A stretch of DNA of 64,000 nt, taken from Pseudonocardia acidicola (lineage in GTDB: Bacteria > Actinomycetota > Actinomycetes > Mycobacteriales > Pseudonocardiaceae). The stretch spans positions 1 through 64,000 of the forward strand of contig NZ_JAAXLA010000014.1 of the NCBI RefSeq assembly GCF_012911935.1, read 5' to 3'. Both the position numbers and the translations under genes were made by a program. Shown in pieces: positions 1 to 64,000 of the stretch (position 1 is the first letter of the stretch; the number at the start of each line of letters is the position of its first letter). The notes under the pieces are model-generated. The model saw only the letters and a program-made list of their open reading frames with translations, was not told the DNA's origin and ran no database searches.

Positions 1-54
1 CCCCACGGCCAGCATGACCACCCGGCCGGCCGGGTGGTCATGCTGGCCGTGGGG
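1..54. repeat. Perfect 54-bp palindrome at the window edge
   Basis: Bases 1-27 are the exact reverse complement of bases 28-54, with no spacer. The palindrome begins at the first base, so it may extend further left. The right arm already encodes the start of the following membrane protein. A spacerless palindrome of this length ending at a sequence boundary is typical of a fold-back at a contig end, but a genuine hairpin or replicon end cannot be excluded. Confidence 0.9.
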
Positions 55-720
55 TCCGTGCTGCTGCTGGTCGGCACGGGCCTGCTCGGGGCGGGGGGCA
101 CCGCGCTCGCCGCCGACATCGGCGCCCGCGACGATGCCGGGTTTCTCAGCTCCGACGTGCAGCGTGCCGCGTCCCCCGGCTATGCCCTGCGCAGCGAGCC
201 CGTCGTGCTCGCCGACGGCCCCGCCGACCCGTCCGGGCTGGCCCGCTTCCTCGGCGACGTGCGGGTCCGGGCCCACGGAGCAGGGGACCGTCCGCTGTTC
301 ATCGGAGTGGCACCCGCCGCCCAGGCCGCCGGCTACCTGCACGGCGTCGGGCAGGGCGTGCTCCGTACCGACACCGCCCTCGGGCTGTCCGTCACCTCCG
401 ACGACGGCGTTGCACCCGCCGGCCCTCCCGCCGAGCAGCGGTTCTGGGCCGCATCCGTCACCGGAGCCGGAACCCAGTCCCTGACCTGGTCCCCGGTCGC
501 CGGCGACTGGATGGTCGTGATCATGAACGCCGACGGCGGCGCCCCGGTCGCCGTCGAAGGGACCGTCGGGGCCACCGTTGCGGCGCTGCGCGGCCTCGCG
601 ATCGGCCTGCTGGTCGGCGGCGGGCTGCTGCTGGTCGCCGGGGTGTGGCTCGTCGCGGCGGGCGCCCGGCCCGAGGACCGTTCCGCTGCTGCCGGTGTCC
701 ATGCCGGGGAGCCGGTATGA
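34..720 (+). CDS. Conserved hypothetical membrane protein, 5' end uncertain
   Basis: The 228-residue product has one hydrophobic segment at each end: residues 2-26, rich in Leu and Gly, and about 186-210. The roughly 155-residue middle is soluble and predicted to be extracytoplasmic. It contains an FIGVA-type strand and a WMVVMNAD-like segment, features I associate with a widespread actinobacterial membrane family of unknown role. The GTG at 34 and ATG at 40 are possible starts, but the frame is open to base 1 and the first 54 bases are a palindrome, so the native N-terminus may be missing or replaced by fold-back sequence. No function is assigned. It could share a transcript with the CYTH-CHAD gene 50 bases downstream. 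Confidence 0.6.
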   Translation: MVMLAVGSVLLLVGTGLLGAGGTALAADIGARDDAGFLSSDVQRAASPGYALRSEPVVLADGPADPSGLARFLGDVRVRAHGAGDRPLFIGVAPAAQAAGYLHGVGQGVLRTDTALGLSVTSDDGVAPAGPPAEQRFWAASVTGAGTQSLTWSPVAGDWMVVIMNADGGAPVAVEGTVGATVAALRGLAIGLLVGGGLLLVAGVWLVAAGARPEDRSAAAGVHAGEPV

Positions 721-770
721 CGGGCCGTGTACGCCTCCCCGAACCGCCCGGAGTGAGGTAGTCATACCGG

Positions 771-2303
771 ATGGTGAGAACGGTGCGTGAGACCGAGCGC
801 AAGTACGAAGCCGGGGACGGCGGGGTGGACCTGCCTACGCTGGTGGGGCGGCTGGCCGGCGCGGTGGGCGGCCCCGTGCCCGCGGGGCCCGCGCAGCTCG
901 CCCTCTCCGCGGTCTACTACGACACCGACGACCTGAGGCTGGCCCGCGCCGGGCAGACGCTGCGCCGCCGCCGCGGCGGTGACGACCCGGGGTGGCACCT
1001 CAAGCTGCCGGTCGGCAGGGACACCCGCGACGAGGTCCGGTTGCCGCTCGGCCGCTCCAACCGCCCGCCCGAGCAGCTGATCGAGCTGACCCGCGCGGCC
1101 CATCGCGGCGCGGCGCTGGCGCCGGTCGCGCAGCTGGACAACCGCCGCCGGCAGTGGGTGCTCACCGGCGACGACGGGCGCCCGCTCGCCGAGGTCGTCG
1201 ACGACCGGGTGACGGCGACGCGGCCGGGCGACGCGTCCGCGCCGATGTCGTGGGGGGAGATCGAGGTCGAGCTCGCCGAGGGCGCCGATCCCGAGATCCT
1301 CGACCGCATCGAGACCGAGCTGCTCGCGGCCGGGGCCCGGCGCTCGGCCTCGGCGTCCAAGCTGGGGCGGGTGCTGGCCGACCGGCTGGGCGACGGCCCG
1401 CCGCAGCCGCGCGCCCGGCGCAAGAGCCCCGCCGGCGAGGCGTTGCTGGCCTACCTGTGGCAGCAGGCCGCCGCGATCCGCCGGACCGATCCGGCGGTCC
1501 GCCGCGGTCTGCCCGACGCCGTGCACCAGATGCGGGTGGCCTGCAGACGGATGCGCAGCGCGGTGCAGGTGTTCGCGCCGCTGCTGGACGCCGAGCGCGT
1601 CGCCGGGCTGACCGACGAGTTGCGCTGGCTGGCCGGTGAGCTGGGTGCGGCCCGCGACCTCGAGGTGCTCGAGGAGCGGATCGAGGCCCGGGTGGCCGAG
1701 CTGCCCCCCGAGCTGGTGCTGGGCCCGGTCCCCGCCCAGCTCACCCGCTACTTCGCGGGCCGCCGCGCCGAGGCCGCCCGCGCCGCGACCGCCGCGCTCG
1801 ACAGCGACCGCTACCTGGAGCTGCTCGGCCGGATCGATGCCCTGCTGGCCGACCCGCCGCTGACCGGGCGAGCCGGCCGGCCGGCCCGCCAGGAGATGCC
1901 CGACCGGGTGCGGCGCAGCCTGCGCCGGACCGAACGGGCGCTGCGCGACGCCGACGCACACCCCCCGGGGGAGGCCCGGGACATCGCACTGCACGGGATG
2001 CGCAAGGCGGCCAAACGACTCCGTTACGCCGCCGAGGTGAGCGAGCCGGTCGTCGGGAAGAACGCCACCCGGCTCGTCGACGAGGTCAAGGCCGTGCAGG
2101 AGCTGCTCGGCGACCGGCAGGACGGTGTGGTCGCCCGCCCGGTGCTGCGCGAGCTGGGTGCGGCGGCGCACGCCCAGGGTGAGAACGGCTTCACCTACGG
2201 GCTGCTGTACCGCGACGAGGAGGCCCGGGCGGAACGGGCCGAGGCCGGGCTGGACGACGCGTGGGCCCGGCTGCGGGGCCGGGCACAGTGGCTGCACGGC
2301 TGA
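771..2303 (+). CDS. CYTH and CHAD domain protein
   Basis: The 510-residue protein starts with the CYTH signature ETERKYE at residues 5-11. The CYTH tunnel fold spans about residues 5-200 with its many paired acidic and basic residues. A C-terminal CHAD domain follows (about 220-500), with two helical histidine motifs, HQMRVACRRMR and HGMRKAAKRLRYA. CYTH domains bind or hydrolyse triphosphates such as inorganic triphosphate, and CHAD domains bind polyphosphate. The protein therefore probably acts on or is targeted to polyphosphate in the cytoplasm. That fits the polyphosphate glucokinase gene at 29.2 kb, although the two are not linked. The ATG at 771 leaves only a weak, distant ribosome-binding site (GGAG near 750). 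The domain assignment is secure; the substrate is inferred. Confidence 0.92.
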   Translation: MVRTVRETERKYEAGDGGVDLPTLVGRLAGAVGGPVPAGPAQLALSAVYYDTDDLRLARAGQTLRRRRGGDDPGWHLKLPVGRDTRDEVRLPLGRSNRPPEQLIELTRAAHRGAALAPVAQLDNRRRQWVLTGDDGRPLAEVVDDRVTATRPGDASAPMSWGEIEVELAEGADPEILDRIETELLAAGARRSASASKLGRVLADRLGDGPPQPRARRKSPAGEALLAYLWQQAAAIRRTDPAVRRGLPDAVHQMRVACRRMRSAVQVFAPLLDAERVAGLTDELRWLAGELGAARDLEVLEERIEARVAELPPELVLGPVPAQLTRYFAGRRAEAARAATAALDSDRYLELLGRIDALLADPPLTGRAGRPARQEMPDRVRRSLRRTERALRDADAHPPGEARDIALHGMRKAAKRLRYAAEVSEPVVGKNATRLVDEVKAVQELLGDRQDGVVARPVLRELGAAAHAQGENGFTYGLLYRDEEARAERAEAGLDDAWARLRGRAQWLHG

Positions 2304-2353
2304 GGGGGGTGCACGGCTGGGGGCGGCATCCCGCGATCCGCCACGTCCCCGTC

Positions 2354-3067
2354 TCAGCCCGCGCTCGCCGGCGCCGGTGCCGGGCTGCCCGCGCGGCCCA
2401 GCCGCACCTGCGGCAGCCCGGGGGTCTGCCCGCGGTGGTGGGTGGCGATCAGTACCGTGCGTCCCACGGTGGCGCGGAGCACCTCGGCGGCCAGCGCAGG
2501 GTGCCGGCCGGCCGCCCCCCGGTTCACCCGGGGAGGTGGGCCCGGCCGCGACGGTCGGGGGGCTGATGGCGTCGCGGCCGGGGCAGGAGGGGCCGGCGCG
2601 GGGCCGGCCGTGGGGAGTGTGGTGGTGGGTGCCCGCAGCGGGCGATCGGCGATGAGCGCCCGGGCGAGTGCGACCCGCCGCCGCTGCCCGGTGGACAGGG
2701 CGGTGCTCCGCTCGCCGACGAGCGTGGCCAGCGGGATGTCGAGGGCGGCCTGCGCGGCGGCGCGGCGTACCCGGCCGCGGTCGGGCCGGCGCAGGCCCAG
2801 CGGAATCAGCGGCACCGTCAACCCGATCAGCAGCCCGGAGAGCCGGTCGGCGAACAGGATCCGGCCCGCCCCGATGACGGGCACCACGGCTGCCACGAGC
2901 AGTGTCGGCAGGTAGCGGCCGAGGAACGCGCGGTCGATACCGACGGCCAGGAGCTGGGCCTGCGCCATCACCAGGACGGCGGTCGGGACGGCGACGCCGG
3001 CGGCCGGCCCGACGTGGCGCCGGGCCGCCGCGGCGTGCCGCAGCAGGCGCGGGTCGAGCGGTCTCAC
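2354..3067 (-). pseudogene. cydD: Remnant of CydD (thiol reductant ABC exporter subunit)
   Basis: This 237-codon frame has an intact start and stop but is under half the usual CydD length of about 550 residues. It begins RPLDPRLLRH, as CydD does, and keeps two stretches of the membrane domain (the second starting RYLPTLL and ending TVPLIPLG). It then jumps to the ABC signature region (ERSTALSTGQRRRVALARAL) and a short C-terminal end. Walker A, Walker B (expected LLDEPTA) and most membrane helices are missing, so it cannot be a working transporter. CydDC exports cysteine or glutathione and is needed for cytochrome bd assembly. The intact cydAB pair lies at 31.8-34.2 kb. The GTG start overlaps the upstream stop by GTGA, a remnant of operon structure. 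Confidence 0.75.
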
Positions 3068-3201
3068 CGGCGGCCCGCCGGCTCGCCGGCGGACGGCCGG
3101 GCCGGGCCGTCGGCCGTTGCGGCCGGTTGCCGCGTCCAGGCGCGAGCGGTGCGGGTGAGCGACCCCGGCCGGGTGGTCGCCAGGCGCGCGCGCTTGTCCA
3201 T
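3064..3201 (-). CDS. Small ORF coupled to the cydD remnant
   Basis: A 45-residue basic reading frame starts MDKRARLATTRPGS behind a very good ribosome-binding site (AGGAGGAG, six bases before ATG). Its TGA overlaps the GTG of the cydD remnant as GTGA, so the two were translationally coupled. It has no membrane segment and no recognisable domain. It may be the eroded 3' partner of a once larger gene in the cyd operon, or a leader whose translation set the level of cydD. The strong start signal is the only positive evidence. Confidence 0.4.
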   Translation of the reverse strand: MDKRARLATTRPGSLTRTARAWTRQPAATADGPARPSAGEPAGRR

Positions 3202-3436
3202 CGCTCCTCCTGGCTCGGTTCGGGCCCACCTGGAACTGCGGGCTTTCCGGCTCGGGGAGCAGCCTGACGTGTGGGGGTCGGCGGTCGGCAGGGTCCATCG
3301 GCCCCCCATTTGGCGGGGATGCGCAGGCCGTTCGGGACCTGGGCCCGGCGATATGCGCCGTCGGTCGGCTCCGGGCCTCTCGCGCGGATCGTTCTCAAGC
3401 CTGCGACCAGGCGCGATGCCGGTTCTGGCCCGGTGA

Positions 3437-3450
3437 GGGACCTTGGACCC
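3437..3450. promoter_or_regulatory. Candidate DevR/DosR-type box
   Basis: GGGACCTTGGACCC matches GGGNC-N4-GNCCC at every fixed position and is flanked by A and T to give a 16-bp imperfect palindrome. It is nearly the same as the box ahead of the 24.4-kb gene (GGGACGTTGGACCC). No intact gene starts close by: the small cyd-linked ORF lies 236 bases away on the minus strand. Confidence 0.45.
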
Positions 3451-3485
3451 TATCGCCGCGGTGGCCGACGGGAGTGCACTCGGCC

Positions 3486-3560
3486 CTCGGCACGGAGCCG
3501 GTGCCGTGTGGGGGCGGTGGGGACAACGGGGCACACCGACGGCACCGGCTCCGTGCCGAG
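3486..3560. repeat. 20-bp perfect inverted repeat, 35-base loop
   Basis: CTCGGCACGGAGCCGGTGCC at 3486-3505 is matched exactly by its reverse complement at 3541-3560. The inner flanks (GTGTG and CACAC) can extend the stem with a small bulge. No T-run follows on either strand. It could be an mRNA hairpin, an operator pair or the edge of a decayed mobile element. Confidence 0.8.
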
Positions 3561-4009
3561 CCGTCTGTCCGGACGGCGGCGACGCCGGGCCCGCCCGCAA
3601 CGGCCCACGGCCGTTGCGGAGGCTGCGAGACCTGGGACAGCCCTGGGGGACACGGTGGGCCGGCACGGCTGGTCCGGTCGCGGACCGTCGCGGCACAGGC
3701 CCGGCTCGGCGGCGCGATGCGCATCCAGGTCCGGCGCGAGATCGACCGCCGATGCACGTCCCCGGACGAGCTGATGGCGACGGCAGTGGACACCTTCTCG
3801 GGACACCTTCTCGGCGATGGAGACGTGGCTGGGCCCCCCGACGGGCGGACGGGCCGGCCGGCCGGGGCGACGCCGGGCGCCTCCGCCCGGGTCCACCGGC
3901 CGACCTGACCGACTGCCCGCGAACCGGTCATCCCCGGCGGCGTCCGGCCGCACGGGGTGCTGTTGTGCGCGCCGGCCTGTGCGAGGTCGGCGGAGGCGGC
4001 CGAGGTCCC

Positions 4010-4023
4010 GGGCCGGAGGGCCC
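4010..4023. promoter_or_regulatory. Candidate DevR/DosR-type box ahead of the CBS gene
   Basis: GGGCCGGAGGGCCC matches GGGNC-N4-GNCCC at every fixed position. It lies 104-117 bases before the ATG of the CBS protein. The local sequence is nearly all G and C, so a chance match is possible. Confidence 0.4.
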
Positions 4024-4126
4024 GGCGGGCGCGGCCCTCCGGACCTGGCCCGGGCGCGCGGCCCTGCCGACGATGAGCGCATCACCGCCGCGCAGGTGCG
4101 GCGGCCCACGGAACGAGGGAGGCCCG

Positions 4127-4534
4127 ATGACGACCGGTGTCCGGCAGACCCGCCCGTCCGATCCGGTCCGCCGGATCATGGTCAGCCCGGTGGCGAGCGT
4201 CGACACCGGCTACACGGTGGCCGAGGTCGCGGCCGAACTGGCTGCCGACGAGATCGGCGCGGTCCTGGTGGAGAACTCGCACGGCGCGGTCGGAGTCGTC
4301 TCCGAACGTGACGTCGTCACGGTGCTCGGCACCGGCGGCGACGTCGACACGATGCAGGCCGGGGACCTGATGAGCACCGACATGGCCTGGGTCGACCCCG
4401 AGGACCCGATCTCCGCGGTCGCCGAGCTGATGTGCGAGGCGGGGGTGCGGCACGCCCCCGTGCGCGAGGGCGGCACCGTGGTGGGCATCGTGTCGATCCG
4501 CGACGTGCTGCCGGTCTACATGGCCGGGGGCTGA
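4127..4534 (+). CDS. Tandem CBS-domain protein
   Basis: The 135-residue protein consists of two CBS motifs (about residues 12-65 and 78-133), with the typical PVASVDTGYTVAEVA and WVDPEDPISAVAELM openings and the repeated GVVSERDV and GIVSIRDV ends. A paired CBS unit binds adenine nucleotides or similar ligands and usually senses energy state. The stand-alone layout resembles the hypoxic response protein Hrp1 (Rv2626c) of the M. tuberculosis DosR regulon, which suits its neighbours (universal stress proteins and DevRS). The ATG at 4127 follows a strong GAGGGAGG site. Longer upstream extensions of the frame are low-complexity and were rejected. The ligand is unknown. Confidence 0.9.
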   Translation: MTTGVRQTRPSDPVRRIMVSPVASVDTGYTVAEVAAELAADEIGAVLVENSHGAVGVVSERDVVTVLGTGGDVDTMQAGDLMSTDMAWVDPEDPISAVAELMCEAGVRHAPVREGGTVVGIVSIRDVLPVYMAGG

Positions 4535-4621
4535 CCCAGGCACAGCCCGCTGCTGCTCCGCGCGCCGCCGCGCCGGCGACCGCCGCGGAGCCACCGGGCC
4601 GGCGTCACGGTCCTTCGGGCG

Positions 4622-4978
4622 TCACGGTCCTTCGAGTGCGGTGCGCGCCACGAAGTCGGCGACGTCGCAGGCCGCCGGGGTGCAGCCGCCGGGCACGGTC
4701 GCCTGGCGCCGCGGCGCGGCCCCGGCGACCTGTGCGGTGCACACCGACCAGCCGTCCCGGGCGTTCCAGTAGGCCCAGACCGGCAGCCAGGACGGCCCGG
4801 CGGCGGTGGCCGGCACATCGAACAGCACGGTCCCGTGGTCGCCGTGCACGATCGCCCCGTCCACCAGCAGTTCGCGGCGCACCAGTTCCTCCACCACGTC
4901 CCACAGGTAGCGCGCCGCCAGGTCGTCGCCGGGCGCCGGCTGGTCCGGCACCGGGACGGGCCCACGCAGTGCAGTCAT
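4622..4978 (-). CDS. Hypothetical 118-residue protein downstream of the usp pair
   Basis: The product has an acidic helical N-terminal half (LAARYLWDVVEELVRRELL) and a beta-rich middle (AIVHGDHGTVLFDVP, then LPVWAYWNARDGWSV). It ends in a segment with two cysteines seven residues apart. No family is recognised. It lacks a signal peptide and membrane segment. It starts 40 bases after the stop of the tandem universal stress protein on the same strand, so it probably belongs to the usp operon and may be expressed under the same stress. GC-rich third codon positions and plausible composition support a real gene. Confidence 0.65.
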   Translation of the reverse strand: MTALRGPVPVPDQPAPGDDLAARYLWDVVEELVRRELLVDGAIVHGDHGTVLFDVPATAAGPSWLPVWAYWNARDGWSVCTAQVAGAAPRRQATVPGGCTPAACDVADFVARTALEGP

Positions 4979-5018
4979 CGTCGAGTCCTGCCTGTGATGG
5001 CCGGCGTGGCCAGCTTGC

Positions 5019-5933
5019 TCAACCGCCCCGGGTGCCGCCGGCGAGCACGGGGCGCAGACGGTCCGGCAGCGCCGGACGGGGGCCGACGACCGCGACCGGG
5101 CAGGCGCCGCCGTGCAGCAGAGCCCACGTGGTGCGGCCCAGGGCACGCCGGCCGTGCCCACCACGGCCGACCACGAGCAGTTGCGCGGAGTCGGAGAGTT
5201 CCAGCAGCGACCAGGTGGGGCTGCCGCGCATCACCTCCGGGTGCACGGTCAGCCCGGGATGCAGTGCCGCGGTCCCGGCCAGGCAGTCGGCGAGCAGCCG
5301 ACGGGCGGCCTCCCGCGCCGGCTCGTGTTCGCGGCGGCACAGCCGGCGCAGCGCGTCGGCCGGGCGTTCGAACCACACGTGCACCGCGACGAGCACCCCG
5401 CCGCGTTCCCGGGCGATCTGCGCGGCCACGTCGACGGCGGCCCGGCTGTCCGGCGATCCGTCGACCGCGACGACGATCGGCCGCGCCCGGTCGGGCACCG
5501 GGCGGCCCGCGGCGGCACGCACGACCAGCACCGGGCACGCGGCGCGGCGGCCCACCGTCACCGCGACCGAGGAGTGGGCCGGGCGGTCCACGCCGCCACC
5601 GCCCCGGTGCCCGACGACCAGCAGACCCGCCTCCCGGGACAGCTCGGTGAGCACCTCGGCCGGTCGGCCGGCCCGGCACCGGATGCGTACCGGCACGTCG
5701 GCGACGGCGCGGGCGATCGTGCGCGCCCGGTCGAGGATGCCGGCCGCCGTGTCCGTCGGCTCCGACACACACACGATCTCCAGTGGCCTGGCGTGCAGGG
5801 CGGCCTCCTCGGCCGCCCACGCGACCGCCCGCAGCGCGGGTCCGGAGCCGTCGGCGCCGACGAGCACGGACGGCACGGACGGCATGGACGGCACGGACGC
5901 GGGAGGCGGGCGCCCCGGGCCAGGGCTGCTCAC
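5019..5933 (-). CDS. Tandem universal stress protein
   Basis: This 304-residue cytoplasmic protein has two UspA domains (about residues 22-140 and 150-285). The first has the phosphate-loop segment VVGHRGGGGVD, the second VVGRGGHGRRALGRTTW, both variants of the G-2x-G-9x-G-S/T ATP-binding motif. Each domain opens with a V-DGS strand (LVGADGSGPALRA and VVAVDGSPDSRAA). The architecture is that of Rv2623, an ATP-binding DosR-regulon protein linked to growth arrest. The N-terminus carries a short serine-proline-valine repeat from a 9-bp DNA repeat. Its ATG overlaps the stop of the upstream single-domain usp by ATGA, so the two are co-translated. Confidence 0.93.
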   Translation of the reverse strand: MSSPGPGRPPPASVPSMPSVPSVLVGADGSGPALRAVAWAAEEAALHARPLEIVCVSEPTDTAAGILDRARTIARAVADVPVRIRCRAGRPAEVLTELSREAGLLVVGHRGGGGVDRPAHSSVAVTVGRRAACPVLVVRAAAGRPVPDRARPIVVAVDGSPDSRAAVDVAAQIARERGGVLVAVHVWFERPADALRRLCRREHEPAREAARRLLADCLAGTAALHPGLTVHPEVMRGSPTWSLLELSDSAQLLVVGRGGHGRRALGRTTWALLHGGACPVAVVGPRPALPDRLRPVLAGGTRGG

Positions 5934-6337
5934 CCCGCTCGGCCCGTCGTCAGCGGCACCAGGACCACCGGTCCCTCCGCCTCCCGGTGCACCTGCGACG
6001 CCACCGGCCCCAGCTTGTCGGGCGCGCCGCCCTCACCGAGGACCAGCACGGAGGCCTCGCGGGCCTCACCCAGCAGGGCGTCGGCCGGGGGCTGGTCGGT
6101 CAGGGTGACCGTGATGACGAGCCCGGACCGCCCGGTCGTGCTGTAGCGGGCCACCCGTGCGGCTCCCGCGATGATCGCGTCGATCCGCCCCGGGTCGTCG
6201 TCGGGATGAACGGCATAGACCAGCCGCAGCGGCACCCGGCGGCGTTCCGCCTCCATGGCGGCCGCGGCGACCGCGCGTAGCGAGCACCGCGACCCGTCGA
6301 CCCCGACCACGACGTTTCCGACGGCCGTCGTCCTCAT
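5930..6337 (-). CDS. Single-domain universal stress protein
   Basis: This 135-residue UspA-fold protein opens with VVVGVDGSRCSLRA. In the nucleotide loop the usual GRGGHG is replaced by LVLGEGGAPDKLGPVASQV, so ATP binding may be weak or altered. It is the first gene of a probable three-gene operon (usp, tandem usp, hypothetical), joined to the next gene by an ATGA overlap. A palindrome of the DevR-box type lies 80-93 bases before the start. Usp proteins with and without ATP binding are both common in dormancy regulons. The family call is firm; the role is inferred from context. Confidence 0.9.
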   Translation of the reverse strand: MRTTAVGNVVVGVDGSRCSLRAVAAAAMEAERRRVPLRLVYAVHPDDDPGRIDAIIAGAARVARYSTTGRSGLVITVTLTDQPPADALLGEAREASVLVLGEGGAPDKLGPVASQVHREAEGPVVLVPLTTGRAG

Positions 6338-6416
6338 CGCCCTCGCCCGTTCTCACCCGTCCACATCCTGGCCCGGCCCACACCCCGACCCTGCCCGGGG
6401 CCGGCGCCCTGCGGCA

Positions 6417-6430
6417 GGGCCCAAAGACCC
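6417..6430. promoter_or_regulatory. Candidate DevR/DosR-type box ahead of the usp operon
   Basis: GGGCCCAAAGACCC matches GGGNC-N4-GNCCC fully. Read on the minus strand it is GGGTCTTTGGGCCC, close to the published M. tuberculosis DosR consensus GGGACTTTNGTCCC (recalled, not looked up). It lies in the only gene-free DNA upstream of the usp operon. Confidence 0.6.
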
Positions 6431-6454
6431 CGGGTCGAGACCGGGCTCGGAGGA

Positions 6455-6655
6455 TCAGCCGCGGCCGACCTGCTCCCGCGGCACGACGTGCGAGTCGGGA
6501 CCCGGGTAGTAGATCGATTCGTGTCCGTCCTGCCAACGGACCCGGTAGTGGCACATATCCGCGACGCCGAGGACCTCGAGGACCTCGCCCCGCCGCGGGG
6601 GCTGGTCCAGGGTCGTCGTGGCGATGACGATCTCGTCGCCGACCTGGGCCTCCAT
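6455..6655 (-). CDS. DUF1918 small protein
   Basis: The 66-residue protein is a full-length DUF1918 domain. It has the opening VGDEIVI, the central RRGEVLEVLG and the C-terminal YRVRWQDGHESIYYPGPDSHV, which give an SH3-like beta barrel. The family is common in actinobacteria and has no proven biochemical role. The ATG at 6655 follows a strong GAGGAGAGGAG sequence; a longer frame beginning at 6712 is rejected because it passes through this site. A DevR-type palindrome lies 58-71 bases upstream, the same spacing as for two other genes in the island. Confidence 0.9.
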   Translation of the reverse strand: MEAQVGDEIVIATTTLDQPPRRGEVLEVLGVADMCHYRVRWQDGHESIYYPGPDSHVVPREQVGRG

Positions 6656-6712
6656 GGGCGTCTCCTCTCCTCGGCTCGACCGAATGGTGCTCCGTTGCGC
6701 CGTCCCGGCCAA

Positions 6713-6726
6713 GGGCCGGAGGTCAC
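6713..6726. promoter_or_regulatory. Candidate DevR/DosR-type box ahead of the DUF1918 gene
   Basis: GGGCCGGAGGTCAC has one mismatch to GGGNC-N4-GNCCC and shares the AGGGCCG left half with the devR and nitroreductase boxes. It sits 58-71 bases before the DUF1918 start and 140 bases before the divergent VOC gene. Confidence 0.45.
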
Positions 6727-6865
6727 CGGGGCTCGGGCCGGTCGGACCTCGCGGTCGGCAGTTGATGACCGCGCCGGCCTGCGGCCGCTCGGGACCTTCC
6801 GCTCTGGCGCCCGGTGGGCCGGGCTGGCAGCCTTCCGCGCGACCCGTCGGCGCGGGAGGACCACC

Positions 6866-7630
6866 ATGGCCGATTCGGGATTCCCGACCCCCGGCACGAT
6901 CGCGTGGCTGGACCTGATGACCGACGACGTGGAGGTCGCCGAGCGGTTCTACACCGGCGTGCTCGGCTGGACCTACGCGACGGCGTGGACCCCCCTCGGC
7001 GACTACGGGGTCGCCCGGGTCGGGGACCGGGACGTGGCCGGGCTGATGACCACCGACCCCGGTGTGCCGGGCCCGGCGTCGGCCTGGGAGGTGTTCGTCG
7101 AGGTGGCGTCGATCCAGATGACGCTGGCGTCGGTCCGGGCGGCGGGCGGCACGGTGCTGCAGGAGGCGGTCGAGGTGCCCGGCGGTGGGCGGATCGGGGT
7201 GTTCGCCGACCCGACCGGCGCCGTGCTGGCCGTCGTCGAGTCGCCGCCGGGGGCGGGACCGCCCGCGAGCGGGGTGCCGGGCGGGTTCGCCGGCGTCGAG
7301 TTGCGGTCCGCCGACCCGGAGGTCGCGCGGGCGTTCTACACCGCGGTGCTGGGCTGGCGGACGGAGCGCAGCCTCCCGGATCGCACCACGTTCCTGCTCG
7401 AGGGCAGTCCGGTCGCCGGGCTCGCCGCGACCTCCGACGAGGTCGCCTCGTCGCGCTGGCTGGCGTGCTTCGCGGTGGCCGACATCGACGAGGCGTTGCT
7501 GGCCGCTGCGCAGCGAGGCGGCTGGGTCGCCGGCCCGGTGACGGTGACCAGCACCGGTCGGATGGCGGTGGTGGAGGATCCCCGTGGTGCCTGGTTCGCG
7601 CTCGTCGAACCCGCCGGAGTGGCCGGTTGA
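6866..7630 (+). CDS. Two-domain VOC (glyoxalase-fold) protein
   Basis: The 254-residue protein contains two vicinal-oxygen-chelate domains (about residues 10-122 and 135-250). Each has the typical FYTGVLGW or FYTAVLGW helix and ends in a D-P-x-GA strand (FADPTGAVLAVVE and VEDPRGAWFALVE). Such proteins bind a metal and act as hydroxylases, dioxygenases or resistance proteins, so the substrate is open. The closest group I know is the set of actinobacterial tandem VOC proteins annotated as hydroxylases. The start ATG at 6866 follows GGGAGGA. It is convergent with the nitroreductase, and a hairpin spans the two stop codons. Confidence 0.88.
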   Translation: MADSGFPTPGTIAWLDLMTDDVEVAERFYTGVLGWTYATAWTPLGDYGVARVGDRDVAGLMTTDPGVPGPASAWEVFVEVASIQMTLASVRAAGGTVLQEAVEVPGGGRIGVFADPTGAVLAVVESPPGAGPPASGVPGGFAGVELRSADPEVARAFYTAVLGWRTERSLPDRTTFLLEGSPVAGLAATSDEVASSRWLACFAVADIDEALLAAAQRGGWVAGPVTVTSTGRMAVVEDPRGAWFALVEPAGVAG

Positions 7631-7648
7631 CCGCGCTCAGCGCGCGGT
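7630..7648. terminator. Compact bidirectional hairpin between convergent genes
   Basis: ACCGCGC, loop TCAGC, GCGCGGT: a perfect 7-bp stem that overlaps the stop codons of both converging genes. There is no T-run, as is usual for high-GC actinobacterial terminators. Confidence 0.5.
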
Positions 7649-8641
7649 GCTGGGCTCGGGCATGAGCAGGTTCTCGACCGGCCGCCGCGGGGTCGCCGCG
7701 ACCGGCCACCCGTATCCGATGCGCAGCACCGCCTGCGGCGGGTGCGCGCCGCTGATGAGCCTGCGCAGCTTCTCGCGGATCTCGGGCACCTCGGTCAGCT
7801 GGGACAGGAACGACACGGCCAACCCGTGCACGGTCGCGGTGAGCAGCACGTGTTCCAGCGCCAGGCCGGCCTGCAGTTCGGCGTCCGGTCCGGCGAGGTG
7901 CGCGCTCAGCACCGCGATGAGTGGCTCGTTCTCGAAATCCTTGCCGTCGACCCGGGTCCGGCCGCGCCCGGCGGTGAAGTCGCGCAGCACCCAGGTGTCC
8001 TGCTCCTCGGGCAGCGGGCCACCGGCCGAGGCCGGCACCCCGTCGCAGCGACCGTCCTCCGCCCCGGTCCACGCGGCGAGCTCGGCCCGGAAGCCCGGGT
8101 CGGCCATCTGGATCTCGTGGGCCTGCGCCGCGAGCCGTCCGACCTCGGCCCGCTCGGCCGGCCCGGCCACGATGTGCAGCCACCCGTTCTCGTCGAGCGC
8201 TGCCCGGCGCAGCGCGTGCTGTTCGGGCGCCGCGACGGCGGTGTCGCTGAACGGGCGGCGGTTGGTGCGCCGCAGGGGGAGCGCCCGCAGCAGCCGGGTG
8301 AGCTGCGGGGTGGGCGTCTTGCGCCCGCCGTGGCGGACGACCGCGAGGAGTTCCGGTTGCCCACGGACGGGGTACAGCGTGACGATCGGCCGGATCCCCA
8401 GACCCAGCAGGGCGGTGCGCAGGTTGAACAGCGCGGCGCCGCACGCCAGCCGCAGTTCCCGGTCGTCGGGGTCGGACACCGGCAGTCGCCGCGCCGGGTC
8501 GGTGTGCAACTCGATCGCGTGCGGCGTCACCCGGAACCGCCAGGGCTGCGTGTTGTGCACCGACGGGGCCCGGCCGGCGGCGCGCAACAGGCTCGCGACC
8601 TGGTCGGAGTCCAGTCCGAGGGCAGCGGGAATCGTGCTCAT
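7637..8641 (-). CDS. Acg-family nitroreductase-like protein
   Basis: The 334-residue protein has the Acg hallmark RAPSVHNTQPWRF near the N-terminus, a second paired segment (LPLRRTNRRPFSDT) and the C-terminal LRIGYGWPVAATPRRPVE. This is the layout of M. tuberculosis Acg (Rv2032), Rv3127 and Rv3131. Acg proteins bind FMN, carry a lid that blocks the site, and seem to store flavin rather than act as active nitroreductases. All are DosR-induced. The ATG at 8641 has a GGAGAGG ribosome-binding site. It is divergent from the DevS-type kinase gene; a second Acg-like gene lies 2.7 kb away. Confidence 0.93.
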   Translation of the reverse strand: MSTIPAALGLDSDQVASLLRAAGRAPSVHNTQPWRFRVTPHAIELHTDPARRLPVSDPDDRELRLACGAALFNLRTALLGLGIRPIVTLYPVRGQPELLAVVRHGGRKTPTPQLTRLLRALPLRRTNRRPFSDTAVAAPEQHALRRAALDENGWLHIVAGPAERAEVGRLAAQAHEIQMADPGFRAELAAWTGAEDGRCDGVPASAGGPLPEEQDTWVLRDFTAGRGRTRVDGKDFENEPLIAVLSAHLAGPDAELQAGLALEHVLLTATVHGLAVSFLSQLTEVPEIREKLRRLISGAHPPQAVLRIGYGWPVAATPRRPVENLLMPEPSTAR

Positions 8642-8715
8642 CGCGCCTCTCCGTCGGGGAGGAGGTCCGGGTCCGTACCGGCCCGGATCGCCCACACCCT
8701 GCTTGCCTGCGCCCA

Positions 8716-8729
8716 GGGCCGATACGGCC
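8716..8729. promoter_or_regulatory. Degenerate DevR/DosR-type box between nitroreductase and devS
   Basis: AGGGCCGATACGGCC (8715-8729) keeps the left half AGGGCCGAT of the perfect devR box, but the right half is shifted by one base. It lies 75-88 bases before the nitroreductase start and about 130 before devS. Confidence 0.35.
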
Positions 8730-8807
8730 GAATGCCCTTCCGGGGCAAGGCGAACCGCCCCACCATCCCGGTGCGCAGGGCTGCTTGCCCGGGTTCGGGG
8801 ACCGTGA

Positions 8808-10589
<1,782 letters not shown>

Positions 10590-10593
10590 GCGC

Positions 10594-11256
10594 TCAGGCG
10601 GGCCGGTTGCGGCCCCCGGCCCGGCGGCGCTCGGTCGCGTAGACGGCGGCCTCGGTGCGCCGGGCGAAGCCGAGCTTGTGCAGCAGCGAGGACACGTAGT
10701 TCTTGACCGTCTTCTCGGCCAGGTACATCTCGGCGCCGATCTGGCGGTTGGTGAGCCCGTCGGCGATCAGGTTGAGGATGCGCTGTTCCTGGGGGGAGAG
10801 CGCGTCGTAGCGCGGGTCGGTGGGGTCGTCGCCCTTGCGCAGTCGTTCCAGCACGAGGGCGGTCGCCTTGGGGTCGAGCAGTGAGCCGCCGGCGGCGATG
10901 GTGCGCACCGCGCCGATGAGGTCGACGCCGGCGACCTGTTTGAGCAGGTAGCCGGCGGCGCCGGCCATGATCGCGCCGAACAGTGCCTCGTCGTCGGAGT
11001 AGGAGGTCAGCATCAGGCAGGCCGGTGGGGGTTGCACCGAGGAGCGGAGGTCGCGGCAGACGGAGACGCCTTCGCCGTCGGGGAGGCGGACGTCGAGGAG
11101 GGCGACGTCGGGGCGCAGGGCGGGGATGCGGGCCAGTGCCTGTGCGGCTGTGCCGGCCTCTCCGACGACCTCGATGTCGTCCTCGGTCTCCAGTAGTTGG
11201 GCGATGCCGCGGCGGACGATCTCATGATCGTCGAGCAGGAACACGGAGATGGTCAC
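10594..11256 (-). CDS. devR: DevR/DosR-type NarL-family response regulator
   Basis: The 220-residue regulator has a receiver domain with acidic pair Asp9-Asp10, phosphorylation site Asp55 in VALLDVRLPDG, the Ser/Thr switch (LTSYSD) and Lys105 in YLLKQVAG. These are followed by a LuxR-type DNA-binding domain with LSPQEQRILNLIADGLTNRQIG and the recognition helix EKTVKNYVSSLLHKLG. That helix is almost identical to the DosR recognition helix (KTVKNYVSRLLAKLG, from memory). It is expected to be phosphorylated by the adjacent DevS and to bind the GGGNC-N4-GNCCC palindromes in this window. A perfect palindrome 79 bases upstream suggests autoregulation. Confidence 0.95.
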   Translation of the reverse strand: MTISVFLLDDHEIVRRGIAQLLETEDDIEVVGEAGTAAQALARIPALRPDVALLDVRLPDGEGVSVCRDLRSSVQPPPACLMLTSYSDDEALFGAIMAGAAGYLLKQVAGVDLIGAVRTIAAGGSLLDPKATALVLERLRKGDDPTDPRYDALSPQEQRILNLIADGLTNRQIGAEMYLAEKTVKNYVSSLLHKLGFARRTEAAVYATERRRAGGRNRPA

Positions 11257-11334
11257 GGCCGACCCTCCTCCCGGTCCGGTATGCAGACGCTACCCCGGCC
11301 GACCGGCCCAGCATCCCGATCACATGACCCCCCT

Positions 11335-11358
11335 GGCCAGGGCCGATCGGCCCTGGCC
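11335..11358. promoter_or_regulatory. Perfect 24-bp palindrome ahead of devR (best DevR box)
   Basis: The core AGGGCCGATCGGCCCT (11339-11354) is a perfect palindrome centred on GATC and extends by four more paired bases on each side (GGCC). It lies 79-102 bases upstream of the devR start. It resembles the operator described for the Streptomyces DevR homologue OsdR (from memory). It could also act as a hairpin at the 3' end of the nitroreductase gene. Confidence 0.75.
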
Positions 11359-11375
11359 GTGCGCGGCCGCACGAG

Positions 11376-12308
11376 TCAGGCCGGCAGCAGGACGGAGCTG
11401 AGCGGCCGCCGGGGGGTGGCGGGCAGCGCCGCGGCGCCGTCGGGCAGCCAGCCGACCCGGAGCATCAGCTGCGGCTGCCCGCAGGTGCGGGGTGGGTGGT
11501 CGCCCGGCGGGTGGTGGGCCTCGGGCTGGCGGAGCAGCGTGCTGGCCAGGCCCAGCCGGGTCGCCGCGAGCAGTACCGCGCTGGCCGCCTCGCCGGCCCG
11601 GAGCCGGTCGATGATCCCGTCCGCCGCCGTGGTGATCATCAGCAGGTAGCTGCCGTCGGCTGTGCGGGAGATCCGCCGCGGAGCCGGCGGCAGGTCCGCG
11701 GCCGCGTCGCCCTCCGGAGGGTCCGGGGCCCATACGACCAGCTCGTCGGAGAACCCGATGGCGTGCCGCGGGCGCGAGGCGGCCTCGGTGAGGGCGGCGT
11801 GCAGGCGCGCCCGGACGGTCTCGCCGGTGACCGGGAGCAGGGCGGCCCCGCACGCCGCGGCGTGCGCGCGGAGGGTGTCGAGGTGCGCGCTGCGGACCGG
11901 CCGCGGACCGAAGCGGCGCCGGTCGGTGCGGCGATGCTCGATCACGGCCGCCAGGCTCGCCTCGTCGGGGTCGGGTGCGTGCCCCACCACCAGCACGGTC
12001 GCCAGGTGCGCGGGGTTGCCGGGATCGGGCAGCCGCAGTGTCCGGGTGGCGCAGTCGGATCCGGCCAGCGCGACCCGGAGATGGTGCAGCGCGGCTCCGC
12101 AGCTGAGCACGAGATCGCGCCGGTCCGGGTCGAGCGCGGCCACCTGCCGGGTGTCGTCGGCGTGCAGTTCGACCGTCCTGTCCCCGACCCGCCACTTCCA
12201 GGGCTGGGAGTTGCGCGTCGACGGGGCGCGCAGGGCCTGCTCGATCGCCCGGCGCGCCACCTCGCTGCTCGCCGGGCCGGCAGACGCGCGGACGGCCGCT
12301 GTGCTCAC
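11376..12308 (-). CDS. Second Acg-family nitroreductase-like protein
   Basis: The 310-residue protein repeats the Acg layout: RAPSTRNSQPWKWRV near the start, the internal HRRTDRRRFGPRPV segment and the C-terminal LMLRVGWLPDG with an ATPRRPL end. It is about 24 residues shorter than the paralogue at 7.6 kb and is divergent in sequence, so the pair is not a recent duplication. FMN binding is expected from the family. The gene is upstream of devR on the same strand with a 119-base gap containing the devR palindrome. An AGGGCCGAAGGTCCT box lies 36-49 bases before the start, a typical activator position. Confidence 0.9.
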   Translation of the reverse strand: MSTAAVRASAGPASSEVARRAIEQALRAPSTRNSQPWKWRVGDRTVELHADDTRQVAALDPDRRDLVLSCGAALHHLRVALAGSDCATRTLRLPDPGNPAHLATVLVVGHAPDPDEASLAAVIEHRRTDRRRFGPRPVRSAHLDTLRAHAAACGAALLPVTGETVRARLHAALTEAASRPRHAIGFSDELVVWAPDPPEGDAAADLPPAPRRISRTADGSYLLMITTAADGIIDRLRAGEAASAVLLAATRLGLASTLLRQPEAHHPPGDHPPRTCGQPQLMLRVGWLPDGAAALPATPRRPLSSVLLPA

Positions 12309-12343
12309 GGCGCCAGGGTTTCCCGGGTGGCCCGCCGCAATCA

Positions 12344-12357
12344 GGGCCGAAGGTCCT
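12344..12357. promoter_or_regulatory. DevR/DosR-type box between nitroreductase and CBS-BON gene
   Basis: GGGCCGAAGGTCCT, flanked by A and C, has one mismatch to GGGNC-N4-GNCCC. It is 36-49 bases before the nitroreductase start and about 135 bases before the divergent CBS-BON gene, so one site could serve both. Confidence 0.6.
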
Positions 12358-12491
12358 CTCTCGGTGCTGGCGCAGCGGGTTGTGCCGGGCGGGCTGGAGG
12401 ACCTGCCCGGGTGGGCCCAGCGGCCCTGGCGCCTCGCGGCGGGCCGTGCCTAGCGTCGGGTCCGGTGCCCGACCCCACCAGGAGGAAACGC

Positions 12492-13043
12492 ATGCGCGTC
12501 CGTCAGGTCATGTCCGCCCCGCTGGCCGCGGTGTCCCCGCAGACACCGGTCGAGCGCGCGGCGGCGCTCCTCACCGAGGGCGGAGCGACCCTGCTGCCCG
12601 TGATCGACCCCGACGGTCTGCTGGTCGGTGTCGTCGGCCCTCGGGACCTGCCCACCGCCCCGGGGCGCCTCACCGTGGGTGACGTCATGACCACCGACGT
12701 GCTCGTCACGCACCCGGAGGAGGGTGTCGCGGACATGGTCACGGTGCTGCGCGAGGCCGGCCTGCGCGCCGCGCCGGTCGTGCAGGGCGACACCCTCGTC
12801 GGGATGGTGGACTACCGGGACCTCGTCCACGCCTGGGCCCGTTCCGACGAGCTGATCAGGGCCGACGTGCAGCACTTGCTGGACGACGAGCGCGGGCCCG
12901 ACCGCTGGCGGGTGTCGGTGCACGACGGCGACGTGACGCTGCACGGCCCGGCTGCGGACGCGGCTGCCGTGCGGCTGGCCGACTCCGTGCTGGGGGTGAC
13001 CGCGATCAGGGTCGTGGAGGAGCCCCGGGTCCGCGCCACCTGA
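12492..13043 (+). CDS. CBS-pair plus BON domain protein
   Basis: The 183-residue protein has two CBS motifs (residues about 5-55 and 62-118: VRQVMSAPLAAVSP and VGDVMTTDVLVTHPE). A C-terminal BON-like domain follows (about 125-180) with the typical RVSVHDGDVTLHGPAADAAA strand-turn-strand. BON domains bind membranes or phospholipid, or mediate protein contact; CBS pairs sense nucleotides. Several DosR-regulon-like clusters of environmental actinomycetes carry this fusion. The ATG at 12492 follows a strong GGAGGAAA. It is divergent from the Acg-like gene and shares its DevR-type box. Confidence 0.9.
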   Translation: MRVRQVMSAPLAAVSPQTPVERAAALLTEGGATLLPVIDPDGLLVGVVGPRDLPTAPGRLTVGDVMTTDVLVTHPEEGVADMVTVLREAGLRAAPVVQGDTLVGMVDYRDLVHAWARSDELIRADVQHLLDDERGPDRWRVSVHDGDVTLHGPAADAAAVRLADSVLGVTAIRVVEEPRVRAT

Positions 13044-13054
13044 CCGGGCCGGGC

Positions 13055-14368
13055 TCACGGCTCGGGCACGGGTCCGCCGTCGGCCGGTACGAGGAGGGTG
13101 AACGTCGGCGGTGCGGGCCGGGCCAACAGCAGCCGGCCGCCCTCGGCCTCGGCGAGGCTGCGCGCGAGGGCCAGCCCGATGCCGTGCCCCGCGGCCTCAC
13201 CGGACCGGCGCTTGAACAGCTCCGGCTCGGAGGTGGTGATGCCCGCGCCCTCGTCGGCGACGTCGATCGCGAGCACCCCGCCGCCGCCCGCGTCGCGCAC
13301 CGTGACCATGACCGTGCCGGCGCCGTGCGCGACGGCGTTGTCCAGCAGCACGGTGAGGACCTGGCGGACCGCGGCCGTCGACGCCCTCGACGGTGGCGCG
13401 TCGGGGGCGGGATGGATCCGCAGCGCGCGCCCGGCGGCCGCGAGCGGGCCCGTCCACTGGTCGCGGATCTCGTCGAGCAACGCGCCGAGGTCCAGCGGGC
13501 CGTTCTGCGAGGTGGCGTCGCGGGCCAGTGCGAGCAGGTCCTCGACGGTCTGCTCGAGGCGGTCGGTGGCCGCGACGCCGGCGGTGATCGCGTCCCGCAG
13601 GTGGTCCGTGCCGGGGGTCTCGAGCGCGGCCTCGAGGCCGAGCCGCAACCCCGTCAGCGGGGTGCGCAGCTGGTGCGAGGCATCCGCGGAGAACGCGCGC
13701 TCACGCGCCAGCAGCACGCCGAGCCGCGCCGCGGTGCTGTTGAGCGCACGGCCGACCGCGTCGATCTCGGTGACGCCGACGGGGCTGGTCCGCACGCTGA
13801 AGTCACCCTCGCCGAGCCGCCCCGCGGCGGCGGCGAGGTCCTCGAGCGGCCGGGCCATCCGGGCGGCCAGACTGCGGGCCACCGCGAGCACCAACCCGAG
13901 GACCAGCACGCCCAGTCCGAGCATCGCCACCCAGACCACCGCGGCCCGGGCGAACACCTCGGCGCGCGTGGTCGCGGCGCGCACGGTCCAGGTGCCCTGC
14001 CCGTCCTCCACCACGGGGACGGCGACGACGAGGTCCCAGCTGTCGTGCGACGCGGAGATCTCCCCGGAGCGGGCGGCGAGCGCCGTGGTCTCGTCGGCCC
14101 CGGCCGGGCCGGCCCCGAGGAAGCGCCGCCCGGCGGCGTCGTAGAGGCCGAGGGCGACGGTGGAGTCGGCGTTGCCGAGACTGCTCGGGGTGCGCCCGCG
14201 GGCGAGGTCGACCGAGACCGTGAGCGCCGAGACGTCGGCGATGCGCTCGAGCTCGGCGCGCTCGTCGTCGAGCAGGTACTTCACCACGCCGGCGGCCAGC
14301 GGAATCCCGAACAGGGCGATCGCCAGCACGGCGGCGAGCACGGTGAGTCCGACGATCCGGCGTCGCAC
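13055..14368 (-). CDS. Membrane sensor histidine kinase (OmpR-type pair)
   Basis: The roughly 437-residue kinase has a first membrane helix (residues about 7-28), an extracytoplasmic sensor loop and a second helix (about 150-175). HAMP, a HisKA domain with phosphoacceptor His in FSADASHQLRTPLTGLRL, and a HATPase with LLDNAVAHGAG and DEGAGI follow. I chose the GTG at 14368 (VRRRIVGL) because a GGAGA site precedes it; the ATG at 14425 would add 19 unlikely residues. It is downstream of its cognate response regulator on the same strand. The signal is unknown. This class (CseC/PrrB-like) often answers to envelope stress, which fits the LCP cell-wall gene next to it. Confidence 0.88.
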   Translation of the reverse strand: MRRRIVGLTVLAAVLAIALFGIPLAAGVVKYLLDDERAELERIADVSALTVSVDLARGRTPSSLGNADSTVALGLYDAAGRRFLGAGPAGADETTALAARSGEISASHDSWDLVVAVPVVEDGQGTWTVRAATTRAEVFARAAVVWVAMLGLGVLVLGLVLAVARSLAARMARPLEDLAAAAGRLGEGDFSVRTSPVGVTEIDAVGRALNSTAARLGVLLARERAFSADASHQLRTPLTGLRLGLEAALETPGTDHLRDAITAGVAATDRLEQTVEDLLALARDATSQNGPLDLGALLDEIRDQWTGPLAAAGRALRIHPAPDAPPSRASTAAVRQVLTVLLDNAVAHGAGTVMVTVRDAGGGGVLAIDVADEGAGITTSEPELFKRRSGEAAGHGIGLALARSLAEAEGGRLLLARPAPPTFTLLVPADGGPVPEP

Positions 14369-14513
14369 CGAGAGGTCTCCGTTCTGCTCCGGTCGCCGCG
14401 CGGTCCGGGCGACCGACGCCAGCATGCCGTCCGGCCTCGAGGGCGGTGCGGGCGGTGTGCGAATCGGCGTCCGGTGTGTCGCGGACGCCACTGGTGGGCG
14501 GCGGCTGCGCCGT

Positions 14514-15224
14514 TCAGACCTCGTCGTCGGACGGGATCTCGAGGCGGTAGCCGTGCCCGCGCAGGGTGACGATCCGCGGCACGGCGGCACCGGTTGCCTC
14601 GACGTGCTCGGCGATCTTGCGGCGGAGCGCGGCGACGTGCACGTCGAGGGTCTTGGTCGAACCGAACCAGTGCTCGTCCCAGACCTCGGCCATGAGGGTC
14701 TCCCGCCCGACGGCGACGTCGGGCTCGGCGGCCAGCCGGGCCAGGAGGTCGAACTCCTTGGCGCGCAACCGCAGCTCGCGGCCGGCGATCGTGACCCGCC
14801 GGCTCGCCGGGTCGACCAGCAGGTCACCCAGCGGGCGGGCCGGGGTGGCGGAGGGCTTGGGTGCGCCGCGGCGCAGGTGTGCCCGTACCCGGGCGTGCAG
14901 CTCGGTGAGCCGTACCGGCTTGGTCAGGTAGTCGTCGGCCCCGGCCTCCAGCCCGACGACGACGTCCATCTCGGTGGTCCGCGCGGTCAGCATCACCAGC
15001 ACCGTCCCGGGCTGCGCGGTTCGCAGCCGCCGGCACACCTCGACGCCGTCCAGATCGGGCAGGCCCAGGTCCAGCAGCACCAGGTCGAACTCGGTCGTCG
15101 TGGCCCGGCGCAGCGCCTGCACGCCGGAGCGCTCCCAGACGACCTCGTGACCGTGCGCGCGGAGACTGGACTCCAGGACCTCTCCGATGGTCCGGTCGTC
15201 CTCCACCACCAGTAGTCGACTCAC
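14514..15224 (-). CDS. OmpR-family response regulator
   Basis: The 236-residue regulator starts SRLLVVEDDRTIGEVL and has phosphorylation Asp in LVLLDLGLPDLDG. The switch residues are in VMLTART and DYLTKPV. A winged-helix Trans_reg_C domain ends in STKTLDVHVAALRRKI and RIVTLRGHGYRLE. The GTG at 15224 is the natural start; the 13 extra residues back to 15263 lack domain character. It pairs with the kinase 145 bases downstream. It is divergent from the LCP gene, with 269 bases between their starts that hold no clear operator, so autoregulation or LCP control is only a guess. Confidence 0.9.
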   Translation of the reverse strand: MSRLLVVEDDRTIGEVLESSLRAHGHEVVWERSGVQALRRATTTEFDLVLLDLGLPDLDGVEVCRRLRTAQPGTVLVMLTARTTEMDVVVGLEAGADDYLTKPVRLTELHARVRAHLRRGAPKPSATPARPLGDLLVDPASRRVTIAGRELRLRAKEFDLLARLAAEPDVAVGRETLMAEVWDEHWFGSTKTLDVHVAALRRKIAEHVEATGAAVPRIVTLRGHGYRLEIPSDDEV

Positions 15225-15493
15225 GCGCTCAGGGTAGTGAGCCGGCTCCGACGTTCGTCGCAACGGCGCTGCGATCGGGGCGCCGGTGCGGGTCCTGCGC
15301 CCGGTTCCGGCGGATGCGCGGTGTGCCGGCCGCTGTCCGGAGCAGCCGCACAGGCCCGAACCGAGTAGTTCTCGGGGCCGACTCTATCCCCTCTGACCTG
15401 CGGGAACGTTACGATCCGGGCAGCGCGACAGCTGCGTAACGGACGGGGCTTGTCCGGAGAGTTCACCGGTGTCCGTCAGCGCTCGCGCGGGGG

Positions 15494-16684
15494 GTGGCCG
15501 GTATGACGATCCCGGCGGGAACCGAGGTTCCGATCCGCCGGCGGCGCGCCGCACGGGTGGCGCGGGCGCTGGTCGCGCTGGTCTCTGCGCTGGTCATCGC
15601 GATCACCGGATACGGCTGGTTCCAGGTGCACGGCCTGGTGACCGGGCTGACCGGAGCCGATGTCATCGCCCCCGGGGCCCGCACGGCGGAGCAGAACATC
15701 CTGCTGATCGGCCTGGACAGCCGCACCGACGCGCAGGGCAACCCGCTACCGCAGGACCTGCTCGCCCAGCTGCACGCCGGAGCGAGCACTGACGGTGGCG
15801 GCCTCACCGACACGATGCTGCTGGTGCACATCCCCGCGGGCGGTGGGTCGGCCACGGTCATCTCCATCCCGCGCGACTCCTACGTGCGGATCGCCGGCGG
15901 GTACGGCACCCACAAGATCAACTCGGCGTTCGCATACGGCCGCAACACCGCCGTCGACGCGCTGAAGGGCACCGGGATGAGCGGGCCGGCGCTGGAGACC
16001 CAGGCCGACGCGGCCGGCGCGCGTACCGCGATCGCGACGGTGGAGCAGCTCACCGGCGTGCGGATCACCCACTTCGCCGCGGTCAACCTCGTCGGCTTCT
16101 ACGACATCAGCCAGGCCGTGGGCGGGGTCCCGGTCTGCCTCCTCGCCCCCGTGCACGACGAGTTGTCGGGGGCCGACTTCCCGGCCGGCCCGCAGACCGT
16201 CCAGGGCGCCGCCGCGCTCGCCTTCGTGCGCCAGCGGCACGGCCTGCGCAACGGCGACCTGGACCGGGTCCGCCGCCAGCAGGCCTTCCTCGCGGGGCTG
16301 GCCCGCACCGTGCTCTCGGCGGGCACGCTGACCGATCCGGCCGCCCTGGGCAGGCTCGCCGCGGCTCTGCAGCGGGCGGTCACCATCGACCAGGGCTGGG
16401 ACCTGACCGCGTTCGCCGGGCAACTCCGGCTCAACCCCGGCACGATCACCTTCACGACGATCCCGGTGGGCACGCTGGCCCTGCAGACCCCGTCGGACGG
16501 CGAGGCGGTCCAGGTCGACCCGCAGGAGGTGGCCGCGTTCGTCCGGGCGGTGGATGCCGGGTCGCCCGCGCCGGCGGTGCCCGGCTCGGCGCCCGTCGCC
16601 CCAGGGCCTGCGAGCAGTGGATCGGACCTGGTCCCGCCGGTGCCACGGCCGTTCACCGCGTCCGCGCCGGCCTGCGTGAACTGA
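15494..16684 (+). CDS. LytR-CpsA-Psr (LCP) family cell-wall glycopolymer ligase
   Basis: The 396-residue protein has a cytoplasmic basic N-terminus, one membrane anchor (about residues 22-45) and an extracytoplasmic LCP domain. That domain contains QNILLIGLDSR, the acidic GLTDTMLLVHI, the arginine motif VISIPRDSYV and the later FVRQRHGLRNGDLDRVRRQQ. These arginine and aspartate residues bind the polyprenyl pyrophosphate substrate and metal. LCP enzymes attach arabinogalactan or other polymers to peptidoglycan. A proline-alanine-rich tail replaces the LytR_C domain seen in longer actinobacterial members. The start is GTG 15494 or ATG 15503, behind a G-rich site. Confidence 0.92.
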   Translation: MAGMTIPAGTEVPIRRRRAARVARALVALVSALVIAITGYGWFQVHGLVTGLTGADVIAPGARTAEQNILLIGLDSRTDAQGNPLPQDLLAQLHAGASTDGGGLTDTMLLVHIPAGGGSATVISIPRDSYVRIAGGYGTHKINSAFAYGRNTAVDALKGTGMSGPALETQADAAGARTAIATVEQLTGVRITHFAAVNLVGFYDISQAVGGVPVCLLAPVHDELSGADFPAGPQTVQGAAALAFVRQRHGLRNGDLDRVRRQQAFLAGLARTVLSAGTLTDPAALGRLAAALQRAVTIDQGWDLTAFAGQLRLNPGTITFTTIPVGTLALQTPSDGEAVQVDPQEVAAFVRAVDAGSPAPAVPGSAPVAPGPASSGSDLVPPVPRPFTASAPACVN

Positions 16685-16806
16685 CCAGGGCGCCCGCGAC
16701 GCCACCACGGCCGGGCATGGGGAGAATCGTGCCGAACGCTCACCGGAGGTGAGGCCGGCGCGATCCGCGCCCACCTACGGCCCGCGAACCGGTTCCGGCG
16801 AAGGAG

Positions 16807-16968
16807 ATGGTCCGTTTCAACGTCTTCCGGCCCGACGTGCCGGGCACCGGCCCGGCCCGGCTGCTGCCGGGCATGCCCAGCGGCCCGCAGCACTACCCCG
16901 CCCCGGACCAGCGGGACTTCTTCGCCGCCGGGCTGGCGCCCGTCGCCACGCCGGTCCGGGCCCGCTGA
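16807..16968 (+). CDS. Small ORF with good ribosome-binding site
   Basis: The 53-codon frame starts MVRFNVFRPDVPG behind AAGGAG. It carries LLPGMPSGPQHYPAPDQ, a proline- and glycine-rich stretch ending in DFFAAGLAPVATPVRAR. It has no membrane segment. It follows the LCP gene by 122 bases on the same strand and is closed by a 7-bp hairpin before the convergent kinase gene. It could be the detached C-terminus of a larger lost gene. I know no homologue. Confidence 0.4.
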   Translation: MVRFNVFRPDVPGTGPARLLPGMPSGPQHYPAPDQRDFFAAGLAPVATPVRAR

Positions 16969-17014
16969 CCCCGCTCGGCGCCCGGCGCCTGCGCGGCACA
17001 CGCACCGCGGGGCC

Positions 17015-17035
17015 CCGGGTGGGCTGTGCACCCGG
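17015..17035. terminator. Hairpin between converging genes
   Basis: CCGGGTG, a 7-base loop, CACCCGG. The perfect 7-bp stem lies between the small plus-strand ORF and the end of the minus-strand kinase gene. No T-run is present. Confidence 0.5.
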
Positions 17036-17045
17036 CGGCCGACGC

Positions 17046-18290
17046 TCAGCGGATCCGCGCAGCGCCCCGGGAGCCCTCCGCGGTGGGCAGCGTGATCCGC
17101 AGGGCCGCCCCGGGGCCCGGCCGGTCGAGCACCGTGACCCCGCCGCCGTGGGCGGCCGCGATCTCGCTGACCAGGGCCAGCCCGAGCCCGTAGCGGCGCT
17201 GCCCATCCGTGGCCCGCGCCCGCCCGGACACGAACCGCTCGAACAGCCGGGGTGCCAGGGCCGGGTCGATGCCCGGCCCGTCGTCGGTGACATCGATCAG
17301 CGCGTGCCCGTCACGAACGGCGAGGGTGACGCCGACCTCGTGCCGGGCGTGCCGCACGGCGTTGTCGACCAGCGCGGTCAGCGCCCGGCGCAGCGCGACC
17401 GGCGACCCCGGCACCCGCAGCGGGTCGGCGGGCTCCGGGCCGCTGAGCCGGACGTCGTGCTCCGCGGCGGCCGGGCCGGCTGCGTCGAGGACAGCGGCGG
17501 CGACCTCGGCCAGGTCGACCGGTTGCCGGGACCGCGCGGCGACCGGGTCGGCGGCCAGCAGGAGGTCCTCGAGGATCTCCCCGAGCCGGGCGCTGTCGGC
17601 GACGATGCCGGTGGCGTCCGCCAGCGCGGCATCGGGGTCCGCGCCACCGCGCAGTCGTCTGCGCAGCAGTTGGGCGCGGGTGCTCAGCAGCGTCAACGGG
17701 GTGCGCAGTTCGTGGCCCGCATCCGCGACGAAGCGGCGCTGCAGCGCGAGCGCCGCCGACAGCGGCCGCAGCGCCCGGTGGCCGAGCCACGCCCCGGCCA
17801 GGGCAGCCAGCAGCAGACCGGCGATGCCGCAGGCCAGCATCGTCGTGATCAGCCGGTCGCGTTCGGCGTGGTTCGCGCTCAGGTCCAGCACGCCCTGCAC
17901 GACCGTCCCGTCGTGCTGGCGCGCCGTCTCGATGAGGTACGCAGCGGCGCCGACCCGCCGGTCCACCACCTCGGGTGCCCCACCGGCGGCGGCCCGGGTG
18001 AGTGCCTCGGAGTCGGGCAGGCCGGCCGGCAGACCGGGCGTCGTGGCCGACCCGGCCGGGCCGCGCAGGACGAGCCAGACCCCGGACGGCGGGTCGGTCG
18101 TGTCGTCCGCGCGGGTCACCGCGGCGTTCAGCAGCGTGGTGGCCGCGGTGTGCTGGCTGTTCACCACCACGAACACGGCCGCGGCACACAGCAGCACCAC
18201 GATCGCCGAGACGAGCAGCGCCGCCTGCAGGCCCAGCCGCATCGCCGCGCGCCGCAGCAGAACGGCCTCGGCAGTGGCGCCCCTGCTCAC
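17046..18290 (-). CDS. Membrane sensor histidine kinase
   Basis: The 414-residue kinase has two membrane helices (residues about 18-45 and 150-172), a short extracytoplasmic sensor between them and no clear HAMP. The HisKA motif is RRFVADAGHELRTPLTLL and the ATPase has LVDNAVRHARHE, TDDGPGID and YGLGLALV. It begins with GTG, whose GTGA overlaps the stop of the upstream regulator gene, so kinase and regulator are co-translated. The ligand is unknown. It is one of three two-component systems within 10 kb and is unrelated to DevRS. Confidence 0.9.
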   Translation of the reverse strand: MSRGATAEAVLLRRAAMRLGLQAALLVSAIVVLLCAAAVFVVVNSQHTAATTLLNAAVTRADDTTDPPSGVWLVLRGPAGSATTPGLPAGLPDSEALTRAAAGGAPEVVDRRVGAAAYLIETARQHDGTVVQGVLDLSANHAERDRLITTMLACGIAGLLLAALAGAWLGHRALRPLSAALALQRRFVADAGHELRTPLTLLSTRAQLLRRRLRGGADPDAALADATGIVADSARLGEILEDLLLAADPVAARSRQPVDLAEVAAAVLDAAGPAAAEHDVRLSGPEPADPLRVPGSPVALRRALTALVDNAVRHARHEVGVTLAVRDGHALIDVTDDGPGIDPALAPRLFERFVSGRARATDGQRRYGLGLALVSEIAAAHGGGVTVLDRPGPGAALRITLPTAEGSRGAARIR

Positions 18291-19006
18291 GGGCGGGGGC
18301 CCCGGCCCAGCCGGTAGCCGCGGCCCCGGACGGTGTCGACGACGCCGCGGCCGAGCTTGCGCCGCAGGTAGTGCACGTAGGTGTCGACCACGATCGGGCT
18401 CTCCGCCTCGGAGAACACCGTGGCCAGCAGGTCGTCACGGCTGAACACCTGGCCGGGGCGACCGGCCAGCGCGGCGAGCAGCGCGCACTCCCGCTCCGAC
18501 AACCGGACCGGCCCGGGCAGATCCGGGTGGTCCGGGCCGGGGTGCACCTCGCGGGTGTCCAGGTCCAGCCGCGCCGTGCCGATCGGCAGCACCCGTGCGG
18601 TGTCGAGATGCCTGCGGCGCAGCGCGCGGAGCCGGGCCAGCAGCTCGTCGATGTCGAAGGGCTTGGCCAGGTAGTCCTCGGCGCCGGCGTCGAGGCCCGC
18701 GACCCGGTCGGCGGGATTGCCGAGCGCGGACAGCACGAGCACCGGCGTGGCGATTCCGTGCCGGCGCCAGCGGGTCATCAGATCGAGCCCCTCGATGGCG
18801 GGCAGGCCCCGGTCCAGGACGATGACGTCGTAGCGGCGGGTGAGACCGAGGTGCAGCCCGCGCTGGCCGTCGGCGGCCTCGTCGACCTCGTAATCCTCGT
18901 CGGTGAACAGCTCGGTGAGCATGCCCCGCAGCTGCGGATCGTCCTCCACCAGCAACAACCGGGCCCGCGCGGCGATGCGGGGAGCGATCGGGTCCACGGC
19001 CGCCAT
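18287..19006 (-). CDS. OmpR-family response regulator
   Basis: The 239-residue regulator has the receiver start LLLVEDDPQLRG, phosphorylated Asp in DVIVLDRGLPAIEGL, and DYLAKPFDIDEL. Its winged-helix output domain ends SPIVVDTYVHYLRRKLG and VRGRGYRLG. It is the first gene of a two-gene operon with the kinase that overlaps it by four bases. The ATG at 19006 is the only plausible start. A DevR-type box lies 57-70 bases upstream on the plus strand, but it points equally well to the small zinc-ribbon gene on the other side. Confidence 0.9.
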   Translation of the reverse strand: MAAVDPIAPRIAARARLLLVEDDPQLRGMLTELFTDEDYEVDEAADGQRGLHLGLTRRYDVIVLDRGLPAIEGLDLMTRWRRHGIATPVLVLSALGNPADRVAGLDAGAEDYLAKPFDIDELLARLRALRRRHLDTARVLPIGTARLDLDTREVHPGPDHPDLPGPVRLSERECALLAALAGRPGQVFSRDDLLATVFSEAESPIVVDTYVHYLRRKLGRGVVDTVRGRGYRLGRGPRP

Positions 19007-19062
19007 CCTGGTCCCCGGGCGCGACGGTGCGCCAGCGGGTGCCGCCCGCCCACACCGCTTTC

Positions 19063-19076
19063 AGGTCTTCCGGCCC
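19063..19076. promoter_or_regulatory. DevR/DosR-type box ahead of the small zinc-ribbon gene
   Basis: AGGTCTTCCGGCCC on the plus strand reads GGGCCGGAAGACCT on the other, with one mismatch to GGGNC-N4-GNCCC and the familiar AGGGCCG half. It lies 89-102 bases before the small zinc-ribbon frame. Confidence 0.4.
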
Positions 19077-19164
19077 TGCCGGCGGTTTCCCGCCACCGCG
19101 ACCGTTGGCCCGGTGGCCTCCGGGCCACGCGCACGGTGGCCGAGCTGCTCGGAGGAGGCAGGCG

Positions 19165-19396
19165 ATGGCCCGATGTGGCGTGTGCGGCAACGATGACGAC
19201 CAGGCCTTCGAGGTTCGGGTGCAGGACGCGGTGCACGTCTTCGACAGCGTCGAATGCGGTCCACCGGTTGGCCCCCCGGTGCGAGCATCGCGAGTGCGCG
19301 ATCATCGGTCACGGGGTCCAGGTGAACGGCCACATCTACTGCTGCGCCTCCTGTGCCGCGAGGGCCGGCGCAACCGGGCTGCGCGACCGGGTGTAG
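19165..19396 (+). pseudogene. Frameshifted small zinc-ribbon protein
   Basis: The frame starts MARCGVCGNDDDQAFEVRVQ behind a strong GGAGGAGG. The N-terminal part reaches FDSVEC, then the conserved continuation (AVHRLAPRCEHRECAIIGHG and IYCCASCAARAG) lies in another frame. Two bases appear to be missing near 19256-19262, where GCG should be GCGCG. Joined, the two halves give the roughly 76-residue actinobacterial protein with CxxC, CxH and CCxxC metal-binding motifs. Both halves are well conserved, so the shift is either very recent or a sequencing error. The joined protein would bind one or two zinc ions. The upstream DevR-type box suggests it belonged to the dormancy island. Confidence 0.8.
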
Positions 19397-19549
19397 CGCC
19401 CGTCGTCAGCGTCCCCCCGATGCGATGCACCCTGCCCAGGTGCCCGGTCGGCGGACGCCGCCGCGACGCCGGCGATGTGCCGCTGCACCCGGTCGCCGGT
19501 GGGTCGGTCGGCGGGCCCCGTCGAGCCGCATCGGCGCCGGGGCCGGGGT

Positions 19550-19993
19550 TCAGATGTCCACGGTCGCTTCGCACGACCAGCCGGCCCGGTCGTGCCCGAG
19601 CCGCAGCCGGTGCATGGTCACGGCCTTGGGCGCGGGACCGATGATCTCCACGTCGGCGAGGGGAACGAGCCCGAGGTGCAGCCGTAGACCACTCGCGGTG
19701 GGCTCGGCCCGGACGCTGACCGGCACGGCACCGTCGGTGTCCAGGAGGAAGATCGTCTCCTCGAGCGCGCTCAGGAGGGCGTCCTCGTCGGTGCTCGCGT
19801 GGATCTCGGCGAGGGCCGTCCGCTGCGGGGCCCGGCCGGTCACGTCGGCGAAGGCGGCCACCAGGGCGCGGACCGCCTCGGTCACGCATTCCTCGCGGCT
19901 GGGGGCCCAGGCCTGCAGCCGCAGGTCCGCCGTGTGGGGCAGGCTCCGGTGGCCCCGCCTGCCCTCGGCCCCGCCGGCTGGTGGGGAACTCAT
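19550..19993 (-). CDS. Archease, RtcB activator
   Basis: The 147-residue protein has the archease signature: [27 protein letters not shown] near the N-terminus and the metal-site region near the end ([19 protein letters not shown], with Asp and Asp-Ile at the C-terminus). Archease speeds guanylylation and multiple turnover of the RtcB RNA ligase. It is divergent from rtcB with 200 bases between the starts. The M. tuberculosis pair Rv2630-Rv2631 is a DosR-regulon counterpart. The ATG at 19993 follows GGAGGTGG; the upstream extension to 20164 is not domain-like. Confidence 0.88.
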
Positions 19994-20193
19994 CGCTGGG
20001 CCACCTCCATCGAGCCGCTCCTCCCGCCCCGCCGCCCGGCGTCCCGGCGACCACGCCCAGGGTCCGGCAGCCGGGCCCGGGTGCCCAGGGGGCGCACGCC
20101 CTGTGTTCATCGGGCACACGCCCTGGTCCCGGGCTGGTGCGGCGAAGGAGCCCGGCCGGTGCACCGGTCGGGTCGAGCGTCGGAGGAACGGTC

Positions 20194-21636
20194 ATGGTCA
20201 CCGCGGCAACGCTGACCCTTGTCGAGGAGACGCCTTACCGCTGGCGGCTGGACCGGCGGGGTGCGATGCGCGTCCCGGGCATCGTGTTCGCCACCCAGCG
20301 GCTCCTCCCGGAGCTGGTGGGGGACCGCTCGCTGGAGCAGGTGGCGAACGTCGCGACGCTGCCCGGCATCGTCGTGGCCTCCTACGCCATGCCGGATGTG
20401 CACTGGGGGTACGGCTTTCCCATCGGAGGGGTCGCCGCCACCGACGTGGACGACGGCGGCGTGGTCTCCCCCGGGGGTGTCGGCTTCGACATCTCCTGCG
20501 GGGTCCGGTTGCTCGTGTCACCCCTGCTGCGCCACGAACTCCGGCCGCACCTGGCCGACCTCATGGACGCGCTCAGCCGGCGCATCCCGCGCGGCCCCGG
20601 GCCCGGCGGGGTCTGGCACCTCTCCGGCGGCCTGCGCGAACTCGAGGAGGTGCTCCGGGGCGGCGCCCGCTACGCCGTGGAGCGCGGGCACGGCGTCCCC
20701 CGCGATCTGAGCCGCTGCGAGGACCAGGGCGCGGTCGACGAGGCGAACCCCGCACAGGTCAGCGTCCGGGCGCTTCAGCGGGGGCTCGGTCAGGTCGGCA
20801 GCCTGGGTTCGGGCAATCATTTCCTGGAGGTGCAGGCGGTCGACGCCGTGTTCGACGAGGCCGCCGCAGACATCTTCGGACTGCGCATCGACCAGGTCGG
20901 TGTGATGATCCACTGCGGCTCGCGCGGGCTCGGGCACCAGATCTGCTCCGACCAGGTACGGGTGATGGCTGCGTCGATGTGGCGGTACGGCATCAGCGTG
21001 CCCGACCCGCAGCTGGCGTGTGTACCCGTCCGGTCCCCCGAGGGTGCGGCGTATCTGGGCGCGATGGCCGCCGCCGCGAACTACGGGCGGGCCAATCGGC
21101 AGCTGCTCACCGAGGCCACCCGCGAGGCCTTCGGCCTGGCGACGGGCACGTCCGGGCTGGACCTGCTCTACGACGTCTCGCACAATCTGGCCAAGCTCGA
21201 ACGGCACCCGGTCGACGGGACCGAACGCGTGCTGTGCGTGCACCGCAAGGGCGCGACCCGGGCCCTGCCTCCGCTCCACCCGGAGCTGCCGCCGGACCTG
21301 GCACGAGCCGGCCAGCCGGTGCTGGTGCCCGGCTCCATGGGCACCGCCTCCTACGTGCTCGCCGGCACCCGCGACGGTGCGGCGTTCCACTCCACCTGCC
21401 ACGGCGCCGGCCGGGTGATGAGCCGGCACGCCGCACTGCGCGCGATCACCGGACGAGAGCTGCGGCAGGAGCTGGAGAGCGCCGGAATCGCGGTCCGGGG
21501 TACGACCCAGCGGGGCCTGGCCGAGGAGGCGCCGTTCGCCTACAAGGACGTCGACGAGGTCGTCGGCTGTTGCGAGCTGGCCGGCCTGGCCCGCCGGGTA
21601 GCCCGGCTGCGCCCTCTCGGAGTCGTGAAGGGCTGA
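20194..21636 (+). CDS. rtcB: RtcB RNA-splicing ligase
   Basis: The 480-residue enzyme joins RNA 2',3'-cyclic phosphate or 3'-phosphate ends to 5'-OH ends using GTP and Mn2+. Visible motifs are [22 protein letters not shown] (metal Asp and Cys), [39 protein letters not shown] and [14 protein letters not shown], which contains the guanylylated histidine. The length is normal. The ATG at 20194 follows CGGAGGA. The divergent archease is its cofactor. Their placement in a hypoxia-type island suggests RNA repair, or ribosome or tRNA maintenance during dormancy. A weak DevR-like palindrome (GGGCCCGGGTGCCC, 20073-20086) lies in the shared promoter. Confidence 0.95.
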
Positions 21637-21699
21637 GGTCACCGCCGGCGCGGCCGCGTCGTCCCGGGCCGGCCCGCCGCCCGGCTCGGCCGGCCCGCG

Positions 21700-22231
21700 T
21701 CACTCGCTCGCACCCAGCGGGATCTGATGCGCATGCCGGGCGGCCCGGCCGGCCGGCGGCTCCTCGGCCAGCACCGTCTCGATCTGACCGGGCGAGCAGT
21801 GCCGGTCCGGCGCCGTGGTGACGGCCCCGGCCGCCTGCCGCGCTTCGGCCAGGGAGATCCGGGCCCGGTGACGTCCTGGCTCAGCGACATGGTGAAGCCC
21901 CGTTCCGGCGCCTTCCCGCGCCACTTCGCGGTGATCGTGTTGAGCTGCGTGGTGAGCGTGGGGGAGGCGTCCGACCCGGCGATGATCGCGAACCGGTGGC
22001 GTCGTCCGGCCCGGCGCACCGCGGCCCGCAGGCTCTTGCGCCCGGGCCCGTCGATGCTGAACGTGTCGCAGTGCAGAATCGCCTCGTCACCGAGAGGTAG
22101 AAGGTCCGCAGCCCACGCGAGACGTAGAACTCGGCGTCGCTCTCCCGGACCGCGAGGAACGCCGGCTCGCAGGCCCGCGGCGTGCACATCGTCAGGAACT
22201 CCTCGACGACCCGGGCGCACGACCCCGCCGG
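21700..22231 (-). pseudogene. Frameshifted conserved protein of unknown function
   Basis: Three overlapping minus-strand frames each give protein-like sequence that connects end to end. The first covers about 22110-22210 (TPRACEPAFLAVRESDAEFYVSRG), the second about 21880-22105 (GDEAILHCDTFSIDGPGRK, then AIIAGSDASPTLTTQLNTITAK) and the third about 21700-21880 (RISLAEARQAAGAV to HAHQIPLGASE). Two single-base losses, near 22097 and near 21863, would restore one protein of about 175 residues. I do not recognise the family. It lies between rtcB and a DNA glycosylase, starting right at the glycosylase stop codon. It is a degraded gene or carries two sequencing errors. Confidence 0.6.
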
Positions 22232-22936
22232 CTAGGGGCCGACGGGCTCGTCGGGCAGCGCCGTGCAGTCCCGGCCACCGGCGCACACCGGGAACTCCCG
22301 GTGGTGTGCCAGCCACAGGCGGATCAGCGACGCCTCCAGGTCGCGCAGGTCGAGCCCGGCCTGCCCGGCGACAGCGCGCAGGCGTTCGAGTGGTTGATCC
22401 TGTGTGCCGACGAGCCCGGCGTGCTGCGCCGCCTCCGCGGCGCGGTCGTCCGGCGGCGGATCGACGTCCGGCCAGACACCGCGCAGCTCGCGCAGGAACA
22501 GTGACACGGTGACCGGCCCCCACCCCGGTAGCTCGTCCAACGCGGCGCGCCGCTCACCGAGGCTGCCCTTGCCCAGCATGTCGATCCGGAGGCCGCGCAG
22601 TGTCGCCGCGAGCTTCTTCAGGCGCAGCGCCGTGCGGTAGTCGTACCGGGCGTACCCGCCGCGGTCCAGCAACTCGACGAGCCCGTTCGTGCTCGTGGCG
22701 TCGACGTCGGTGAGCGTGCCGACACCGGAGGCGGCCAGCAGACGGTAGGTCCGGACCGCGATCGCGGTCGAGATCCGGGTACCGAACAGCGTCGCGGCCA
22801 GCAGCCACCGCTCGATCTCCCGAGGACCGCGGTCGACGGCGATCCCCATCTCGGTCGAGAACCGTCCGCCGTAGGTCTCCACCAGGCGCTGAGCGCGGAT
22901 CGACACATCGGTGACGTCCGTCCTGCGGGTTGGCAT
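22232..22936 (-). CDS. HhH-GPD-type DNA glycosylase / endonuclease III-like protein
   Basis: The 234-residue protein has the helical layout of the endonuclease III superfamily: ERWLLAATLFGTRISTAIAV, a region of helices with KKLAATLRGLRID, and the helix-hairpin-helix ELPGWGPVTVSLFLREL followed by the acidic VWPDVDPPPDDRA where the catalytic Asp is expected. The C-terminal cysteines are too few for an iron-sulphur cluster. It may be a base-excision glycosylase or a non-catalytic relative. The ATG at 22936 has a strong GGAGGAGG site. It lies in the dormancy island, but no clear DevR-type box is seen upstream. Confidence 0.75.
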   Translation of the reverse strand: MPTRRTDVTDVSIRAQRLVETYGGRFSTEMGIAVDRGPREIERWLLAATLFGTRISTAIAVRTYRLLAASGVGTLTDVDATSTNGLVELLDRGGYARYDYRTALRLKKLAATLRGLRIDMLGKGSLGERRAALDELPGWGPVTVSLFLRELRGVWPDVDPPPDDRAAEAAQHAGLVGTQDQPLERLRAVAGQAGLDLRDLEASLIRLWLAHHREFPVCAGGRDCTALPDEPVGP

Positions 22937-23084
22937 ACGACCTCCTCCGTACTCACAGGCATGGGCGGCCCAGCCGGTGTACGCGATCCGGCCCGGCCCC
23001 ACCGGCTCAGATGGATGTACCGCAGGCCCGGCGATCGCGCCCGGCCCGGCATGCTCCGACCCGCCGTGTGGCGAGGACATCCGG

Positions 23085-24428
23085 TCAGACGCTGGGCTGC
23101 GGCGCCGGGACGAGGTGGTTGACGAACCAGTCACGCGCGAGCCCCGCGGCCTGGTCGAGTGTCCCGGGCTCCTCGAACAGGTGAGTGGCGCCGGGGACGA
23201 CGGCGAGCCGGTTCTCACCGCGCATCAGGGCCTGAGCCCGCCTGTTGAGGTCGAGCACGGCGGTGTCGTGGCCGCCCACGATGAGCAGCGTCGCCGCGCG
23301 CACCTCGCCCAGCCGCGGGGCGGCCAGGTCGGGGCGGCCTCCGCGGGACACGACCGCAGCGACGTCCGCGTCCGGAGCCGCGGCGGCCCACAGCGCCGCC
23401 GCCGCACCCGTGCTCGCGCCGAAGTAGCCGATCGGGAGGTGCCGGCACGACGGCTGGCCGCGCACCCACGCCACCACCTCGGCCAGCCGGCCGGCCAGCA
23501 GTTCGACGTCGAAGACCATGGCCCGGCTGTGTTCCTCCTGCGGGGTCAGCAGATCGAACAGCAGCGTCGCCAGGCCCGAGCGCTGGAGAATCCCGGCGAC
23601 GTAGCGGTTACGGGGGCTGTGCCGGCTGCTGCCGCTCCCGTGCGCGAACACGACGAGTCCGGTGGCGTGCTCCGGCACGGTGAGATGCCCGGCCAGCCGC
23701 ACCGGCCCGGCGGCCACCTCGACCTCCTCATCGACCGCCCGATCGCCCGGGGACGGATCGGCACCGGCGGCCGCCGCCGGCGCGGGGACCGCCTGCGCAG
23801 AGCGCTGCAACAGCTCCACGACCTGCTCGTCCGAGACCTGCCGGAAGTCGAGGTAGAACTGCCCGACGGCGAAGAACCACTCGGGGGTCTCCAGGCACAC
23901 CATCTCGTCGACCTCGCCGCGCAGCCGGAGGGCGCTGTCGGGCGAGCAGACCGGCACCGCGAGCACGACTCGAGCCGCGCCCTGGGCTCTGGCCACCTGA
24001 CACGCGGCCCGGGCCGTCGAGCCGGTCGCAATCCCGTCGTCGACCACGACCGCCGTGCGGCCGGCCAGCGACAGCCGGCGCCGATCCCGGCGGAAGCGCC
24101 GGGCCCGCCGCTCGAGCTCGGCTTGTTCCGAGCGCTTCACCTCGGCGATCTCGGCCTCGCTCACAGCAGCCATCTGCAGCACGCGCTCGTTCAGCACGAG
24201 CACGTCGCCCTCGCCCACCGCGCCCATCGCGAGCTCGGGCTGGTAGGGCAGACCGAGCTTGCGCACGACGATCACATCCAGTGGCACGTCGAGTGCCTGG
24301 GCCACCTCGAACGCGACCGGAACCCCACCCCGGGGCAGCCCCAGTACGACGACGTCCTGCCCCTGAAGGTGCCGTAGCGCCTCGGCCAGCTGCCGCCCGG
24401 CCTCCATACGATCGATGAACGGCATCAC
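23085..24428 (-). CDS. Phosphoribosyltransferase-dienelactone hydrolase fusion (Rv0571c-like)
   Basis: The 447-residue protein joins a type I phosphoribosyltransferase (residues about 5-215) to an alpha/beta hydrolase (about 235-440). The PRT half has VVLGLPRGGVPVAFEVA, VVRKLGLPYQPELAMGAVG and the PRPP motif AVVVDDGIATGST. The hydrolase half has VVFAHGSGSSRHSPRNRYVA (oxyanion), GYFGASTGAAAAL (nucleophile Ser), GGHDTAVLDLN (Asp) and GATHLFEEPG (His). The same fusion, Rv0571c, belongs to the M. tuberculosis DosR regulon; substrates are unknown. A fully matching palindrome lies 52-65 bases before the start. The ATG is at 24428 or 24425. Confidence 0.93.
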   Translation of the reverse strand: MMPFIDRMEAGRQLAEALRHLQGQDVVVLGLPRGGVPVAFEVAQALDVPLDVIVVRKLGLPYQPELAMGAVGEGDVLVLNERVLQMAAVSEAEIAEVKRSEQAELERRARRFRRDRRRLSLAGRTAVVVDDGIATGSTARAACQVARAQGAARVVLAVPVCSPDSALRLRGEVDEMVCLETPEWFFAVGQFYLDFRQVSDEQVVELLQRSAQAVPAPAAAAGADPSPGDRAVDEEVEVAAGPVRLAGHLTVPEHATGLVVFAHGSGSSRHSPRNRYVAGILQRSGLATLLFDLLTPQEEHSRAMVFDVELLAGRLAEVVAWVRGQPSCRHLPIGYFGASTGAAAALWAAAAPDADVAAVVSRGGRPDLAAPRLGEVRAATLLIVGGHDTAVLDLNRRAQALMRGENRLAVVPGATHLFEEPGTLDQAAGLARDWFVNHLVPAPQPSV

Positions 24429-24479
24429 GGCCTCCCTCGCTCAGGCGGTCATTGTTCGGGGCGCGGGCTCGTGATGACA

Positions 24480-24493
24480 GGGACGTTGGACCC
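24480..24493. promoter_or_regulatory. DevR/DosR-type box ahead of the PRT-hydrolase gene
   Basis: GGGACGTTGGACCC matches GGGNC-N4-GNCCC fully and lies 52-65 bases before the start codon. It differs by one base from the box at 3437-3450. Confidence 0.6.
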
Positions 24494-24650
24494 GGTGGGC
24501 GGGAGCACCCCGGCAGCTCGGCTTTCCGCGCCGGCGCGGACCGCCGGCGCGGACCACGCCGTGAAACGGCGCTCACCGGTGCGGGATGCGGCCATCACGG
24601 TGGCTCCGGCCAGGCCACCGAGTCGACACCACCGGATGCCGCGGTTCGCG

Positions 24651-24842
24651 TCAGCCGATGTACGGATCCTGCCGGCCGAGACCTTCGGCGACCTCCTGCG
24701 GGTCGAGGTTGAAGCTCCGCAGGAGGTCGGCGTCGCGTTCGGTGTCGACGTGCTCTGGAAGCTCTGCATGGGCGCGGTCCGCCGCCTCACGGCCGCTCTC
24801 GGTAGCGATCCGCTCCACCACCATGCCCTTGGGGATGTGCAT
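24651..24842 (-). CDS. Small acidic protein of unknown function
   Basis: The 63-residue protein starts MHIPKGMVVERIATESG behind a strong AGAGGAGG site. It is helical and acidic, with the C-terminal LLRSFNLDPQEVAEGLGRQDPYIG. It has no cysteine, membrane segment or known domain. It is upstream of the PRT-hydrolase gene on the same strand, 222 bases away, and a DevR-like site lies 109-122 bases before its own start. Short uncharacterised proteins are common in dormancy regulons. The ribosome-binding site and composition are the main support. Confidence 0.6.
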   Translation of the reverse strand: MHIPKGMVVERIATESGREAADRAHAELPEHVDTERDADLLRSFNLDPQEVAEGLGRQDPYIG

Positions 24843-24950
24843 GACGTCAACCTCCTCTGCGCGACGTTCTCGGTCAGTGTTGTTCAGTCACCGGCAGGTG
24901 CCGCAGCAGCGAATGTCCCGCCAGGAGCAGGAGAGACTGTGGCGATGTCG

Positions 24951-24964
24951 GGGACCTACGGCTC
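24951..24964. promoter_or_regulatory. DevR/DosR-type box ahead of the small acidic protein
   Basis: GGGACCTACGGCTC (minus strand GAGCCGTAGGTCCC) has one mismatch to GGGNC-N4-GNCCC. It lies 109-122 bases before the 63-residue frame. Confidence 0.4.
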
Positions 24965-25077
24965 TGTCTGCCGGCGACGAGTCGTCGGGCAGCACTGCCG
25001 GGCGATGGCCGGCCGGCCGCTCGAGCGGATCTCCACGGCCTTGCGTTCGCTCCGGTCGAGCTCCGTCGGCGTGTGAC

Positions 25078-25260
25078 TCACCGGCCGAGGCGGTATGTCC
25101 GGCCCTCGACGTCCCACTCGCCGAACGGCGGGAGGCGTCCGTCGTCCAACGCCCGGATCGACGGCCGGCCGATGTGTGCGAAAACCAGGCGGCACAGCAC
25201 CCCCGCACCCCGGGGCACGTAGCCGGGGCGCACCACGTCGACCGCCACCGTCAGCCCCAT
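25078..25260 (-). CDS. Small protein downstream of the Rv2629-like gene
   Basis: The 60-residue frame starts MGLTVAVDVVRPGYVPRGAG and ends GEWDVEGRTYRLGR. It has a strand-rich, hydrophobic N-terminus, uses GC-ending codons consistently and lacks the arginine excess of spurious frames. It begins 21 bases after the Rv2629-like stop, so it is probably co-transcribed. Only a weak GGGAC site precedes the ATG. No family is recognised; it could be a small accessory protein or a C-terminal fragment. Confidence 0.5.
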   Translation of the reverse strand: MGLTVAVDVVRPGYVPRGAGVLCRLVFAHIGRPSIRALDDGRLPPFGEWDVEGRTYRLGR

Positions 25261-25281
25261 GCGTCCCAGCAGTGGGGTGCG

Positions 25282-26394
25282 TCAGGGGAAACGGCAGAGC
25301 GCCCCGATGCCCTCCAGTGGTGCCTCCGGGCCACCGGTGGGCGCCAGGACGCGGACGCCGGCCCCGCTCAGCAGCGCCGAGCGCACGGCGACGTCGACCA
25401 GGGGGCCGCCTTCCGGGTGCAGCCCGGCACGCTCCAGCAACTCCGGCTCGGCGGCCACGTCCGCCGGGCCCGGGCCGTACCAGGCCATACGGGGCTCCCC
25501 GGTGTCCGGGGTGAGCAGCAGGATCCGGGCGCGGCCCTGTGCCAATGCCGCCAGGGTGGGCTCCACACCGTCTACGGCGCACCCACCCGGACGCCGTTCC
25601 TCGTCGAGCTGGCCCAGCAGCAGAGCGGTCTGCGCCGCCACCGCCAGACGTACGTCGTCGGCGACCTGCTCGGCTCGCAGTTGCCACGATCCGTCGGGGC
25701 TGCGGCCGCCGGAGACGCGGTGGATGACGATCTTGTGCTTGATCTGCGTGGGCAGGTGCTTCTCCAGGTACTGCAGCGCGCGCACGTCCCCGGCGAGGAT
25801 CAGGAGCCGGATGGCGTGCCGGCGGATGTGGGGCGCCAGTACCTCGGCCACCCGGGTGGCGTTGTGCTCCCAGGAGTCCTCGGCCCGGTGCTGGTAGCGG
25901 CCCTGCGCCCAACCTCCCGGCGCGTTGCGTTCGATCTCGTCGTCCGGGCCGCTGACGGCCTGCCGGACCGGGGTGGCCGTGCCACCCGGGTGGACGGTGA
26001 TGTCGGCGCCGGTGCGGTCCACCAGGGCCACGACGTAGGGAGGCCGGTTCTGCAACCAGTCCAGGAGCGGCAGGAAGTGCGGCAGGCCGCCGTACCTCGC
26101 CAGGTCCGGCTGGTCGGCTTCGGACATGTGCGCGCTGAGCAGGACCTCGTCCCCGGCGACGAACGTCGCGAGCACGCCGGACCCCGGTACGGCCCCCAGG
26201 ACACGGCCCCGCACCGTCTCGATCGTCGTGTCCCCGGCACCGTGGTGGGCGAGTTCCCTGGCGATCACATGCCAGCGCGGCAGCGCCTCTTCCTCTCCCG
26301 TCGCCCGAAGGCTGAAGTAGACCGACGCGATCGGGCCGGGCCGGGAGTACATGTCGCGCAGCACGTGGGTGCCGTGGCTGGTGAGCTTGTGCAT
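25282..26394 (-). CDS. Rv2629-like release-factor-fold protein (baeRF family)
   Basis: The 370-residue protein aligns by eye along its length with M. tuberculosis Rv2629. It has an N-terminal GPIASVYFSLRATGEEEALPRW-type strand, the central PPYVVALVDRTGADITVHP, the HRAEDSWEHNATRVAEVLAPHI region, and the C-terminal domain ending PLEGIGALCRF. These proteins share the eRF1 domain 2/3 and Vms1 fold and are proposed to act at stalled or hibernating ribosomes, but their reaction is not established. Rv2629 is DosR-induced. The ATG at 26394 (MHKLTSHG) fits the family start. A DevR-type box lies 58-71 bases upstream. Confidence 0.88.
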   Translation of the reverse strand: MHKLTSHGTHVLRDMYSRPGPIASVYFSLRATGEEEALPRWHVIARELAHHGAGDTTIETVRGRVLGAVPGSGVLATFVAGDEVLLSAHMSEADQPDLARYGGLPHFLPLLDWLQNRPPYVVALVDRTGADITVHPGGTATPVRQAVSGPDDEIERNAPGGWAQGRYQHRAEDSWEHNATRVAEVLAPHIRRHAIRLLILAGDVRALQYLEKHLPTQIKHKIVIHRVSGGRSPDGSWQLRAEQVADDVRLAVAAQTALLLGQLDEERRPGGCAVDGVEPTLAALAQGRARILLLTPDTGEPRMAWYGPGPADVAAEPELLERAGLHPEGGPLVDVAVRSALLSGAGVRVLAPTGGPEAPLEGIGALCRFP

Positions 26395-26451
26395 GACTGC
26401 ACCGTCGGTCGCGGCGATCGGCACGGTAAGAGCCCAAGGGCGATCCATCGG

Positions 26452-26465
26452 GGGTCCGAGGTCCA
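26452..26465. promoter_or_regulatory. DevR/DosR-type box ahead of the Rv2629-like gene
   Basis: GGGTCCGAGGTCCA has one mismatch (last base) to GGGNC-N4-GNCCC and lies 58-71 bases before the start, as for the DUF1918 gene. Confidence 0.45.
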
Positions 26466-26843
26466 TCGGGTACGGGCGCCGACCTCGGGGCCGGCCTCGC
26501 CTGCCGGATCCCGAGGCGATGGTCAGGACCGGACGGGCACCATCGCCCCTGTTCCGGTTCGCTGCGCTGGACGTCCGGGCGACGGCTTCCTCGGTGCTCA
26601 GCAGGGGAGCGCGGTGCCGGCTGACGGTGAGGGGGAGTGTGTGGTGGGCCAGGTCCTGCGGGCGCGGGTCGACCTGGGCCAGGCGGTAGCCGGTCGGGCC
26701 GTCGCGACAGAGCCCAGCGTCGGTGACCGGCTCAGGAGGTTGGTGACGACGGGTCCCCTTCGCCCCGAGCGATCGGAGCGTCGGCCGACCGAATGGCGTG
26801 CACGAGAACAATGCGCGCGGCGCGAATCGGGCAGCATGGTGCC
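26466..26843. other. Gene-free stretch ahead of nadE
   Basis: These 378 bases contain open but low-complexity frames, no ribosome-binding site except for the flanking genes, and no palindrome matching the DevR pattern. The minus-strand frame continuous with the Rv2629-like gene contains a few protein-like segments around 26590-26760, but nothing recognisable. Confidence 0.5.
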
Positions 26844-28919
26844 ATGCAAGAAGGATCAACCTGCGCCACCTCTTTCGCCTCGCTGTACCGGCACGGCTTC
26901 GTGCGCGTGGCGGTGGCCGTCCCGGAAGTGCGCGTGGCTGATCCCGCATTCAACGTCGAGCGGTCGCTGGACCTGGCGCACAGGGCGGCGCGCGAGGGCG
27001 CCATCATGACCGTGTTCCCGGAATTGGGCCTGTCCTCGTACAGCGCAGAGGACCTGTTCCATCAGGACGCCCTGCAGGATGCGGTGGATACGGCACTGGA
27101 TCGGTTCGTCGAGGAGAGCAGGCGGATAACCGGAGTGCTCGTCGTCGGCGCCCCGATGCGACTCGACGGCCGCCTGTTCAATTGTGCTGTGGTCGTGCAC
27201 CGCGGTGAGATACTCGGCGTGGTCCCGAAGAGCTATCTGCCCAATTATCGGGAGTTCTACGAGAAGCGGCAGTTCGTCGCGGCCCGGGACACAACGGTCG
27301 ACCGGATTTCGGTCGGAGGGCGGTCGGTGCCGTTCGGTAACGACCTGCTCTTCGACGCGTCTACCGTCGCCGGGTTCGTGTTCCATGTCGAGATCTGCGA
27401 GGACGGCTGGGTGCCGATGCCGCTGAGCGGATACGCGGCGCTGGGCGGGGCGACGGTGTTGATCAACCTCTCGGCGAGCAACATCGTGGTCGGCAAGGCC
27501 GACTACCGGCGGCAGTTGTGCACGGGGCATTCAGCGCGCTACATCGCCGGCTATCTCTATGCCGCGGCGGGTTCCGGTGAGTCGACGACGGACCTTGCAT
27601 GGGACGGGCACGCGCTGGTCTGCGAGAACGGGGAGGTGCTCGCCGAGAGCGAGCGCTTCGCCGGTGGAGGGCAGCTGGTCACCGCTGATGTCGATCTCCA
27701 GCGGCTCGCGGCGGATCGCATGCGCATGACGAGCTTCACCGACAATGCGCGCGATCACCGGGACCGGTTGCGGCTGTTGCGCCGGGTCACGTTCGCACCG
27801 ACGCTGCCGGACACGGTGGTGCGACTGCGTCGCGAGATCGAGCGGTTCCCGTACGTGCCCGCCGACCCGGCCGGGCGCAACGAGCGGTGCGCCGAGGTGC
27901 ATCACATCCAGGTGCAGGGACTGGTCACCCGGCTCGCGGCGACAGGCCTGCAGAACGTCGTGATCGGCGTGTCCGGCGGGCTCGATTCCACCCAAGCCCT
28001 CATCGTGGCGATCAGGAGCATGGATCGGCTCGGCCTGCCCCGCACGAACGTGCTGGCCTACACGATGCCCGGCTTCGCCACGAGCTCCCGCACCCTGACG
28101 AGCGCGCGGCGGCTGATGAGCGCCCTCGGCACGACCGCACACGAGATCGACATCAGGCCCTCGGCGATGCAGATGCTGCGCGACCTGAACCACCCGGCAG
28201 CGTACGGAGCCGCCGTCTACGACGTCACGTTCGAGAACGTGCAGGCCGGCGAGCGCACCTCCCACCTGTTCCGCCTGGCCAATCACCACGACGCCCTCGT
28301 CGTCGGTACCGGCGATCTCAGCGAACTGGCCCTCGGCTGGTCGACCTACGGTGTCGGCGACCAGATGTCGCACTACAACGTGAACGCCTCGGTACCCAAG
28401 ACGCTGATCAGGTACTTGATCTCCTGGGTCATCGAGACCGGGCAGTTCGGCCCCCAGGCCGCCGCGGCGCTGCAGGCCGTGCTGGACACCGAGATCTCAC
28501 CGGAGCTGATTCCGTCCCCGGACCCGGCCTCCGCGCAACCGATGCAGAGTTCCGAGGCCGTCGTCGGCCCCTTCGACCTCCAGGACTTCCACCTCTACTA
28601 CCTCCTGCGCTTCGGCTACCGGCCCAGCCGCATCGCCTACCTCGCCCAGCACGCGTGGAGCGATCGGACCCGGGGCCGATGGCCCGACCTGGTCCCGCCC
28701 GACCAGCGCCATGAGTACGACCTGGCCACGATCAAGCGGTGGCTCGAGGTGTTCCTGCGCCGTTTCGTGCAGACCAGCCAGTTCAAGCGCAGCGCCCTGC
28801 CGAACGCCCCCAAGGTCGGCTCCGGTGGGTCGTTGTCCCCGCGGGGCGATTGGCGAGCACCCAGCGACGCCAGCGCGCAGGCCTGGATCCATGAGCTCAG
28901 CCACGACGTACCCGGCTGA
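26844..28919 (+). CDS. nadE: Glutamine-dependent NAD+ synthetase
   Basis: The 691-residue enzyme converts deamido-NAD+ to NAD+ with ATP and glutamine. The N-terminal nitrilase-type amidase (about residues 15-290) has the triad Glu in [11 protein letters not shown], Lys in [19 protein letters not shown] and Cys in [13 protein letters not shown]. The synthetase domain (about 340-690) has the ATP loop [36 protein letters not shown] and the C-terminal [15 protein letters not shown]. It is collinear with the M. tuberculosis enzyme. The start is taken as the ATG at 26844; no strong ribosome-binding site is visible. Several third positions are A or T, somewhat more than in neighbours. NAD supply is a plausible need in dormancy. 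Confidence 0.96.
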
Positions 28920-28933
28920 GGAGGGGCCGGCCG

Positions 28934-29200
28934 GTGCCTCGTGAGCGGGGGCCCTCGGTCTCTTCGCACCCGCTGGACCGTCTTCTCTCCGATGCGCGGG
29001 AGCGCCATCCCCGGGTGCCGGTGCGTCACGTGGTGGCCGTCGACCGGCCTGCGCAGGCGCTGCTGGACGAGACCGTCGGCGCCACTCTGCTCGTGGTCGG
29101 CCGTCACGGGCGTACCCGAAGCCCCGAGGCGCCGCTGGGGCCGGTGAGCCACGCCGAGGTGCACCACGCCCGCTGTCCCGTCACCGTCGACGGCCGACCC
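28934..29200 (+). pseudogene. Relic of a universal stress protein
   Basis: After a GTG at 28934 the frame gives DRLLSDARERHPRVPVRHVV, then PAQALLDETVGATLLVVGRHGRT and AEVHHARCPVTVDG. That is the second half of a UspA domain including the ATP-loop VVGRHGRT. The first half, with the V-DGS strand, is missing, and no stop follows the natural end: the frame runs on antisense through ppgK. It was probably a third usp gene of the island. Confidence 0.7.
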
Positions 29201-29230
29201 GCGTGGCCACGAGGGCGAGAGGTGCCGGTC

Positions 29231-29983
29231 CTAGGAGCGGGCCGCCAGCAGCGCGGCGCCGATGATGCCGGCCTCGTTGCGCAGCGTCGCCGGCACGATC
29301 GGGGTGCGGATCTGCACGGCGGGCAGCCACTTCTCGGCCTTCTTGCTGACCCCGCCGCCGACGACGATCAGGTCGGGCCACAGCAGCGCCTCGACGTGGC
29401 TGTAGTAGCGGGTCAGCCGCTGTGCCCACTCCTCCCAGGACAGCCCCTCGCGCTCGCGCGCCGAGTCGGCGGCCCGCGACTCGGCGTCGCAGGAGTCGAT
29501 CTCGAGGTGGCCGAGCTCGGTGTTGGGCACCAGCACTCCGTCGACGACGAGGGCCGATCCGATTCCGGTGCCCAGCGTCGTGACCAGCACGACGCCCTTG
29601 TGGTCCTTCGCCGCCCCGAACCGCACCTCGGCGGCCCCGGCGGCGTCGGCGTCGTTGATGACCAGGGCCGGCCGGCCGGTCTTGGAACGCAGCAGTTCGT
29701 GCGCGTCGACGCCGATCCAGGACGTGTCCACGTTGGCCGCGGTCTGCACGATCCCGTGCTGCACGACGGCCGGGAACGTGCAGCCGAACCGGTCGTCCCA
29801 GTCGAAGTGGTCGAGCACCTGTCCGACGGCCTCGGCGACGGCCTCCGGGGTGGACGGCTGCGGGGTCGGGATCCGCACGCGTTCGGCGGCGAGCTTGCCC
29901 TTGTTCAGGTCGACCGGGGCGCCCTTGATGCCGGACCCGCCGATGTCGACGCCGAATCCGAGGTGCTTGTGCTTCTTCGTCAC
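29231..29983 (-). CDS. ppgK: Polyphosphate glucokinase
   Basis: The 250-residue ROK-family kinase phosphorylates glucose using polyphosphate (or ATP). Motifs are the phosphate loop FGVDIGGSGIKGAPVDL, the sugar-site VINDADAAGAAEVRFGAA, the glycine-rich VLVTTLGTGIGSALVVDG, the ELGHLE segment and the C-terminal DLIVVGGGVSKKAEKWLP. It lies 48 bases downstream of phosphoglucomutase on the same strand, giving a likely glucose to glucose-6-phosphate to glucose-1-phosphate operon. The CHAD polyphosphate-binding gene at the left of the window fits the same chemistry. The ATG at 29983 starts MTKKHKHLGFG. Confidence 0.95.
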   Translation of the reverse strand: MTKKHKHLGFGVDIGGSGIKGAPVDLNKGKLAAERVRIPTPQPSTPEAVAEAVGQVLDHFDWDDRFGCTFPAVVQHGIVQTAANVDTSWIGVDAHELLRSKTGRPALVINDADAAGAAEVRFGAAKDHKGVVLVTTLGTGIGSALVVDGVLVPNTELGHLEIDSCDAESRAADSAREREGLSWEEWAQRLTRYYSHVEALLWPDLIVVGGGVSKKAEKWLPAVQIRTPIVPATLRNEAGIIGAALLAARS

Positions 29984-30031
29984 GGTGCCGATCCTCCCGC
30001 CTGCGTCGCGTCGATCGTCCTCGGAGGGTGA

Positions 30032-31687
30032 TCAGCCGCGCGCTTCGGGGCCCAGCGCCGTCGCGACCACCTCGCGGGCCTCCTCCTGGATGCGGGAGAG
30101 ATGCTCGGGCCCGCGGAAGCTCTCCGCGTAGACCTTGTACACGTCCTCGGTGCCCGAGGGCCGGGCGGCGAACCAGCCCGACTCGGTGGTGACCTTGAGC
30201 CCACCCAGCGCCGCGCCGTTGCCCGGCGCCGTGGTCAGCCGGGCGACGATCGCTTCCCCGGCCAGCTCGGTGGCGCTCACGTCGTCGGCGGAGAGCGTGG
30301 CCAGCCGGGCCTTGGCCGCCCGGCTGGTGGCCACGTCGATCCGGGCGTAGGCCGGGTCACCGAACCGGCCGGTCAGCTCCCGGTAGTGCTCGCTGGGGGT
30401 GCGGCCGGTGACCGCGGTGATCTCGGCGGCCAGCAGCGCCAGGATGATCCCGTCCTTGTCCGTCGACCACGGCGTGCCGTCGCGGCGCAGGTACGAGGCG
30501 CCCGCGCTCTCCTCGCCGCCGAACGCGATCGACCCGTCGCGCAGCCCCGGGACGAACCACTTGAACCCGACCGGGACCTCCAGCAGGTCACGGCCCAGGT
30601 CGGCGGTCACTCTGTCGATCATCGACGAGCTGACCGCGGTCTTGCCGACGGCCGCACCGCCCGGCCACCCGGGCCGGTGCGTGTACAGGTAGCCGATCGC
30701 GGCGGCCAGGTAGTGGTTGGGGTTCATCAGCCCGCCGTCGGCGGTGACGATGCCGTGCCGGTCGGCGTCGGCGTCGTTGCCCGTCGCGACCTGGAAGTCC
30801 GCCTTCCGGGCCACCAGCGACGCCATCGCGTACGGCGACGAGCAGTCCATGCGGATCTTGCCGTCCCAGTCCAGCGTCATGAACCCGAACGTCGGGTCGG
30901 TGCGCGGGTTGACCACGGTGAGGTCGAGCCGGTGCCGCTCGGCGATGGCCGCCCAGTAGTCGACGGCGGCGCCACCGAGCGGGTCGGCGGCCAGCCGCAC
31001 CCCGGCCGACCGGATCGCCTCCAGGTCGACCACGGCGGGCAGGTCGTCGACGTAGGTGCCGAGGAAGTCGTAGGCGCGGACCTCGTCGCTGCTGCGGGCC
31101 TTGCCCAGCGGTACCCGGCGCACGCCGGACAGGCCGTTCTCCAGCAGTTCGTTGGCGCGCCCGGCGATCCAGCCGGTCGCGTCGGTGCCGGCCGGGCCAC
31201 CGTCGGGCGGGTTGTACTTGAAGCCGCCGTCGGCCGGCGGGTTGTGCGACGGGGTGACGACGACGCCGTCGGCCAGGCCGGTCGTGCGGCCGCGGTTGTG
31301 GGTGAGGATCGCGTGCGAGATCGCGGGGGTCGGGGTGAACCCGTCGACGGCGTCGACGAGGACCTGGACCCCGTTGGCGGCGAACACCTCGATCGCGGTG
31401 GCCCACGCCGGCTCGGACAGCGCATGGGTGTCGCGGCCCAGGAACAGCGGCCCGTCGATGCCCTGCGCGGCCCGGTACTCGCAGATCGCCTGGCTGGTGG
31501 CTGCGATGTGGTCGTCGTTGAACGTGCTGGTGAACGCGGATCCGCGGTGCCCGGACGTCCCGAACGCGACCCGCTGCCCGGGGACGGCCGGGTCGGGGTG
31601 CTGATCGTGGTAGGCGGCGACCAGCTTGTCGACGTCGACCAGGTCCTCGGGTTGCGCGGGGGTACCCGCGCGCGGGTGCACAGCCAT
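30032..31687 (-). CDS. pgm: Alpha-D-glucose phosphate-specific phosphoglucomutase
   Basis: The 551-residue enzyme interconverts glucose-1- and glucose-6-phosphate. The active serine lies in [18 protein letters not shown], the metal-binding loop in [12 protein letters not shown], the sugar-binding loop in [10 protein letters not shown] and the phosphate-binding loop in [16 protein letters not shown]. The N-terminal [13 protein letters not shown] is typical. The length is complete and the ATG at 31687 is followed by [12 protein letters not shown]. It is upstream of ppgK in a two-gene operon and divergent from cydAB across 143 bases that contain an inverted repeat. Confidence 0.96.
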
Positions 31688-31773
31688 CACTTCTCCTCGA
31701 ACCGGGCGGCGGGTCCGCGTCCGGGCTGCCCCCAGCCTGCCCGATCCGTGCGCTGACGCAACCGGTCGCACAT

Positions 31774-31799
31774 GGTTCCACCCGCGCGGTGTGGGAACC
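31774..31799. promoter_or_regulatory. Inverted repeat in the pgm-cydA intergenic region
   Basis: GGTTCCAC and GTGGGAACC face each other over 26 bases (6-bp perfect outer arms GGTTCC/GGAACC plus an imperfect inner part). It lies 32-57 bases before the cydA start. It could be an operator of a redox regulator, but the factor is unknown. Confidence 0.4.
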
Positions 31800-31830
31800 C
31801 CGGTCCGCAGCAACGCCAGCGGAGGATGCC

Positions 31831-33207
31831 GTGGACCCGACCGGTCACCTGCTCGCCGACGCCACCCAGAACCTCTATCCGGCGCGGATGCAGATGGCGC
31901 TGTCTCTGGGGTGGCACATCGTGTTCGCCTGTTTCGGCATCGCCTTCCCGGTGCTCGTGCTCTACGCCGAGTGGCGGGGGCACCGCGACGACGACCCGGC
32001 GCTGAGCGATCTCGCCCACACCTGGGCCAAGGCGATGGGGCTGATGTTCGCCGCGGGCGCCGTGTCCGGGACGATCCTCTCGTTCGAGATGGGCGTGCTC
32101 TGGCCCGGGCTGATGGCCCGCTTCGGCGCGGTGTTCGGGTTCCCGTTCCTGCTGGAGGGTTTCTCCTTCTTCCTCGAGGCGATCTTCGTCGGGGTGTACC
32201 TGTACGGCTGGAACCGGCTGCCGCCCCGGGTGCACATGCTCACCGCGCTGCCGATCATCGCCTCCGGGCTGGCCGGGGCGTTCTTCGTGGTCTCCGCGAA
32301 CTCGTGGATGAACACCCCGCAGGGCTTCACCCTCGATGCGACGGGCCGGGTCGTGGACGCCCACCCCGTCGCCGGGATGCTCAACCCGTCGACGGCGCCG
32401 GAGGTCGTGCACATGCTGCTGGCCGCCTACATGGTCACCGGCTTCCTCGTCGCCTCGGTCTACGCCGTCGGCATGCTGCGCGGGCGCCGCGGCCGCTACC
32501 ACCGGCTCGGGATGGCGATCCCGCTGACCGTCGGCGCCGTCGCCGCGCCGCTGCAGGTGATCGTGGGCGACTGGATCGCCAACACCGTCGCCGATCACCA
32601 GCCGGTCAAGCTCGCGGCGATGGAGGGGCTCGCGCACACGCAGCGTGCGGTGCCGCTCTCGCTGGGTGGTGTCTGGGTCGACGGTGATCTGCACGGTGCG
32701 CTGCGCGTCCCGTACGGGCTGTCGCTGCTGGTCACCCACAGCCTGGACGGCACGGTCACCGGGCTCGACGTCGCGCCGGTCGACCTGCGGCCACCGGTCG
32801 ACGTCGTCCACCTGTCCTACAACCTGATGGTCGGGCTGGGCTTCGCGCTGGTACTGCTGGCGGTGTGGCTGGGCTGGGTCTGGTGGCGCCGCCGGCGGCT
32901 TCCCGGGTCCCGCTGGTTCCTGCGCGCGGCCGCCGCGTCCGGGGTGGCCGCGGTGCTGGCCATGGAGGGCGGCTGGGTGACGACCGAGGTCGGCCGGCAG
33001 CCGTGGATCGTCTACGAACTCGTGCGCACCGCCGACGCGGTCAGCCCGGCCCCCGGCCTGCGGTACGGCTTCTACGCCGTGCTCGCGGTCTACACCGTGC
33101 TCACCGTGGCGACCGTCTACACGCTGCGCCGCCTCGCGGGCAGGCACGACCGGCCGGTGGCCCCGCAGGAGGACGTACCGCAGCCCGAGCCGATAGGGAC
33201 ACGATGA
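31831..33207 (+). CDS. cydA: Cytochrome bd ubiquinol oxidase subunit I
   Basis: The 458-residue membrane protein is the quinol-oxidising subunit of the high-affinity terminal oxidase. It has nine predicted helices. Haem ligands are the His in [15 protein letters not shown] (b595), the His in [14 protein letters not shown] (b558) and the Met in [16 protein letters not shown], which also holds the conserved GRQPW. The short Q-loop form is typical of actinobacteria. The GTG at 31831 follows GGAGG; the ATG at 31789 gives an implausible extension. Its stop overlaps the cydB start (ATGA). A bd oxidase suits microaerobic growth, but the assembly exporter CydD is only a relic in this window. Confidence 0.96.
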
Positions 33208-34235
33208 CCCTTGCCGACGTCGTACTCGCGCTGATGTGGCTCGGCGTGATCGCCTACGCGCTGTTCGCCGGGGCCGACTTCGGCGCGGGCATCTGGGACC
33301 TGCTGGCCGGCGGGACCCGGCGTGGCGCACCGCAGCGCGCGCTCATCGAGCACGCCATCGGGCCGGTCTGGGAGGCCAACCACGTGTGGTTGATCTTCAT
33401 TCTGGTGGTGCTGTGGACCGCCTTCCCGCCCGCGTTCGCCGCGATCGCATCGACGCTGTACATCCCGTTCACGCTGGCCGCGTTCGGGATGATCGCCCGC
33501 GGGGCGGCGTTCGCGTTCCGCTCCGGCGTCGACACCCCGAACGCCCGCCGGCTGCTGGGCGCGTCGTTCGCGTTCGCGTCGCTGTGCACACCGTTCTTCC
33601 TGGGCGCGATCGCCGGCGCGGTGGCGTCCGGCCGGGTGCCGCCCGGGATCGCCGCCGGTGACGTCATCACCAGCTGGGTCAACCCGACGTCGATGTTCTC
33701 CGGGGTGCTCGCGGTGGCGGTGTGCGGCTACCTGGCCGCGGTGTACCTGTGCGCCGACGCCCGCCGTGAGCACGAGCCGGAGCTGACCGAGCGGTTCCGG
33801 GCCGGGGCGCTGCTGAGCAGCCTGGTCGCCGGCGTGCTCGCCCTGATCGGGATCGCGGTGCTGCGTGCGGATGCGCCGCAGTTGTTCGCGGAGCTGCGCG
33901 GCCGGGCGCTGCCCGTGGTGGTGGTGTCCGCGCTGGCCGGTCTGGTCTCGATCGGGCTGCTGGTGCAACGGCGCTACGCCCGGGCCCGGGTGGCCGCCGC
34001 GGTCGCGGTGGCGGCGGTGCTGTGCGGCTGGGCGGTGGCGCAGTATCCGTACCTGCTGGAATCCCAGCTGACCATCGCCGACGGGGCGGCCGGGCGGTCG
34101 ACCCTGGTGGCCGTGCTGGTCGCCCTGGTGGTGGGCGGTGTCCTGCTGGTCCCGTCCCTGGTGTTCCTCTACCGGCTGTTCCAGCACCGGGCCCCGGTGG
34201 CCGTGGCGGCGGACCCGGCGGCGGGCCCGGCATGA
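33204..34235 (+). CDS. cydB: Cytochrome bd ubiquinol oxidase subunit II
   Basis: The 343-residue membrane protein has eight or nine helices. It has the family N-terminus GVIAYALFAGADFGAGIWDLL, EHAIGPVWEANHVWLIFILVVLWTAFP split over helices 2-3, and SWVNPTSMFSGVLAVAVCGYLAA. It pairs with CydA, with a four-base ATGA overlap. No cydC or cydD follows: a convergent ABC permease gene begins 35 bases downstream, so the usual cydABDC order is broken here. Confidence 0.95.
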   Translation: MTLADVVLALMWLGVIAYALFAGADFGAGIWDLLAGGTRRGAPQRALIEHAIGPVWEANHVWLIFILVVLWTAFPPAFAAIASTLYIPFTLAAFGMIARGAAFAFRSGVDTPNARRLLGASFAFASLCTPFFLGAIAGAVASGRVPPGIAAGDVITSWVNPTSMFSGVLAVAVCGYLAAVYLCADARREHEPELTERFRAGALLSSLVAGVLALIGIAVLRADAPQLFAELRGRALPVVVVSALAGLVSIGLLVQRRYARARVAAAVAVAAVLCGWAVAQYPYLLESQLTIADGAAGRSTLVAVLVALVVGGVLLVPSLVFLYRLFQHRAPVAVAADPAAGPA

Positions 34236-35059
34236 TCGGTGCGAGCGGGCCCGGAGCCGCACAGCCGGGTCAGCCGCGGACCAGCCGGGGAAGCAGCGCG
34301 GATGCGACGGCGATCATCGCCGCGGCGGCGCCGACGAGCACCCCGAAGTCCAGCAGGAGCCGGGCCGGGGTCCCGACGAGCAGTCCGCGCAGCGCATCGA
34401 CCTCGTAGCTCAGCGGGTTCACGTGGTTGATCACCTGCAGCCATTCGGGCATCAGCTGCACCGGGTAGAGCGCGTTGGAGGCGAAGAACAGCGGCATGGT
34501 GATGGCCTGCCCGATGCCCATCAGCCGGTCGCGGGACAGCACCAGCCCGGCGATCGTGATCGACAGGCAGCAGAAGAACGCCGAGCCCAGCAGCAGCGCG
34601 ACGACTACGCCGAGCAGCGCGAGGGGGTTGGCCGTGAGGGTCACCCCGAGCACCAGGGAAAGAACGAGGACGACGATGGCCTGGGCGACCGCGCGGACAC
34701 CGGCCGCGAAGGCCTTCGCGCTGACCAGCGCGGCCCGCGGGGTCGGGGTGACCAGCAGTTTCGCCAGTACGCCGGCGTCGCGTTCCCAGATGATCTGGAT
34801 GCCGTAGAAGATCGCGATGAACAGGGCCGACTGGGCGAGGATGCCCGGGGCCAGGAAGTCCAGGTACGGCGTGGAGCCGGTGGGGATGGCGTGCAGCCGG
34901 GTGAACACCTGACCGAAGATCAGCAGCCACAGCGCGGGCTGCACGGCGCGGGTGACCAGCTCGGACCGGTCGTGGCGCAGCTTCTGCAGCTCCACCAGGC
35001 ACATCGTGGCGACCCGCGAGAACCAGGTCCGGACCAGCCGGACCGGGCCGGGCTCGGTG

Positions 35060-35859
<800 letters not shown>

Positions 35860-35863
<4 letters not shown>

Positions 35864-36312
35864 GGGGCCTCCTCCGCAAGTTCGTCGAGCAGCTTCCGCA
35901 GCGCGGGCAGCGCAGCGGCCACGGTGGCGACCTCGTCGGCCGGCAGCCGTCGCAGCGCGTCACCGACCATCCGGCTGCGCGCCTCCCGCCAGCGCGCCAG
36001 CCGGGCGGCCGCGGTGTCGGTGAGCTCCAGTCGGGCGGCGCGCCGGTCGGCCGGGTCGGTCTCGCGGCGCAGTAGCCCGGCGTCGACGAGCTGGTTGACC
36101 AGCGTGCTCACCGAGTTGCCGGCCAGGTGCAGGGACCGGGCGGCGGCCGCGACGCCGATGCCGGGTTCGGCCTCGACCAGCTGGAGCAGCTCGACCTGGG
36201 CCCCGCGCAGCCGCGGCCCGGGCAGGTCGGCGCGCAGCCGGCGGCGCACGACGCGGCGCAGGCCGAGCACGACCGCCATGAGCTCGTCGGCGGGGTAGGG
36301 CGAGATCGTCAC
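35860..36312 (-). CDS. MarR-family regulator of the exporter operon
   Basis: The roughly 150-residue winged-helix regulator has GAQVELLQLVEAEPGIGVAAAARSLHL, the recognition region AGNSVSTLVNQLVDAGLLRRETDPADRRAARLELT (read in parts) and a helical dimer end. MarR proteins repress their own operons and release DNA when a phenolic or drug ligand binds. I placed the start at the GTG 36312 because a palindrome with 8-bp arms covers 36322-36342 and would overlap the alternative ATG at 36333. Neither start has a ribosome-binding site, so a leaderless mRNA starting at 36333 is a real alternative. Confidence 0.88.
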
Positions 36313-36321
36313 GCGGGAAAT

Positions 36322-36342
36322 ATACCTCTGCATGAGAGGTAT
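36322..36342. promoter_or_regulatory. Palindromic operator of the MarR-ABC operon
   Basis: ATACCTCT-GCATG-AGAGGTAT: perfect 8-bp arms with a 5-bp spacer, unusually AT-rich for this genome, directly at the start of the MarR gene. It is the natural autoregulatory MarR site. Confidence 0.7.
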
Positions 36343-36572
36343 TCGGCTGCAACGGGGCCTGGCCGCGCCCGGTGCCCGGGCCGGCCTGACCTGGCGCGAG
36401 CGGGCCGTCGCCGCCGCATGATCGCCGGTTTCGGAACCGTGCGGCCATCGGTGACCGGAATGTCCCGTCGGCGTCGATCATGCTGCGGCCGGTGCCGGCG
36501 ACGCGCGGAATACCGCGCATTTCGGGCAGTGCCCGGCGAATCCGGCTCCTGTTGCTGAAGATGTACCCCGTC

Positions 36573-36596
36573 CGTCACCCCACCGATGCGGTGACG
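36573..36596. promoter_or_regulatory. Inverted repeat ahead of the MFS gene
   Basis: CGTCACC, 10 bases, GGTGACG: perfect 7-bp arms ending 18 bases before the MFS start codon. It may be a repressor operator or an mRNA hairpin near the ribosome-binding site. Confidence 0.45.
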
Positions 36597-36614
36597 CGGA
36601 GCCGGGGGAGGCCC

Positions 36615-37985
36615 ATGACCTCGCAGATGTCAGCACCGGCGGTGTCCGCCCGGCTGGACCGGCTGCCGATCACCCGGCGGCACCGGTTCGCCCTGGTGGC
36701 GGTCGGCATCGGGATGTTCTTCGACCTCTACGAGGTGTTCCTCGCCGGGACGCTCGCCACCGTGCTGAGCACGGACTTCGGGGTCACCGGGACGAACCAG
36801 AAACTGGTGCTCGCGTCGGCGTTCGTCGGGGCGTTCATCGGGGCGGTGACGCTGTCCCGGCTGGCCGACCGGCTCGGCAGGCGTCGCGCGTTCTTCCTGA
36901 CCCTGGGCGTGTACTCGCTGTTCTCGGTGCTCGCCGGGTTCAGCGTGAACGTGGAGATGCTGATCATCTGCCGGTTCGTGGCCGGGATCGGCATCGGCGC
37001 GGAACTCCCGCTGTGCGATGCCTACCTGTCCGACCTGCTGCCGGCCCGGGTGCGCGGCCGGATGATCGCGTGGGCCTACACCCTCGGGTTCTGCGGAGTG
37101 CCGGTGGCGGGGTTCCTCGCCCGGGCGATCACCCCGCACACGATCCTCGGGCTCGCGGGCTGGCGGTGGATGTTCATCCTCGGCGGCCTGGGCGCGTTGC
37201 TCTGCTGGCTGATGCGCCGGGGCCTGCCCGAGTCGCCGCGCTGGCTGGAGTCGATGGGGCGCCACGACGAGGCCGACGCCGTGGTGCACACGTTCGAGGA
37301 CGCCGCGCGCCACGAGCACCCCGGCACCAGGCTGCCCGAACCGGTGCCGGTCCCCGCGGCCGCGACCCGCCGGGAGCCGTTCCGGGCGCTGTTCCGGCGG
37401 CCGTGGCGGCGCCGCACCGTGATGCTGTGGATCTTCCAGCTGCTCCAGACGTTCGGCTACTACGGCTTCGGCAGCCTGGTGCCGCTGGTGCTCGCCGCGA
37501 AGGGCTACGACGTCGTCACCACGCTGACGTTCAGCGCGCTGACCTTCCTCGGCTACCCGATCGGCTCGGCACTGTCGATCCCGCTGATCGAGCGGGTCGA
37601 GCGCAAGACGCTGATCATCGCCGCCGCGCTGGGCATGATGGTCCTCGGCCTGGGCTTCGGCTATGCGACCAGCGGCGCCCTGATCGTGCTGCTCGGGGTG
37701 GCGTACACGATCGTCAGCAACCTGTTCTCCAACGGCCTGCACGTCTACCAGGGCGAGCTGTACCCCACGACGCTGCGCGCGACCGGCGCCGGCAGCGCCT
37801 ACTCGCTGAGCCGGCTCGCGACGGCCGTGATGCCGTTCGTGCTCATCCCGCTGCTCGACTCCGCGGGCCCGAACGCGGTGTTCGCCGCCATCGCCCTGGC
37901 CATGGTGCTGCTCGCGGTGGACGTCGCCGTCCTCGGTCCGCGCACCACCGGCCGCAGCCTGGACGAGATCACCGCGCAACGCTGA
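36615..37985 (+). CDS. MFS transporter, sugar/metabolite:H+ symporter type
   Basis: The 456-residue permease has 12 predicted helices. Signature motifs are the loop SRLADRLGRRRAFFLTLGVY after helix 2, the helix 4-5 motif RFVAGIGIGAELPL, and RGLPESPRWLESMGR after helix 6. A late YPTTLRATGAGSAYSLSRL segment is also present. It resembles the NiaP/aromatic-acid branch, so the likely substrate is a small carboxylate such as nicotinate or an aromatic acid, but this is not proven. The ATG at 36615 follows GGGGGAGG. A 7-bp inverted repeat sits just ahead. A strong hairpin closes the gene. Confidence 0.9.
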   Translation: MTSQMSAPAVSARLDRLPITRRHRFALVAVGIGMFFDLYEVFLAGTLATVLSTDFGVTGTNQKLVLASAFVGAFIGAVTLSRLADRLGRRRAFFLTLGVYSLFSVLAGFSVNVEMLIICRFVAGIGIGAELPLCDAYLSDLLPARVRGRMIAWAYTLGFCGVPVAGFLARAITPHTILGLAGWRWMFILGGLGALLCWLMRRGLPESPRWLESMGRHDEADAVVHTFEDAARHEHPGTRLPEPVPVPAAATRREPFRALFRRPWRRRTVMLWIFQLLQTFGYYGFGSLVPLVLAAKGYDVVTTLTFSALTFLGYPIGSALSIPLIERVERKTLIIAAALGMMVLGLGFGYATSGALIVLLGVAYTIVSNLFSNGLHVYQGELYPTTLRATGAGSAYSLSRLATAVMPFVLIPLLDSAGPNAVFAAIALAMVLLAVDVAVLGPRTTGRSLDEITAQR

Positions 37986-37988
37986 CCG

Positions 37989-38050
37989 CGCCGAGTGCAA
38001 CCTCAGCGCTGTCGAACCGTGATCGAACCACCGTGAGGTTGCGCTCGGCG
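37989..38050. terminator. Long hairpin between the MFS and BtuF-like genes
   Basis: CGCCGAGTGCAACCTCA (37989-38005) pairs with TGAGGTTGCGCTCGGCG (38034-38050) with one mismatch over 17 bp and a 28-base loop. It lies four bases after the MFS stop. It is probably a terminator; as it ends 22 bases before the next start it could also be an operator. Confidence 0.6.
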
Positions 38051-38072
38051 GTGCGCACCCTAGGGTCAGCCG

Positions 38073-38957
38073 GTGCGGATCGCCTCGCTCCTGCCCGCGG
38101 CCACCGAGATCGTCGGCGCGCTCGGGCTGGAAGACCAGCTCGTCGCGGTGACCTTCGAGTGTGACCACCCCGTCGGGATCCGCGACCGGCGGCCCGTGGT
38201 CGTCGACACCGCGCTGCCGCCCGGCCTGGACCCGGGTGCGATCGACGCCGTGGTCCGCGACTGCGTCGCCCGCGGTCTGCCGATGTACGAGCTGGACCGG
38301 GACGCGCTGGCCGCGATCGATCCGGACCTGATCCTCACCCAGGACCTGTGCCGGGTCTGCGCGCTGCCGTCGGGCGCCGTCGACGAGGCGCTCGCGACGA
38401 TCGGCTGCTCCGCCGATGTGCTCTCGATCGACCCGCACACCGTGGCCGAGGTGCTCGACGCGATCACGGCGGTCGGCCGGCGCGCAGGGGCGACGGCGGC
38501 GGCCGCCCGGCTGGTCGCCGAACTCGACGCCCGGCTGGACGCGGTGGCGGCGGCCGTCGCCGGGCGTCCGCGTCGCAGCGCGCTGGTCCTGGAGTGGACC
38601 GACCCGCCGTTCGTCGCCGGGCACTGGGTGCCGGAGCTGATCCGCCGGGCCGGCGGCGAGCCCGTCGGGTGCGTCGACGGCGGGCGCAGCACGACGATCG
38701 GCTGGGACGAGGTGGCCGCCGCTGCGGTCGAGGTGGTCGTGGTCGCTCCCTGCGGGTTCGGCCTGGGCGCCGCCGTGGAGCAGGCCGGCGCGGTCCTCGA
38801 CCGGCTGCCCGCGGTGCCGGTGGTCGCGATCGACTCGGCGTCCTACGTGGTGCGGGCCGGGCCTCGGCTGGTCGACGGCGTCGAGGCGCTGGCGTGGGCG
38901 CTGCACCCCGGTGCGGTGCCCGAGCCGCCGCCGGGCCGGGTCGCGCGGGTGCGCTGA
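38073..38957 (+). CDS. BtuF/FepB-like ABC substrate-binding-fold protein
   Basis: The 294-residue protein starts MRIASLLPAATEIVGALGLE, the helical-backbone periplasmic-binding fold of cobalamin and siderophore binders. It continues with IDPDLILTQDLCRVCALP and EWTDPPFVAGHWVPELI. It has no signal peptide or lipobox, which is common for this actinobacterial cobalamin-binding group. The function may therefore be cytoplasmic. No permease or ATPase gene is adjacent. The start is GTG 38073, with no strong ribosome-binding site. It converges on the AbrB-type permease with a one-base gap. Confidence 0.8.
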   Translation: MRIASLLPAATEIVGALGLEDQLVAVTFECDHPVGIRDRRPVVVDTALPPGLDPGAIDAVVRDCVARGLPMYELDRDALAAIDPDLILTQDLCRVCALPSGAVDEALATIGCSADVLSIDPHTVAEVLDAITAVGRRAGATAAAARLVAELDARLDAVAAAVAGRPRRSALVLEWTDPPFVAGHWVPELIRRAGGEPVGCVDGGRSTTIGWDEVAAAAVEVVVVAPCGFGLGAAVEQAGAVLDRLPAVPVVAIDSASYVVRAGPRLVDGVEALAWALHPGAVPEPPPGRVARVR

Positions 38958-38958
38958 G

Positions 38959-40026
38959 CTACCCGCCGGTGCCCCAGCGCCGCCCCACCCAGCGGGCCAG
39001 GAACGGCGCGATCAACAGCATGATCATCACCCGCAGCACCTGGACGGCGACCACGAACGTCACGTTCGTACCGGCGGAGATCGCGGTCGCGAGCACCGCG
39101 TAGACCCCGCCGGGGGTGGTCGCGAGATAGCCCTCCAGCGGGGTCATCCCGGTCAGCCGGGACAGCAGCAGGCCCAACGTCGCGCACACCCCGACGATGC
39201 CCAGGATCAGCGCGGTGGCCAGCGGCAGCACCCGGGCCACCGTGCGGATGCTCTCCCGGGTGAACCGCACCCCCGCCTGCCAGCCGATCACGGCGTAGGC
39301 CAGGTCGACCACGAGAGCCGGCGGCGTCGCGCCGAACGACCAGCCGGACAGGGTCAGCGCGAGCGCGACCACCATCGGGCCGAGCAGGGCGCCGGCCGGC
39401 ACCCGGGTCAGGCGGGCCAGCGGGATCCCGGCCGCGCAGCACACCACCAGCAGGGCCAGCCCGACGTACCACGGGGCGGTGGCCGCGGCCGCACCGGTCG
39501 ACCCGGCGTGCCCGGCACCGAAGGCCAGCGCGGCGACCACCGGCATCGTCGCGGTCACCATGCCGACCCGCAGGTACTGCACGACCGCGACGAGCCGCTC
39601 GTCGCCGCCGAGTTCCCGGCTGACCGCGACCAGGCCCGACGCCCCGCCCGCGGTCAGCGACAGCATCCCGGTCAGCGGCGACACGCCCCGCGCCAACCCC
39701 ATCAGCAGCCCGGCCGCCATGCTCACCACCAGCGTGCCGAGGCTGACCAGCAGCACCGGCAGCCAGCTCTGCGCGACTGCGGACAACGTCGAGCTCTGCG
39801 CGAGCATGCCGATGACCACACCGATGACGGCCTGCGCGAGCGCGGTCGCCCGCCGCGGCACGCGCTCGGGAGCCCGGCCGAGCAACGCGAGCACGGTGCC
39901 GACACCCAGCCCGGCGAACAGCGCGGGGGAGGGCGCCCCGAACGCGCCGATCGCCGGCGTGACCACGACGGTGAACGCGATCAGCGGCAGCCAGCGCGCC
40001 CATGGCACCGTCCGCAGCCAGCCCAT
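38959..40026 (-). CDS. AbrB-family membrane protein
   Basis: The roughly 355-residue protein has 10-11 helices in two repeated halves, each with the family's GASGLVAVSRELG or GGVYAVLATAISAGTN-type motif after a TAGGA/TTPGG turn. Such AbrB (ammonia monooxygenase-like) proteins are probable small-molecule transporters with uncertain substrates. I chose the ATG at 40026, behind GAGGA; a GTG at 40050 adds eight residues. The name refers to a duplicated membrane domain and not to the AbrB DNA-binding protein. Confidence 0.85.
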   Translation of the reverse strand: MGWLRTVPWARWLPLIAFTVVVTPAIGAFGAPSPALFAGLGVGTVLALLGRAPERVPRRATALAQAVIGVVIGMLAQSSTLSAVAQSWLPVLLVSLGTLVVSMAAGLLMGLARGVSPLTGMLSLTAGGASGLVAVSRELGGDERLVAVVQYLRVGMVTATMPVVAALAFGAGHAGSTGAAAATAPWYVGLALLVVCCAAGIPLARLTRVPAGALLGPMVVALALTLSGWSFGATPPALVVDLAYAVIGWQAGVRFTRESIRTVARVLPLATALILGIVGVCATLGLLLSRLTGMTPLEGYLATTPGGVYAVLATAISAGTNVTFVVAVQVLRVMIMLLIAPFLARWVGRRWGTGG

Positions 40027-40140
40027 CCGGGTCCTCGCACTCGCCCGCACCCCCCGACCCTGTCAGACGCGCCGTCCGCGCGGGCGGCTGGCAGGCTGAT
40101 GCAACCCGGCCCCGGTGGCCGGGGTCACCGAGGGGGTGCC

Positions 40141-42036
40141 ATGGTCACTGACCGTGTCGGTCGCCGGGTGTGGGCGCTGTTCCGGCCGTACCGGACGGGG
40201 ATGGCGGCCATCCTGCTCGCCGTCCTGGTCAGCAGCGGGCTCGGCATCGTCACGCCGTTCCTCACCCAGGCCGCCTTCGACAAGGCGCTGTTCCCGCCCG
40301 GCCGCGGCGTCGACGTGCCGCTGCTGGCCTGGCTGGTGGCCGGGATGATCGCGATCCCGGTGCTGTCGGCACTGATCGGGGTCTGGCAGACGTGGCAGAC
40401 GACCCTGCTCGGCAACCGGGTCATGGCCGACCTGCGCGGGCGGCTGTTCGAGCACCTGCAGCGGATGGACCTGTCGTTCTTCACCGCGACCCGCACCGGC
40501 GCGATCCAGTCGCGGCTGGCCAACGACGTCGGCGGGGTGCAGTCGGTGCTCACCGACACCGCCACCTCGATCCTCGGCAACGTCGTCACGGTGGCCGCGG
40601 CGCTGATCGCGATGGTGGTGCTGTCGTGGCAACTGACCATCGTGGCGGTCGCGCTGGTGCCGCTGTTCGTCCTGCTGCAGATCCGGGTCGGCCGGGTCCG
40701 CCGGCGGCTCGCCGGACGCACCCAGGAGTCGCTGTCGGACATGACGGCGATCACCGAGGAGTCGTTGTCGGTGTCGGGGGTGCTGCTGGCGAAGGTGTTC
40801 AACCGGCAGGCCGCCGAGGTGGCGCGCTACCGCGCGGAGAACGCCCGCCAGGTCGACCTGCAGGTCCGCCAGGCCATGACCGGGCAGTCGTTCTTCGCGG
40901 TCGTGCAGACGTTCATGGGCGTCACCCCGGCGCTGGCCTACCTCGTCACCGGCCTGCTCATCGCGGCGGGCAGCCCGGTCACGGCCGGGACCCTCGTCGC
41001 GTTCACCACGCTGCAGTCGCGGCTGTTGTTCCCGACGATGAACCTGCTGCGGGTGTCGCTGGACGTGCAGACCTCGCTCGCGCTGTTCACGCGGATCTTC
41101 TCCTACCTCGACCTGCGCCCGGCCATCGTCGACGCCCCGGACGCGCGGACGGTCGACCCGGCCGCGGTCCGCGGGGAGGTGTCGCTGCGCGGGGTCTGGT
41201 TCGCCTACCCGGCGTCCGACGACGCCGAGCCCGACGGCACCGACCCGGATGCCGACGGGAGTGCCCGCCGGTGGGCGGTGCGCGACGTCAGCTTCGACGT
41301 CCACCCGGGCCAGCTGGCCGCGATCGTCGGCCCCAGCGGGTCCGGCAAGACCACGCTGTCCTACCTGATCCCGCGGCTCTACGACGTCGACCGTGGTCAG
41401 GTGCTGCTCGACGGAATCGACGTCCGCGAGCTCACCCAGGCCTCCGTCGCCGGCGCCGTCGGGATGGTCACCCAGGACACCTACCTGCTGCACGCGACCA
41501 TCGCGGACAACCTGCGCTACGCCAGATCCGACGCGACGCAGGCCGAGCTCGAGGCCGCGGCCCGCGCCGCCAACATCCACGACCGGATCATGAGCTTCGC
41601 CGACGGCTACGACACCGTCGTCGGGGAGCGCGGTTACCGGCTCTCCGGTGGGGAGAAGCAGCGGCTGGCGATCGCCAGGGTGCTGCTCAAGGACCCGCCG
41701 GTACTGATCCTCGACGAGGCCACCAGCGCGCTCGACACGGCCGGCGAGCGGCTGGTCCAGCAGGCCCTGGAGCAGGCGACCCGGCAGCGCACCACCATCG
41801 CCATCGCGCACCGGCTGTCCACGGTGCTCGGCGCCGACCTCATCCTCGCCGTCGAGAACGGGCAGGTCGTGGAGCGCGGCACGCACGCCGAGCTGCTGGC
41901 TCACGACGGTCTCTACGCCCGGCTCTACACCGAACAGTTCGCCGGTGGCGCGGTGCAGGCCCGGTGCGCCGACGGCGTCGTGTTCCGCGACGGGCGCACG
42001 CTGCACGAGGAACCGGCGCCGGAGAAGGTCGGCTGA
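40141..42036 (+). CDS. ABC exporter, fused permease and ATPase
   Basis: The 631-residue half-transporter has six helices (about residues 18-310) with the type IV exporter loop LFEHLQRMDLSFFTATRTGAIQSRLAND read in parts. Its nucleotide-binding domain has Walker A IVGPSGSGKTTLSYL, Q-loop GMVTQDTYLLHATI, signature RLSGGEKQRLAIARVLL, Walker B VLILDEATSALD and H-loop AIAHRLSTV. It would work as a homodimer for lipids or drugs. An acidic Asp-Pro-rich insert (about residues 360-375) precedes the ATPase. The ATG at 40141 follows GAGGGGG. Confidence 0.95.
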   Translation: MVTDRVGRRVWALFRPYRTGMAAILLAVLVSSGLGIVTPFLTQAAFDKALFPPGRGVDVPLLAWLVAGMIAIPVLSALIGVWQTWQTTLLGNRVMADLRGRLFEHLQRMDLSFFTATRTGAIQSRLANDVGGVQSVLTDTATSILGNVVTVAAALIAMVVLSWQLTIVAVALVPLFVLLQIRVGRVRRRLAGRTQESLSDMTAITEESLSVSGVLLAKVFNRQAAEVARYRAENARQVDLQVRQAMTGQSFFAVVQTFMGVTPALAYLVTGLLIAAGSPVTAGTLVAFTTLQSRLLFPTMNLLRVSLDVQTSLALFTRIFSYLDLRPAIVDAPDARTVDPAAVRGEVSLRGVWFAYPASDDAEPDGTDPDADGSARRWAVRDVSFDVHPGQLAAIVGPSGSGKTTLSYLIPRLYDVDRGQVLLDGIDVRELTQASVAGAVGMVTQDTYLLHATIADNLRYARSDATQAELEAAARAANIHDRIMSFADGYDTVVGERGYRLSGGEKQRLAIARVLLKDPPVLILDEATSALDTAGERLVQQALEQATRQRTTIAIAHRLSTVLGADLILAVENGQVVERGTHAELLAHDGLYARLYTEQFAGGAVQARCADGVVFRDGRTLHEEPAPEKVG

Positions 42037-42098
42037 CACCGCCCCGTCATGGCAGGGTGATCTCCGCCGGGCACCGTCGCCCGGGGGAGGGGACACCG

Positions 42099-43037
42099 AT
42101 GACAGTGGACTCGGACGGGTTTCGGGAGATCGCGCGCGGGCTGCGCTTCCCGGAGGGGCCGATCGCGCTGGCGGACGGATCGGTGCTGCTGGTGGAGATC
42201 CAGCGCGGCACCCTGACCCGGATCGCCCCGGACGGCACGGTGAGCGTCGTCGCCGAGTGCGGCGGCGGGCCCAACGGTGCGGCGCTGGGCCCCGACGGCG
42301 CGGTGTACGTGTGCAACAACGGCGGTTTCGGCTGGTCCACGCGTCGCGGGCTGACCGCGCCCGGGCGCCAGCCCGACGACTACACCGGCGGGCGCATCCA
42401 GCGTGTCACCTGGGACGGCGAGGTCACCGACCTCTACACCTGTGTCGACGGACACGGCCTGCGCGGCCCCAACGACATCGTCTTCGACGCCGACGGCGGG
42501 TTCTGGTTCACCGATCTGGGCAAGGTCCGGGCCCGCGAGATCGATCACGGCGGGCTGTACTACGCCAGTGCCGACGGCTCCCGGATCACCGAGGTCGTCT
42601 ACCCGCTGACCACGCCGAACGGAGTGGGTCTGTCCCCGGACGGATCCCGGGTCTACGTGGCCGAGACCGGGCCGGGCCGGCTCTGGTACTGGGAGATCGA
42701 GGGCCCCGGCCGGGTCCGCCGGGAGGCCGATCCGTGGATCCCGCACGGCGGCACCCTGCTGCACGGGTTCCCCGGGCACCAGACGCTGGACTCGCTGGCC
42801 GTCGACGCCGAGGGCAACGTGTGCGTCGCGACGCTGTACACCGGCGGGGTCAGCGTGGTCTCCCCGGACGGGGAGCTGCTCGACGTCGTGACACCGCCCG
42901 CGTACGACATCTGGGTCACCAACATCTGCTTCGGCGGCCCCGACCTGCGCACCGCCTACATCACGTCCTCGGGCCGGGGACTGCTGTACTCGACCCCGTG
43001 GGACCGCCCGGGCCTGCGGCTGAACTTCGCCGCATGA
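42099..43037 (+). CDS. SMP-30/gluconolactonase family protein
   Basis: The 312-residue six-bladed beta-propeller hydrolyses sugar or other lactones using a divalent metal. Visible parts are GLRFPEGPIALADGSVL (metal Glu), GPNGAALGPDGAVYVCNN, GLRGPNDIVFDADGGFWFTD (metal Asn/Asp) and TPNGVGLSPDGSRVYVAET. It is the first of a two-gene operon with an acyl-CoA synthetase, whose ATG overlaps its stop. This pairing suggests breakdown of a lactone or ring to an acid that is then activated by CoA. The ATG at 42099 follows GGGGAGGGG. Confidence 0.92.
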   Translation: MTVDSDGFREIARGLRFPEGPIALADGSVLLVEIQRGTLTRIAPDGTVSVVAECGGGPNGAALGPDGAVYVCNNGGFGWSTRRGLTAPGRQPDDYTGGRIQRVTWDGEVTDLYTCVDGHGLRGPNDIVFDADGGFWFTDLGKVRAREIDHGGLYYASADGSRITEVVYPLTTPNGVGLSPDGSRVYVAETGPGRLWYWEIEGPGRVRREADPWIPHGGTLLHGFPGHQTLDSLAVDAEGNVCVATLYTGGVSVVSPDGELLDVVTPPAYDIWVTNICFGGPDLRTAYITSSGRGLLYSTPWDRPGLRLNFAA

Positions 43038-44764
43038 CCGGCGAGATCGGGGACCGGGCGGACCGCATCGGCCTCGGCCCGATCCTGGCCCGGCTGACCG
43101 CGCCCGGGGGCGAGTTCGAGCTCGTCGACGAGGTCGTCACCGGCATCCCGATGCGGGTCTACCGGCGCGGCCCGGCCACCTTGCGCGACATGCTGGCCGC
43201 GACCGCGGCGCATCGCGACCGCGACTTCGTGGTCTATCGCGACCAGCGGTGGACCTACGCCGAGCACCTGCGGCTGGTCGCCGGGCTGGCCCGGCTGCTG
43301 CGCGAGGAGTACGGGCTGGTCCAAGGCGACCGGGTCGCGATCGCGATGCGCAACTACCCGGAGTGGAGTCCGGTGTTCTGGGCCGCGCAGGTGGCCGGTC
43401 TCGTCGCCGTCCCGCTCAACGCCTGGTGGCCGGGGCCCGAGCTGGCCTGGGCGCTGCGCGACTCCGGCTCGAAGGCGCTGTTCGCCGACGGGGAGCGGGT
43501 GGCGGCGCTCGCCGCCGAGCTCGGCGGCCTGCCACCCGTGGTGCGGGTGCGTGGTACGGGGCCGGCACCGGCGGGGGTGCGGGAGTGGACCGACGTGGTC
43601 GCCGCGCTGGACCCCGGCGCCGCGCTGCCCGACGTCGCCGTGCACCCGGGCGACGACGCCACCATCCTCTACACCTCCGGCACCACCGGCCGGCCCAAGG
43701 GCGCCGTCGCCAGCCACCGCAACCACTGCACCAACGCGCTCAACGTGCTGCTGCAGGCCCGGGCCCTGGCCTGGCTGACGGGTGGCGGCGCGCCGCCACC
43801 CGCCCCGGGGCCGGATGCGCCGCAACCCGGCACGCTGCTGACCTACCCGCTGTTCCACATCGCCGGCATCAACGGCCTGTGCGGGGCGGTGCTCACCGGC
43901 GGCAAGCTCGCGACGCTGTACCGCTGGGACCCGGACGAGGCACGGGAGCTGGTCCGCCGCGAGCGCCTGACGACCGCGGCGGGGGTGCCGACGGTGATGC
44001 GCGAGGTCGCCCGGCTCGCCATCGACCACCGTGCGGACATGGCGTCGCTGACCCGGATCGGGATGGGCGGCGCGCCGATCCCGCCGGAGCTGGTCACCCG
44101 CATCGACGCCGCGCTCGGACCTCGGGTCGCCGCCGCCAACGGGTACGGCCTGACGGAGACCACCTCGGCGGTGTGCAACAACACCGGTCCGGACTACGCC
44201 GCCCACCCGGACAGCGTCGGCCGGTGCGTGCCGGGCGCGGACCTGCGGATCGTCGATGCCGGGTCCGGAGCGGACCTGCCCGACGGCAGTGTCGGCGAGC
44301 TGTGGTTCCGCGGCCCCAACATCGTGCGCGGGTACTGGAACAACCCCGACGCCACCGCGACCGCGTTCGTCGACGGCTGGTTCCGGACCGGCGACCTCGG
44401 CTACCGCCGGAAGGGCTGGGTGTACGTCGTCGACCGGATGAAGGACGTGATCCTCCGTGGTGGGGAGAACGTCTACAGCTCGGAGGTGGAGGCGGTGCTG
44501 CACGAGCACCCGGACGTCACCGAGGTCGCCGTCGTCGGGGTGCCGCACCCGGCGCTCGGGGAGGAGGTGGCCGCCGTGGTCCGGCCGCGGCCGGGGGCGC
44601 TGCGCGACGCCGACGCGCTGCGCGGGCACGCCGCCGCCCGGCTGGCCGCCTTCGCGGTGCCTGCGCACGTCGTCTGGTGGGACGAGCCGCTGCCCCGCAC
44701 CGCCACCGGCAAGGTCCTCAAGGCCGAGCTGCGGCAGGCGATCACGCGGGTCCGGCAGCTGTGA
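43034..44764 (+). CDS. Class I adenylate-forming acyl-CoA synthetase
   Basis: The 576-residue ligase activates a carboxylic acid through an acyl-adenylate. Motifs are the ATP loop ILYTSGTTGRPKGAVASH, the acyl-site region IGMGGAPIPPEL, NGYGLTETTSAVCN, GWFRTGDLGYRRKGWVYVVDR with the conserved Asp, the hinge KDVILRGGENVYSSEVE and the catalytic Lys in TATGKVLKAEL. The substrate class is probably a medium or long fatty or aromatic acid, like FadD-type proteins. It is translationally coupled to the SMP-30 lactonase by ATGA. Confidence 0.94.
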   Translation: MTGEIGDRADRIGLGPILARLTAPGGEFELVDEVVTGIPMRVYRRGPATLRDMLAATAAHRDRDFVVYRDQRWTYAEHLRLVAGLARLLREEYGLVQGDRVAIAMRNYPEWSPVFWAAQVAGLVAVPLNAWWPGPELAWALRDSGSKALFADGERVAALAAELGGLPPVVRVRGTGPAPAGVREWTDVVAALDPGAALPDVAVHPGDDATILYTSGTTGRPKGAVASHRNHCTNALNVLLQARALAWLTGGGAPPPAPGPDAPQPGTLLTYPLFHIAGINGLCGAVLTGGKLATLYRWDPDEARELVRRERLTTAAGVPTVMREVARLAIDHRADMASLTRIGMGGAPIPPELVTRIDAALGPRVAAANGYGLTETTSAVCNNTGPDYAAHPDSVGRCVPGADLRIVDAGSGADLPDGSVGELWFRGPNIVRGYWNNPDATATAFVDGWFRTGDLGYRRKGWVYVVDRMKDVILRGGENVYSSEVEAVLHEHPDVTEVAVVGVPHPALGEEVAAVVRPRPGALRDADALRGHAAARLAAFAVPAHVVWWDEPLPRTATGKVLKAELRQAITRVRQL

Positions 44765-44773
44765 GCCGCCCGG

Positions 44774-45739
44774 TCACTCCTCCTCGTGCAACGCGGTGAG
44801 CCTGCTCTGCGCCCAGGACAGGGCCGTGGCGGCCATCCGGGCCGCCCGGGCCGCGTCCTTGGCGGCGGCGTCGGCCTCCCGCTTCTGCTCGGCCGCGTCG
44901 CGCTCGTGGGCGCGGGCCTCGTCGAGCGCGGCGGTGAGCTCGGCGACCTGCTCCCGGGCCGCGGTGTACCGCCGCGCGGCCTCCTCGCGCAGCGCCTGGT
45001 CGGCCTTCTCCCGCTCCTCGGCCTCGGCCGCAGCGCGGCGGGCGTCCGCCAGCTCGCGTTCCGCGGCCGCGAGCTCCCGGGCCCGGCGTTCGGCGCGTTC
45101 GCGCTCCTGCCGCGTGCGCTGCCGTTCCCGCTCGCGTTCGTCGGCCTGCGGCTCGGCCTCGTCGGTCCCGGTGTCCGCAGGCTCCGCGACGGGCACGAGC
45201 GCCGGGCGGCGGGCGGGCGGGCGCGGGGTGGCGTCCTCGGCGACCTCGGGCCCGAACCCCGAGTAGCTGACCGTGCGGGTGAGCCGCCCGGACCGGAGGT
45301 CGGCCGCGATCCGCGGATCGGCCAGCGCCGCCTCGAGGATCCCACGCAGGTCCCGTTCGGTGCCGTCACCGACCCCGTACCCGCGCCGCCCCGCCAGCCG
45401 GCGCGCCTCCCGGGCCATCGCCGCGACCAGTTTGTGGCGCTGGGACGACAGCGTGCGCAGGGTGTCGCCGTCGAGGGTGCGCTGGGCGTCGGAGAGCCCT
45501 TCGGCGAGGCCGAGCAACCCGTCGAGCTGGTCGGCGCGTTCCCGGGCGAGCAGGTTGGCCAGCCAGGCGGCCTGCGTCGGGCGGCGTAGTCGGCCGATGG
45601 CGCGTGCCGACTCCCGGTCGCCCGCCTCCCGGGCCGCGGCGACCCGGGCGTCCCGGGCCGCGATGAAGTCGTCCGGCGACAGGCCGTACAGCTCCTCGGC
45701 GGCCTCGTCCAGGGCATCCGCCGGGTGCTCGCCACTCAT
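44774..45739 (-). CDS. Coiled-coil protein of unknown function
   Basis: The 321-residue protein has a helical N-terminal domain (about residues 1-165; DEAAEELYGLSPDDFIAARD and RPTQAAWLANLLARERADQL). A linker follows, then a long charged alanine-glutamate-arginine coiled coil (about 200-315). It has no signal peptide. It belongs to a conserved actinobacterial family that I know only as uncharacterised, sometimes labelled TolA-like because of the coil. It converges on the acyl-CoA synthetase gene. Confidence 0.8.
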   Translation of the reverse strand: MSGEHPADALDEAAEELYGLSPDDFIAARDARVAAAREAGDRESARAIGRLRRPTQAAWLANLLARERADQLDGLLGLAEGLSDAQRTLDGDTLRTLSSQRHKLVAAMAREARRLAGRRGYGVGDGTERDLRGILEAALADPRIAADLRSGRLTRTVSYSGFGPEVAEDATPRPPARRPALVPVAEPADTGTDEAEPQADERERERQRTRQERERAERRARELAAAERELADARRAAAEAEEREKADQALREEAARRYTAAREQVAELTAALDEARAHERDAAEQKREADAAAKDAARAARMAATALSWAQSRLTALHEEE

Positions 45740-45786
45740 TGCGCTTCGCCCGGCCGGCGGAAGCGGTTCATCCTCACCCGACTCAG

Positions 45787-45802
45787 TGTGAGCTGCATCA
45801 CA
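45787..45802. promoter_or_regulatory. CRP-type site
   Basis: TGTGAGCTGCATCACA is a full match to TGTGA-N6-TCACA, the consensus of E. coli CRP and of its actinobacterial relatives (Rv3676, GlxR). A TATACC hexamer follows at 45809-45814 and the next plus-strand gene starts at 45856. cAMP-linked control of that operon is predicted. Confidence 0.75.
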
Positions 45803-45855
45803 GATCGATATACCGGGTACGGATTGTCACTTCAACCATCCGGGCAATCCGTCCC

Positions 45856-46503
45856 ATGAACAGCACCACACTCATCGTAGTGATCATCGTGGCAGTCGTG
45901 GTCCTGGCCGCGATCGGTGCGGCCGTCCACATCGTCGGTGGGCGGCGACGCAGCGAACGGCTCAAGGAGCGGTTCGGACCCGAGTACGAGCGCAGTCTGG
46001 CCGAGACCGACGACCGCCGGAAGACCGAGGACCAGCTGGCGCAGCGCGAGAAGCGGCACCGCAAGCTCGAGCTGCGTGACCTGGACGAGCGCGAGCGCGC
46101 CGAGTTCCACGATCGCTGGCTCGGCGTCCAGCGCGACTTCGTCGACGACCCCGACCGTGCCGTCGAACGGGCCGACGCCCTCGTCGTCGAGGTGATGTCC
46201 GCGCGCGGCTACCCGGTCGTCGACTTCGAGCAGCGGGCCGCCGACATCTCCGTGGAACACCCGGTCGTCGTCCAGCACTACCGCGAGGCGCAGCGGATCT
46301 CGGCCGCGAACGCCCGCGGCGGCGTGGACACCGAGGACCTGCGCCGGGCCGTCACCTCGTACCGGTCGCTGATCGAGGCGCTGCTCGACCGCGGCGGCGA
46401 TGACCCCGGTCCGACCCGGCGGCCCGGCGGCGACGGGCGCCGCACCGGCACGGCAGCGCAGAGCGGTCAGGCACGCCCGAGGAGTGAGGAGACGCAGGTA
46501 TGA
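45856..46503 (+). CDS. Membrane-anchored protein of unknown function
   Basis: The 215-residue protein has one N-terminal membrane helix (IVVIIVAVVVLAAIGAAV), a charged stretch (RSERLKERFGPEYERSLAET) and a helical C-terminal domain. That domain contains RAEFHDRWLGVQRDFVDDPDRAVERADALV and ends with DTEDLRRAVTSYRSLIEALLD (each read in parts). The same domain recurs in the next gene, whose ATG overlaps this stop. Both are known to me only as conserved actinobacterial proteins. No ribosome-binding site precedes the ATG at 45856. A CRP-type site 54 bases upstream suggests cAMP-dependent control. Confidence 0.8.
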   Translation: MNSTTLIVVIIVAVVVLAAIGAAVHIVGGRRRSERLKERFGPEYERSLAETDDRRKTEDQLAQREKRHRKLELRDLDERERAEFHDRWLGVQRDFVDDPDRAVERADALVVEVMSARGYPVVDFEQRAADISVEHPVVVQHYREAQRISAANARGGVDTEDLRRAVTSYRSLIEALLDRGGDDPGPTRRPGGDGRRTGTAAQSGQARPRSEETQV

Positions 46504-47057
46504 GCAGCATGGACGAGTCGGGCCCGCGAGCGCCCGACGCAGACGTCCGCACCCGCCCGGCGGACCACGACCGGCGCGAGCACGACGCCGGGGCCCTGGG
46601 CGGGACCGACACCCCGTGGGAGACCTCGCACCCCGGGGAGCGGCGCTCCGACCGCGAGCACACGGCGGACGGGCCCGGTCCTCGGGAGCGGCGGCTCACC
46701 GAGCCCGACCGCGGGACCGTCGACGATCCGCCCGACGGCGCCGGCGCGCGGGCGCGGCGCCCCGACGACGCCGGCGGCGGCGGTGACCGGCCCGCGGCGC
46801 TCATCTCGCACGACCGGGCGGCCGACTACCGGGCGCGCTGGGAGGCCCTGAAGGCCGGGTTCGTCGACGAGCCGCGCACCGCGGTGCGCGGCGCCGACGA
46901 GTTGGTCGGCCAGGTCCTCGACGAGATCGAGGAGGTGTTCCGCCGTCAGCGCGGTGAGCTGGAGCGCGACCTGCACGACGACCAGGCCTCCACCGAGGAC
47001 CTGCGGCTCGCACTCGGCCGGTACCGGAGCTTCTTCGACCGGTTGCTGGCGTTCTGA
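46500..47057 (+). CDS. Soluble paralogue of the preceding protein
   Basis: The 185-residue protein has a disordered, highly charged N-terminal half (about residues 1-100) rich in Asp, Arg and Pro. A C-terminal helical domain matches the upstream protein: YRARWEALKAGFVDEPRTAV against DRWLGVQRDFVDDPDRAV, and STEDLRLALGRYRSFFDRLL against DTEDLRRAVTSYRSLIEALL. It has no membrane segment. It overlaps the upstream stop (ATGA) and has a GAGGAGA site. A membrane-bound and a soluble form of one domain made from one mRNA suggests a heteromeric complex; the function is unknown. Confidence 0.75.
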   Translation: MSSMDESGPRAPDADVRTRPADHDRREHDAGALGGTDTPWETSHPGERRSDREHTADGPGPRERRLTEPDRGTVDDPPDGAGARARRPDDAGGGGDRPAALISHDRAADYRARWEALKAGFVDEPRTAVRGADELVGQVLDEIEEVFRRQRGELERDLHDDQASTEDLRLALGRYRSFFDRLLAF

Positions 47058-47082
47058 CCGCCGTGTCCGGCCGGGTGCCGCC

Positions 47083-48342
47083 TCAGGTCGGCAGCAGCTG
47101 CTCCTGGATGACCTTCGCGATCCGGTCGGCGGGCAGCGCATCGGGGAGGTAGGTGTTGGGCGCCAGCATCAGGTTGGTCAGCACGATGATCGTGACGTGC
47201 CGGTCCGGCTGGTACCCCATGTAGGTCTGGAAGCCCGGGATCGCGCCGTTGTGGCCGATCAAGAGGCCGAAGGAGCGGTCGACGCCGTATCCGTACTCCG
47301 TGTCCCCGAAGTCCAGCCGCCGGGCCTGCGTCTGCGGTGCGAGCAGGACGCCCACGGCCAGTGCCTGCGCCCAGATCTCCAGGTCGTGGACGGTCGAGAT
47401 CGCCGCGCCTGCTGCGGAGCTGTAAGAGGGGTTCCAGTCGGTCGCGTCGGTGGGCTGCGCCGCCGGCGCGGCCGCCACCTGTGCTGCGGCCCGGTTGCCC
47501 GCCTGCGCCGCCGCGTAGGCCTGGGCTCCCTCGACGTTGTTGCCGTAGAGGTAGCCGCGCTGGTGCGGCGCGGGGATCGAACTGTCCGCCGGCGCCGGGA
47601 GGGTGGTGTCGGCCATCCCCAGCGGGGCGAAGATGCGCTGCCGCATCAGCTGGGCCAGCGGTGCCCCGCCCACCTTCTCGACGATCTGGCCGAGCAGCAC
47701 GTAGTTGGTGTTCGAGTACTGGAACGCGGTCCCGGGCGGGAACACCGGCGGGTGCGCGTACGCGATGGCAAGCACCTCGGCGTCGGTCCAGACCCGCCCC
47801 GGGTTCGCGTCGAGGGCGGCGTTGAACGCCAGGTCGTCGGTGTAGTTGTAGAGGCCGCTGCGGTGGTCCAGAAGCTGCCGCACGGTGATGGTGTCCCCGT
47901 TGGGGACACCGGCGACGTACCTCGCGACCGGATCGTCCACACCGATCCGCCCCTCGTCGACGAGTTGCAGCACGACCGTCGCGGTGAACGTCTTGGTGAC
48001 GCTGCCGATGCGCATGTGGTCGCCGACCTGCATCGGCGCGCGGGTGCCCAGGTCCCCGGTGCCGAGCGCCGTCAGCCAGGTACCCAGTCCCGGATAGTCC
48101 ACGTAGACGATCGCGCCGGGGACCCGTAGCTCGCGCATCGTGGCCACCACCGGTGGCCGCAGCGTCGCCGCGTAGGACGGCACCGGCGGAGTCGTCGGCG
48201 GGACCACGGGTAGCGACGTCGGCGGGCCCGGCGGCGCCGGTTCCTGGTCGGCCGGTGTGCCGCAGCCGGCGGCGAGGACGACGAGGACGGCGGCCGGGAC
48301 CAGGGCGCGCAGTATCCGGTGGATGCCCGATCGACGACGCAT
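47083..48342 (-). CDS. Secreted beta-lactamase-fold serine hydrolase lipoprotein
   Basis: The 419-residue protein has a lipoprotein signal (VLVVLAAGC lipobox) and a proline-rich linker. Its class C beta-lactamase/DD-peptidase fold carries the SXXK motif IGSVTKTFTA, the YxN motif QYSNTNYVLLGQ and the HNG motif GHNGAIPGFQ in place of KTG. Such enzymes act on D-amino-acid peptides or esters at the cell surface; the HNG variant is common in esterase/EstB or D-aminopeptidase-like members. The ATG at 48342 follows GGAGCAGGAG. The start of the mature protein (CGTPADQ) is shared with the small lipoprotein gene just upstream. Confidence 0.9.
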   Translation of the reverse strand: MRRRSGIHRILRALVPAAVLVVLAAGCGTPADQEPAPPGPPTSLPVVPPTTPPVPSYAATLRPPVVATMRELRVPGAIVYVDYPGLGTWLTALGTGDLGTRAPMQVGDHMRIGSVTKTFTATVVLQLVDEGRIGVDDPVARYVAGVPNGDTITVRQLLDHRSGLYNYTDDLAFNAALDANPGRVWTDAEVLAIAYAHPPVFPPGTAFQYSNTNYVLLGQIVEKVGGAPLAQLMRQRIFAPLGMADTTLPAPADSSIPAPHQRGYLYGNNVEGAQAYAAAQAGNRAAAQVAAAPAAQPTDATDWNPSYSSAAGAAISTVHDLEIWAQALAVGVLLAPQTQARRLDFGDTEYGYGVDRSFGLLIGHNGAIPGFQTYMGYQPDRHVTIIVLTNLMLAPNTYLPDALPADRIAKVIQEQLLPT

Positions 48343-48488
48343 GCGGCGCTCCTGCTCCCATGATCCCCACGAGTCGGGGGGGCCATGGTCACGGACGCCG
48401 CGCCCACCGTCGACGGCCGACCGTCGCAATCTCCGGGGGCCGCTTCAGCGGACGGCCGCCCCGGTTGCGCCGACGGCCGCAGCGACGG

Positions 48489-48752
48489 TCAGAACGACGC
48501 TGTCGGTGTCGCGGAGGCCGTCGGGGTCTCGGTCGGGGAGGTCGTCGCGGTCGGGGAGGTCGTCGCGGTCGGAGCGACGGTCGCGGACGTCGTCGCCTCG
48601 GGCGGGGCCGGCGCGAAGGACGGCGGAGCCTGCGGATTGGGAGCGGGCGAGGTGGACGCCTGCTGGTCCGCCGGGGTGCCGCAGGCGGCCACCGCGAGCA
48701 GCAATGCGAGCACGCCCACGGCGCGCACCATGCCTGATCGTGTACGCGACAT
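48489..48752 (-). CDS. Small lipoprotein with Thr/Pro/Ser-rich tail
   Basis: The 87-residue protein is a lipoprotein signal (VLALLLAVAAC) followed by CGTPADQQAS and a low-complexity tail of alanine, threonine, serine and proline. Part of the tail is made by an 18-bp tandem repeat (ATTSPT units). There is no folded domain. The export signal and first mature residues closely match those of the hydrolase gene 147 bases downstream, which suggests a duplicated 5' end. The ATG at 48752 is preferred over 48782 because it places the basic n-region correctly. Confidence 0.65.
   Translation of the reverse strand: MSRTRSGMVRAVGVLALLLAVAACGTPADQQASTSPAPNPQAPPSFAPAPPEATTSATVAPTATTSPTATTSPTETPTASATPTASF
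48531..48574. repeat. 18-bp tandem repeat, 2.4 copies
   Basis: GGTCGGGGAGGTCGTCGC occurs twice in direct tandem (48531-48548, 48549-48566) with a partial third copy. It encodes the ATTSPT repeats of the small lipoprotein. Confidence 0.85.
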
Positions 48753-48812
48753 GGCGCTGACCGTACTCGCCGGTATCTGCACTGCTCACGGCGGCCGCCC
48801 GCCTGCCCGAGA

Positions 48813-49652
48813 TCAACTCAATGCGACCGCGGCGTCCGGTTCGACGACCCGGAAGGTGAAGCTCTCCTCCAGGTAGAGGTGCACGGTGTCGGCGTCGTGA
48901 TGGCTGTAGCCGATGGACAGGTCCTGCCCGACGTCGAGCAGGAAGTCCCCGCCACGCTGGCTGACCACCACCGCGCCGTCCACCCCGGGGGCCCACACGA
49001 TCGACCCGCCGAGGATGCGCTTGAGGTGGTCGAACAGCAGGTAGCCGCCGTGTTCGGTGCTCTCCACGATGCGGGTGTAGCCGGACGGGGCGATGACCAG
49101 CGCGTACGGGCCTTCGATGCCGTTGCGGCGCAGCGTGTCCACGGCGCGGGCGACGATGCCCGGGTACTGCTGGCAGTCCGTGCCCAGCTCGACGGACGGG
49201 TAGGGCGACACGGCCGCGATGCCCTCGATGCCCGCCTCGGGCCAGCCGTGGAACACCGCACGGTTCTCGATCTCCGCGGCCTGCCGGGCGGCCCGGGCCA
49301 GGTCGTCGAACTCGGGGTCGGCGGCGCCGCGCTGCACGTCGTCGATCTCGCGGCGGTCCACCGTGAAGGGCACCCGGAACTCCGCCAGCGGCAGCACCCG
49401 GCGCTGCCGGGTCACCACGCCCTCGACCGAGACCCCCGGGGGCGGGCCGTCGAGCGCGGTGGTGCGGCCCAGGCTCGCCGAGGAGTGCGTCCAGCCACCG
49501 GGGCCGACCCAGTCGGCGAGGCGGCGCGCGGCCAGCAGCGGGGTGAGCCGCTCGCGGGCCTCGTCGTCGATCTCCTTCCACGCGGTGGTCGGGATCGGCG
49601 CGAGCCCGCGCAGCAGGTGATCCGAAACGTTCCCGGTCGTCACAGTGGTCAT
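48813..49652 (-). CDS. Encapsulin shell protein (family 1)
   Basis: The 279-residue HK97-fold protein forms a hollow protein nanocompartment. Family traits are NVSDHLLRGLAPIPTTAWKEIDDEAR at the N-terminus, the P-domain helix with EFDDLARAARQAAEIENRAVFHG, and the A-domain ALVIAPSGYTRIVEST. The C-terminal LSIGYSHHDADTVHLYLEESFTFRV is also typical. The gene is directly downstream of a hemerythrin-domain cargo and overlaps it by ATGA. The shell probably encloses the di-iron cargo, giving an iron- or redox-handling organelle. The length is close to the Thermotoga and Mycobacterium shells. Confidence 0.95.
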   Translation of the reverse strand: MTTVTTGNVSDHLLRGLAPIPTTAWKEIDDEARERLTPLLAARRLADWVGPGGWTHSSASLGRTTALDGPPPGVSVEGVVTRQRRVLPLAEFRVPFTVDRREIDDVQRGAADPEFDDLARAARQAAEIENRAVFHGWPEAGIEGIAAVSPYPSVELGTDCQQYPGIVARAVDTLRRNGIEGPYALVIAPSGYTRIVESTEHGGYLLFDHLKRILGGSIVWAPGVDGAVVVSQRGGDFLLDVGQDLSIGYSHHDADTVHLYLEESFTFRVVEPDAAVALS

Positions 49653-50230
49653 CGCCCCTTCAGGTTGCCGATACCCAATGACCCGTCGGCCGTGCGGTCG
49701 TCCGGCGGGTTGATCTCACGTTCGATGTCGCGCACGTAGCGCTCCGGGTCCTTGTCCCCGGTGTCCAGGGCCTGCGTGGTCTCGTGCTGCGCCATGAACT
49801 CGGCGAACCGCTTGCCGAGCGACTCGCGCAGCCCGCTGGGCGCGTTCAGCCGGAAGTCGGCCAGCCCCTCGTTCTCCTCCTCGCCCATGTGTTCGTCGTT
49901 GGCCACCCGGGCCCGGCCCACGGCTTCCCACCACGGGCGGCTGCCGATCGGGTGCCGGGCCGCGTCGTGCACGCCGTCGCGGATGTCGTTGTGGTCGCCG
50001 ATGGCGTCGAGGGTCTCGTCCTCGGCGTCCTCGCCGTGGCGCAGCAGTTGCGGGTAGAAGATCTCCTCCTCCGCGATCGCGTGCACGTCCAGGCGGGCGG
50101 CGAGGGGCTCCCAGACCCGTTTCAGCGCGTCGGCGTCCATCGGGGAGTCCGCTCGCAGATCGTCGAGGGCGGCGAACTCGCGGCGGAACCACTCGTGATC
50201 GTCGAGGATCAGCTGGGTGATATCGGGCAC
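49649..50230 (-). CDS. Hemerythrin-domain encapsulin cargo protein
   Basis: The 193-residue protein has a four-helix hemerythrin domain with di-iron ligands in LILDDHEWFRREF, LDVHAIAEEEIFYPQL, GDHNDIRDGVHDA and NDEHMGEEENEGL. A flexible linker ends in the C-terminal peptide DGSLGIGNLKGR, a textbook encapsulin loading sequence. The gene begins with GTG (PDITQLILDDH) and overlaps the shell gene by four bases. Packaged hemerythrins are thought to bind O2 or NO or to protect against oxidative and nitrosative stress. No strong ribosome-binding site is seen, so translation may depend on upstream genes. Confidence 0.93.
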   Translation of the reverse strand: MPDITQLILDDHEWFRREFAALDDLRADSPMDADALKRVWEPLAARLDVHAIAEEEIFYPQLLRHGEDAEDETLDAIGDHNDIRDGVHDAARHPIGSRPWWEAVGRARVANDEHMGEEENEGLADFRLNAPSGLRESLGKRFAEFMAQHETTQALDTGDKDPERYVRDIEREINPPDDRTADGSLGIGNLKGR

Positions 50231-50277
50231 GGCTGGGGACGGTACTTGTTCCGGGCCCGCGCGGCGCGGTGAAGTGG

Positions 50278-51006
50278 TCACCGTCCCGGGTGGCGTACCG
50301 GCAGCGCCAGCGGGTCCCACAGCCGGGAGCGGCCTGCCGCGGGCGCGATGACGACACCGTCGGTGAGCGGGGCCGGGCCCGGGGTGTCCGTGCCGGCCGT
50401 GTGGGCCTCGACGAGCGCCCGCATCCGCTGCCCGGCCCGGTGGTAGAAGCGCAGCTGGGTGCCCCGTCCGAAGACCCGGAAGCCGAAGCGGTACACCGGG
50501 TTCGGGATCGGCGCGCGCCGGGAGTAGGCGTGGATCCAGAACGTCACGGCGCCGGTGCGGAGCTGTTTGACGACCTCGTAGCTCAGCCGCCCCTGCTCGA
50601 GGTGCCCGTCCAGGGTGCGGTAGGTCCAGCCCCAGACCCGCTCCGGGCCGTCCGGGCCCGCGCGCTCGGCGTCCACGACGTCGGTGATGCGCACCCCGAG
50701 GTAGAACCGCAGCGCCAGGAACCGGCCCTCCAGCAGCATGTCGCGGCCGAGCAGCGGGTCGTCGGGCCGGTACAGGCCGCGCAGCAGCCGGGGGTCGGTG
50801 AAGTCGTAGGTCCGGACGAGCCGGCACCCGGCCTCCCACGGCCCGTCGGGGACGGGCGCCCCGGGCGGTTCCTCGCCGAGCCGGGCGTGCCCGGAGTCGA
50901 CATGCCAGTCCGGGTCGCCGGCACGGCGGGGAGCGTCGCGCTCGTCGTAGTTGAACCCCCGGTGGCGCAGCCCGTCGAGCTCGGCGGCGAGTTCCGCGGC
51001 TCTCAG
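50278..51006 (-). CDS. DUF1990-family protein, apparent CTG start
   Basis: The 242-residue frame contains a DUF1990 domain: ELDGLRHRGFNYDERDAP at the start, WGWTYRTLDGHLEQGRLSYE with the typical W-Y-TLxGH pattern, and FWIHAYSRRAPIPNPVYRFG. No ATG, GTG or TTG is in frame before residue 90. The family N-terminus begins at a CTG (L-RAAELAAEL), and this CTG overlaps the upstream TGA as CTGA, mirroring the ATGA and GTGA couplings nearby. A CTG start or a short frameshift are the options. It is 47 bases upstream of the hemerythrin gene. Confidence 0.7.
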   Translation of the reverse strand: MRAAELAAELDGLRHRGFNYDERDAPRRAGDPDWHVDSGHARLGEEPPGAPVPDGPWEAGCRLVRTYDFTDPRLLRGLYRPDDPLLGRDMLLEGRFLALRFYLGVRITDVVDAERAGPDGPERVWGWTYRTLDGHLEQGRLSYEVVKQLRTGAVTFWIHAYSRRAPIPNPVYRFGFRVFGRGTQLRFYHRAGQRMRALVEAHTAGTDTPGPAPLTDGVVIAPAAGRSRLWDPLALPVRHPGR

Positions 51007-51266
51007 CGGGGGCCACCCGGTTCGTACCGCCCGACCGACTCACCGATGAGCCAGAACATCGGCGGCCACAGCCCGACGAACAGGGCGCGGCGCTCGGCGT
51101 TGCCGCGTTCGTCCTGGTCGACGGTCTTGGCCCGGATCCAGAGTCCGATGCACAACCCGATCGACGCCAACGACGTGGCCTGTAGATGCACCGAGCGGAG
51201 GCCGCCGCGGTGCAGGAGCTTCCCGACCGTCACGTCGGGCACGTTCCCCGTCGGTCGTGTTTTCAT
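51003..51266 (-). CDS. Small membrane protein, first gene of the encapsulin operon
   Basis: The 87-residue protein has two hydrophobic stretches (TSLASIGLCIGLWI and RRALFVGLWPPMFWLIG). It lies directly upstream of the DUF1990 gene, overlapping by CTGA. Its annotated ATG at 51266 is only six bases from the ATG of the divergent DUF1990 gene, so the true start may be a downstream GTG (for example at VHLQATS). The family is unknown to me. Confidence 0.55.
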   Translation of the reverse strand: MKTRPTGNVPDVTVGKLLHRGGLRSVHLQATSLASIGLCIGLWIRAKTVDQDERGNAERRALFVGLWPPMFWLIGESVGRYEPGGPR

Positions 51267-51272
51267 GCCCGA

Positions 51273-52028
51273 ATGTCGGTACTGCGCCGTGAAGCGGCGA
51301 CCGGGACCCGCCGCCACCGCCGGGTGGCCGCGCTGGTGCGCTGGCCCGCCGGAGTGGCGCTGGTGTCCTGGCGCTACCTGTGGCGGACCACCCCGATCCA
51401 CCGGGCCGAGGAACCGGGTGGGACCGCGGACCTGCCCCCGGGCCTGCCCGCCGAGCACACCGATGACCGGGTACAGCGGGTCGCCGACGGCTACGGCCCG
51501 TTGTTGCGCCGGCAGTACACGGTGCGCATCGCCGAGCCGGACTGCGACGCGGAGGAGCTGATGGGCCGGCTGGCTGCCGATCCGAACCGGGTCGCACCCT
51601 CGGAATTCGCGGTATTCCGCCGGACCCGCGGCACCGACGGCACGCTCACCGCGGGTGACGAGTTCCTGATCCGGCTGCCCGGCCCGTGGGACGGCCCGGT
51701 CCGGGTGATCGACAGCGGACCGACCGGCTTCCGGTTCGCCACCCTGCGCGGCCACCTGGAGGCCGGGCAGATCGAGTTCCGGGTGCGCCCGGACACCGAT
51801 CGCGGCCCCGATCTGCGGTTCGAGATCGAGTCCTGGGCCCGCCCCGGCGACCGGCTCTCGCACGTGCTCTACAACCGGTTGCGGCTGGCCAAGGAGGTGC
51901 AGCTCACCATGTGGATGCACGTGCTGCTGCGGACGGCCCGGCTGGCCGGCGGCCGCCCTCGTGGCGGCATCACGGTGCACACCCGTCGAGTGGCCGAGCC
52001 GCTGCCGGGAGGCGACGATCATCGGTGA
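51273..52028 (+). CDS. Second DUF1990-family protein
   Basis: The 251-residue protein has an N-terminal basic and hydrophobic stretch (RRVAALVRWPAGVALVSWRY) and a DUF1990 domain with VADGYGPLLRRQYTVRI, FATLRGHLEAGQIEFRV and FEIESWARPGDRLSHVLYNRL. It is divergent from the encapsulin operon. Two DUF1990 members back to back suggest a shared role; the family is structurally characterised only as a beta-rich domain, as far as I know. The start is the ATG at 51273, six bases from the opposing start codon and without a ribosome-binding site; leaderless translation is possible. Confidence 0.75.
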   Translation: MSVLRREAATGTRRHRRVAALVRWPAGVALVSWRYLWRTTPIHRAEEPGGTADLPPGLPAEHTDDRVQRVADGYGPLLRRQYTVRIAEPDCDAEELMGRLAADPNRVAPSEFAVFRRTRGTDGTLTAGDEFLIRLPGPWDGPVRVIDSGPTGFRFATLRGHLEAGQIEFRVRPDTDRGPDLRFEIESWARPGDRLSHVLYNRLRLAKEVQLTMWMHVLLRTARLAGGRPRGGITVHTRRVAEPLPGGDDHR

Positions 52029-52066
52029 TCGTTCGCGTTGTTCCGCACTGGGAGGACCCCCACGCC

Positions 52067-52363
52067 ATGTCCCGGTTCGCTCGCGTCCTCGGTGTGCTCA
52101 CCGCCGCCTACGGCCTCGGCACGCTGGTCCGTCCGTCGCTGCTCGCGGGGCCGGCGGGCCTGAGCCCGAAGGGTGGCGGGCCGTCGCGTGCGGTCGCCAC
52201 ACTGGTCCGCGCCGTCGGCGTGCGTGAGGTGGCGTCCGGGCTGGCGATCGCGCTGGCCCCGGAGGGCAGGGCACTGCAGACCGCGCTGACCTTCGGGTTC
52301 GCGCTGCCCGACCGGTCGGCCGCGCTCACGGCGGTGGGGATCGCCGGGGGTGGGGCGCGCTGA
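52067..52363 (+). CDS. Small membrane protein
   Basis: The 98-residue protein has three predicted hydrophobic helices ([29 protein letters not shown] and the C-terminal [10 protein letters not shown]). The pattern [23 protein letters not shown] sits before the last. The ATG at 52067 has a GGAGGA site; a GTG at 52025 would overlap the upstream stop and add 14 residues. Its end overlaps the 3' part of a convergent PEBP relic. The layout resembles DUF4267-like small integral proteins, but this is not certain. Confidence 0.6.
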
Positions 52364-52631
52364 ACGCCCTCGCCCTCGCGGCGGCGCGTTGACCGGCGTG
52401 CCAGAAGCCGGACGCGGTCGGGGCGTCCGGGTCGTAGCAGGTCACCACGAACGACCGGGTGCCCTCGGGAAAACCGCTCCAGGACGGCTGCGGCGACCGG
52501 TCCTGGCCCCCGGGGACGCCGAAGATGCCGGACAGCTGCGGCGGCGGCAGCGTCCGACCGTCCGCGACGTCGGTGCTGGTGACGGTGAACGACGGCGCGG
52601 CGGGCAGCTCGTCGTAGGGGTTGCGGCTCAC
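52326..52631 (-). pseudogene. Truncated YbhB/YbcL (PEBP) family gene
   Basis: From a GTG with a GAGAGGAG site the frame reads [51 protein letters not shown] (in parts) and [14 protein letters not shown]. This is the N-terminal 65 or so residues of a phosphatidylethanolamine-binding-fold protein up to the DPDAP motif. The rest of the domain (the usual WVLVDLP... and HGPYP-type parts) is gone and is replaced by a short unrelated tail. It is a clear truncation. Confidence 0.8.
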
Positions 52632-52738
52632 GAGATGCTCCTCTCGGTCGCGCGGTGGGCGAGCCACGCTGGTCCCGTACGGGTTCCGGTGCCGAACGAT
52701 GCCCCGGAGCGCGGGCCGGGTCTGACAGGCTGACCGGG

Positions 52739-54322
52739 GTGGACAGCCTGCTGCTCATCATCGGGTTGATGCTGGCCGCCGTGCTGCTGGTCGGAGCCGG
52801 AGACCGGCTGCAGTTGCCGTGGCCCGCGCTGATGGTGGTGCTCGGGGTGGTGATGGCGTTCGTGCCCGGACTGCCCGATCGCTTCGAGCTCGAACCGGAC
52901 CTGATCCTGCCGCTGTTCCTGCCCCCGCTGTTGTTCGCCGCGGCGCAGCGGACATCGTGGGCCCTGTTCCGGGCCCGCTGGCGCAGCATCGCGCTGTTCG
53001 CGGTGGCGCTGGTCGGCGTGACGATCGCGGTCGTCGCCGGCACCGCGCTGGCGCTGGTCCCGGGGATCACCGTGACCGCGGCGATCGCGCTGGGTGCCAT
53101 GGTGGCGCCGCCGGACCCGGTGGCGGTGGAGGCGGTGGCGGCGCGGGTGCGCATCCCACGGCGGCTGCTGGCGGTACTGCAGAGCGAGGGGCTGTTCAAC
53201 GACGCGACGGCGCTGGTCGTCTTCCAGGTCGCGGTGCTGACCACGATGCAGGGCCAGACGCTGAGCGTGCCGTTGCTGGCGGTGCGGTTCGTGCTCGGCG
53301 TGGTCGTGGCGATCGCGCTGGGCGTCGCGGCGGCCTGGCTGGCGCGGTTCGTGATGTCCCGGATCACCGACACCGCCGGGCGTACCGCGCTCACCCTGAT
53401 CCTGCCGTTCGCGGTCTATCTCGCGGCCGACCGGCTCGGCGCCTCCGGGGTCGTTGCCGTGGTGGTCGCCGCGCTGCAGCTGCGCGGCTACAGCGAGGCC
53501 GATGAGGCGGCCGAACGGCTCACCCAGCGGTCCTTCTGGGACGTGGTGGAGCTGCTGGTGACCGGGGTGGCGTTCGGGCTGATCGGGCTCGACCTGCGGC
53601 AGGTGATCGACGCGGCGGGTGCCGGCCTGTGGCGGATGCTCGGCCACGCGGTGGTCATCTGCATGGTCGTGGTGGGGACCCGGGCCGTCTGGATGGCCGG
53701 CGCGTGGCGGCTGGTCCAGCACTCGCCGGACCCGTCGGCCGCCCCGCGCACCGGTCGCGAGACCGTGGTGCTGACCTGGTGCGGGATGCGCGGGCTGGCG
53801 ACGCTCGCGCTGGCCTTGTCGCTGCCCCCGACGACTGCGGACGGCAGCCCGTTCCCGGCCCGGTCGGAGCTGATCGTCATCGCGTGCGCGGTGCTGGTGG
53901 TGACCCTGCTCGTGCCGGCGTTCACGCTGCCGGTGCTGGTGCGCGCGCTCGGGGTCGCCGAGGAGGCCGACGCCGAGCAGGCCGCCGAAGCGGTGGTCGC
54001 TCGCCGCGCCCAGCAGGCCGCGCTGGCCCGGATGGTCGAGCAGCAGCAGCTCGGCGCGCTACCCGACGAGCTCGGTGCGCCGATGCGCGAGCGGATCGGC
54101 CGACTGCAGGCCGTGCTGTGCGGTGAGCCGATCACCACCGAGGAGCGCGAGCGGCTGCGGACCCTGCGGGAGGGCCGGGCGATGTTCTCGGCGATCCAGG
54201 CCGATGCGCTCGGCGCCGCCCGGCAGGAGGTGCTGCGGGCGCGGCGCGAGCCCGGCATCGACCCGGCGGCCGCGGACCGGGTGCTGCGCCGGCTGGACCT
54301 GCGCACGGTGCTGCTGGACTAG
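52739..54322 (+). CDS. CPA1-family Na+/H+ antiporter
   Basis: The 527-residue transporter has 12 or so helices. The core ion-binding region is [20 protein letters not shown], followed by [18 protein letters not shown] with the conserved Asn-Asp and Glu of CPA1 proteins. A late arginine motif, [18 protein letters not shown], is also typical. The last 120 residues form a charged cytoplasmic tail. It exchanges sodium (or potassium) for protons. The start is GTG 52739 ([11 protein letters not shown]), with only a weak ribosome-binding site. It is followed after three bases by a LysR relic. Confidence 0.93.
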
Positions 54323-54325
54323 ATC

Positions 54326-54597
54326 GTGGACCTCGAGGCCGTGCGCACCGGCGTCGCCGTCGCGGACGCGGGCCGGTTCCAGGAAGCCGCCGCCGACCTG
54401 GCGATCATCCGTCAGGCCGTCTCCGAGCGCGTCGCGGCGCTGGGGAAGGCCCTCGGTGTGCGGCTGTTCACCCGCACCCACCGATCTGGCGCAGCGACGA
54501 CCCGCACCCCGCACCCACCACGCTGCGCGACCACCTCGGCTCCACACGGCCCGGCCGCCCCGAGCGCCAGACCCGGACACCGCAATGGGCCCGGTGA
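54326..54597 (+). pseudogene. LysR-family regulator with the centre deleted
   Basis: The first 50 residues are an intact LysR helix-turn-helix (DLEAVRTGVAVADAGRFQEAA to GVRLFTRTH). Directly after, in another frame, comes the C-terminal end of such a regulator (IWRSDDPHPAPTTLRDHLG, with stop at 54597). About 220 residues of effector domain are missing. The break lies near 54478. It probably once controlled the adjacent antiporter. Confidence 0.75.
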
Positions 54598-54751
54598 TCG
54601 ACACCACCGCGTCCACCCCGCGACGACGACGTCATGAGCCGCAACGGCCAGCCGGTCTGCGCGGCCTTCTTCCGCACGTCGCCGGCGGGTTGCCCGGCAC
54701 CGGTGCCTGACCTGCGGGAACACCGTTGTGCGCAGCCTCGTTGTGGTCCGC

Positions 54752-55108
54752 ATGGACGACCTGACCGCGCACGAGCACCTGGCGGCCGCGCGCGCCGACG
54801 TGCTGCGTCGGCGGGAGTCGCTGACCCGGCAGTTCGACGCCATCGCGGAGGCGTCGACCTTCACCACCCACGACGACGAGCACGACCCGGAGGGCGCGAC
54901 GATCGCCTTCGAACGGGCCTCGGTGCAGGGCCTGCTCGACGGCGTCCGGCACGAACTGGACGCGCTCGACCGGGCCGAGGAACGGCTGCGGGCGGGCACC
55001 TACGGGCGCTGCGAGCAGTGCGGGGGTGAGATCGCCGAGCTCCGGCTGGACGCGCTGCCCGCGGCGGCGACGTGCATCACCTGCGCGTCGTCGCGCCGGC
55101 GGCGCTGA
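54752..55108 (+). CDS. DksA/TraR-type zinc-finger protein
   Basis: The 118-residue protein has a helical N-terminal part (DDLTAHEHLAAARADVLRRRE). The family's central helix LDALDRAEERLRAGTYGRCEQCGGEI is read in parts and leads to a four-cysteine zinc finger CEQCG...CITC. DksA-like proteins bind RNA polymerase and shape transcription under nutrient stress; TraR-type short forms are common in actinobacteria. The start is set at the ATG 54752; a GTG at 54728 is also open. About 155 bases upstream are empty. Confidence 0.88.
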   Translation: MDDLTAHEHLAAARADVLRRRESLTRQFDAIAEASTFTTHDDEHDPEGATIAFERASVQGLLDGVRHELDALDRAEERLRAGTYGRCEQCGGEIAELRLDALPAAATCITCASSRRRR

Positions 55109-55119
55109 GCACGCGGCGC

Positions 55120-55258
55120 TGCCCACACGGCGCCGATCCGCGACCTGCGGGCGCCACGACCGGTGGTCCCGCCGAACTCGTGGATCAGCAGCAGCGGCTC
55201 GCCACTGCCGGTCTCCTCCCAGTGCAGCGCGACCCCGTCAGCGGTCCTCGCGAACGGC
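55120..55258 (-). pseudogene. N-terminal fragment of an alpha/beta hydrolase
   Basis: The minus strand reads TADGVALHWEETGSGEPLLLI and HEFGG, the first two strands of an alpha/beta hydrolase with the oxyanion-loop region. The expected DHRSW continuation lies in the next frame, so a base is missing near 55180. The rest of the gene (nucleophile and catalytic Asp/His) is absent: the DksA gene end follows. Confidence 0.7.
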
Positions 55259-55263
55259 CTGGG

Positions 55264-55623
55264 TCAGCGCGGCCCGTAGACGACGAACGTGTTGCCCCAC
55301 GGGTCCCTGGCCACCGCCCGGATCTCGTGCGGCCCCTGCTGGGCGTCGGTGACGACCGTCCCGCCGGCATCGGTGATCGCCCGCAGCGCCGCCGCCACGT
55401 CGCCGACCTTGAACGACGCGGCGGGCACCCCGCCGGTGACGTCCTCCTCCGCGCCGGCCAGGGCCAGCGTGGTGGTGCCGGCGTCGAGCGCGGCGTAGCG
55501 GTCGCCGTCGGCGAACTTCAGGCCCAGGCCGAGGGCGTCGCCGTAGAACGCCACGGCGGCGCCGACGTCGCCGACCGGGTGCAGGACGTTGCCGATCTTC
55601 ACGGGGAGTGCCTGGTCGGCCAT
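55264..55623 (-). CDS. Single-domain VOC protein
   Basis: The 119-residue glyoxalase-fold protein has GNVLHPVGDVGAAVAFYGDALGLGLKF at the start (read in parts) and ends GGTVVTDAQQGPHEIRAVARDPWGNTFVVY (in parts). The DPWGN C-terminal strand is usual. It would act as a dimer with a metal at the interface; substrate unknown. The ATG at 55623 has a GGAG site. It lies between two pseudogenes. Confidence 0.88.
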   Translation of the reverse strand: MADQALPVKIGNVLHPVGDVGAAVAFYGDALGLGLKFADGDRYAALDAGTTTLALAGAEEDVTGGVPAASFKVGDVAAALRAITDAGGTVVTDAQQGPHEIRAVARDPWGNTFVVYGPR

Positions 55624-55820
55624 CGGGGGTCTCCGATCGTCGGTCTGGGGTGGGCGCGGCGGCGGCCGGCTCCGCCCACCGTAGATCGTCCGTGCCGGTG
55701 CGGGGTGTCCTCGTCCGCGACACCGGCGGTCGTGTCGGCCCCGCCGGACGGCGGGACGACTGACGGGCGGCCCGGTCCGGCGTGGCGGGGGACAGTGATC
55801 GCCCTGCCCCCGGGCGCCGC

Positions 55821-56317
55821 GTGCTCGTCATCGCCTTCATCGCGGTGCCGTCGGCCGCGCTGCTCGCCGCGCCCCCGCCGGCCTGGGGCCGGTGATCAGC
55901 CGGGTCGCCGATCGCCGCCGGCATCACGCCTTCTCCGACCGGGAGGGCGACCCGCACTCGCCGTGGTTGTACGGCACCTCGACGGCCGCGCCGGCCCGTG
56001 GGTTCCTGCATGCCCACGTGGGCCGGCTGCTCAGCCGGGACCTGACCGACGTGCGCCGGTTCGCCCCGGACCTGCTCGCCGATCCCGGGCGGCGCCGGGT
56101 CGACAGTGCGTTCCTGCCGCTGAGTGTGCTCAGCCTGCTGGTGCCGGCCGCGCCCGGCGGGTTGCTCACGGTGTCGTGGTGGGGGCGGGGCCGACTGGAC
56201 ACCTCCGCCCGGCCGATCTGGATCTTCGAATGGCTCGGCTGGGTCAACGACGTGCGCCGGCCCCGGCCCCGTCGGCCGGCCCGGCTCAGCGCTGCGCCGT
56301 CAGGTCGCGCGCGGTGA
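55821..56317 (+). pseudogene. Remnant of an acyl-CoA (delta-9) fatty-acid desaturase
   Basis: Three pieces of a membrane desaturase lie in order. The first is an N-terminal helix VLVIAFIAVPSAALLAAPPPAWGR ending in a stop (55821-55895, read in parts). The second, in the next frame from 55892, is the second His box RRRHHAFSDREGDPHSPW with the following LLHAHVG-like segment (here FLHAHVGRLL) and DLTDVRRFAPDLLADPG. The third is the C-terminal PIWIFEWLGWVNDVRRP. The first His box, most membrane helices and the third His box are missing. The 3' end overlaps the convergent MetE-like gene. Confidence 0.8.
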
Positions 56318-57401
56318 GTGGCGCCGGCGCGCCCGTTATCGCGCACAGCAGGTGGTCGCGGGCGGTGACCATCGCGCTGAGCTTGTCCCGGGCCACCTGT
56401 GCCGGCAGGTGGCGCAGTCCGCAGTCCGGGCTGACGAGCAGCCGGTCGGCGGGCACCACCTCCAGCGCCCGCTCGATCCGCCGCTGCACGACCTCGACGT
56501 CCTCGACCGCCTCGGACTTGACGTCGAGCACGCCGACGCCCAGCACCCGGTCCCACCCGTGGCGCTTCACGAGCTGCAGGTCGTCGTCGCCCTTGCGGGC
56601 GAACTCCAGCAGCAGCTGGTCGACGGTCGCGTCGAGCACCGCCGGGAACAGGAAGTCGTAGTGGCCCTCCCACAGCGGGCGGGCGTAGCGGTTGCCGTAA
56701 CAGACGTGCAGCGCCCAGGTCACCGGCACGTCCTCGGTCACGATGTTGACCGCCTCGACGGCCAGGTCGATCTGCTCGGGGTGGCCGGCCAGGAGCGGCT
56801 CGTCGATCTGCAGCAGCTGCGCGCCGGCGTCGGCCAGCGCGCGGGCCTCCGCGTTGAGCACCCGGGCCAGCGCACGGACCAGGTCGGCCTGGTCCGGGTA
56901 GGCCTCGTTGTGCAGCCGCCGGGACAGCGAGAACGGTCCGGTGAGGGTGAACCTGGTCGGCCGGTCGGTGTAGGTCAGGGTGAAGCGCAGGTCGTCGGCC
57001 AGCCCGAGCGGGCCCGGGGCGTCGGGCTCCGGCATCGGTTCGCTCAGCACCAGGTCCAGGTAGTCGAAGTAGAACACCTTGATCGGGGTGCGTACCCGCA
57101 CCCCGGGGACCCGGGCCAGCAGGTAGTCGATGTCGTTGTCGCGGCGCAGCTCGCCGTCGGAGAGGATGTCGATCCCGGCGACCTCCTGGTCCTTGAGCGC
57201 CGCCTTGATCGCCATGTCGTGCATCTCGGCGAGCTGGGTGCGGCTCAGGCTGCCGTGGTAGACGCCGGTCTTGGCCCGCTCCAGCCAGTCCGGCACTGGC
57301 CAGGACCCGACGACGGTGGTCGGGATCAGCCGGCGCGGCGCCGGGTCCGGGGTGTGCGGGTCCGGGGTGTGCGGGTCCGGGGTGTGCACTGTGCCGGTCA
57401 C
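56286..57401 (-). CDS. MetE-like catalytic-domain methyltransferase (core methionine synthase type)
   Basis: The 371-residue protein matches only the C-terminal catalytic barrel of cobalamin-independent methionine synthase. It has IPTTVVGSWPVPDWLERAK, the substrate Asp in DILSDGELRRDND, zinc ligands in TWALHVCYGNRY and Cys in LLVSPDCGLRHLP. Lacking the N-terminal half, it may use a methyl donor other than polyglutamyl folate, as proposed for the Mes core-MetE families; epoxyalkane:CoM transferases share this fold. It begins GTG 57401, two bases after the stop of the methyltransferase gene. A proline-rich N-terminal tail comes from a 15-bp tandem repeat. Confidence 0.85.
   Translation of the reverse strand: MTGTVHTPDPHTPDPHTPDPAPRRLIPTTVVGSWPVPDWLERAKTGVYHGSLSRTQLAEMHDMAIKAALKDQEVAGIDILSDGELRRDNDIDYLLARVPGVRVRTPIKVFYFDYLDLVLSEPMPEPDAPGPLGLADDLRFTLTYTDRPTRFTLTGPFSLSRRLHNEAYPDQADLVRALARVLNAEARALADAGAQLLQIDEPLLAGHPEQIDLAVEAVNIVTEDVPVTWALHVCYGNRYARPLWEGHYDFLFPAVLDATVDQLLLEFARKGDDDLQLVKRHGWDRVLGVGVLDVKSEAVEDVEVVQRRIERALEVVPADRLLVSPDCGLRHLPAQVARDKLSAMVTARDHLLCAITGAPAPLTARDLTAQR
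57351..57388. repeat. 15-bp tandem repeat in the MetE-like N-terminus
   Basis: GGTGTGCGGGTCCGG occurs twice in direct tandem (57351-57365, 57366-57380) plus a partial third copy, encoding HTPDP repeats on the minus strand. The unit is a multiple of three, so copy changes stay in frame. Confidence 0.85.
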
Positions 57402-57403
57402 CG

Positions 57404-58909
57404 TCAGTCCCTCACGTTCACGGTCATGGTGGTGATGTGGGAGCCGGCGCGGTGCGCGAACGGGGCGAAGGTGACGTCGAAGCCCTTGCGGGTGCCGATG
57501 TGGGCGAGCAGCGGGCCGTTCACCCAGTTGACGACCGAGCCGTCGTACTTGCCGGGCCCGCGGAACCCGGTCCGGTACTGATCGATCGCGGTGACGAACA
57601 GGTCGTGGCACTGCAGCCGGCCGAAGGGGTGCAGCAGCGGCAGGGTCTCGGCGAAGCTCGCCGCGGCGCCGTTGGCCACGTGCAGCCGCACGTCACCGCC
57701 GGTGGCGAGCAGCGGGCGCAGCAGTTCGCCGCTGATCCCGGGCGCGATCGTGTAGGTGTCCAGCCCGTGCAGCGGGACGTAGCGCTCCTGCAGCCGCACC
57801 GCGTCCCAGCACGCCCGCCAGAACCCGACCGCGGCGTCCACCCCGCTGAAGTGTGCGGGAGCGGCGTCGGCGAGCAGCGCCGGGCCGAGCCGGAGCAGCT
57901 TGGTCACCAGCCCGCCCAGCGCGTCCGGCGCCACGGCCACCGACCGTGCGATCGCCGCCGCGGCCGGCCCCGCCAGGTAGGCCCGCGCCTGCACCAGGTG
58001 CTCGCGCTGCCCGATCGTCGCGAGCTCGTCGGTCGGCAGGTTGTCGTAGACGTTGGAGATGTAGACGAGGAAGACCTTGAACCGCAGGAACCCCAGCGCC
58101 GTCATCGGGTGCATCGCGTCGAGCACCAGCGAGCTGACGTGCGTGCCGTGGTCGCCCACGTTCGCCCGGGCCAGTTCCAGCACGTGCGGGGAGTAGTCGC
58201 ACATCAGGTAGTGCAGCCGCCGGTAGTACTCGCGGCCGTGCGCGCGGTCGAGCTCGACGAAGGTGTCCAGCCAGGTGCGGGCCTGGTTGCCGTTGCCGAC
58301 GCCGAGTTCGACGACGTAGAGCTCGGCGGGCAGCGCGCGCCGCTCGGCGAGGGCGTCCCACACCGCGAACAGCTCGCCGATCGTCTCCCGGACGGCCTCG
58401 GTGTTGCGGGCGTCGCTGCGGCCACCGGGCAGCGCCGACTCGTAGGTCTTTCCGGTCGCCTGCTCCCAGTCCTGCAGGTGCTGCCAGTACAGCTGGTTGA
58501 ACGCCCAGATCCGGCTGCGGCTGGTCGGTCCCCACTCCTCGAGCGTGACCCGGCCGGGGTCGTCTGCCGTGCCCGGTCCATCGGCCCGGTGGGCGCGCAG
58601 CGCGGCCTCGGTGGCCGCGCCGGCCCCGCCGTCGAGCCGCCGCAGGTCGAGCGCGAGCTCCACCGGGGTGGCGCTGCCGCCGTTGCGCGCGTGGTCGGGC
58701 ACCGCGCTGATCACCGGGCGCACCTCGACGGGTTCGCGGAAGTTGTTGCGGTACTGGATCCAGTCGCAGACCAGCCGCAGCCGGGACAGGTCGGCGTCGG
58801 TCTCGGCGCAGCCGACGGCGGCGCGCAGCACCGGGTCGAGCGCCGCGGTCACGTCGAGCGAGTTCTCCCCGCGCAGCTTCGCGGTCGGACGCACCTCAAC
58901 CAGCAACAA
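57404..58909 (-). CDS. Class I SAM-dependent methyltransferase, large
   Basis: The 501-residue protein has an uncharacterised N-terminal part (about 1-200) and a Rossmann methyltransferase core. SAM motif I is YVVELGVGNGNQARTWLDTF, then comes LHYLMCDYSPHVLELARANV and an FKVFLVYISNVYDNLPTDEL segment, typical of the SAM-dependent methyltransferase family PF02636-like or related. The start is a TTG (LLVEVRPTAKL) with a GGGAGG site. It is upstream of and nearly abutting the MetE-like gene, so the two probably act in one methyl-transfer path, perhaps with S-methylated or homocysteine-derived substrates. The true substrate is unknown. Confidence 0.75.
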   Translation of the reverse strand: MLLVEVRPTAKLRGENSLDVTAALDPVLRAAVGCAETDADLSRLRLVCDWIQYRNNFREPVEVRPVISAVPDHARNGGSATPVELALDLRRLDGGAGAATEAALRAHRADGPGTADDPGRVTLEEWGPTSRSRIWAFNQLYWQHLQDWEQATGKTYESALPGGRSDARNTEAVRETIGELFAVWDALAERRALPAELYVVELGVGNGNQARTWLDTFVELDRAHGREYYRRLHYLMCDYSPHVLELARANVGDHGTHVSSLVLDAMHPMTALGFLRFKVFLVYISNVYDNLPTDELATIGQREHLVQARAYLAGPAAAAIARSVAVAPDALGGLVTKLLRLGPALLADAAPAHFSGVDAAVGFWRACWDAVRLQERYVPLHGLDTYTIAPGISGELLRPLLATGGDVRLHVANGAAASFAETLPLLHPFGRLQCHDLFVTAIDQYRTGFRGPGKYDGSVVNWVNGPLLAHIGTRKGFDVTFAPFAHRAGSHITTMTVNVRD

Positions 58910-58939
58910 CGCCTCCCCTCCCCGGCCGCAACCTCATTG

Positions 58940-58987
58940 CATCGGGGTGGCTTCGCCGGCGTCCAGTGCCGCAAAGCCATCCCGATG
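58940..58987 (-). promoter_or_regulatory. 14-bp hairpin in the leader of the methyltransferase-MetE operon
   Basis: CATCGGGGTGGCTT (58940-58953) pairs with AAGCCATCCCGATG (58974-58987) with one mismatch and a 20-base loop. It begins 31 bases before the TTG start. It may be an attenuator or protein-binding leader; it does not match a riboswitch consensus I know. Confidence 0.45.
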
Positions 58988-59067
58988 GCACGAACCCATG
59001 TGCGGCATCAGCGATCGTCCACCGAGACCGGGTGGGGTATTTTGTGTCCGGGTACAAACCCGGGCCG

Positions 59068-59361
59068 CTACTGCGGTCCGTGCTCCACCGCGATCATCGC
59101 GCGGGCGACCACCGGCCGGAGATGACCGGGCAGCGGGGCGGTGGTCGCACGCAGATGCGCGACGGCCTCCCGTAGCGCGGCCACCTCACCGCGAAGCCCG
59201 GCGATGGTGGCCTGGTCGGCGCGTGCCCGCTCGGTGTCCGCGACGCCACAGATGCGCTCGAGCTCGCGCAGCAGCGGCGCGACCACGCTCGTCGCGTCGG
59301 TGCGGCCGGGCTCCCGGGATACCGTCTCCACGCCCGCTCCTCGGGATAGCTCCGTCGCCAT
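59068..59361 (-). CDS. Small coiled-coil-like hypothetical protein
   Basis: The roughly 97-residue protein has VAPLLRELERICGVADTERARAD and a predicted coiled-coil stretch TIAGLRGEVAALREAVAHLR. A short tail LPGHLRPVVARAMIAVEHG follows. No domain is recognised. The ATG at 59361 has only a weak GGGAT site. It is divergent from the PucR-type regulator (157 bases between starts) and upstream of the methyltransferase operon. A small inverted repeat (CCGGGT-ACAA-ACCCGG, 59048-59063) follows its stop and may terminate it. Confidence 0.6.
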   Translation of the reverse strand: MATELSRGAGVETVSREPGRTDATSVVAPLLRELERICGVADTERARADQATIAGLRGEVAALREAVAHLRATTAPLPGHLRPVVARAMIAVEHGPQ

Positions 59362-59518
59362 GACCAATCCCGCGGAACGCTACCGCCGGCTGATCCGGGC
59401 TCCCATGTCATCGGACACAAATGTTCGGGGCCGCTGTTCATGGTCCGGTCACAAGCGCTGCGAGGACCCGAGCCCACCCTTCGTTGCCGCCGCCCGCGAC
59501 CGCTTCTAGGCTCCCGCC

Positions 59519-60874
59519 ATGGGGCGACCGGAGCCGGCGTCACCGGCACAACGGCCGGCGACCGCCCCGACCTCCGTCCCGGCCCCGGCCCCGGCGGCGC
59601 ACGGCCGGGACCGCCGGGAGAACGTGCTGCTGCGCGAACTCGTCGCGGTGTACAGCCACCTGTCCGGGCTGGCCTCGCAGGACACCGAGGTCGGCGGCGT
59701 GCTGCGGCTGGTGGCGGCTCGCACCGGCGCCGGTGCCACCGTTCTCACCTCCACCCTCGACGTGCTGGCCGCGGTCCCCGACGACGTCGGCGACCGGCTG
59801 CGCGACGGCGTGGGGGCGACCCGGCTGGCGCAGGTGCTGGCCGCGTCGGCGCGCAACCGGCGGCCGGTGACACTGCGCGGCCTCGACGCCGGAGCCGGGG
59901 TGATCGCCGGGGTGATCGTGGTCGCGCCGATCCTGGTCGGCGACGACGTGCCCGCCCACCTGGTCACCCTCAGCGGCCACGACGAGCGGCCCGGCGACGA
60001 GCTCGACGACGACCTCAGCCTGCTGCTCACCGAACACGCCGCCACCATCTGCGGCATCATCATCGGGCGCGACCGGGTCGTGGCCGCCGCCGCGGGCCGG
60101 GCCCGTCGCGACCTGATCGAGGCGCTGCTGCTCGCCCGGGACCGCGACGACGGCGAGGCCGAACGCTGGGCAGGGCACCTCGGGCTCGCCCGCGGCGTCG
60201 ACCACCACGTCCTCGCGGTCGGTGTCGCCACCGCGGCCCCGGCCGGCGTCGCGGGCCCCCGTGGCCGGGTGCTCGACCTCGCCGAACACGCCCTGAGTCG
60301 TCGCGCGCCCACCGCCGTGGTCGCCGGGCGCGAACACGAGGTGGTGGCGGTCGTCCCGGCCGGCGACATCGATCCGCGCGCGCTCGGGGAGCACTGCCTC
60401 GACGTGATCGCGCAGCGCCACCCCGACTCCGCGGTCGTGGTCGGCGTCGGCGGCCGCTGCCGCGGCCCGGCGGACATCGCCCGGTCCTACGCCGAGGCCC
60501 GCCGTGCCATCGACGCGTCGGCCCGGATGGGCCGGTCCGGCCGGGTCGTGGCGTTCGACGACCTCGGCATCCACCGGCTGCTGCTGCAGGTGCCCGATCT
60601 CGGCGAGCTGCGCGCGTTCGCCACCGACGTGCTCGGCGAGCTCGTCGCGGACCGCGAGCACCGCGCCGACCTGCTCAGCACGCTGACCGCCTGGTTCCGC
60701 TGCAACGGCAGCCCGCAGCGCACCGCGCGGGAGCTGCACGTGCACCCGAACACCGTCAGCTACCGGATCCGGCGGGTGGAGGAGATCGCCGGGCTGCGCC
60801 TGGACAGCTACCGGGATCGGCTGATGGCGCAGGTCGCGTGTGAGATCGTCACGGCACTGGGGGAGCGGGGATGA
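59519..60874 (+). CDS. PucR-family transcriptional regulator
   Basis: The 451-residue regulator has a GAF-like N-terminal region (about residues 35-185), a middle GGDEF-like CdaR domain and a C-terminal HTH_30. The HTH reads SPQRTARELHVHPNTVSYRI then RVEEIAGLRLDSYRDRL. PucR proteins usually activate nearby catabolic or one-carbon genes in response to a metabolite. Its stop overlaps the ATG of the homocysteine methyltransferase/MTHFR fusion (GATGA), so regulator and enzyme are co-translated. That coupling suggests it senses a methyl-cycle intermediate. The start is the ATG at 59519, with no clear ribosome-binding site. Confidence 0.9.
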   Translation: MGRPEPASPAQRPATAPTSVPAPAPAAHGRDRRENVLLRELVAVYSHLSGLASQDTEVGGVLRLVAARTGAGATVLTSTLDVLAAVPDDVGDRLRDGVGATRLAQVLAASARNRRPVTLRGLDAGAGVIAGVIVVAPILVGDDVPAHLVTLSGHDERPGDELDDDLSLLLTEHAATICGIIIGRDRVVAAAAGRARRDLIEALLLARDRDDGEAERWAGHLGLARGVDHHVLAVGVATAAPAGVAGPRGRVLDLAEHALSRRAPTAVVAGREHEVVAVVPAGDIDPRALGEHCLDVIAQRHPDSAVVVGVGGRCRGPADIARSYAEARRAIDASARMGRSGRVVAFDDLGIHRLLLQVPDLGELRAFATDVLGELVADREHRADLLSTLTAWFRCNGSPQRTARELHVHPNTVSYRIRRVEEIAGLRLDSYRDRLMAQVACEIVTALGERG

Positions 60875-62667
60875 CCGATTTCGCGGCCGCGCTGGGTACC
60901 CGGGTCCTGGTCGCCGACGGTGCGATGGGCACCGTGCTGCACGCCGCCGGCAATCCGCTGGACCGCGCGTTGCCCGAACTGAACCTGTCCAACGCCACGC
61001 TGGTGCGCTGGGTGCACGACAGCTACCTGCAGGCCGGCGTCGACATCATCCAGACCAACACGTTCGGCGCCAACCGGCTCCGGCTCGACACGAGCGGGCT
61101 GGGCGAGCTGACCCAGGAGATCAACACCGCCGGGGTTCGAGTGGCCCTGGAGGCGGCGCGGGCCGCCGGGCGGCCGGTGTTCGTCGGCGGCTCGGTGTCG
61201 CCCGCGGTGACCATCCAGCAGCGCCGCCGGGTCCCACCGGCGGATCGGGCGCAGGCGCTGCGGGAACAGATCGCCAGCCTCGTCGACGCCGGGGTGGACC
61301 TGATCGTGCTGGAGACCTTCGGCTTCCTCGACGAGCTGGTCGAGGCGGCGACGGTGGCGACCGAGAACGGGGCGGTACCGGTGATCGCGCAGGCCACCTT
61401 CGCCGCCGACGGGCACACGCTCAGCGGGCACACCCCGGCCGAGGTGTGCGCGGCGCTGGGCGAGCTCCCCGTCGCGGTGCTCGGTACGAACTGCACCCTG
61501 GGCCCGCAGCGGCTGCTCGCGATCGTCGGGGAACTGCGTGCGCACACCGGGCTGCCGATCGCGGCCCAGCCCAACGCCGGGTTGCCGCGGCGCACCACCG
61601 CCCTGCGGTTCGAGTACGAGATCGACCCCGAGTACGTCGCGCGCTACGCCGAGCGCCTGGTCGAGGCGGGGGCGACGATCGTGGGCGGATGCTGCGGCAC
61701 CACCCCTGCGCATCTCGAGGCGGTCGTCACGGCCGTGCGGGCGATGCCCGGGCCGGCACCGGAGGCGATCGAGGAGGCGCGGCCGCAGCACCCGCCGGCG
61801 GTCACCGGGTGGACGCCGCGCGAGAGCTTCGTCGTCGCCGCCGAGATCGAGCCGCCACCGGCCGGGCGGGTGGCGGAAGCGGTCGACCGGGCCCGGGCGC
61901 TGCGCGAGCTCGGTGTGGACACGGTGTACGTCGCGGCCGGGGACGGCCCGCGGGCCCGGCTCGACCCGGTCAACCTCGCGGTGCACCTGCAGCACCAGCT
62001 CGCGGTGGCGGCGTTCGCCAGCGTCACCACCTGGGACAAGACGATCATGGCGCTGCAGGCCGACCTGCTCGGCGCGCACGCGCTCGGGGTGCGCCGGATC
62101 GTGTGCGAGACCGGCAACCCACCGCTGCTCGGGGACTATCCGCACGTCGACGGGGTGTGGGACGTCGACTCGGTCGGCCTGGTCGAGCTGCTCGCCGGGC
62201 TCAACGCGGGCCTGGACTGCAACGGCCTGCGGCTGGCCGGCACGACGTCGTTCGAGATCGGTGCGCGGATCAACCCCGGCGCCCGGGACCTGCCCGCGGA
62301 GGCCCGCCGAGCCCTGCGCAAGATCGACGCAGGCGCGCACTTCCTGATCACCCGCCCGGTCTACGAGCTGGAACGGCTGCGCCGGCTGCGCGCGGCGCTC
62401 GGCGCACCGCGGGTGCCGGTGCTGGCCTCGATCCGTCCGCTGGGCGGCTTCGCGGAGGCGGAGTACCTGCGCCACGAGGTGCCCGACGTGACCGTTCCGC
62501 CGGAGACGCTGTCGGTGCTGCAGCGGGCCGGCGACGCGGCGCCGGCCGCGGCGATCGAGCTGGCGGTCGAACTGGTCACGGGGGTTCGGGACCTGGTCGA
62601 CGGGGTGCTGCTGGCCCTGCCGGACGGTCCCGAGGTGGCCGGCCGGCTGCTCGCCGCCGCCCGCTGA
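60871..62667 (+). CDS. Bifunctional homocysteine S-methyltransferase / methylenetetrahydrofolate reductase
   Basis: The 598-residue protein joins a homocysteine methyltransferase domain (about 5-295) to a MetF-type reductase (about 310-590). The first has GTRVLVADGAMGTVLHAAG, QTNTFGANRLRL, LGTNCTLGPQ and the zinc cysteines in VGGCCGTTPAHL. The second begins FVVAAEIEPPPAGR, contains ASVTTWDKTIMALQADLLG, and VCETGNPP. It resembles YitJ of Bacillus. It would make 5-methyltetrahydrofolate and transfer a methyl group to homocysteine from an S-methyl or folate donor. It is coupled to the PucR gene. The MetE-like gene follows after 161 bases on the same strand. Confidence 0.93.
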   Translation: MTDFAAALGTRVLVADGAMGTVLHAAGNPLDRALPELNLSNATLVRWVHDSYLQAGVDIIQTNTFGANRLRLDTSGLGELTQEINTAGVRVALEAARAAGRPVFVGGSVSPAVTIQQRRRVPPADRAQALREQIASLVDAGVDLIVLETFGFLDELVEAATVATENGAVPVIAQATFAADGHTLSGHTPAEVCAALGELPVAVLGTNCTLGPQRLLAIVGELRAHTGLPIAAQPNAGLPRRTTALRFEYEIDPEYVARYAERLVEAGATIVGGCCGTTPAHLEAVVTAVRAMPGPAPEAIEEARPQHPPAVTGWTPRESFVVAAEIEPPPAGRVAEAVDRARALRELGVDTVYVAAGDGPRARLDPVNLAVHLQHQLAVAAFASVTTWDKTIMALQADLLGAHALGVRRIVCETGNPPLLGDYPHVDGVWDVDSVGLVELLAGLNAGLDCNGLRLAGTTSFEIGARINPGARDLPAEARRALRKIDAGAHFLITRPVYELERLRRLRAALGAPRVPVLASIRPLGGFAEAEYLRHEVPDVTVPPETLSVLQRAGDAAPAAAIELAVELVTGVRDLVDGVLLALPDGPEVAGRLLAAAR

Positions 62668-62688
62668 CCGGCGGTTGCGACGATTGAC

Positions 62689-62702
62689 GTGATCCGTGTC
62701 AC
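62689..62702. promoter_or_regulatory. CRP-like half-palindrome ahead of the second MetE-like gene
   Basis: GTGA-TCCGTG-TCAC matches the inner eight bases of the CRP consensus, but the outer T and A are C and G. It lies 127-140 bases before the gene at 62829. A CGCGA-GTACTT-TCGCG palindrome follows at 62703. Confidence 0.35.
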
Positions 62703-62828
62703 GCGAGTACTTTCGCGCCGCGTAGCGGGACGCGCATGTGTCGTGACCTCGTGACCCTCGGCAGTGACTTCGGCCCGTGGCCACCGCGATGTGCGCGCCA
62801 CCCCCACCGGACCGAGGAGAACCCCGCC

Positions 62829-64000
62829 ATGAGCGGATACGACCCGCGGACGAGCACCGGGATCCCGACCGAGCCGGTGGGTTCGCTGCCCCGGCCGTCG
62901 ACCCTGCAGGCGGCGTACGCGCGCTACGACGCCGGACAGATCGGCCGCGAGGAGCTCGAGGCCGAGCAGGACGCGGCGGTGCGGGACTCGATCGAACGCG
63001 GGGAGGCGACCGGCGAGCCGATCGTCTCCGACGGCGAGCAGCGGTCGTCGAGCTTCGCTACCTACCCGCTCACCGACACCCTCGCCGGGACCGGGTTGGG
63101 TGACCACCTGGCCCCCGCCGGGCAGTACTTCGCGATCTTCTCCGACGGCCACCACCGCCAGCTGCCGCGGCTGACCGGCGGCCCGTTCCGGTACAAGAAC
63201 TGGGCGGCGGACTCGCTGCGCAGGTCGTTGCAGATCGCGCACAGGCCGATGAAGCAGGCGGTGATCGCGCCGTCGATGCTGGACCTGCTCTACCCGCTGC
63301 ACGAGCAGGTACCCGGGTACCCGCGCGAGCAGTTCGAGGAGGACCTGATCAACGAGGCCGAGCAGGACATCCGCAAGGCCTTCGAGGTGGGCGCCGCGCG
63401 GGTCTCGATCGACTTCACCGAGGGCCGGCTGGCCACCCGCAACGACCCGCGCAACCCGTGGACCGGGGCCGGGATGCTGCCGCACTTCATCGAGCTCAAC
63501 AACCGGTTGCTCGACCGGTTCTCCGCCGAGGAGCGGCGCAACATCGGGATCCACACCTGCCCGGGCGGCGACCGCGACTCGGTGCACTCCGCGGACGTGC
63601 CCTACAACGACCTGCTGCCCAGCATGTTCGGGCTCAACGCCGGCTACTTCCTGATGCAGATGGCCAGCGAGCGGGACAAGGACCCGGTGTACGAGTCGAT
63701 CGGCCGGCACCTGCGCTCGGACGCGAACGGGGTGACGCAGTTCGCCTACATCGGGGTGATCAATCCGCAGAATCCGCGGGTGGAGAGCCCGCAGGAGGTG
63801 GCCGAGGCGCTGATCCGGGCGGCGAACTTCATCCCCAAGGAGCAACTGGGCAGCACCGACGACTGCGGGTTCTCCCCGTTCAGCATCGACGAGAAGCCGC
63901 TGCACGGCTCGCCGGACTACGCTCGGGACATCGCCTTCCAGAAGATCACGAACCGGGTGGAGGGCACCCGGATGGCGGCGGAGAAGCTCGACATCTCGGC
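62829..64000 (+). CDS. Second MetE-like catalytic-domain protein, truncated by the window end
   Basis: At least 390 residues are encoded before the window ends without a stop. The frame starts MSGYDPRTSTGIPTEPVGSL behind GAGGAGAA. It matches the C-terminal MetE catalytic barrel: PTEPVGSLPRPSTL, the substrate Asp in IVSDGEQRSSSF, zinc ligands in NIGIHTCPGGDRDSV and Cys in STDDCGFSPFS, then FQKITNRVEGTRMAAEKL. It is only about 25% like the protein at 56.3 kb by eye, so the two belong to different core-MetE subfamilies. With the upstream homocysteine methyltransferase/MTHFR it gives three possible methionine-forming enzymes in 8 kb. A folate-independent methyl donor is possible. Confidence 0.88.
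   Translation, partial: MSGYDPRTSTGIPTEPVGSLPRPSTLQAAYARYDAGQIGREELEAEQDAAVRDSIERGEATGEPIVSDGEQRSSSFATYPLTDTLAGTGLGDHLAPAGQYFAIFSDGHHRQLPRLTGGPFRYKNWAADSLRRSLQIAHRPMKQAVIAPSMLDLLYPLHEQVPGYPREQFEEDLINEAEQDIRKAFEVGAARVSIDFTEGRLATRNDPRNPWTGAGMLPHFIELNNRLLDRFSAEERRNIGIHTCPGGDRDSVHSADVPYNDLLPSMFGLNAGYFLMQMASERDKDPVYESIGRHLRSDANGVTQFAYIGVINPQNPRVESPQEVAEALIRAANFIPKEQLGSTDDCGFSPFSIDEKPLHGSPDYARDIAFQKITNRVEGTRMAAEKLDIS

Follow-up and report, generated by a model that had tools for sequence, protein, structure and literature searches.

A probable DevR-type dormancy island in Pseudonocardia acidicola, with predicted DevR control of its core genes and of a phosphoribosyltransferase-hydrolase fusion

In Streptomyces coelicolor, universal stress protein (Usp) and nitroreductase-type genes were previously found to cluster near a DevR-type regulator: the sections of the source used here describe a DevRS-type pair (OsdR/OsdK) lying among them (SCO0167-SCO0219), and the same palindrome recurs at several places near the regulator, one of them before the regulator itself (PMC5069765). 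The same sections place nitrate reductase in that region, and the site table they contain is without RtcB, archease, Balon or NadE (PMC5069765). The DosR/DevR regulon of Mycobacterium tuberculosis involves the same regulator and kinase families as well as Acg, Usp and Rv2629-like proteins, and, in the excerpts drawn on, its palindrome TTSGGGACTWWAGTCCCSAA is related to that of P. acidicola, with different flanks and centre (PMC2275270). In another genus, the DosR box consensus of Rhodococcus equi, given in part of its source as NNNGGGHCNWWNGNCCCBNN, is close to the matrix that we learned (PMC2947987), and genes of the Balon hibernation factors (Rv2629/Msmeg1130) often adjoin RtcB, as reported in the portion of that paper considered (PMC10901736). 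A literature search on Pseudonocardia, DosR and hypoxia together found no paper.

Here we analyzed a window of 64,000 nucleotides of P. acidicola (the whole stretch of DNA studied, contig C55 in our numbering), in which an earlier note, made from the letters alone, had read positions 2354-29200 as a DosR/DevR-type island of a Pseudonocardiales genome. The best named devR matches are indeed from Pseudonocardia, and all the genes it named are open, coding-biased frames in the positions and families that it gave. Whereas the M. tuberculosis DosR genes are scattered over several loci, those of P. acidicola are clustered, as follows:

4127..4534, plus strand: two-CBS-domain protein, Hrp1-like in architecture only
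4622..4951, minus strand: small protein with weak likeness to DUF6292, at the end of the Usp group, a candidate member of the regulon
5019..5885, minus strand: tandem Usp, closest solved structure TB31.7
5930..6337, minus strand: single Usp, family match
6455..6655, minus strand: DUF1918 protein, family match
6866..7630, plus strand: glyoxalase-like protein, missing from the island of the relative G048
7637..8641, minus strand: Acg-family FMN oxidoreductase 1 (Acg1), NCBIfam
8868..10589, plus strand: DevS/DosT-type sensor kinase, GAF-GAF-HisKA_3-HATPase, domain matches
10594..11256, minus strand: DevR/DosR/OsdR-type response regulator, receiver plus LuxR/GerE output, NarL-type
11376..12260, minus strand: Acg-family FMN oxidoreductase 2 (Acg2), NCBIfam
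12492..13043, plus strand: CBS-BON protein, BON below the Pfam cut-off
19550..19885, minus strand: archease, family match, without predicted DevR site
20194..21636, plus strand: RtcB RNA ligase, family match, without predicted DevR site
23085..24425, minus strand: phosphoribosyltransferase-hydrolase (PRT-hydrolase) fusion, Pfam
24651..24842, minus strand: 63-aa protein, member of a small family
25282..26424, minus strand: baeRF2 (Rv2629/Balon-like) protein, family match, weak predicted site only
26901..28919, plus strand: glutamine-dependent NAD synthase (NadE), family match, without predicted DevR site

The family assignments, among them RtcB (which we take to be the counterpart of Rv2631), held under family searches, a few of them more loosely. 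Both Acg proteins pass NCBIfam NF047509, 'Acg family FMN-binding oxidoreductase' (321.5 and 230.6 bits, cut-off 199), with Acg2 under the Pfam nitroreductase cut-off (19.5 vs 23.5). The likeness of the CBS protein to Hrp1 (Rv2626c) is loose, as Rv2626c is not its top solved relative and its two entries rank 19th and 20th of 25 PDB matches, and the BON match of the CBS-BON protein stays just below its cut-off (25.8 vs 27). In the PRT-hydrolase fusion, whose architecture would be that of its putative M. tuberculosis counterpart Rv0571c, Pribosyltran is above the Pfam cut-off and the alpha/beta hydrolase matches are weak and below it. The protein at 25282-26424 matches Rv2629 over its full length (8v9k, E 5e-22), at 180.7 bits against a cut-off of 320 for the NCBIfam Rv2629/Balon equivalog NF052289. 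The product of 4622 scores 17.3 bits against Pfam DUF6292 (PF19809, cut-off 27.1), and its relative in genome G010, 28% identical, scores 28.6. Between the two halves, 13055-19006 holds two OmpR-type regulator/kinase pairs and a LytR-type gene (families assigned by eye).

The regulator and the kinase carry the residues expected of such a pair. The closest solved relative of DevR is M. tuberculosis DevR (241 bits), followed by VraR (147), and the helix AEKTVKNYVS, whose residues we take to read the DNA, is identical in the alignment with M. tuberculosis DevR and in all three DevR proteins encoded by the genome. The best solved relatives of the kinase are DosT and DevS, with the histidine of PPxHPPM and the tyrosine of FGxLYLT aligned, presumably the proximal haem ligand and a haem-region residue, respectively. 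Synteny, a comparison proposed in the earlier note, is kept in the devRS-Acg-Usp core: G048 has the identical order 4622-Usp2-Usp1-DUF1918-Acg1-devS-devR-Acg2, and an Acg or Usp gene lies within the fetched stretch in 17 of 20 devR loci from 15 genomes of the genus.

Predicted DevR sites were scored with two matrices, one built from 26 S. coelicolor OsdR sites published in the part of the source used (PMC5069765), the other trained on loci of relatives only. These sites, and two features at the left end, are (unstranded unless given):

2354..3067, minus strand: decayed ABC transporter gene with CydDC-like pieces, downstream of conserved DevR-type sites
2536..2583: 48-base terminator-like hairpin with a 13-bp stem, 48/48 identical in G048 (L278:1694-1741)
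3288..3307: predicted site, 14.6, 20/20 bases identical in G048
3434..3453: predicted site, 17.9
4007..4026: predicted site, 12.8, 110 bp upstream of the CBS gene
6414..6433: predicted site, 11.7, centred 87 bp before the Usp genes, 10.8 in its G048 counterpart
6710..6751: two adjoining predicted sites (6710, 10.0; 6732, 10.5), between DUF1918 and the glyoxalase-like gene
8722..8741: weak predicted site, 9.0, between Acg1 and devS
11337..11356: palindrome matching the OsdR consensus perfectly, 91 bp before devR
12341..12360: predicted site, 13.9, between Acg2 and CBS-BON
24477..24496: predicted site, 18.9, the window's best by the relatives' matrix, 62 bp upstream of PRT-hydrolase
24948..24967: predicted site, 11.5, 116 bp upstream of 24651

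Across the 64 kb, the S. coelicolor matrix scores highest at the palindrome before devR, which agrees exactly with the published consensus, and 11 of the 15 matches scoring at least 8.9 are intergenic, all of these in 2.3-29.2 kb. With the relatives' matrix, a score of at least 11 was attained by 7/22 promoter regions of the island, 0/20 in the rest of the window and 12/276 on other contigs (Fisher p 8e-5 for the island vs both backgrounds together), a comparison that is rough, since the 22 and 20 window regions partly overlap, and conservative, since the background set was taken partly around pattern matches and partly freely and holds clusters later found to be regulon-like. Several of the 12 background promoters adjoin Usp, Acg or CBS genes. 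Permuted matrices gave a mean of 0.36 island promoters, and none of 200 attained 7. Upstream of devR in other genomes, 28 of 108 regions attain 11 within 200 bp (9/19 in training loci, to which 19 of the 108 belong, and 19/89 outside), and where they do, the centre lies 83-94 bp before the start in 15/28 (7/19 outside training loci).

Such palindromes could in principle be accidents of a GC-rich genome, and the genes common stress genes that are neighbors by chance, as the loose patterns would suggest: GGGACNNNNGTCCC (one mismatch) and GGGNCNNNNGNCCC are not enriched in the window (10 vs 11.7 expected in one scan, 5 vs 10.6 in another), and GGGNCYNNRGNCCC is scarcer genome-wide than its reversed control (79 vs 204). 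The strict pattern with AT centre and flanks, picked only after the matrix had been seen, is nevertheless two-fold enriched genome-wide (47 places, of which 4 lie in these 27 kb, vs 24 with the pattern reversed as control); only the matrices or this stricter pattern tell signal from GC background. Because the strict pattern is enriched, the permuted matrices never attain the observed count, the matches are intergenic and at preferred distances, and gene order is kept, we regard a chance assembly as very improbable.

Several regulon families with shared predicted sites thus lie near devRS, as in a DosR-type island, and the sites are partly conserved. Relatives of Acg1 have a stronger site at a similar distance in 9/12 cases, relatives of PRT-hydrolase have one of at least 10 at 57-64 bp in 3/7 (L227 and L237 are without a site, and L229 has only 7.8), and the site upstream of G048 devR reaches only 9.3. 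Among the small genes that the earlier note had put forward as members, 4622, which ends the Usp group, gains support; 24651 has its site of 11.5 here and none at the two relatives scored, and 25078, with no relative among the loci compared, finds no support.

At position 2354, where the interval of the earlier note opens, there is no dormancy gene: in 2354-3067 the likeness to a CydDC-like protein encoded elsewhere in this genome is confined to scattered pieces, and the ABC_tran match is weak and below cut-off. The hairpin there and the 20-base site identical in G048 raised the idea that 2536-3288 might encode a small RNA under DevR control. It is not our first choice, as ABC-gene debris fills the space here, with a shorter remnant in G048 (by eye), and many weaker hairpin matches are spread across the genus; Rfam gave nothing at its cut-offs, and chance-level matches only at relaxed ones. 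A dead gene with retained promoter sites and a terminator is the simpler explanation.

Common regulation of the whole 27 kb, as originally proposed, would make one DevR regulon of the core together with RNA repair (archease/RtcB), ribosome hibernation (the Balon-like gene) and NAD synthesis. All these genes adjoin, Balon genes are often found near RtcB, one of the archease relatives carries a site scoring 10.1, and in one study Rv2629 had a motif of the DosR type and a change point under hypoxia, in the part of the source used (PMC2275270). The same excerpts count Rv2631 with the units that have no obvious DosR site and report no induction of it, noting that it was induced in other studies (PMC2275270). 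Against this reading, the best scores by the relatives' matrix are 3.7 for archease/RtcB, 1.3 for NadE and 0.4 for the gene at 22232, i.e. no site; the genes of 13055-18242 have none either, with a weak 9.2 at the regulator at 18287. The Balon-like gene has a site of 7.2, a value that 17% of background promoter regions attain, and none of its 10 distinct relatives has one of at least 6.5 in up to 300 bp (only 83 bp in one). RtcB is present in 3/40 genomes of the genus, its own included, and RtcB, archease, Balon and NadE occur in 0/80 named devR loci, which extend at most 10 kb each side. From the LytR gene to a glucokinase-like gene (~16.7-29.2 kb), G048 has two other genes, which may reflect loss in G048 or gain in P. 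acidicola; tRNA and Rfam searches found nothing to identify the right half as inserted mobile DNA. We therefore find an all-inclusive regulon quite unlikely. Predicted common regulation stands for ~3-13 kb and PRT-hydrolase (23-24.4 kb), and archease/RtcB and NadE, and probably the Balon-like gene, are neighbors not demonstrably under DevR control.

Which DevR reads these sites is a separate question, as the three DevR proteins (100, 92 and 88% identical) share the recognition helix sequence, so that the main readers could be the two paralogues from other contigs or a different NarL-type regulator. We consider this unlikely, given that the devR of the window belongs to the island and is the only one of the three genes with a site of at least 6.5 in the 300 bp upstream, although the three may act together, which is compatible with reading by the paralogues. 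Another cluster is that of C44 (cyd, nar, phosphoketolase-acetate kinase, Usp), further site-rich ones lie on C65 and C115 (Acg/Usp/CBS/Hsp20-like), and, unlike in S. coelicolor, nar and cyd form a separate cluster with a DevR paralogue. Tentatively, and at rather less than even chances, several islands (C55, C93 and C44, with the further clusters C65 and C115) could form one dormancy regulon in which three near-identical DevR proteins read the same site, with the DUF6292-like 4622 as a new member. Reported contamination of the assembly is 5.37%. Different signals would then converge on one output, since the devR of the window alone is preceded by a site, and a GAF protein of the DevS kind near devR2 has lost its phosphoacceptor histidine and ATPase domain. 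DevS-like proteins of L176, L189 and L105 do carry the phospho-histidine box; those of L102 and L150 are fragments.

Judged from sequence, a DevR-type dormancy island with DevR control of the core and of PRT-hydrolase is likely. We infer that the DevS-type haem kinase probably senses oxygen loss or nitric oxide and phosphorylates DevR, which would bind palindromes VGGGNC(C/G)WW(C/G)GNCCCB and near variants and activate devR itself, Usp together with 4622, the genes of the Acg-type flavoproteins, DUF1918, CBS and CBS-BON, as well as PRT-hydrolase at 23 kb. The predictions are that 4622 and PRT-hydrolase are members, and RtcB/archease and NadE non-members. An environmental genus would thus possess a close counterpart of the DevR system of tuberculosis latency, with clustered targets and readable sites, so that the shared core of the regulon may be separated from later additions.

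Codon-bias gene calling and Pfam/NCBIfam scans bore out every gene that the earlier note had listed in its 27 kb dormancy island (2354..29200), which lies on contig C55 of the 7.16 Mb, 165-contig genome. The best named matches of devR come from Pseudonocardia; among solved proteins, M. tuberculosis DevR is the best relative of the island DevR, and DosT and DevS are those of its kinase, whose histidine and tyrosine of the haem region line up with theirs. In the solved-structure comparison both Acg proteins have Acg as a match and the tandem Usp has TB31.7; the NAD synthase matches the glutamine-dependent type. For the proposed Hrp1 a CBS gene is indeed present, although comparison with solved CBS proteins makes the label unspecific, and the Rv2629-like match was found, although under the NCBIfam cut-off.

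To test shared control independently, a first matrix was built from 26 S. coelicolor OsdR sites that PMC5069765 lists in its Table 1. Its top match in the 64 kb, AGGGCCGATCGGCCCT at 11339, is the published consensus itself; it outscores all 26 training sites and is centred 91 bp before devR. Eleven of the 15 matches scoring at least 8.9 in the 64 kb are intergenic, all within 2.3-29.2 kb, and the remaining four (28439, 29664, 50644, 55348) are intragenic. Loose palindrome patterns gave no excess when the window and the genome were searched, which counts against shared control; a stricter pattern, VGGGNCSWWSGNCCCB, occurs 47 times genome-wide, against 24 for the reversed control, with four of the 47 in the island.

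A second matrix was learned, own genome excluded, on 90 upstream regions totalling 16,878 bases and drawn from 20 devR loci in 15 relatives, the training genes (Acg, Usp, DevR, DevS, CBS, Rv1733c-like, DUF1876-labelled, PNPox-like and DUF1918) being labelled from blastp, several by eye. Seeded from the S. coelicolor matrix, it acquired an AT-rich centre and came close to the mycobacterial and R. equi boxes (PMC2275270, PMC2947987). Scores of at least 11 were reached in 7 of the island's 22 promoter regions, none of 20 from the remainder of the window and 12 of 276 elsewhere (29 other stretches, 529,943 bases); for at least 9, the counts were 9/22, 1/20 and 24/276. Under 200 palindrome-preserving permuted matrices, at most 5 regions (mean 0.36) reached 11, and at most 8 (mean 1.2) reached 9.

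Predicted sites in the island, with scores under the relatives' matrix
PRT-hydrolase: predicted site, 18.9
devR (10594-11256): predicted site, 17.1
Acg2/CBS-BON: predicted site, 13.9
CBS: predicted site, 12.8
Usp genes: predicted site, 11.7
Gene 24651: predicted site, 11.5
DUF1918/glyoxalase: predicted site, 10.5
Acg1/devS: predicted site, 9.0
Orphan group: predicted sites at 3288 (14.6) and 3434 (17.9)

No convincing site was found for archease/RtcB (3.7), NadE (1.3), 22232 (0.4), the Balon-like gene (7.2) or the 13055-18242 genes, and the 18287 regulator shows a weak one (9.2). NadE is more likely a housekeeping gene, since the genome holds just one further match to it, a distant one (32%). 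The 234-aa protein at 22232-22936, helix-hairpin-helix glycosylase-like by eye, matched no family above cut-off and no relative among the loci compared.

In other genomes, 108 distinct regions upstream of devR were scored; a site of at least 11 lies within 200 bp in 28, and at 83-94 bp in 15 of these (permuted-matrix averages, 1.2 and 0.17). Such sites occur in 9 of 19 regions from training loci (8 near 90 bp) and in 19 of 89 outside them (7 near 90 bp). For Acg1, 9 of 12 distinct relatives (53-77% identity) have a site of at least 10 at 52-107 bp, and 4 of 5 outside the training loci have one. The PRT-hydrolase has a site of at least 10 in 4 of 7 full-length relatives (own genome excluded), three at 57-64 bp; another scores 7.8, two have none, and the own-genome paralogue on contig C65 scores 7.3. 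One archease relative has a site of 10.1 and another has none, and no site of at least 6.5 was found in 10 distinct Balon relatives (one scored on 83 bp only; 12 other genomes had a match, two being removed by the alignment filter). A 55-residue piece of Balon-like protein, 76% identical, lies at G000:C77:220900-221064 in the same genome. Of 40 genus genomes (own included), 3 have RtcB, 13 the Balon-like gene and 12 the PRT-hydrolase, for which some matches are partial. Among 80 named devR loci, none extending beyond 10 kb on either side and many falling short of that, 61 include DevS-like genes, 17 Usp, 14 Acg and 1 PRT-hydrolase; RtcB, archease, Balon and NadE are present in none.

One relative, G048 (DevR 95% against that of the window), keeps on its contig C268 the window order CYTH-CHAD, 4622, Usp2, Usp1, DUF1918, Acg1, DevS, DevR, Acg2, 14514 regulator and LytR, then two other genes, one of them Hsp20, and PPGK, PGM, CydA and CydB, again in window order. 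Extra in the window are an ABC remnant, CBS, glyoxalase, CBS-BON, HK13055 and all genes of the 16.8-29.2 kb stretch. In both genomes the CYTH-CHAD protein (771-2303 in the window) borders the island, and clusters L283 and L284, of the PRT-hydrolase/CBS kind, contain a similar gene. The site at 3288 has all its 20 bases identical in G048 and an adjoining hairpin with 48 identical bases, the gene between them being debris. A decayed CydDC-like gene has its DevR-type sites and terminator-like hairpin retained in two genomes (window 2354-3453; L278:1694-2055), with four sites of at least 9.9 within about 125 bases in G048.

The small genes proposed as regulon members fared unequally. Of 39 other genomes of the genus, 4 have a match to gene 4622; two of these matches are weak (E 1e-4, 6e-4), one of the two with stops. 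The gene resembles DUF6292 weakly (0.0064; relatives down to 1.8e-6). As it ends the same Usp group in G048, and its relative in genome G019 (41-45%) has a 17.7 site upstream, it is a fair candidate. For 24651, a possible member, relatives were found in 3 of the 39 genomes, with no site of at least 6.5 at the two scored, and membership of 25078 is doubtful, since no relative was found among the loci compared.

The genome encodes three DevR proteins (100, 92 and 88% identity; next, 42%) with a common recognition helix, and only the island devR has a site of at least 6.5 within 300 bp upstream; several of 40 other genomes also carry two or three copies. The devR3 cluster on contig C44 (L021, L039) holds cydAB/CydDC-like genes, CBS-BON, a pyridoxamine-oxidase-like gene, a DevS-like kinase, an Rv2632c-like protein, Usp, acetate kinase, phosphoketolase and, by eye, a NarK-like MFS transporter and a NarG-like molybdopterin oxidoreductase, several with predicted sites. 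Contig C93 carries devR2 and, about 26 kb further, Usp, Acg and CBS genes in a dense group; of the 18 promoter regions in this group, 12 score at least 9 (8 distinct sites). Near devR2 lies a 428-aa DevS-like protein (L018:11788-13074) that keeps GAF domains and a haem-type motif, has DLNDTLMTR instead of DLHDHVIQR, and lacks the ATPase domain; of the 72 DevS-like proteins listed, no other near full-length one is without the histidine box, the other two that lack it being fragments. Contigs C65 and C115 hold smaller groups, that on C115 (L259) being site-rich, with Acg-like, cytochrome oxidase-like, Hsp20-like and flavodoxin-like genes (names partly by eye). Given the stated contamination of 5.37%, a single origin of C55, C93, C44, C65 and C115 is likely but unproved.

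On the predicted sites, the claim of one 27 kb regulon is better narrowed to roughly 3-13 kb together with the PRT-hydrolase and possibly 24651, leaving aside archease/RtcB, NadE, 22232, the 13055-18242 genes and the Balon-like gene. The DevR-type dormancy island is real, and is ordinary in kind beside the precedents in S. coelicolor and mycobacteria.
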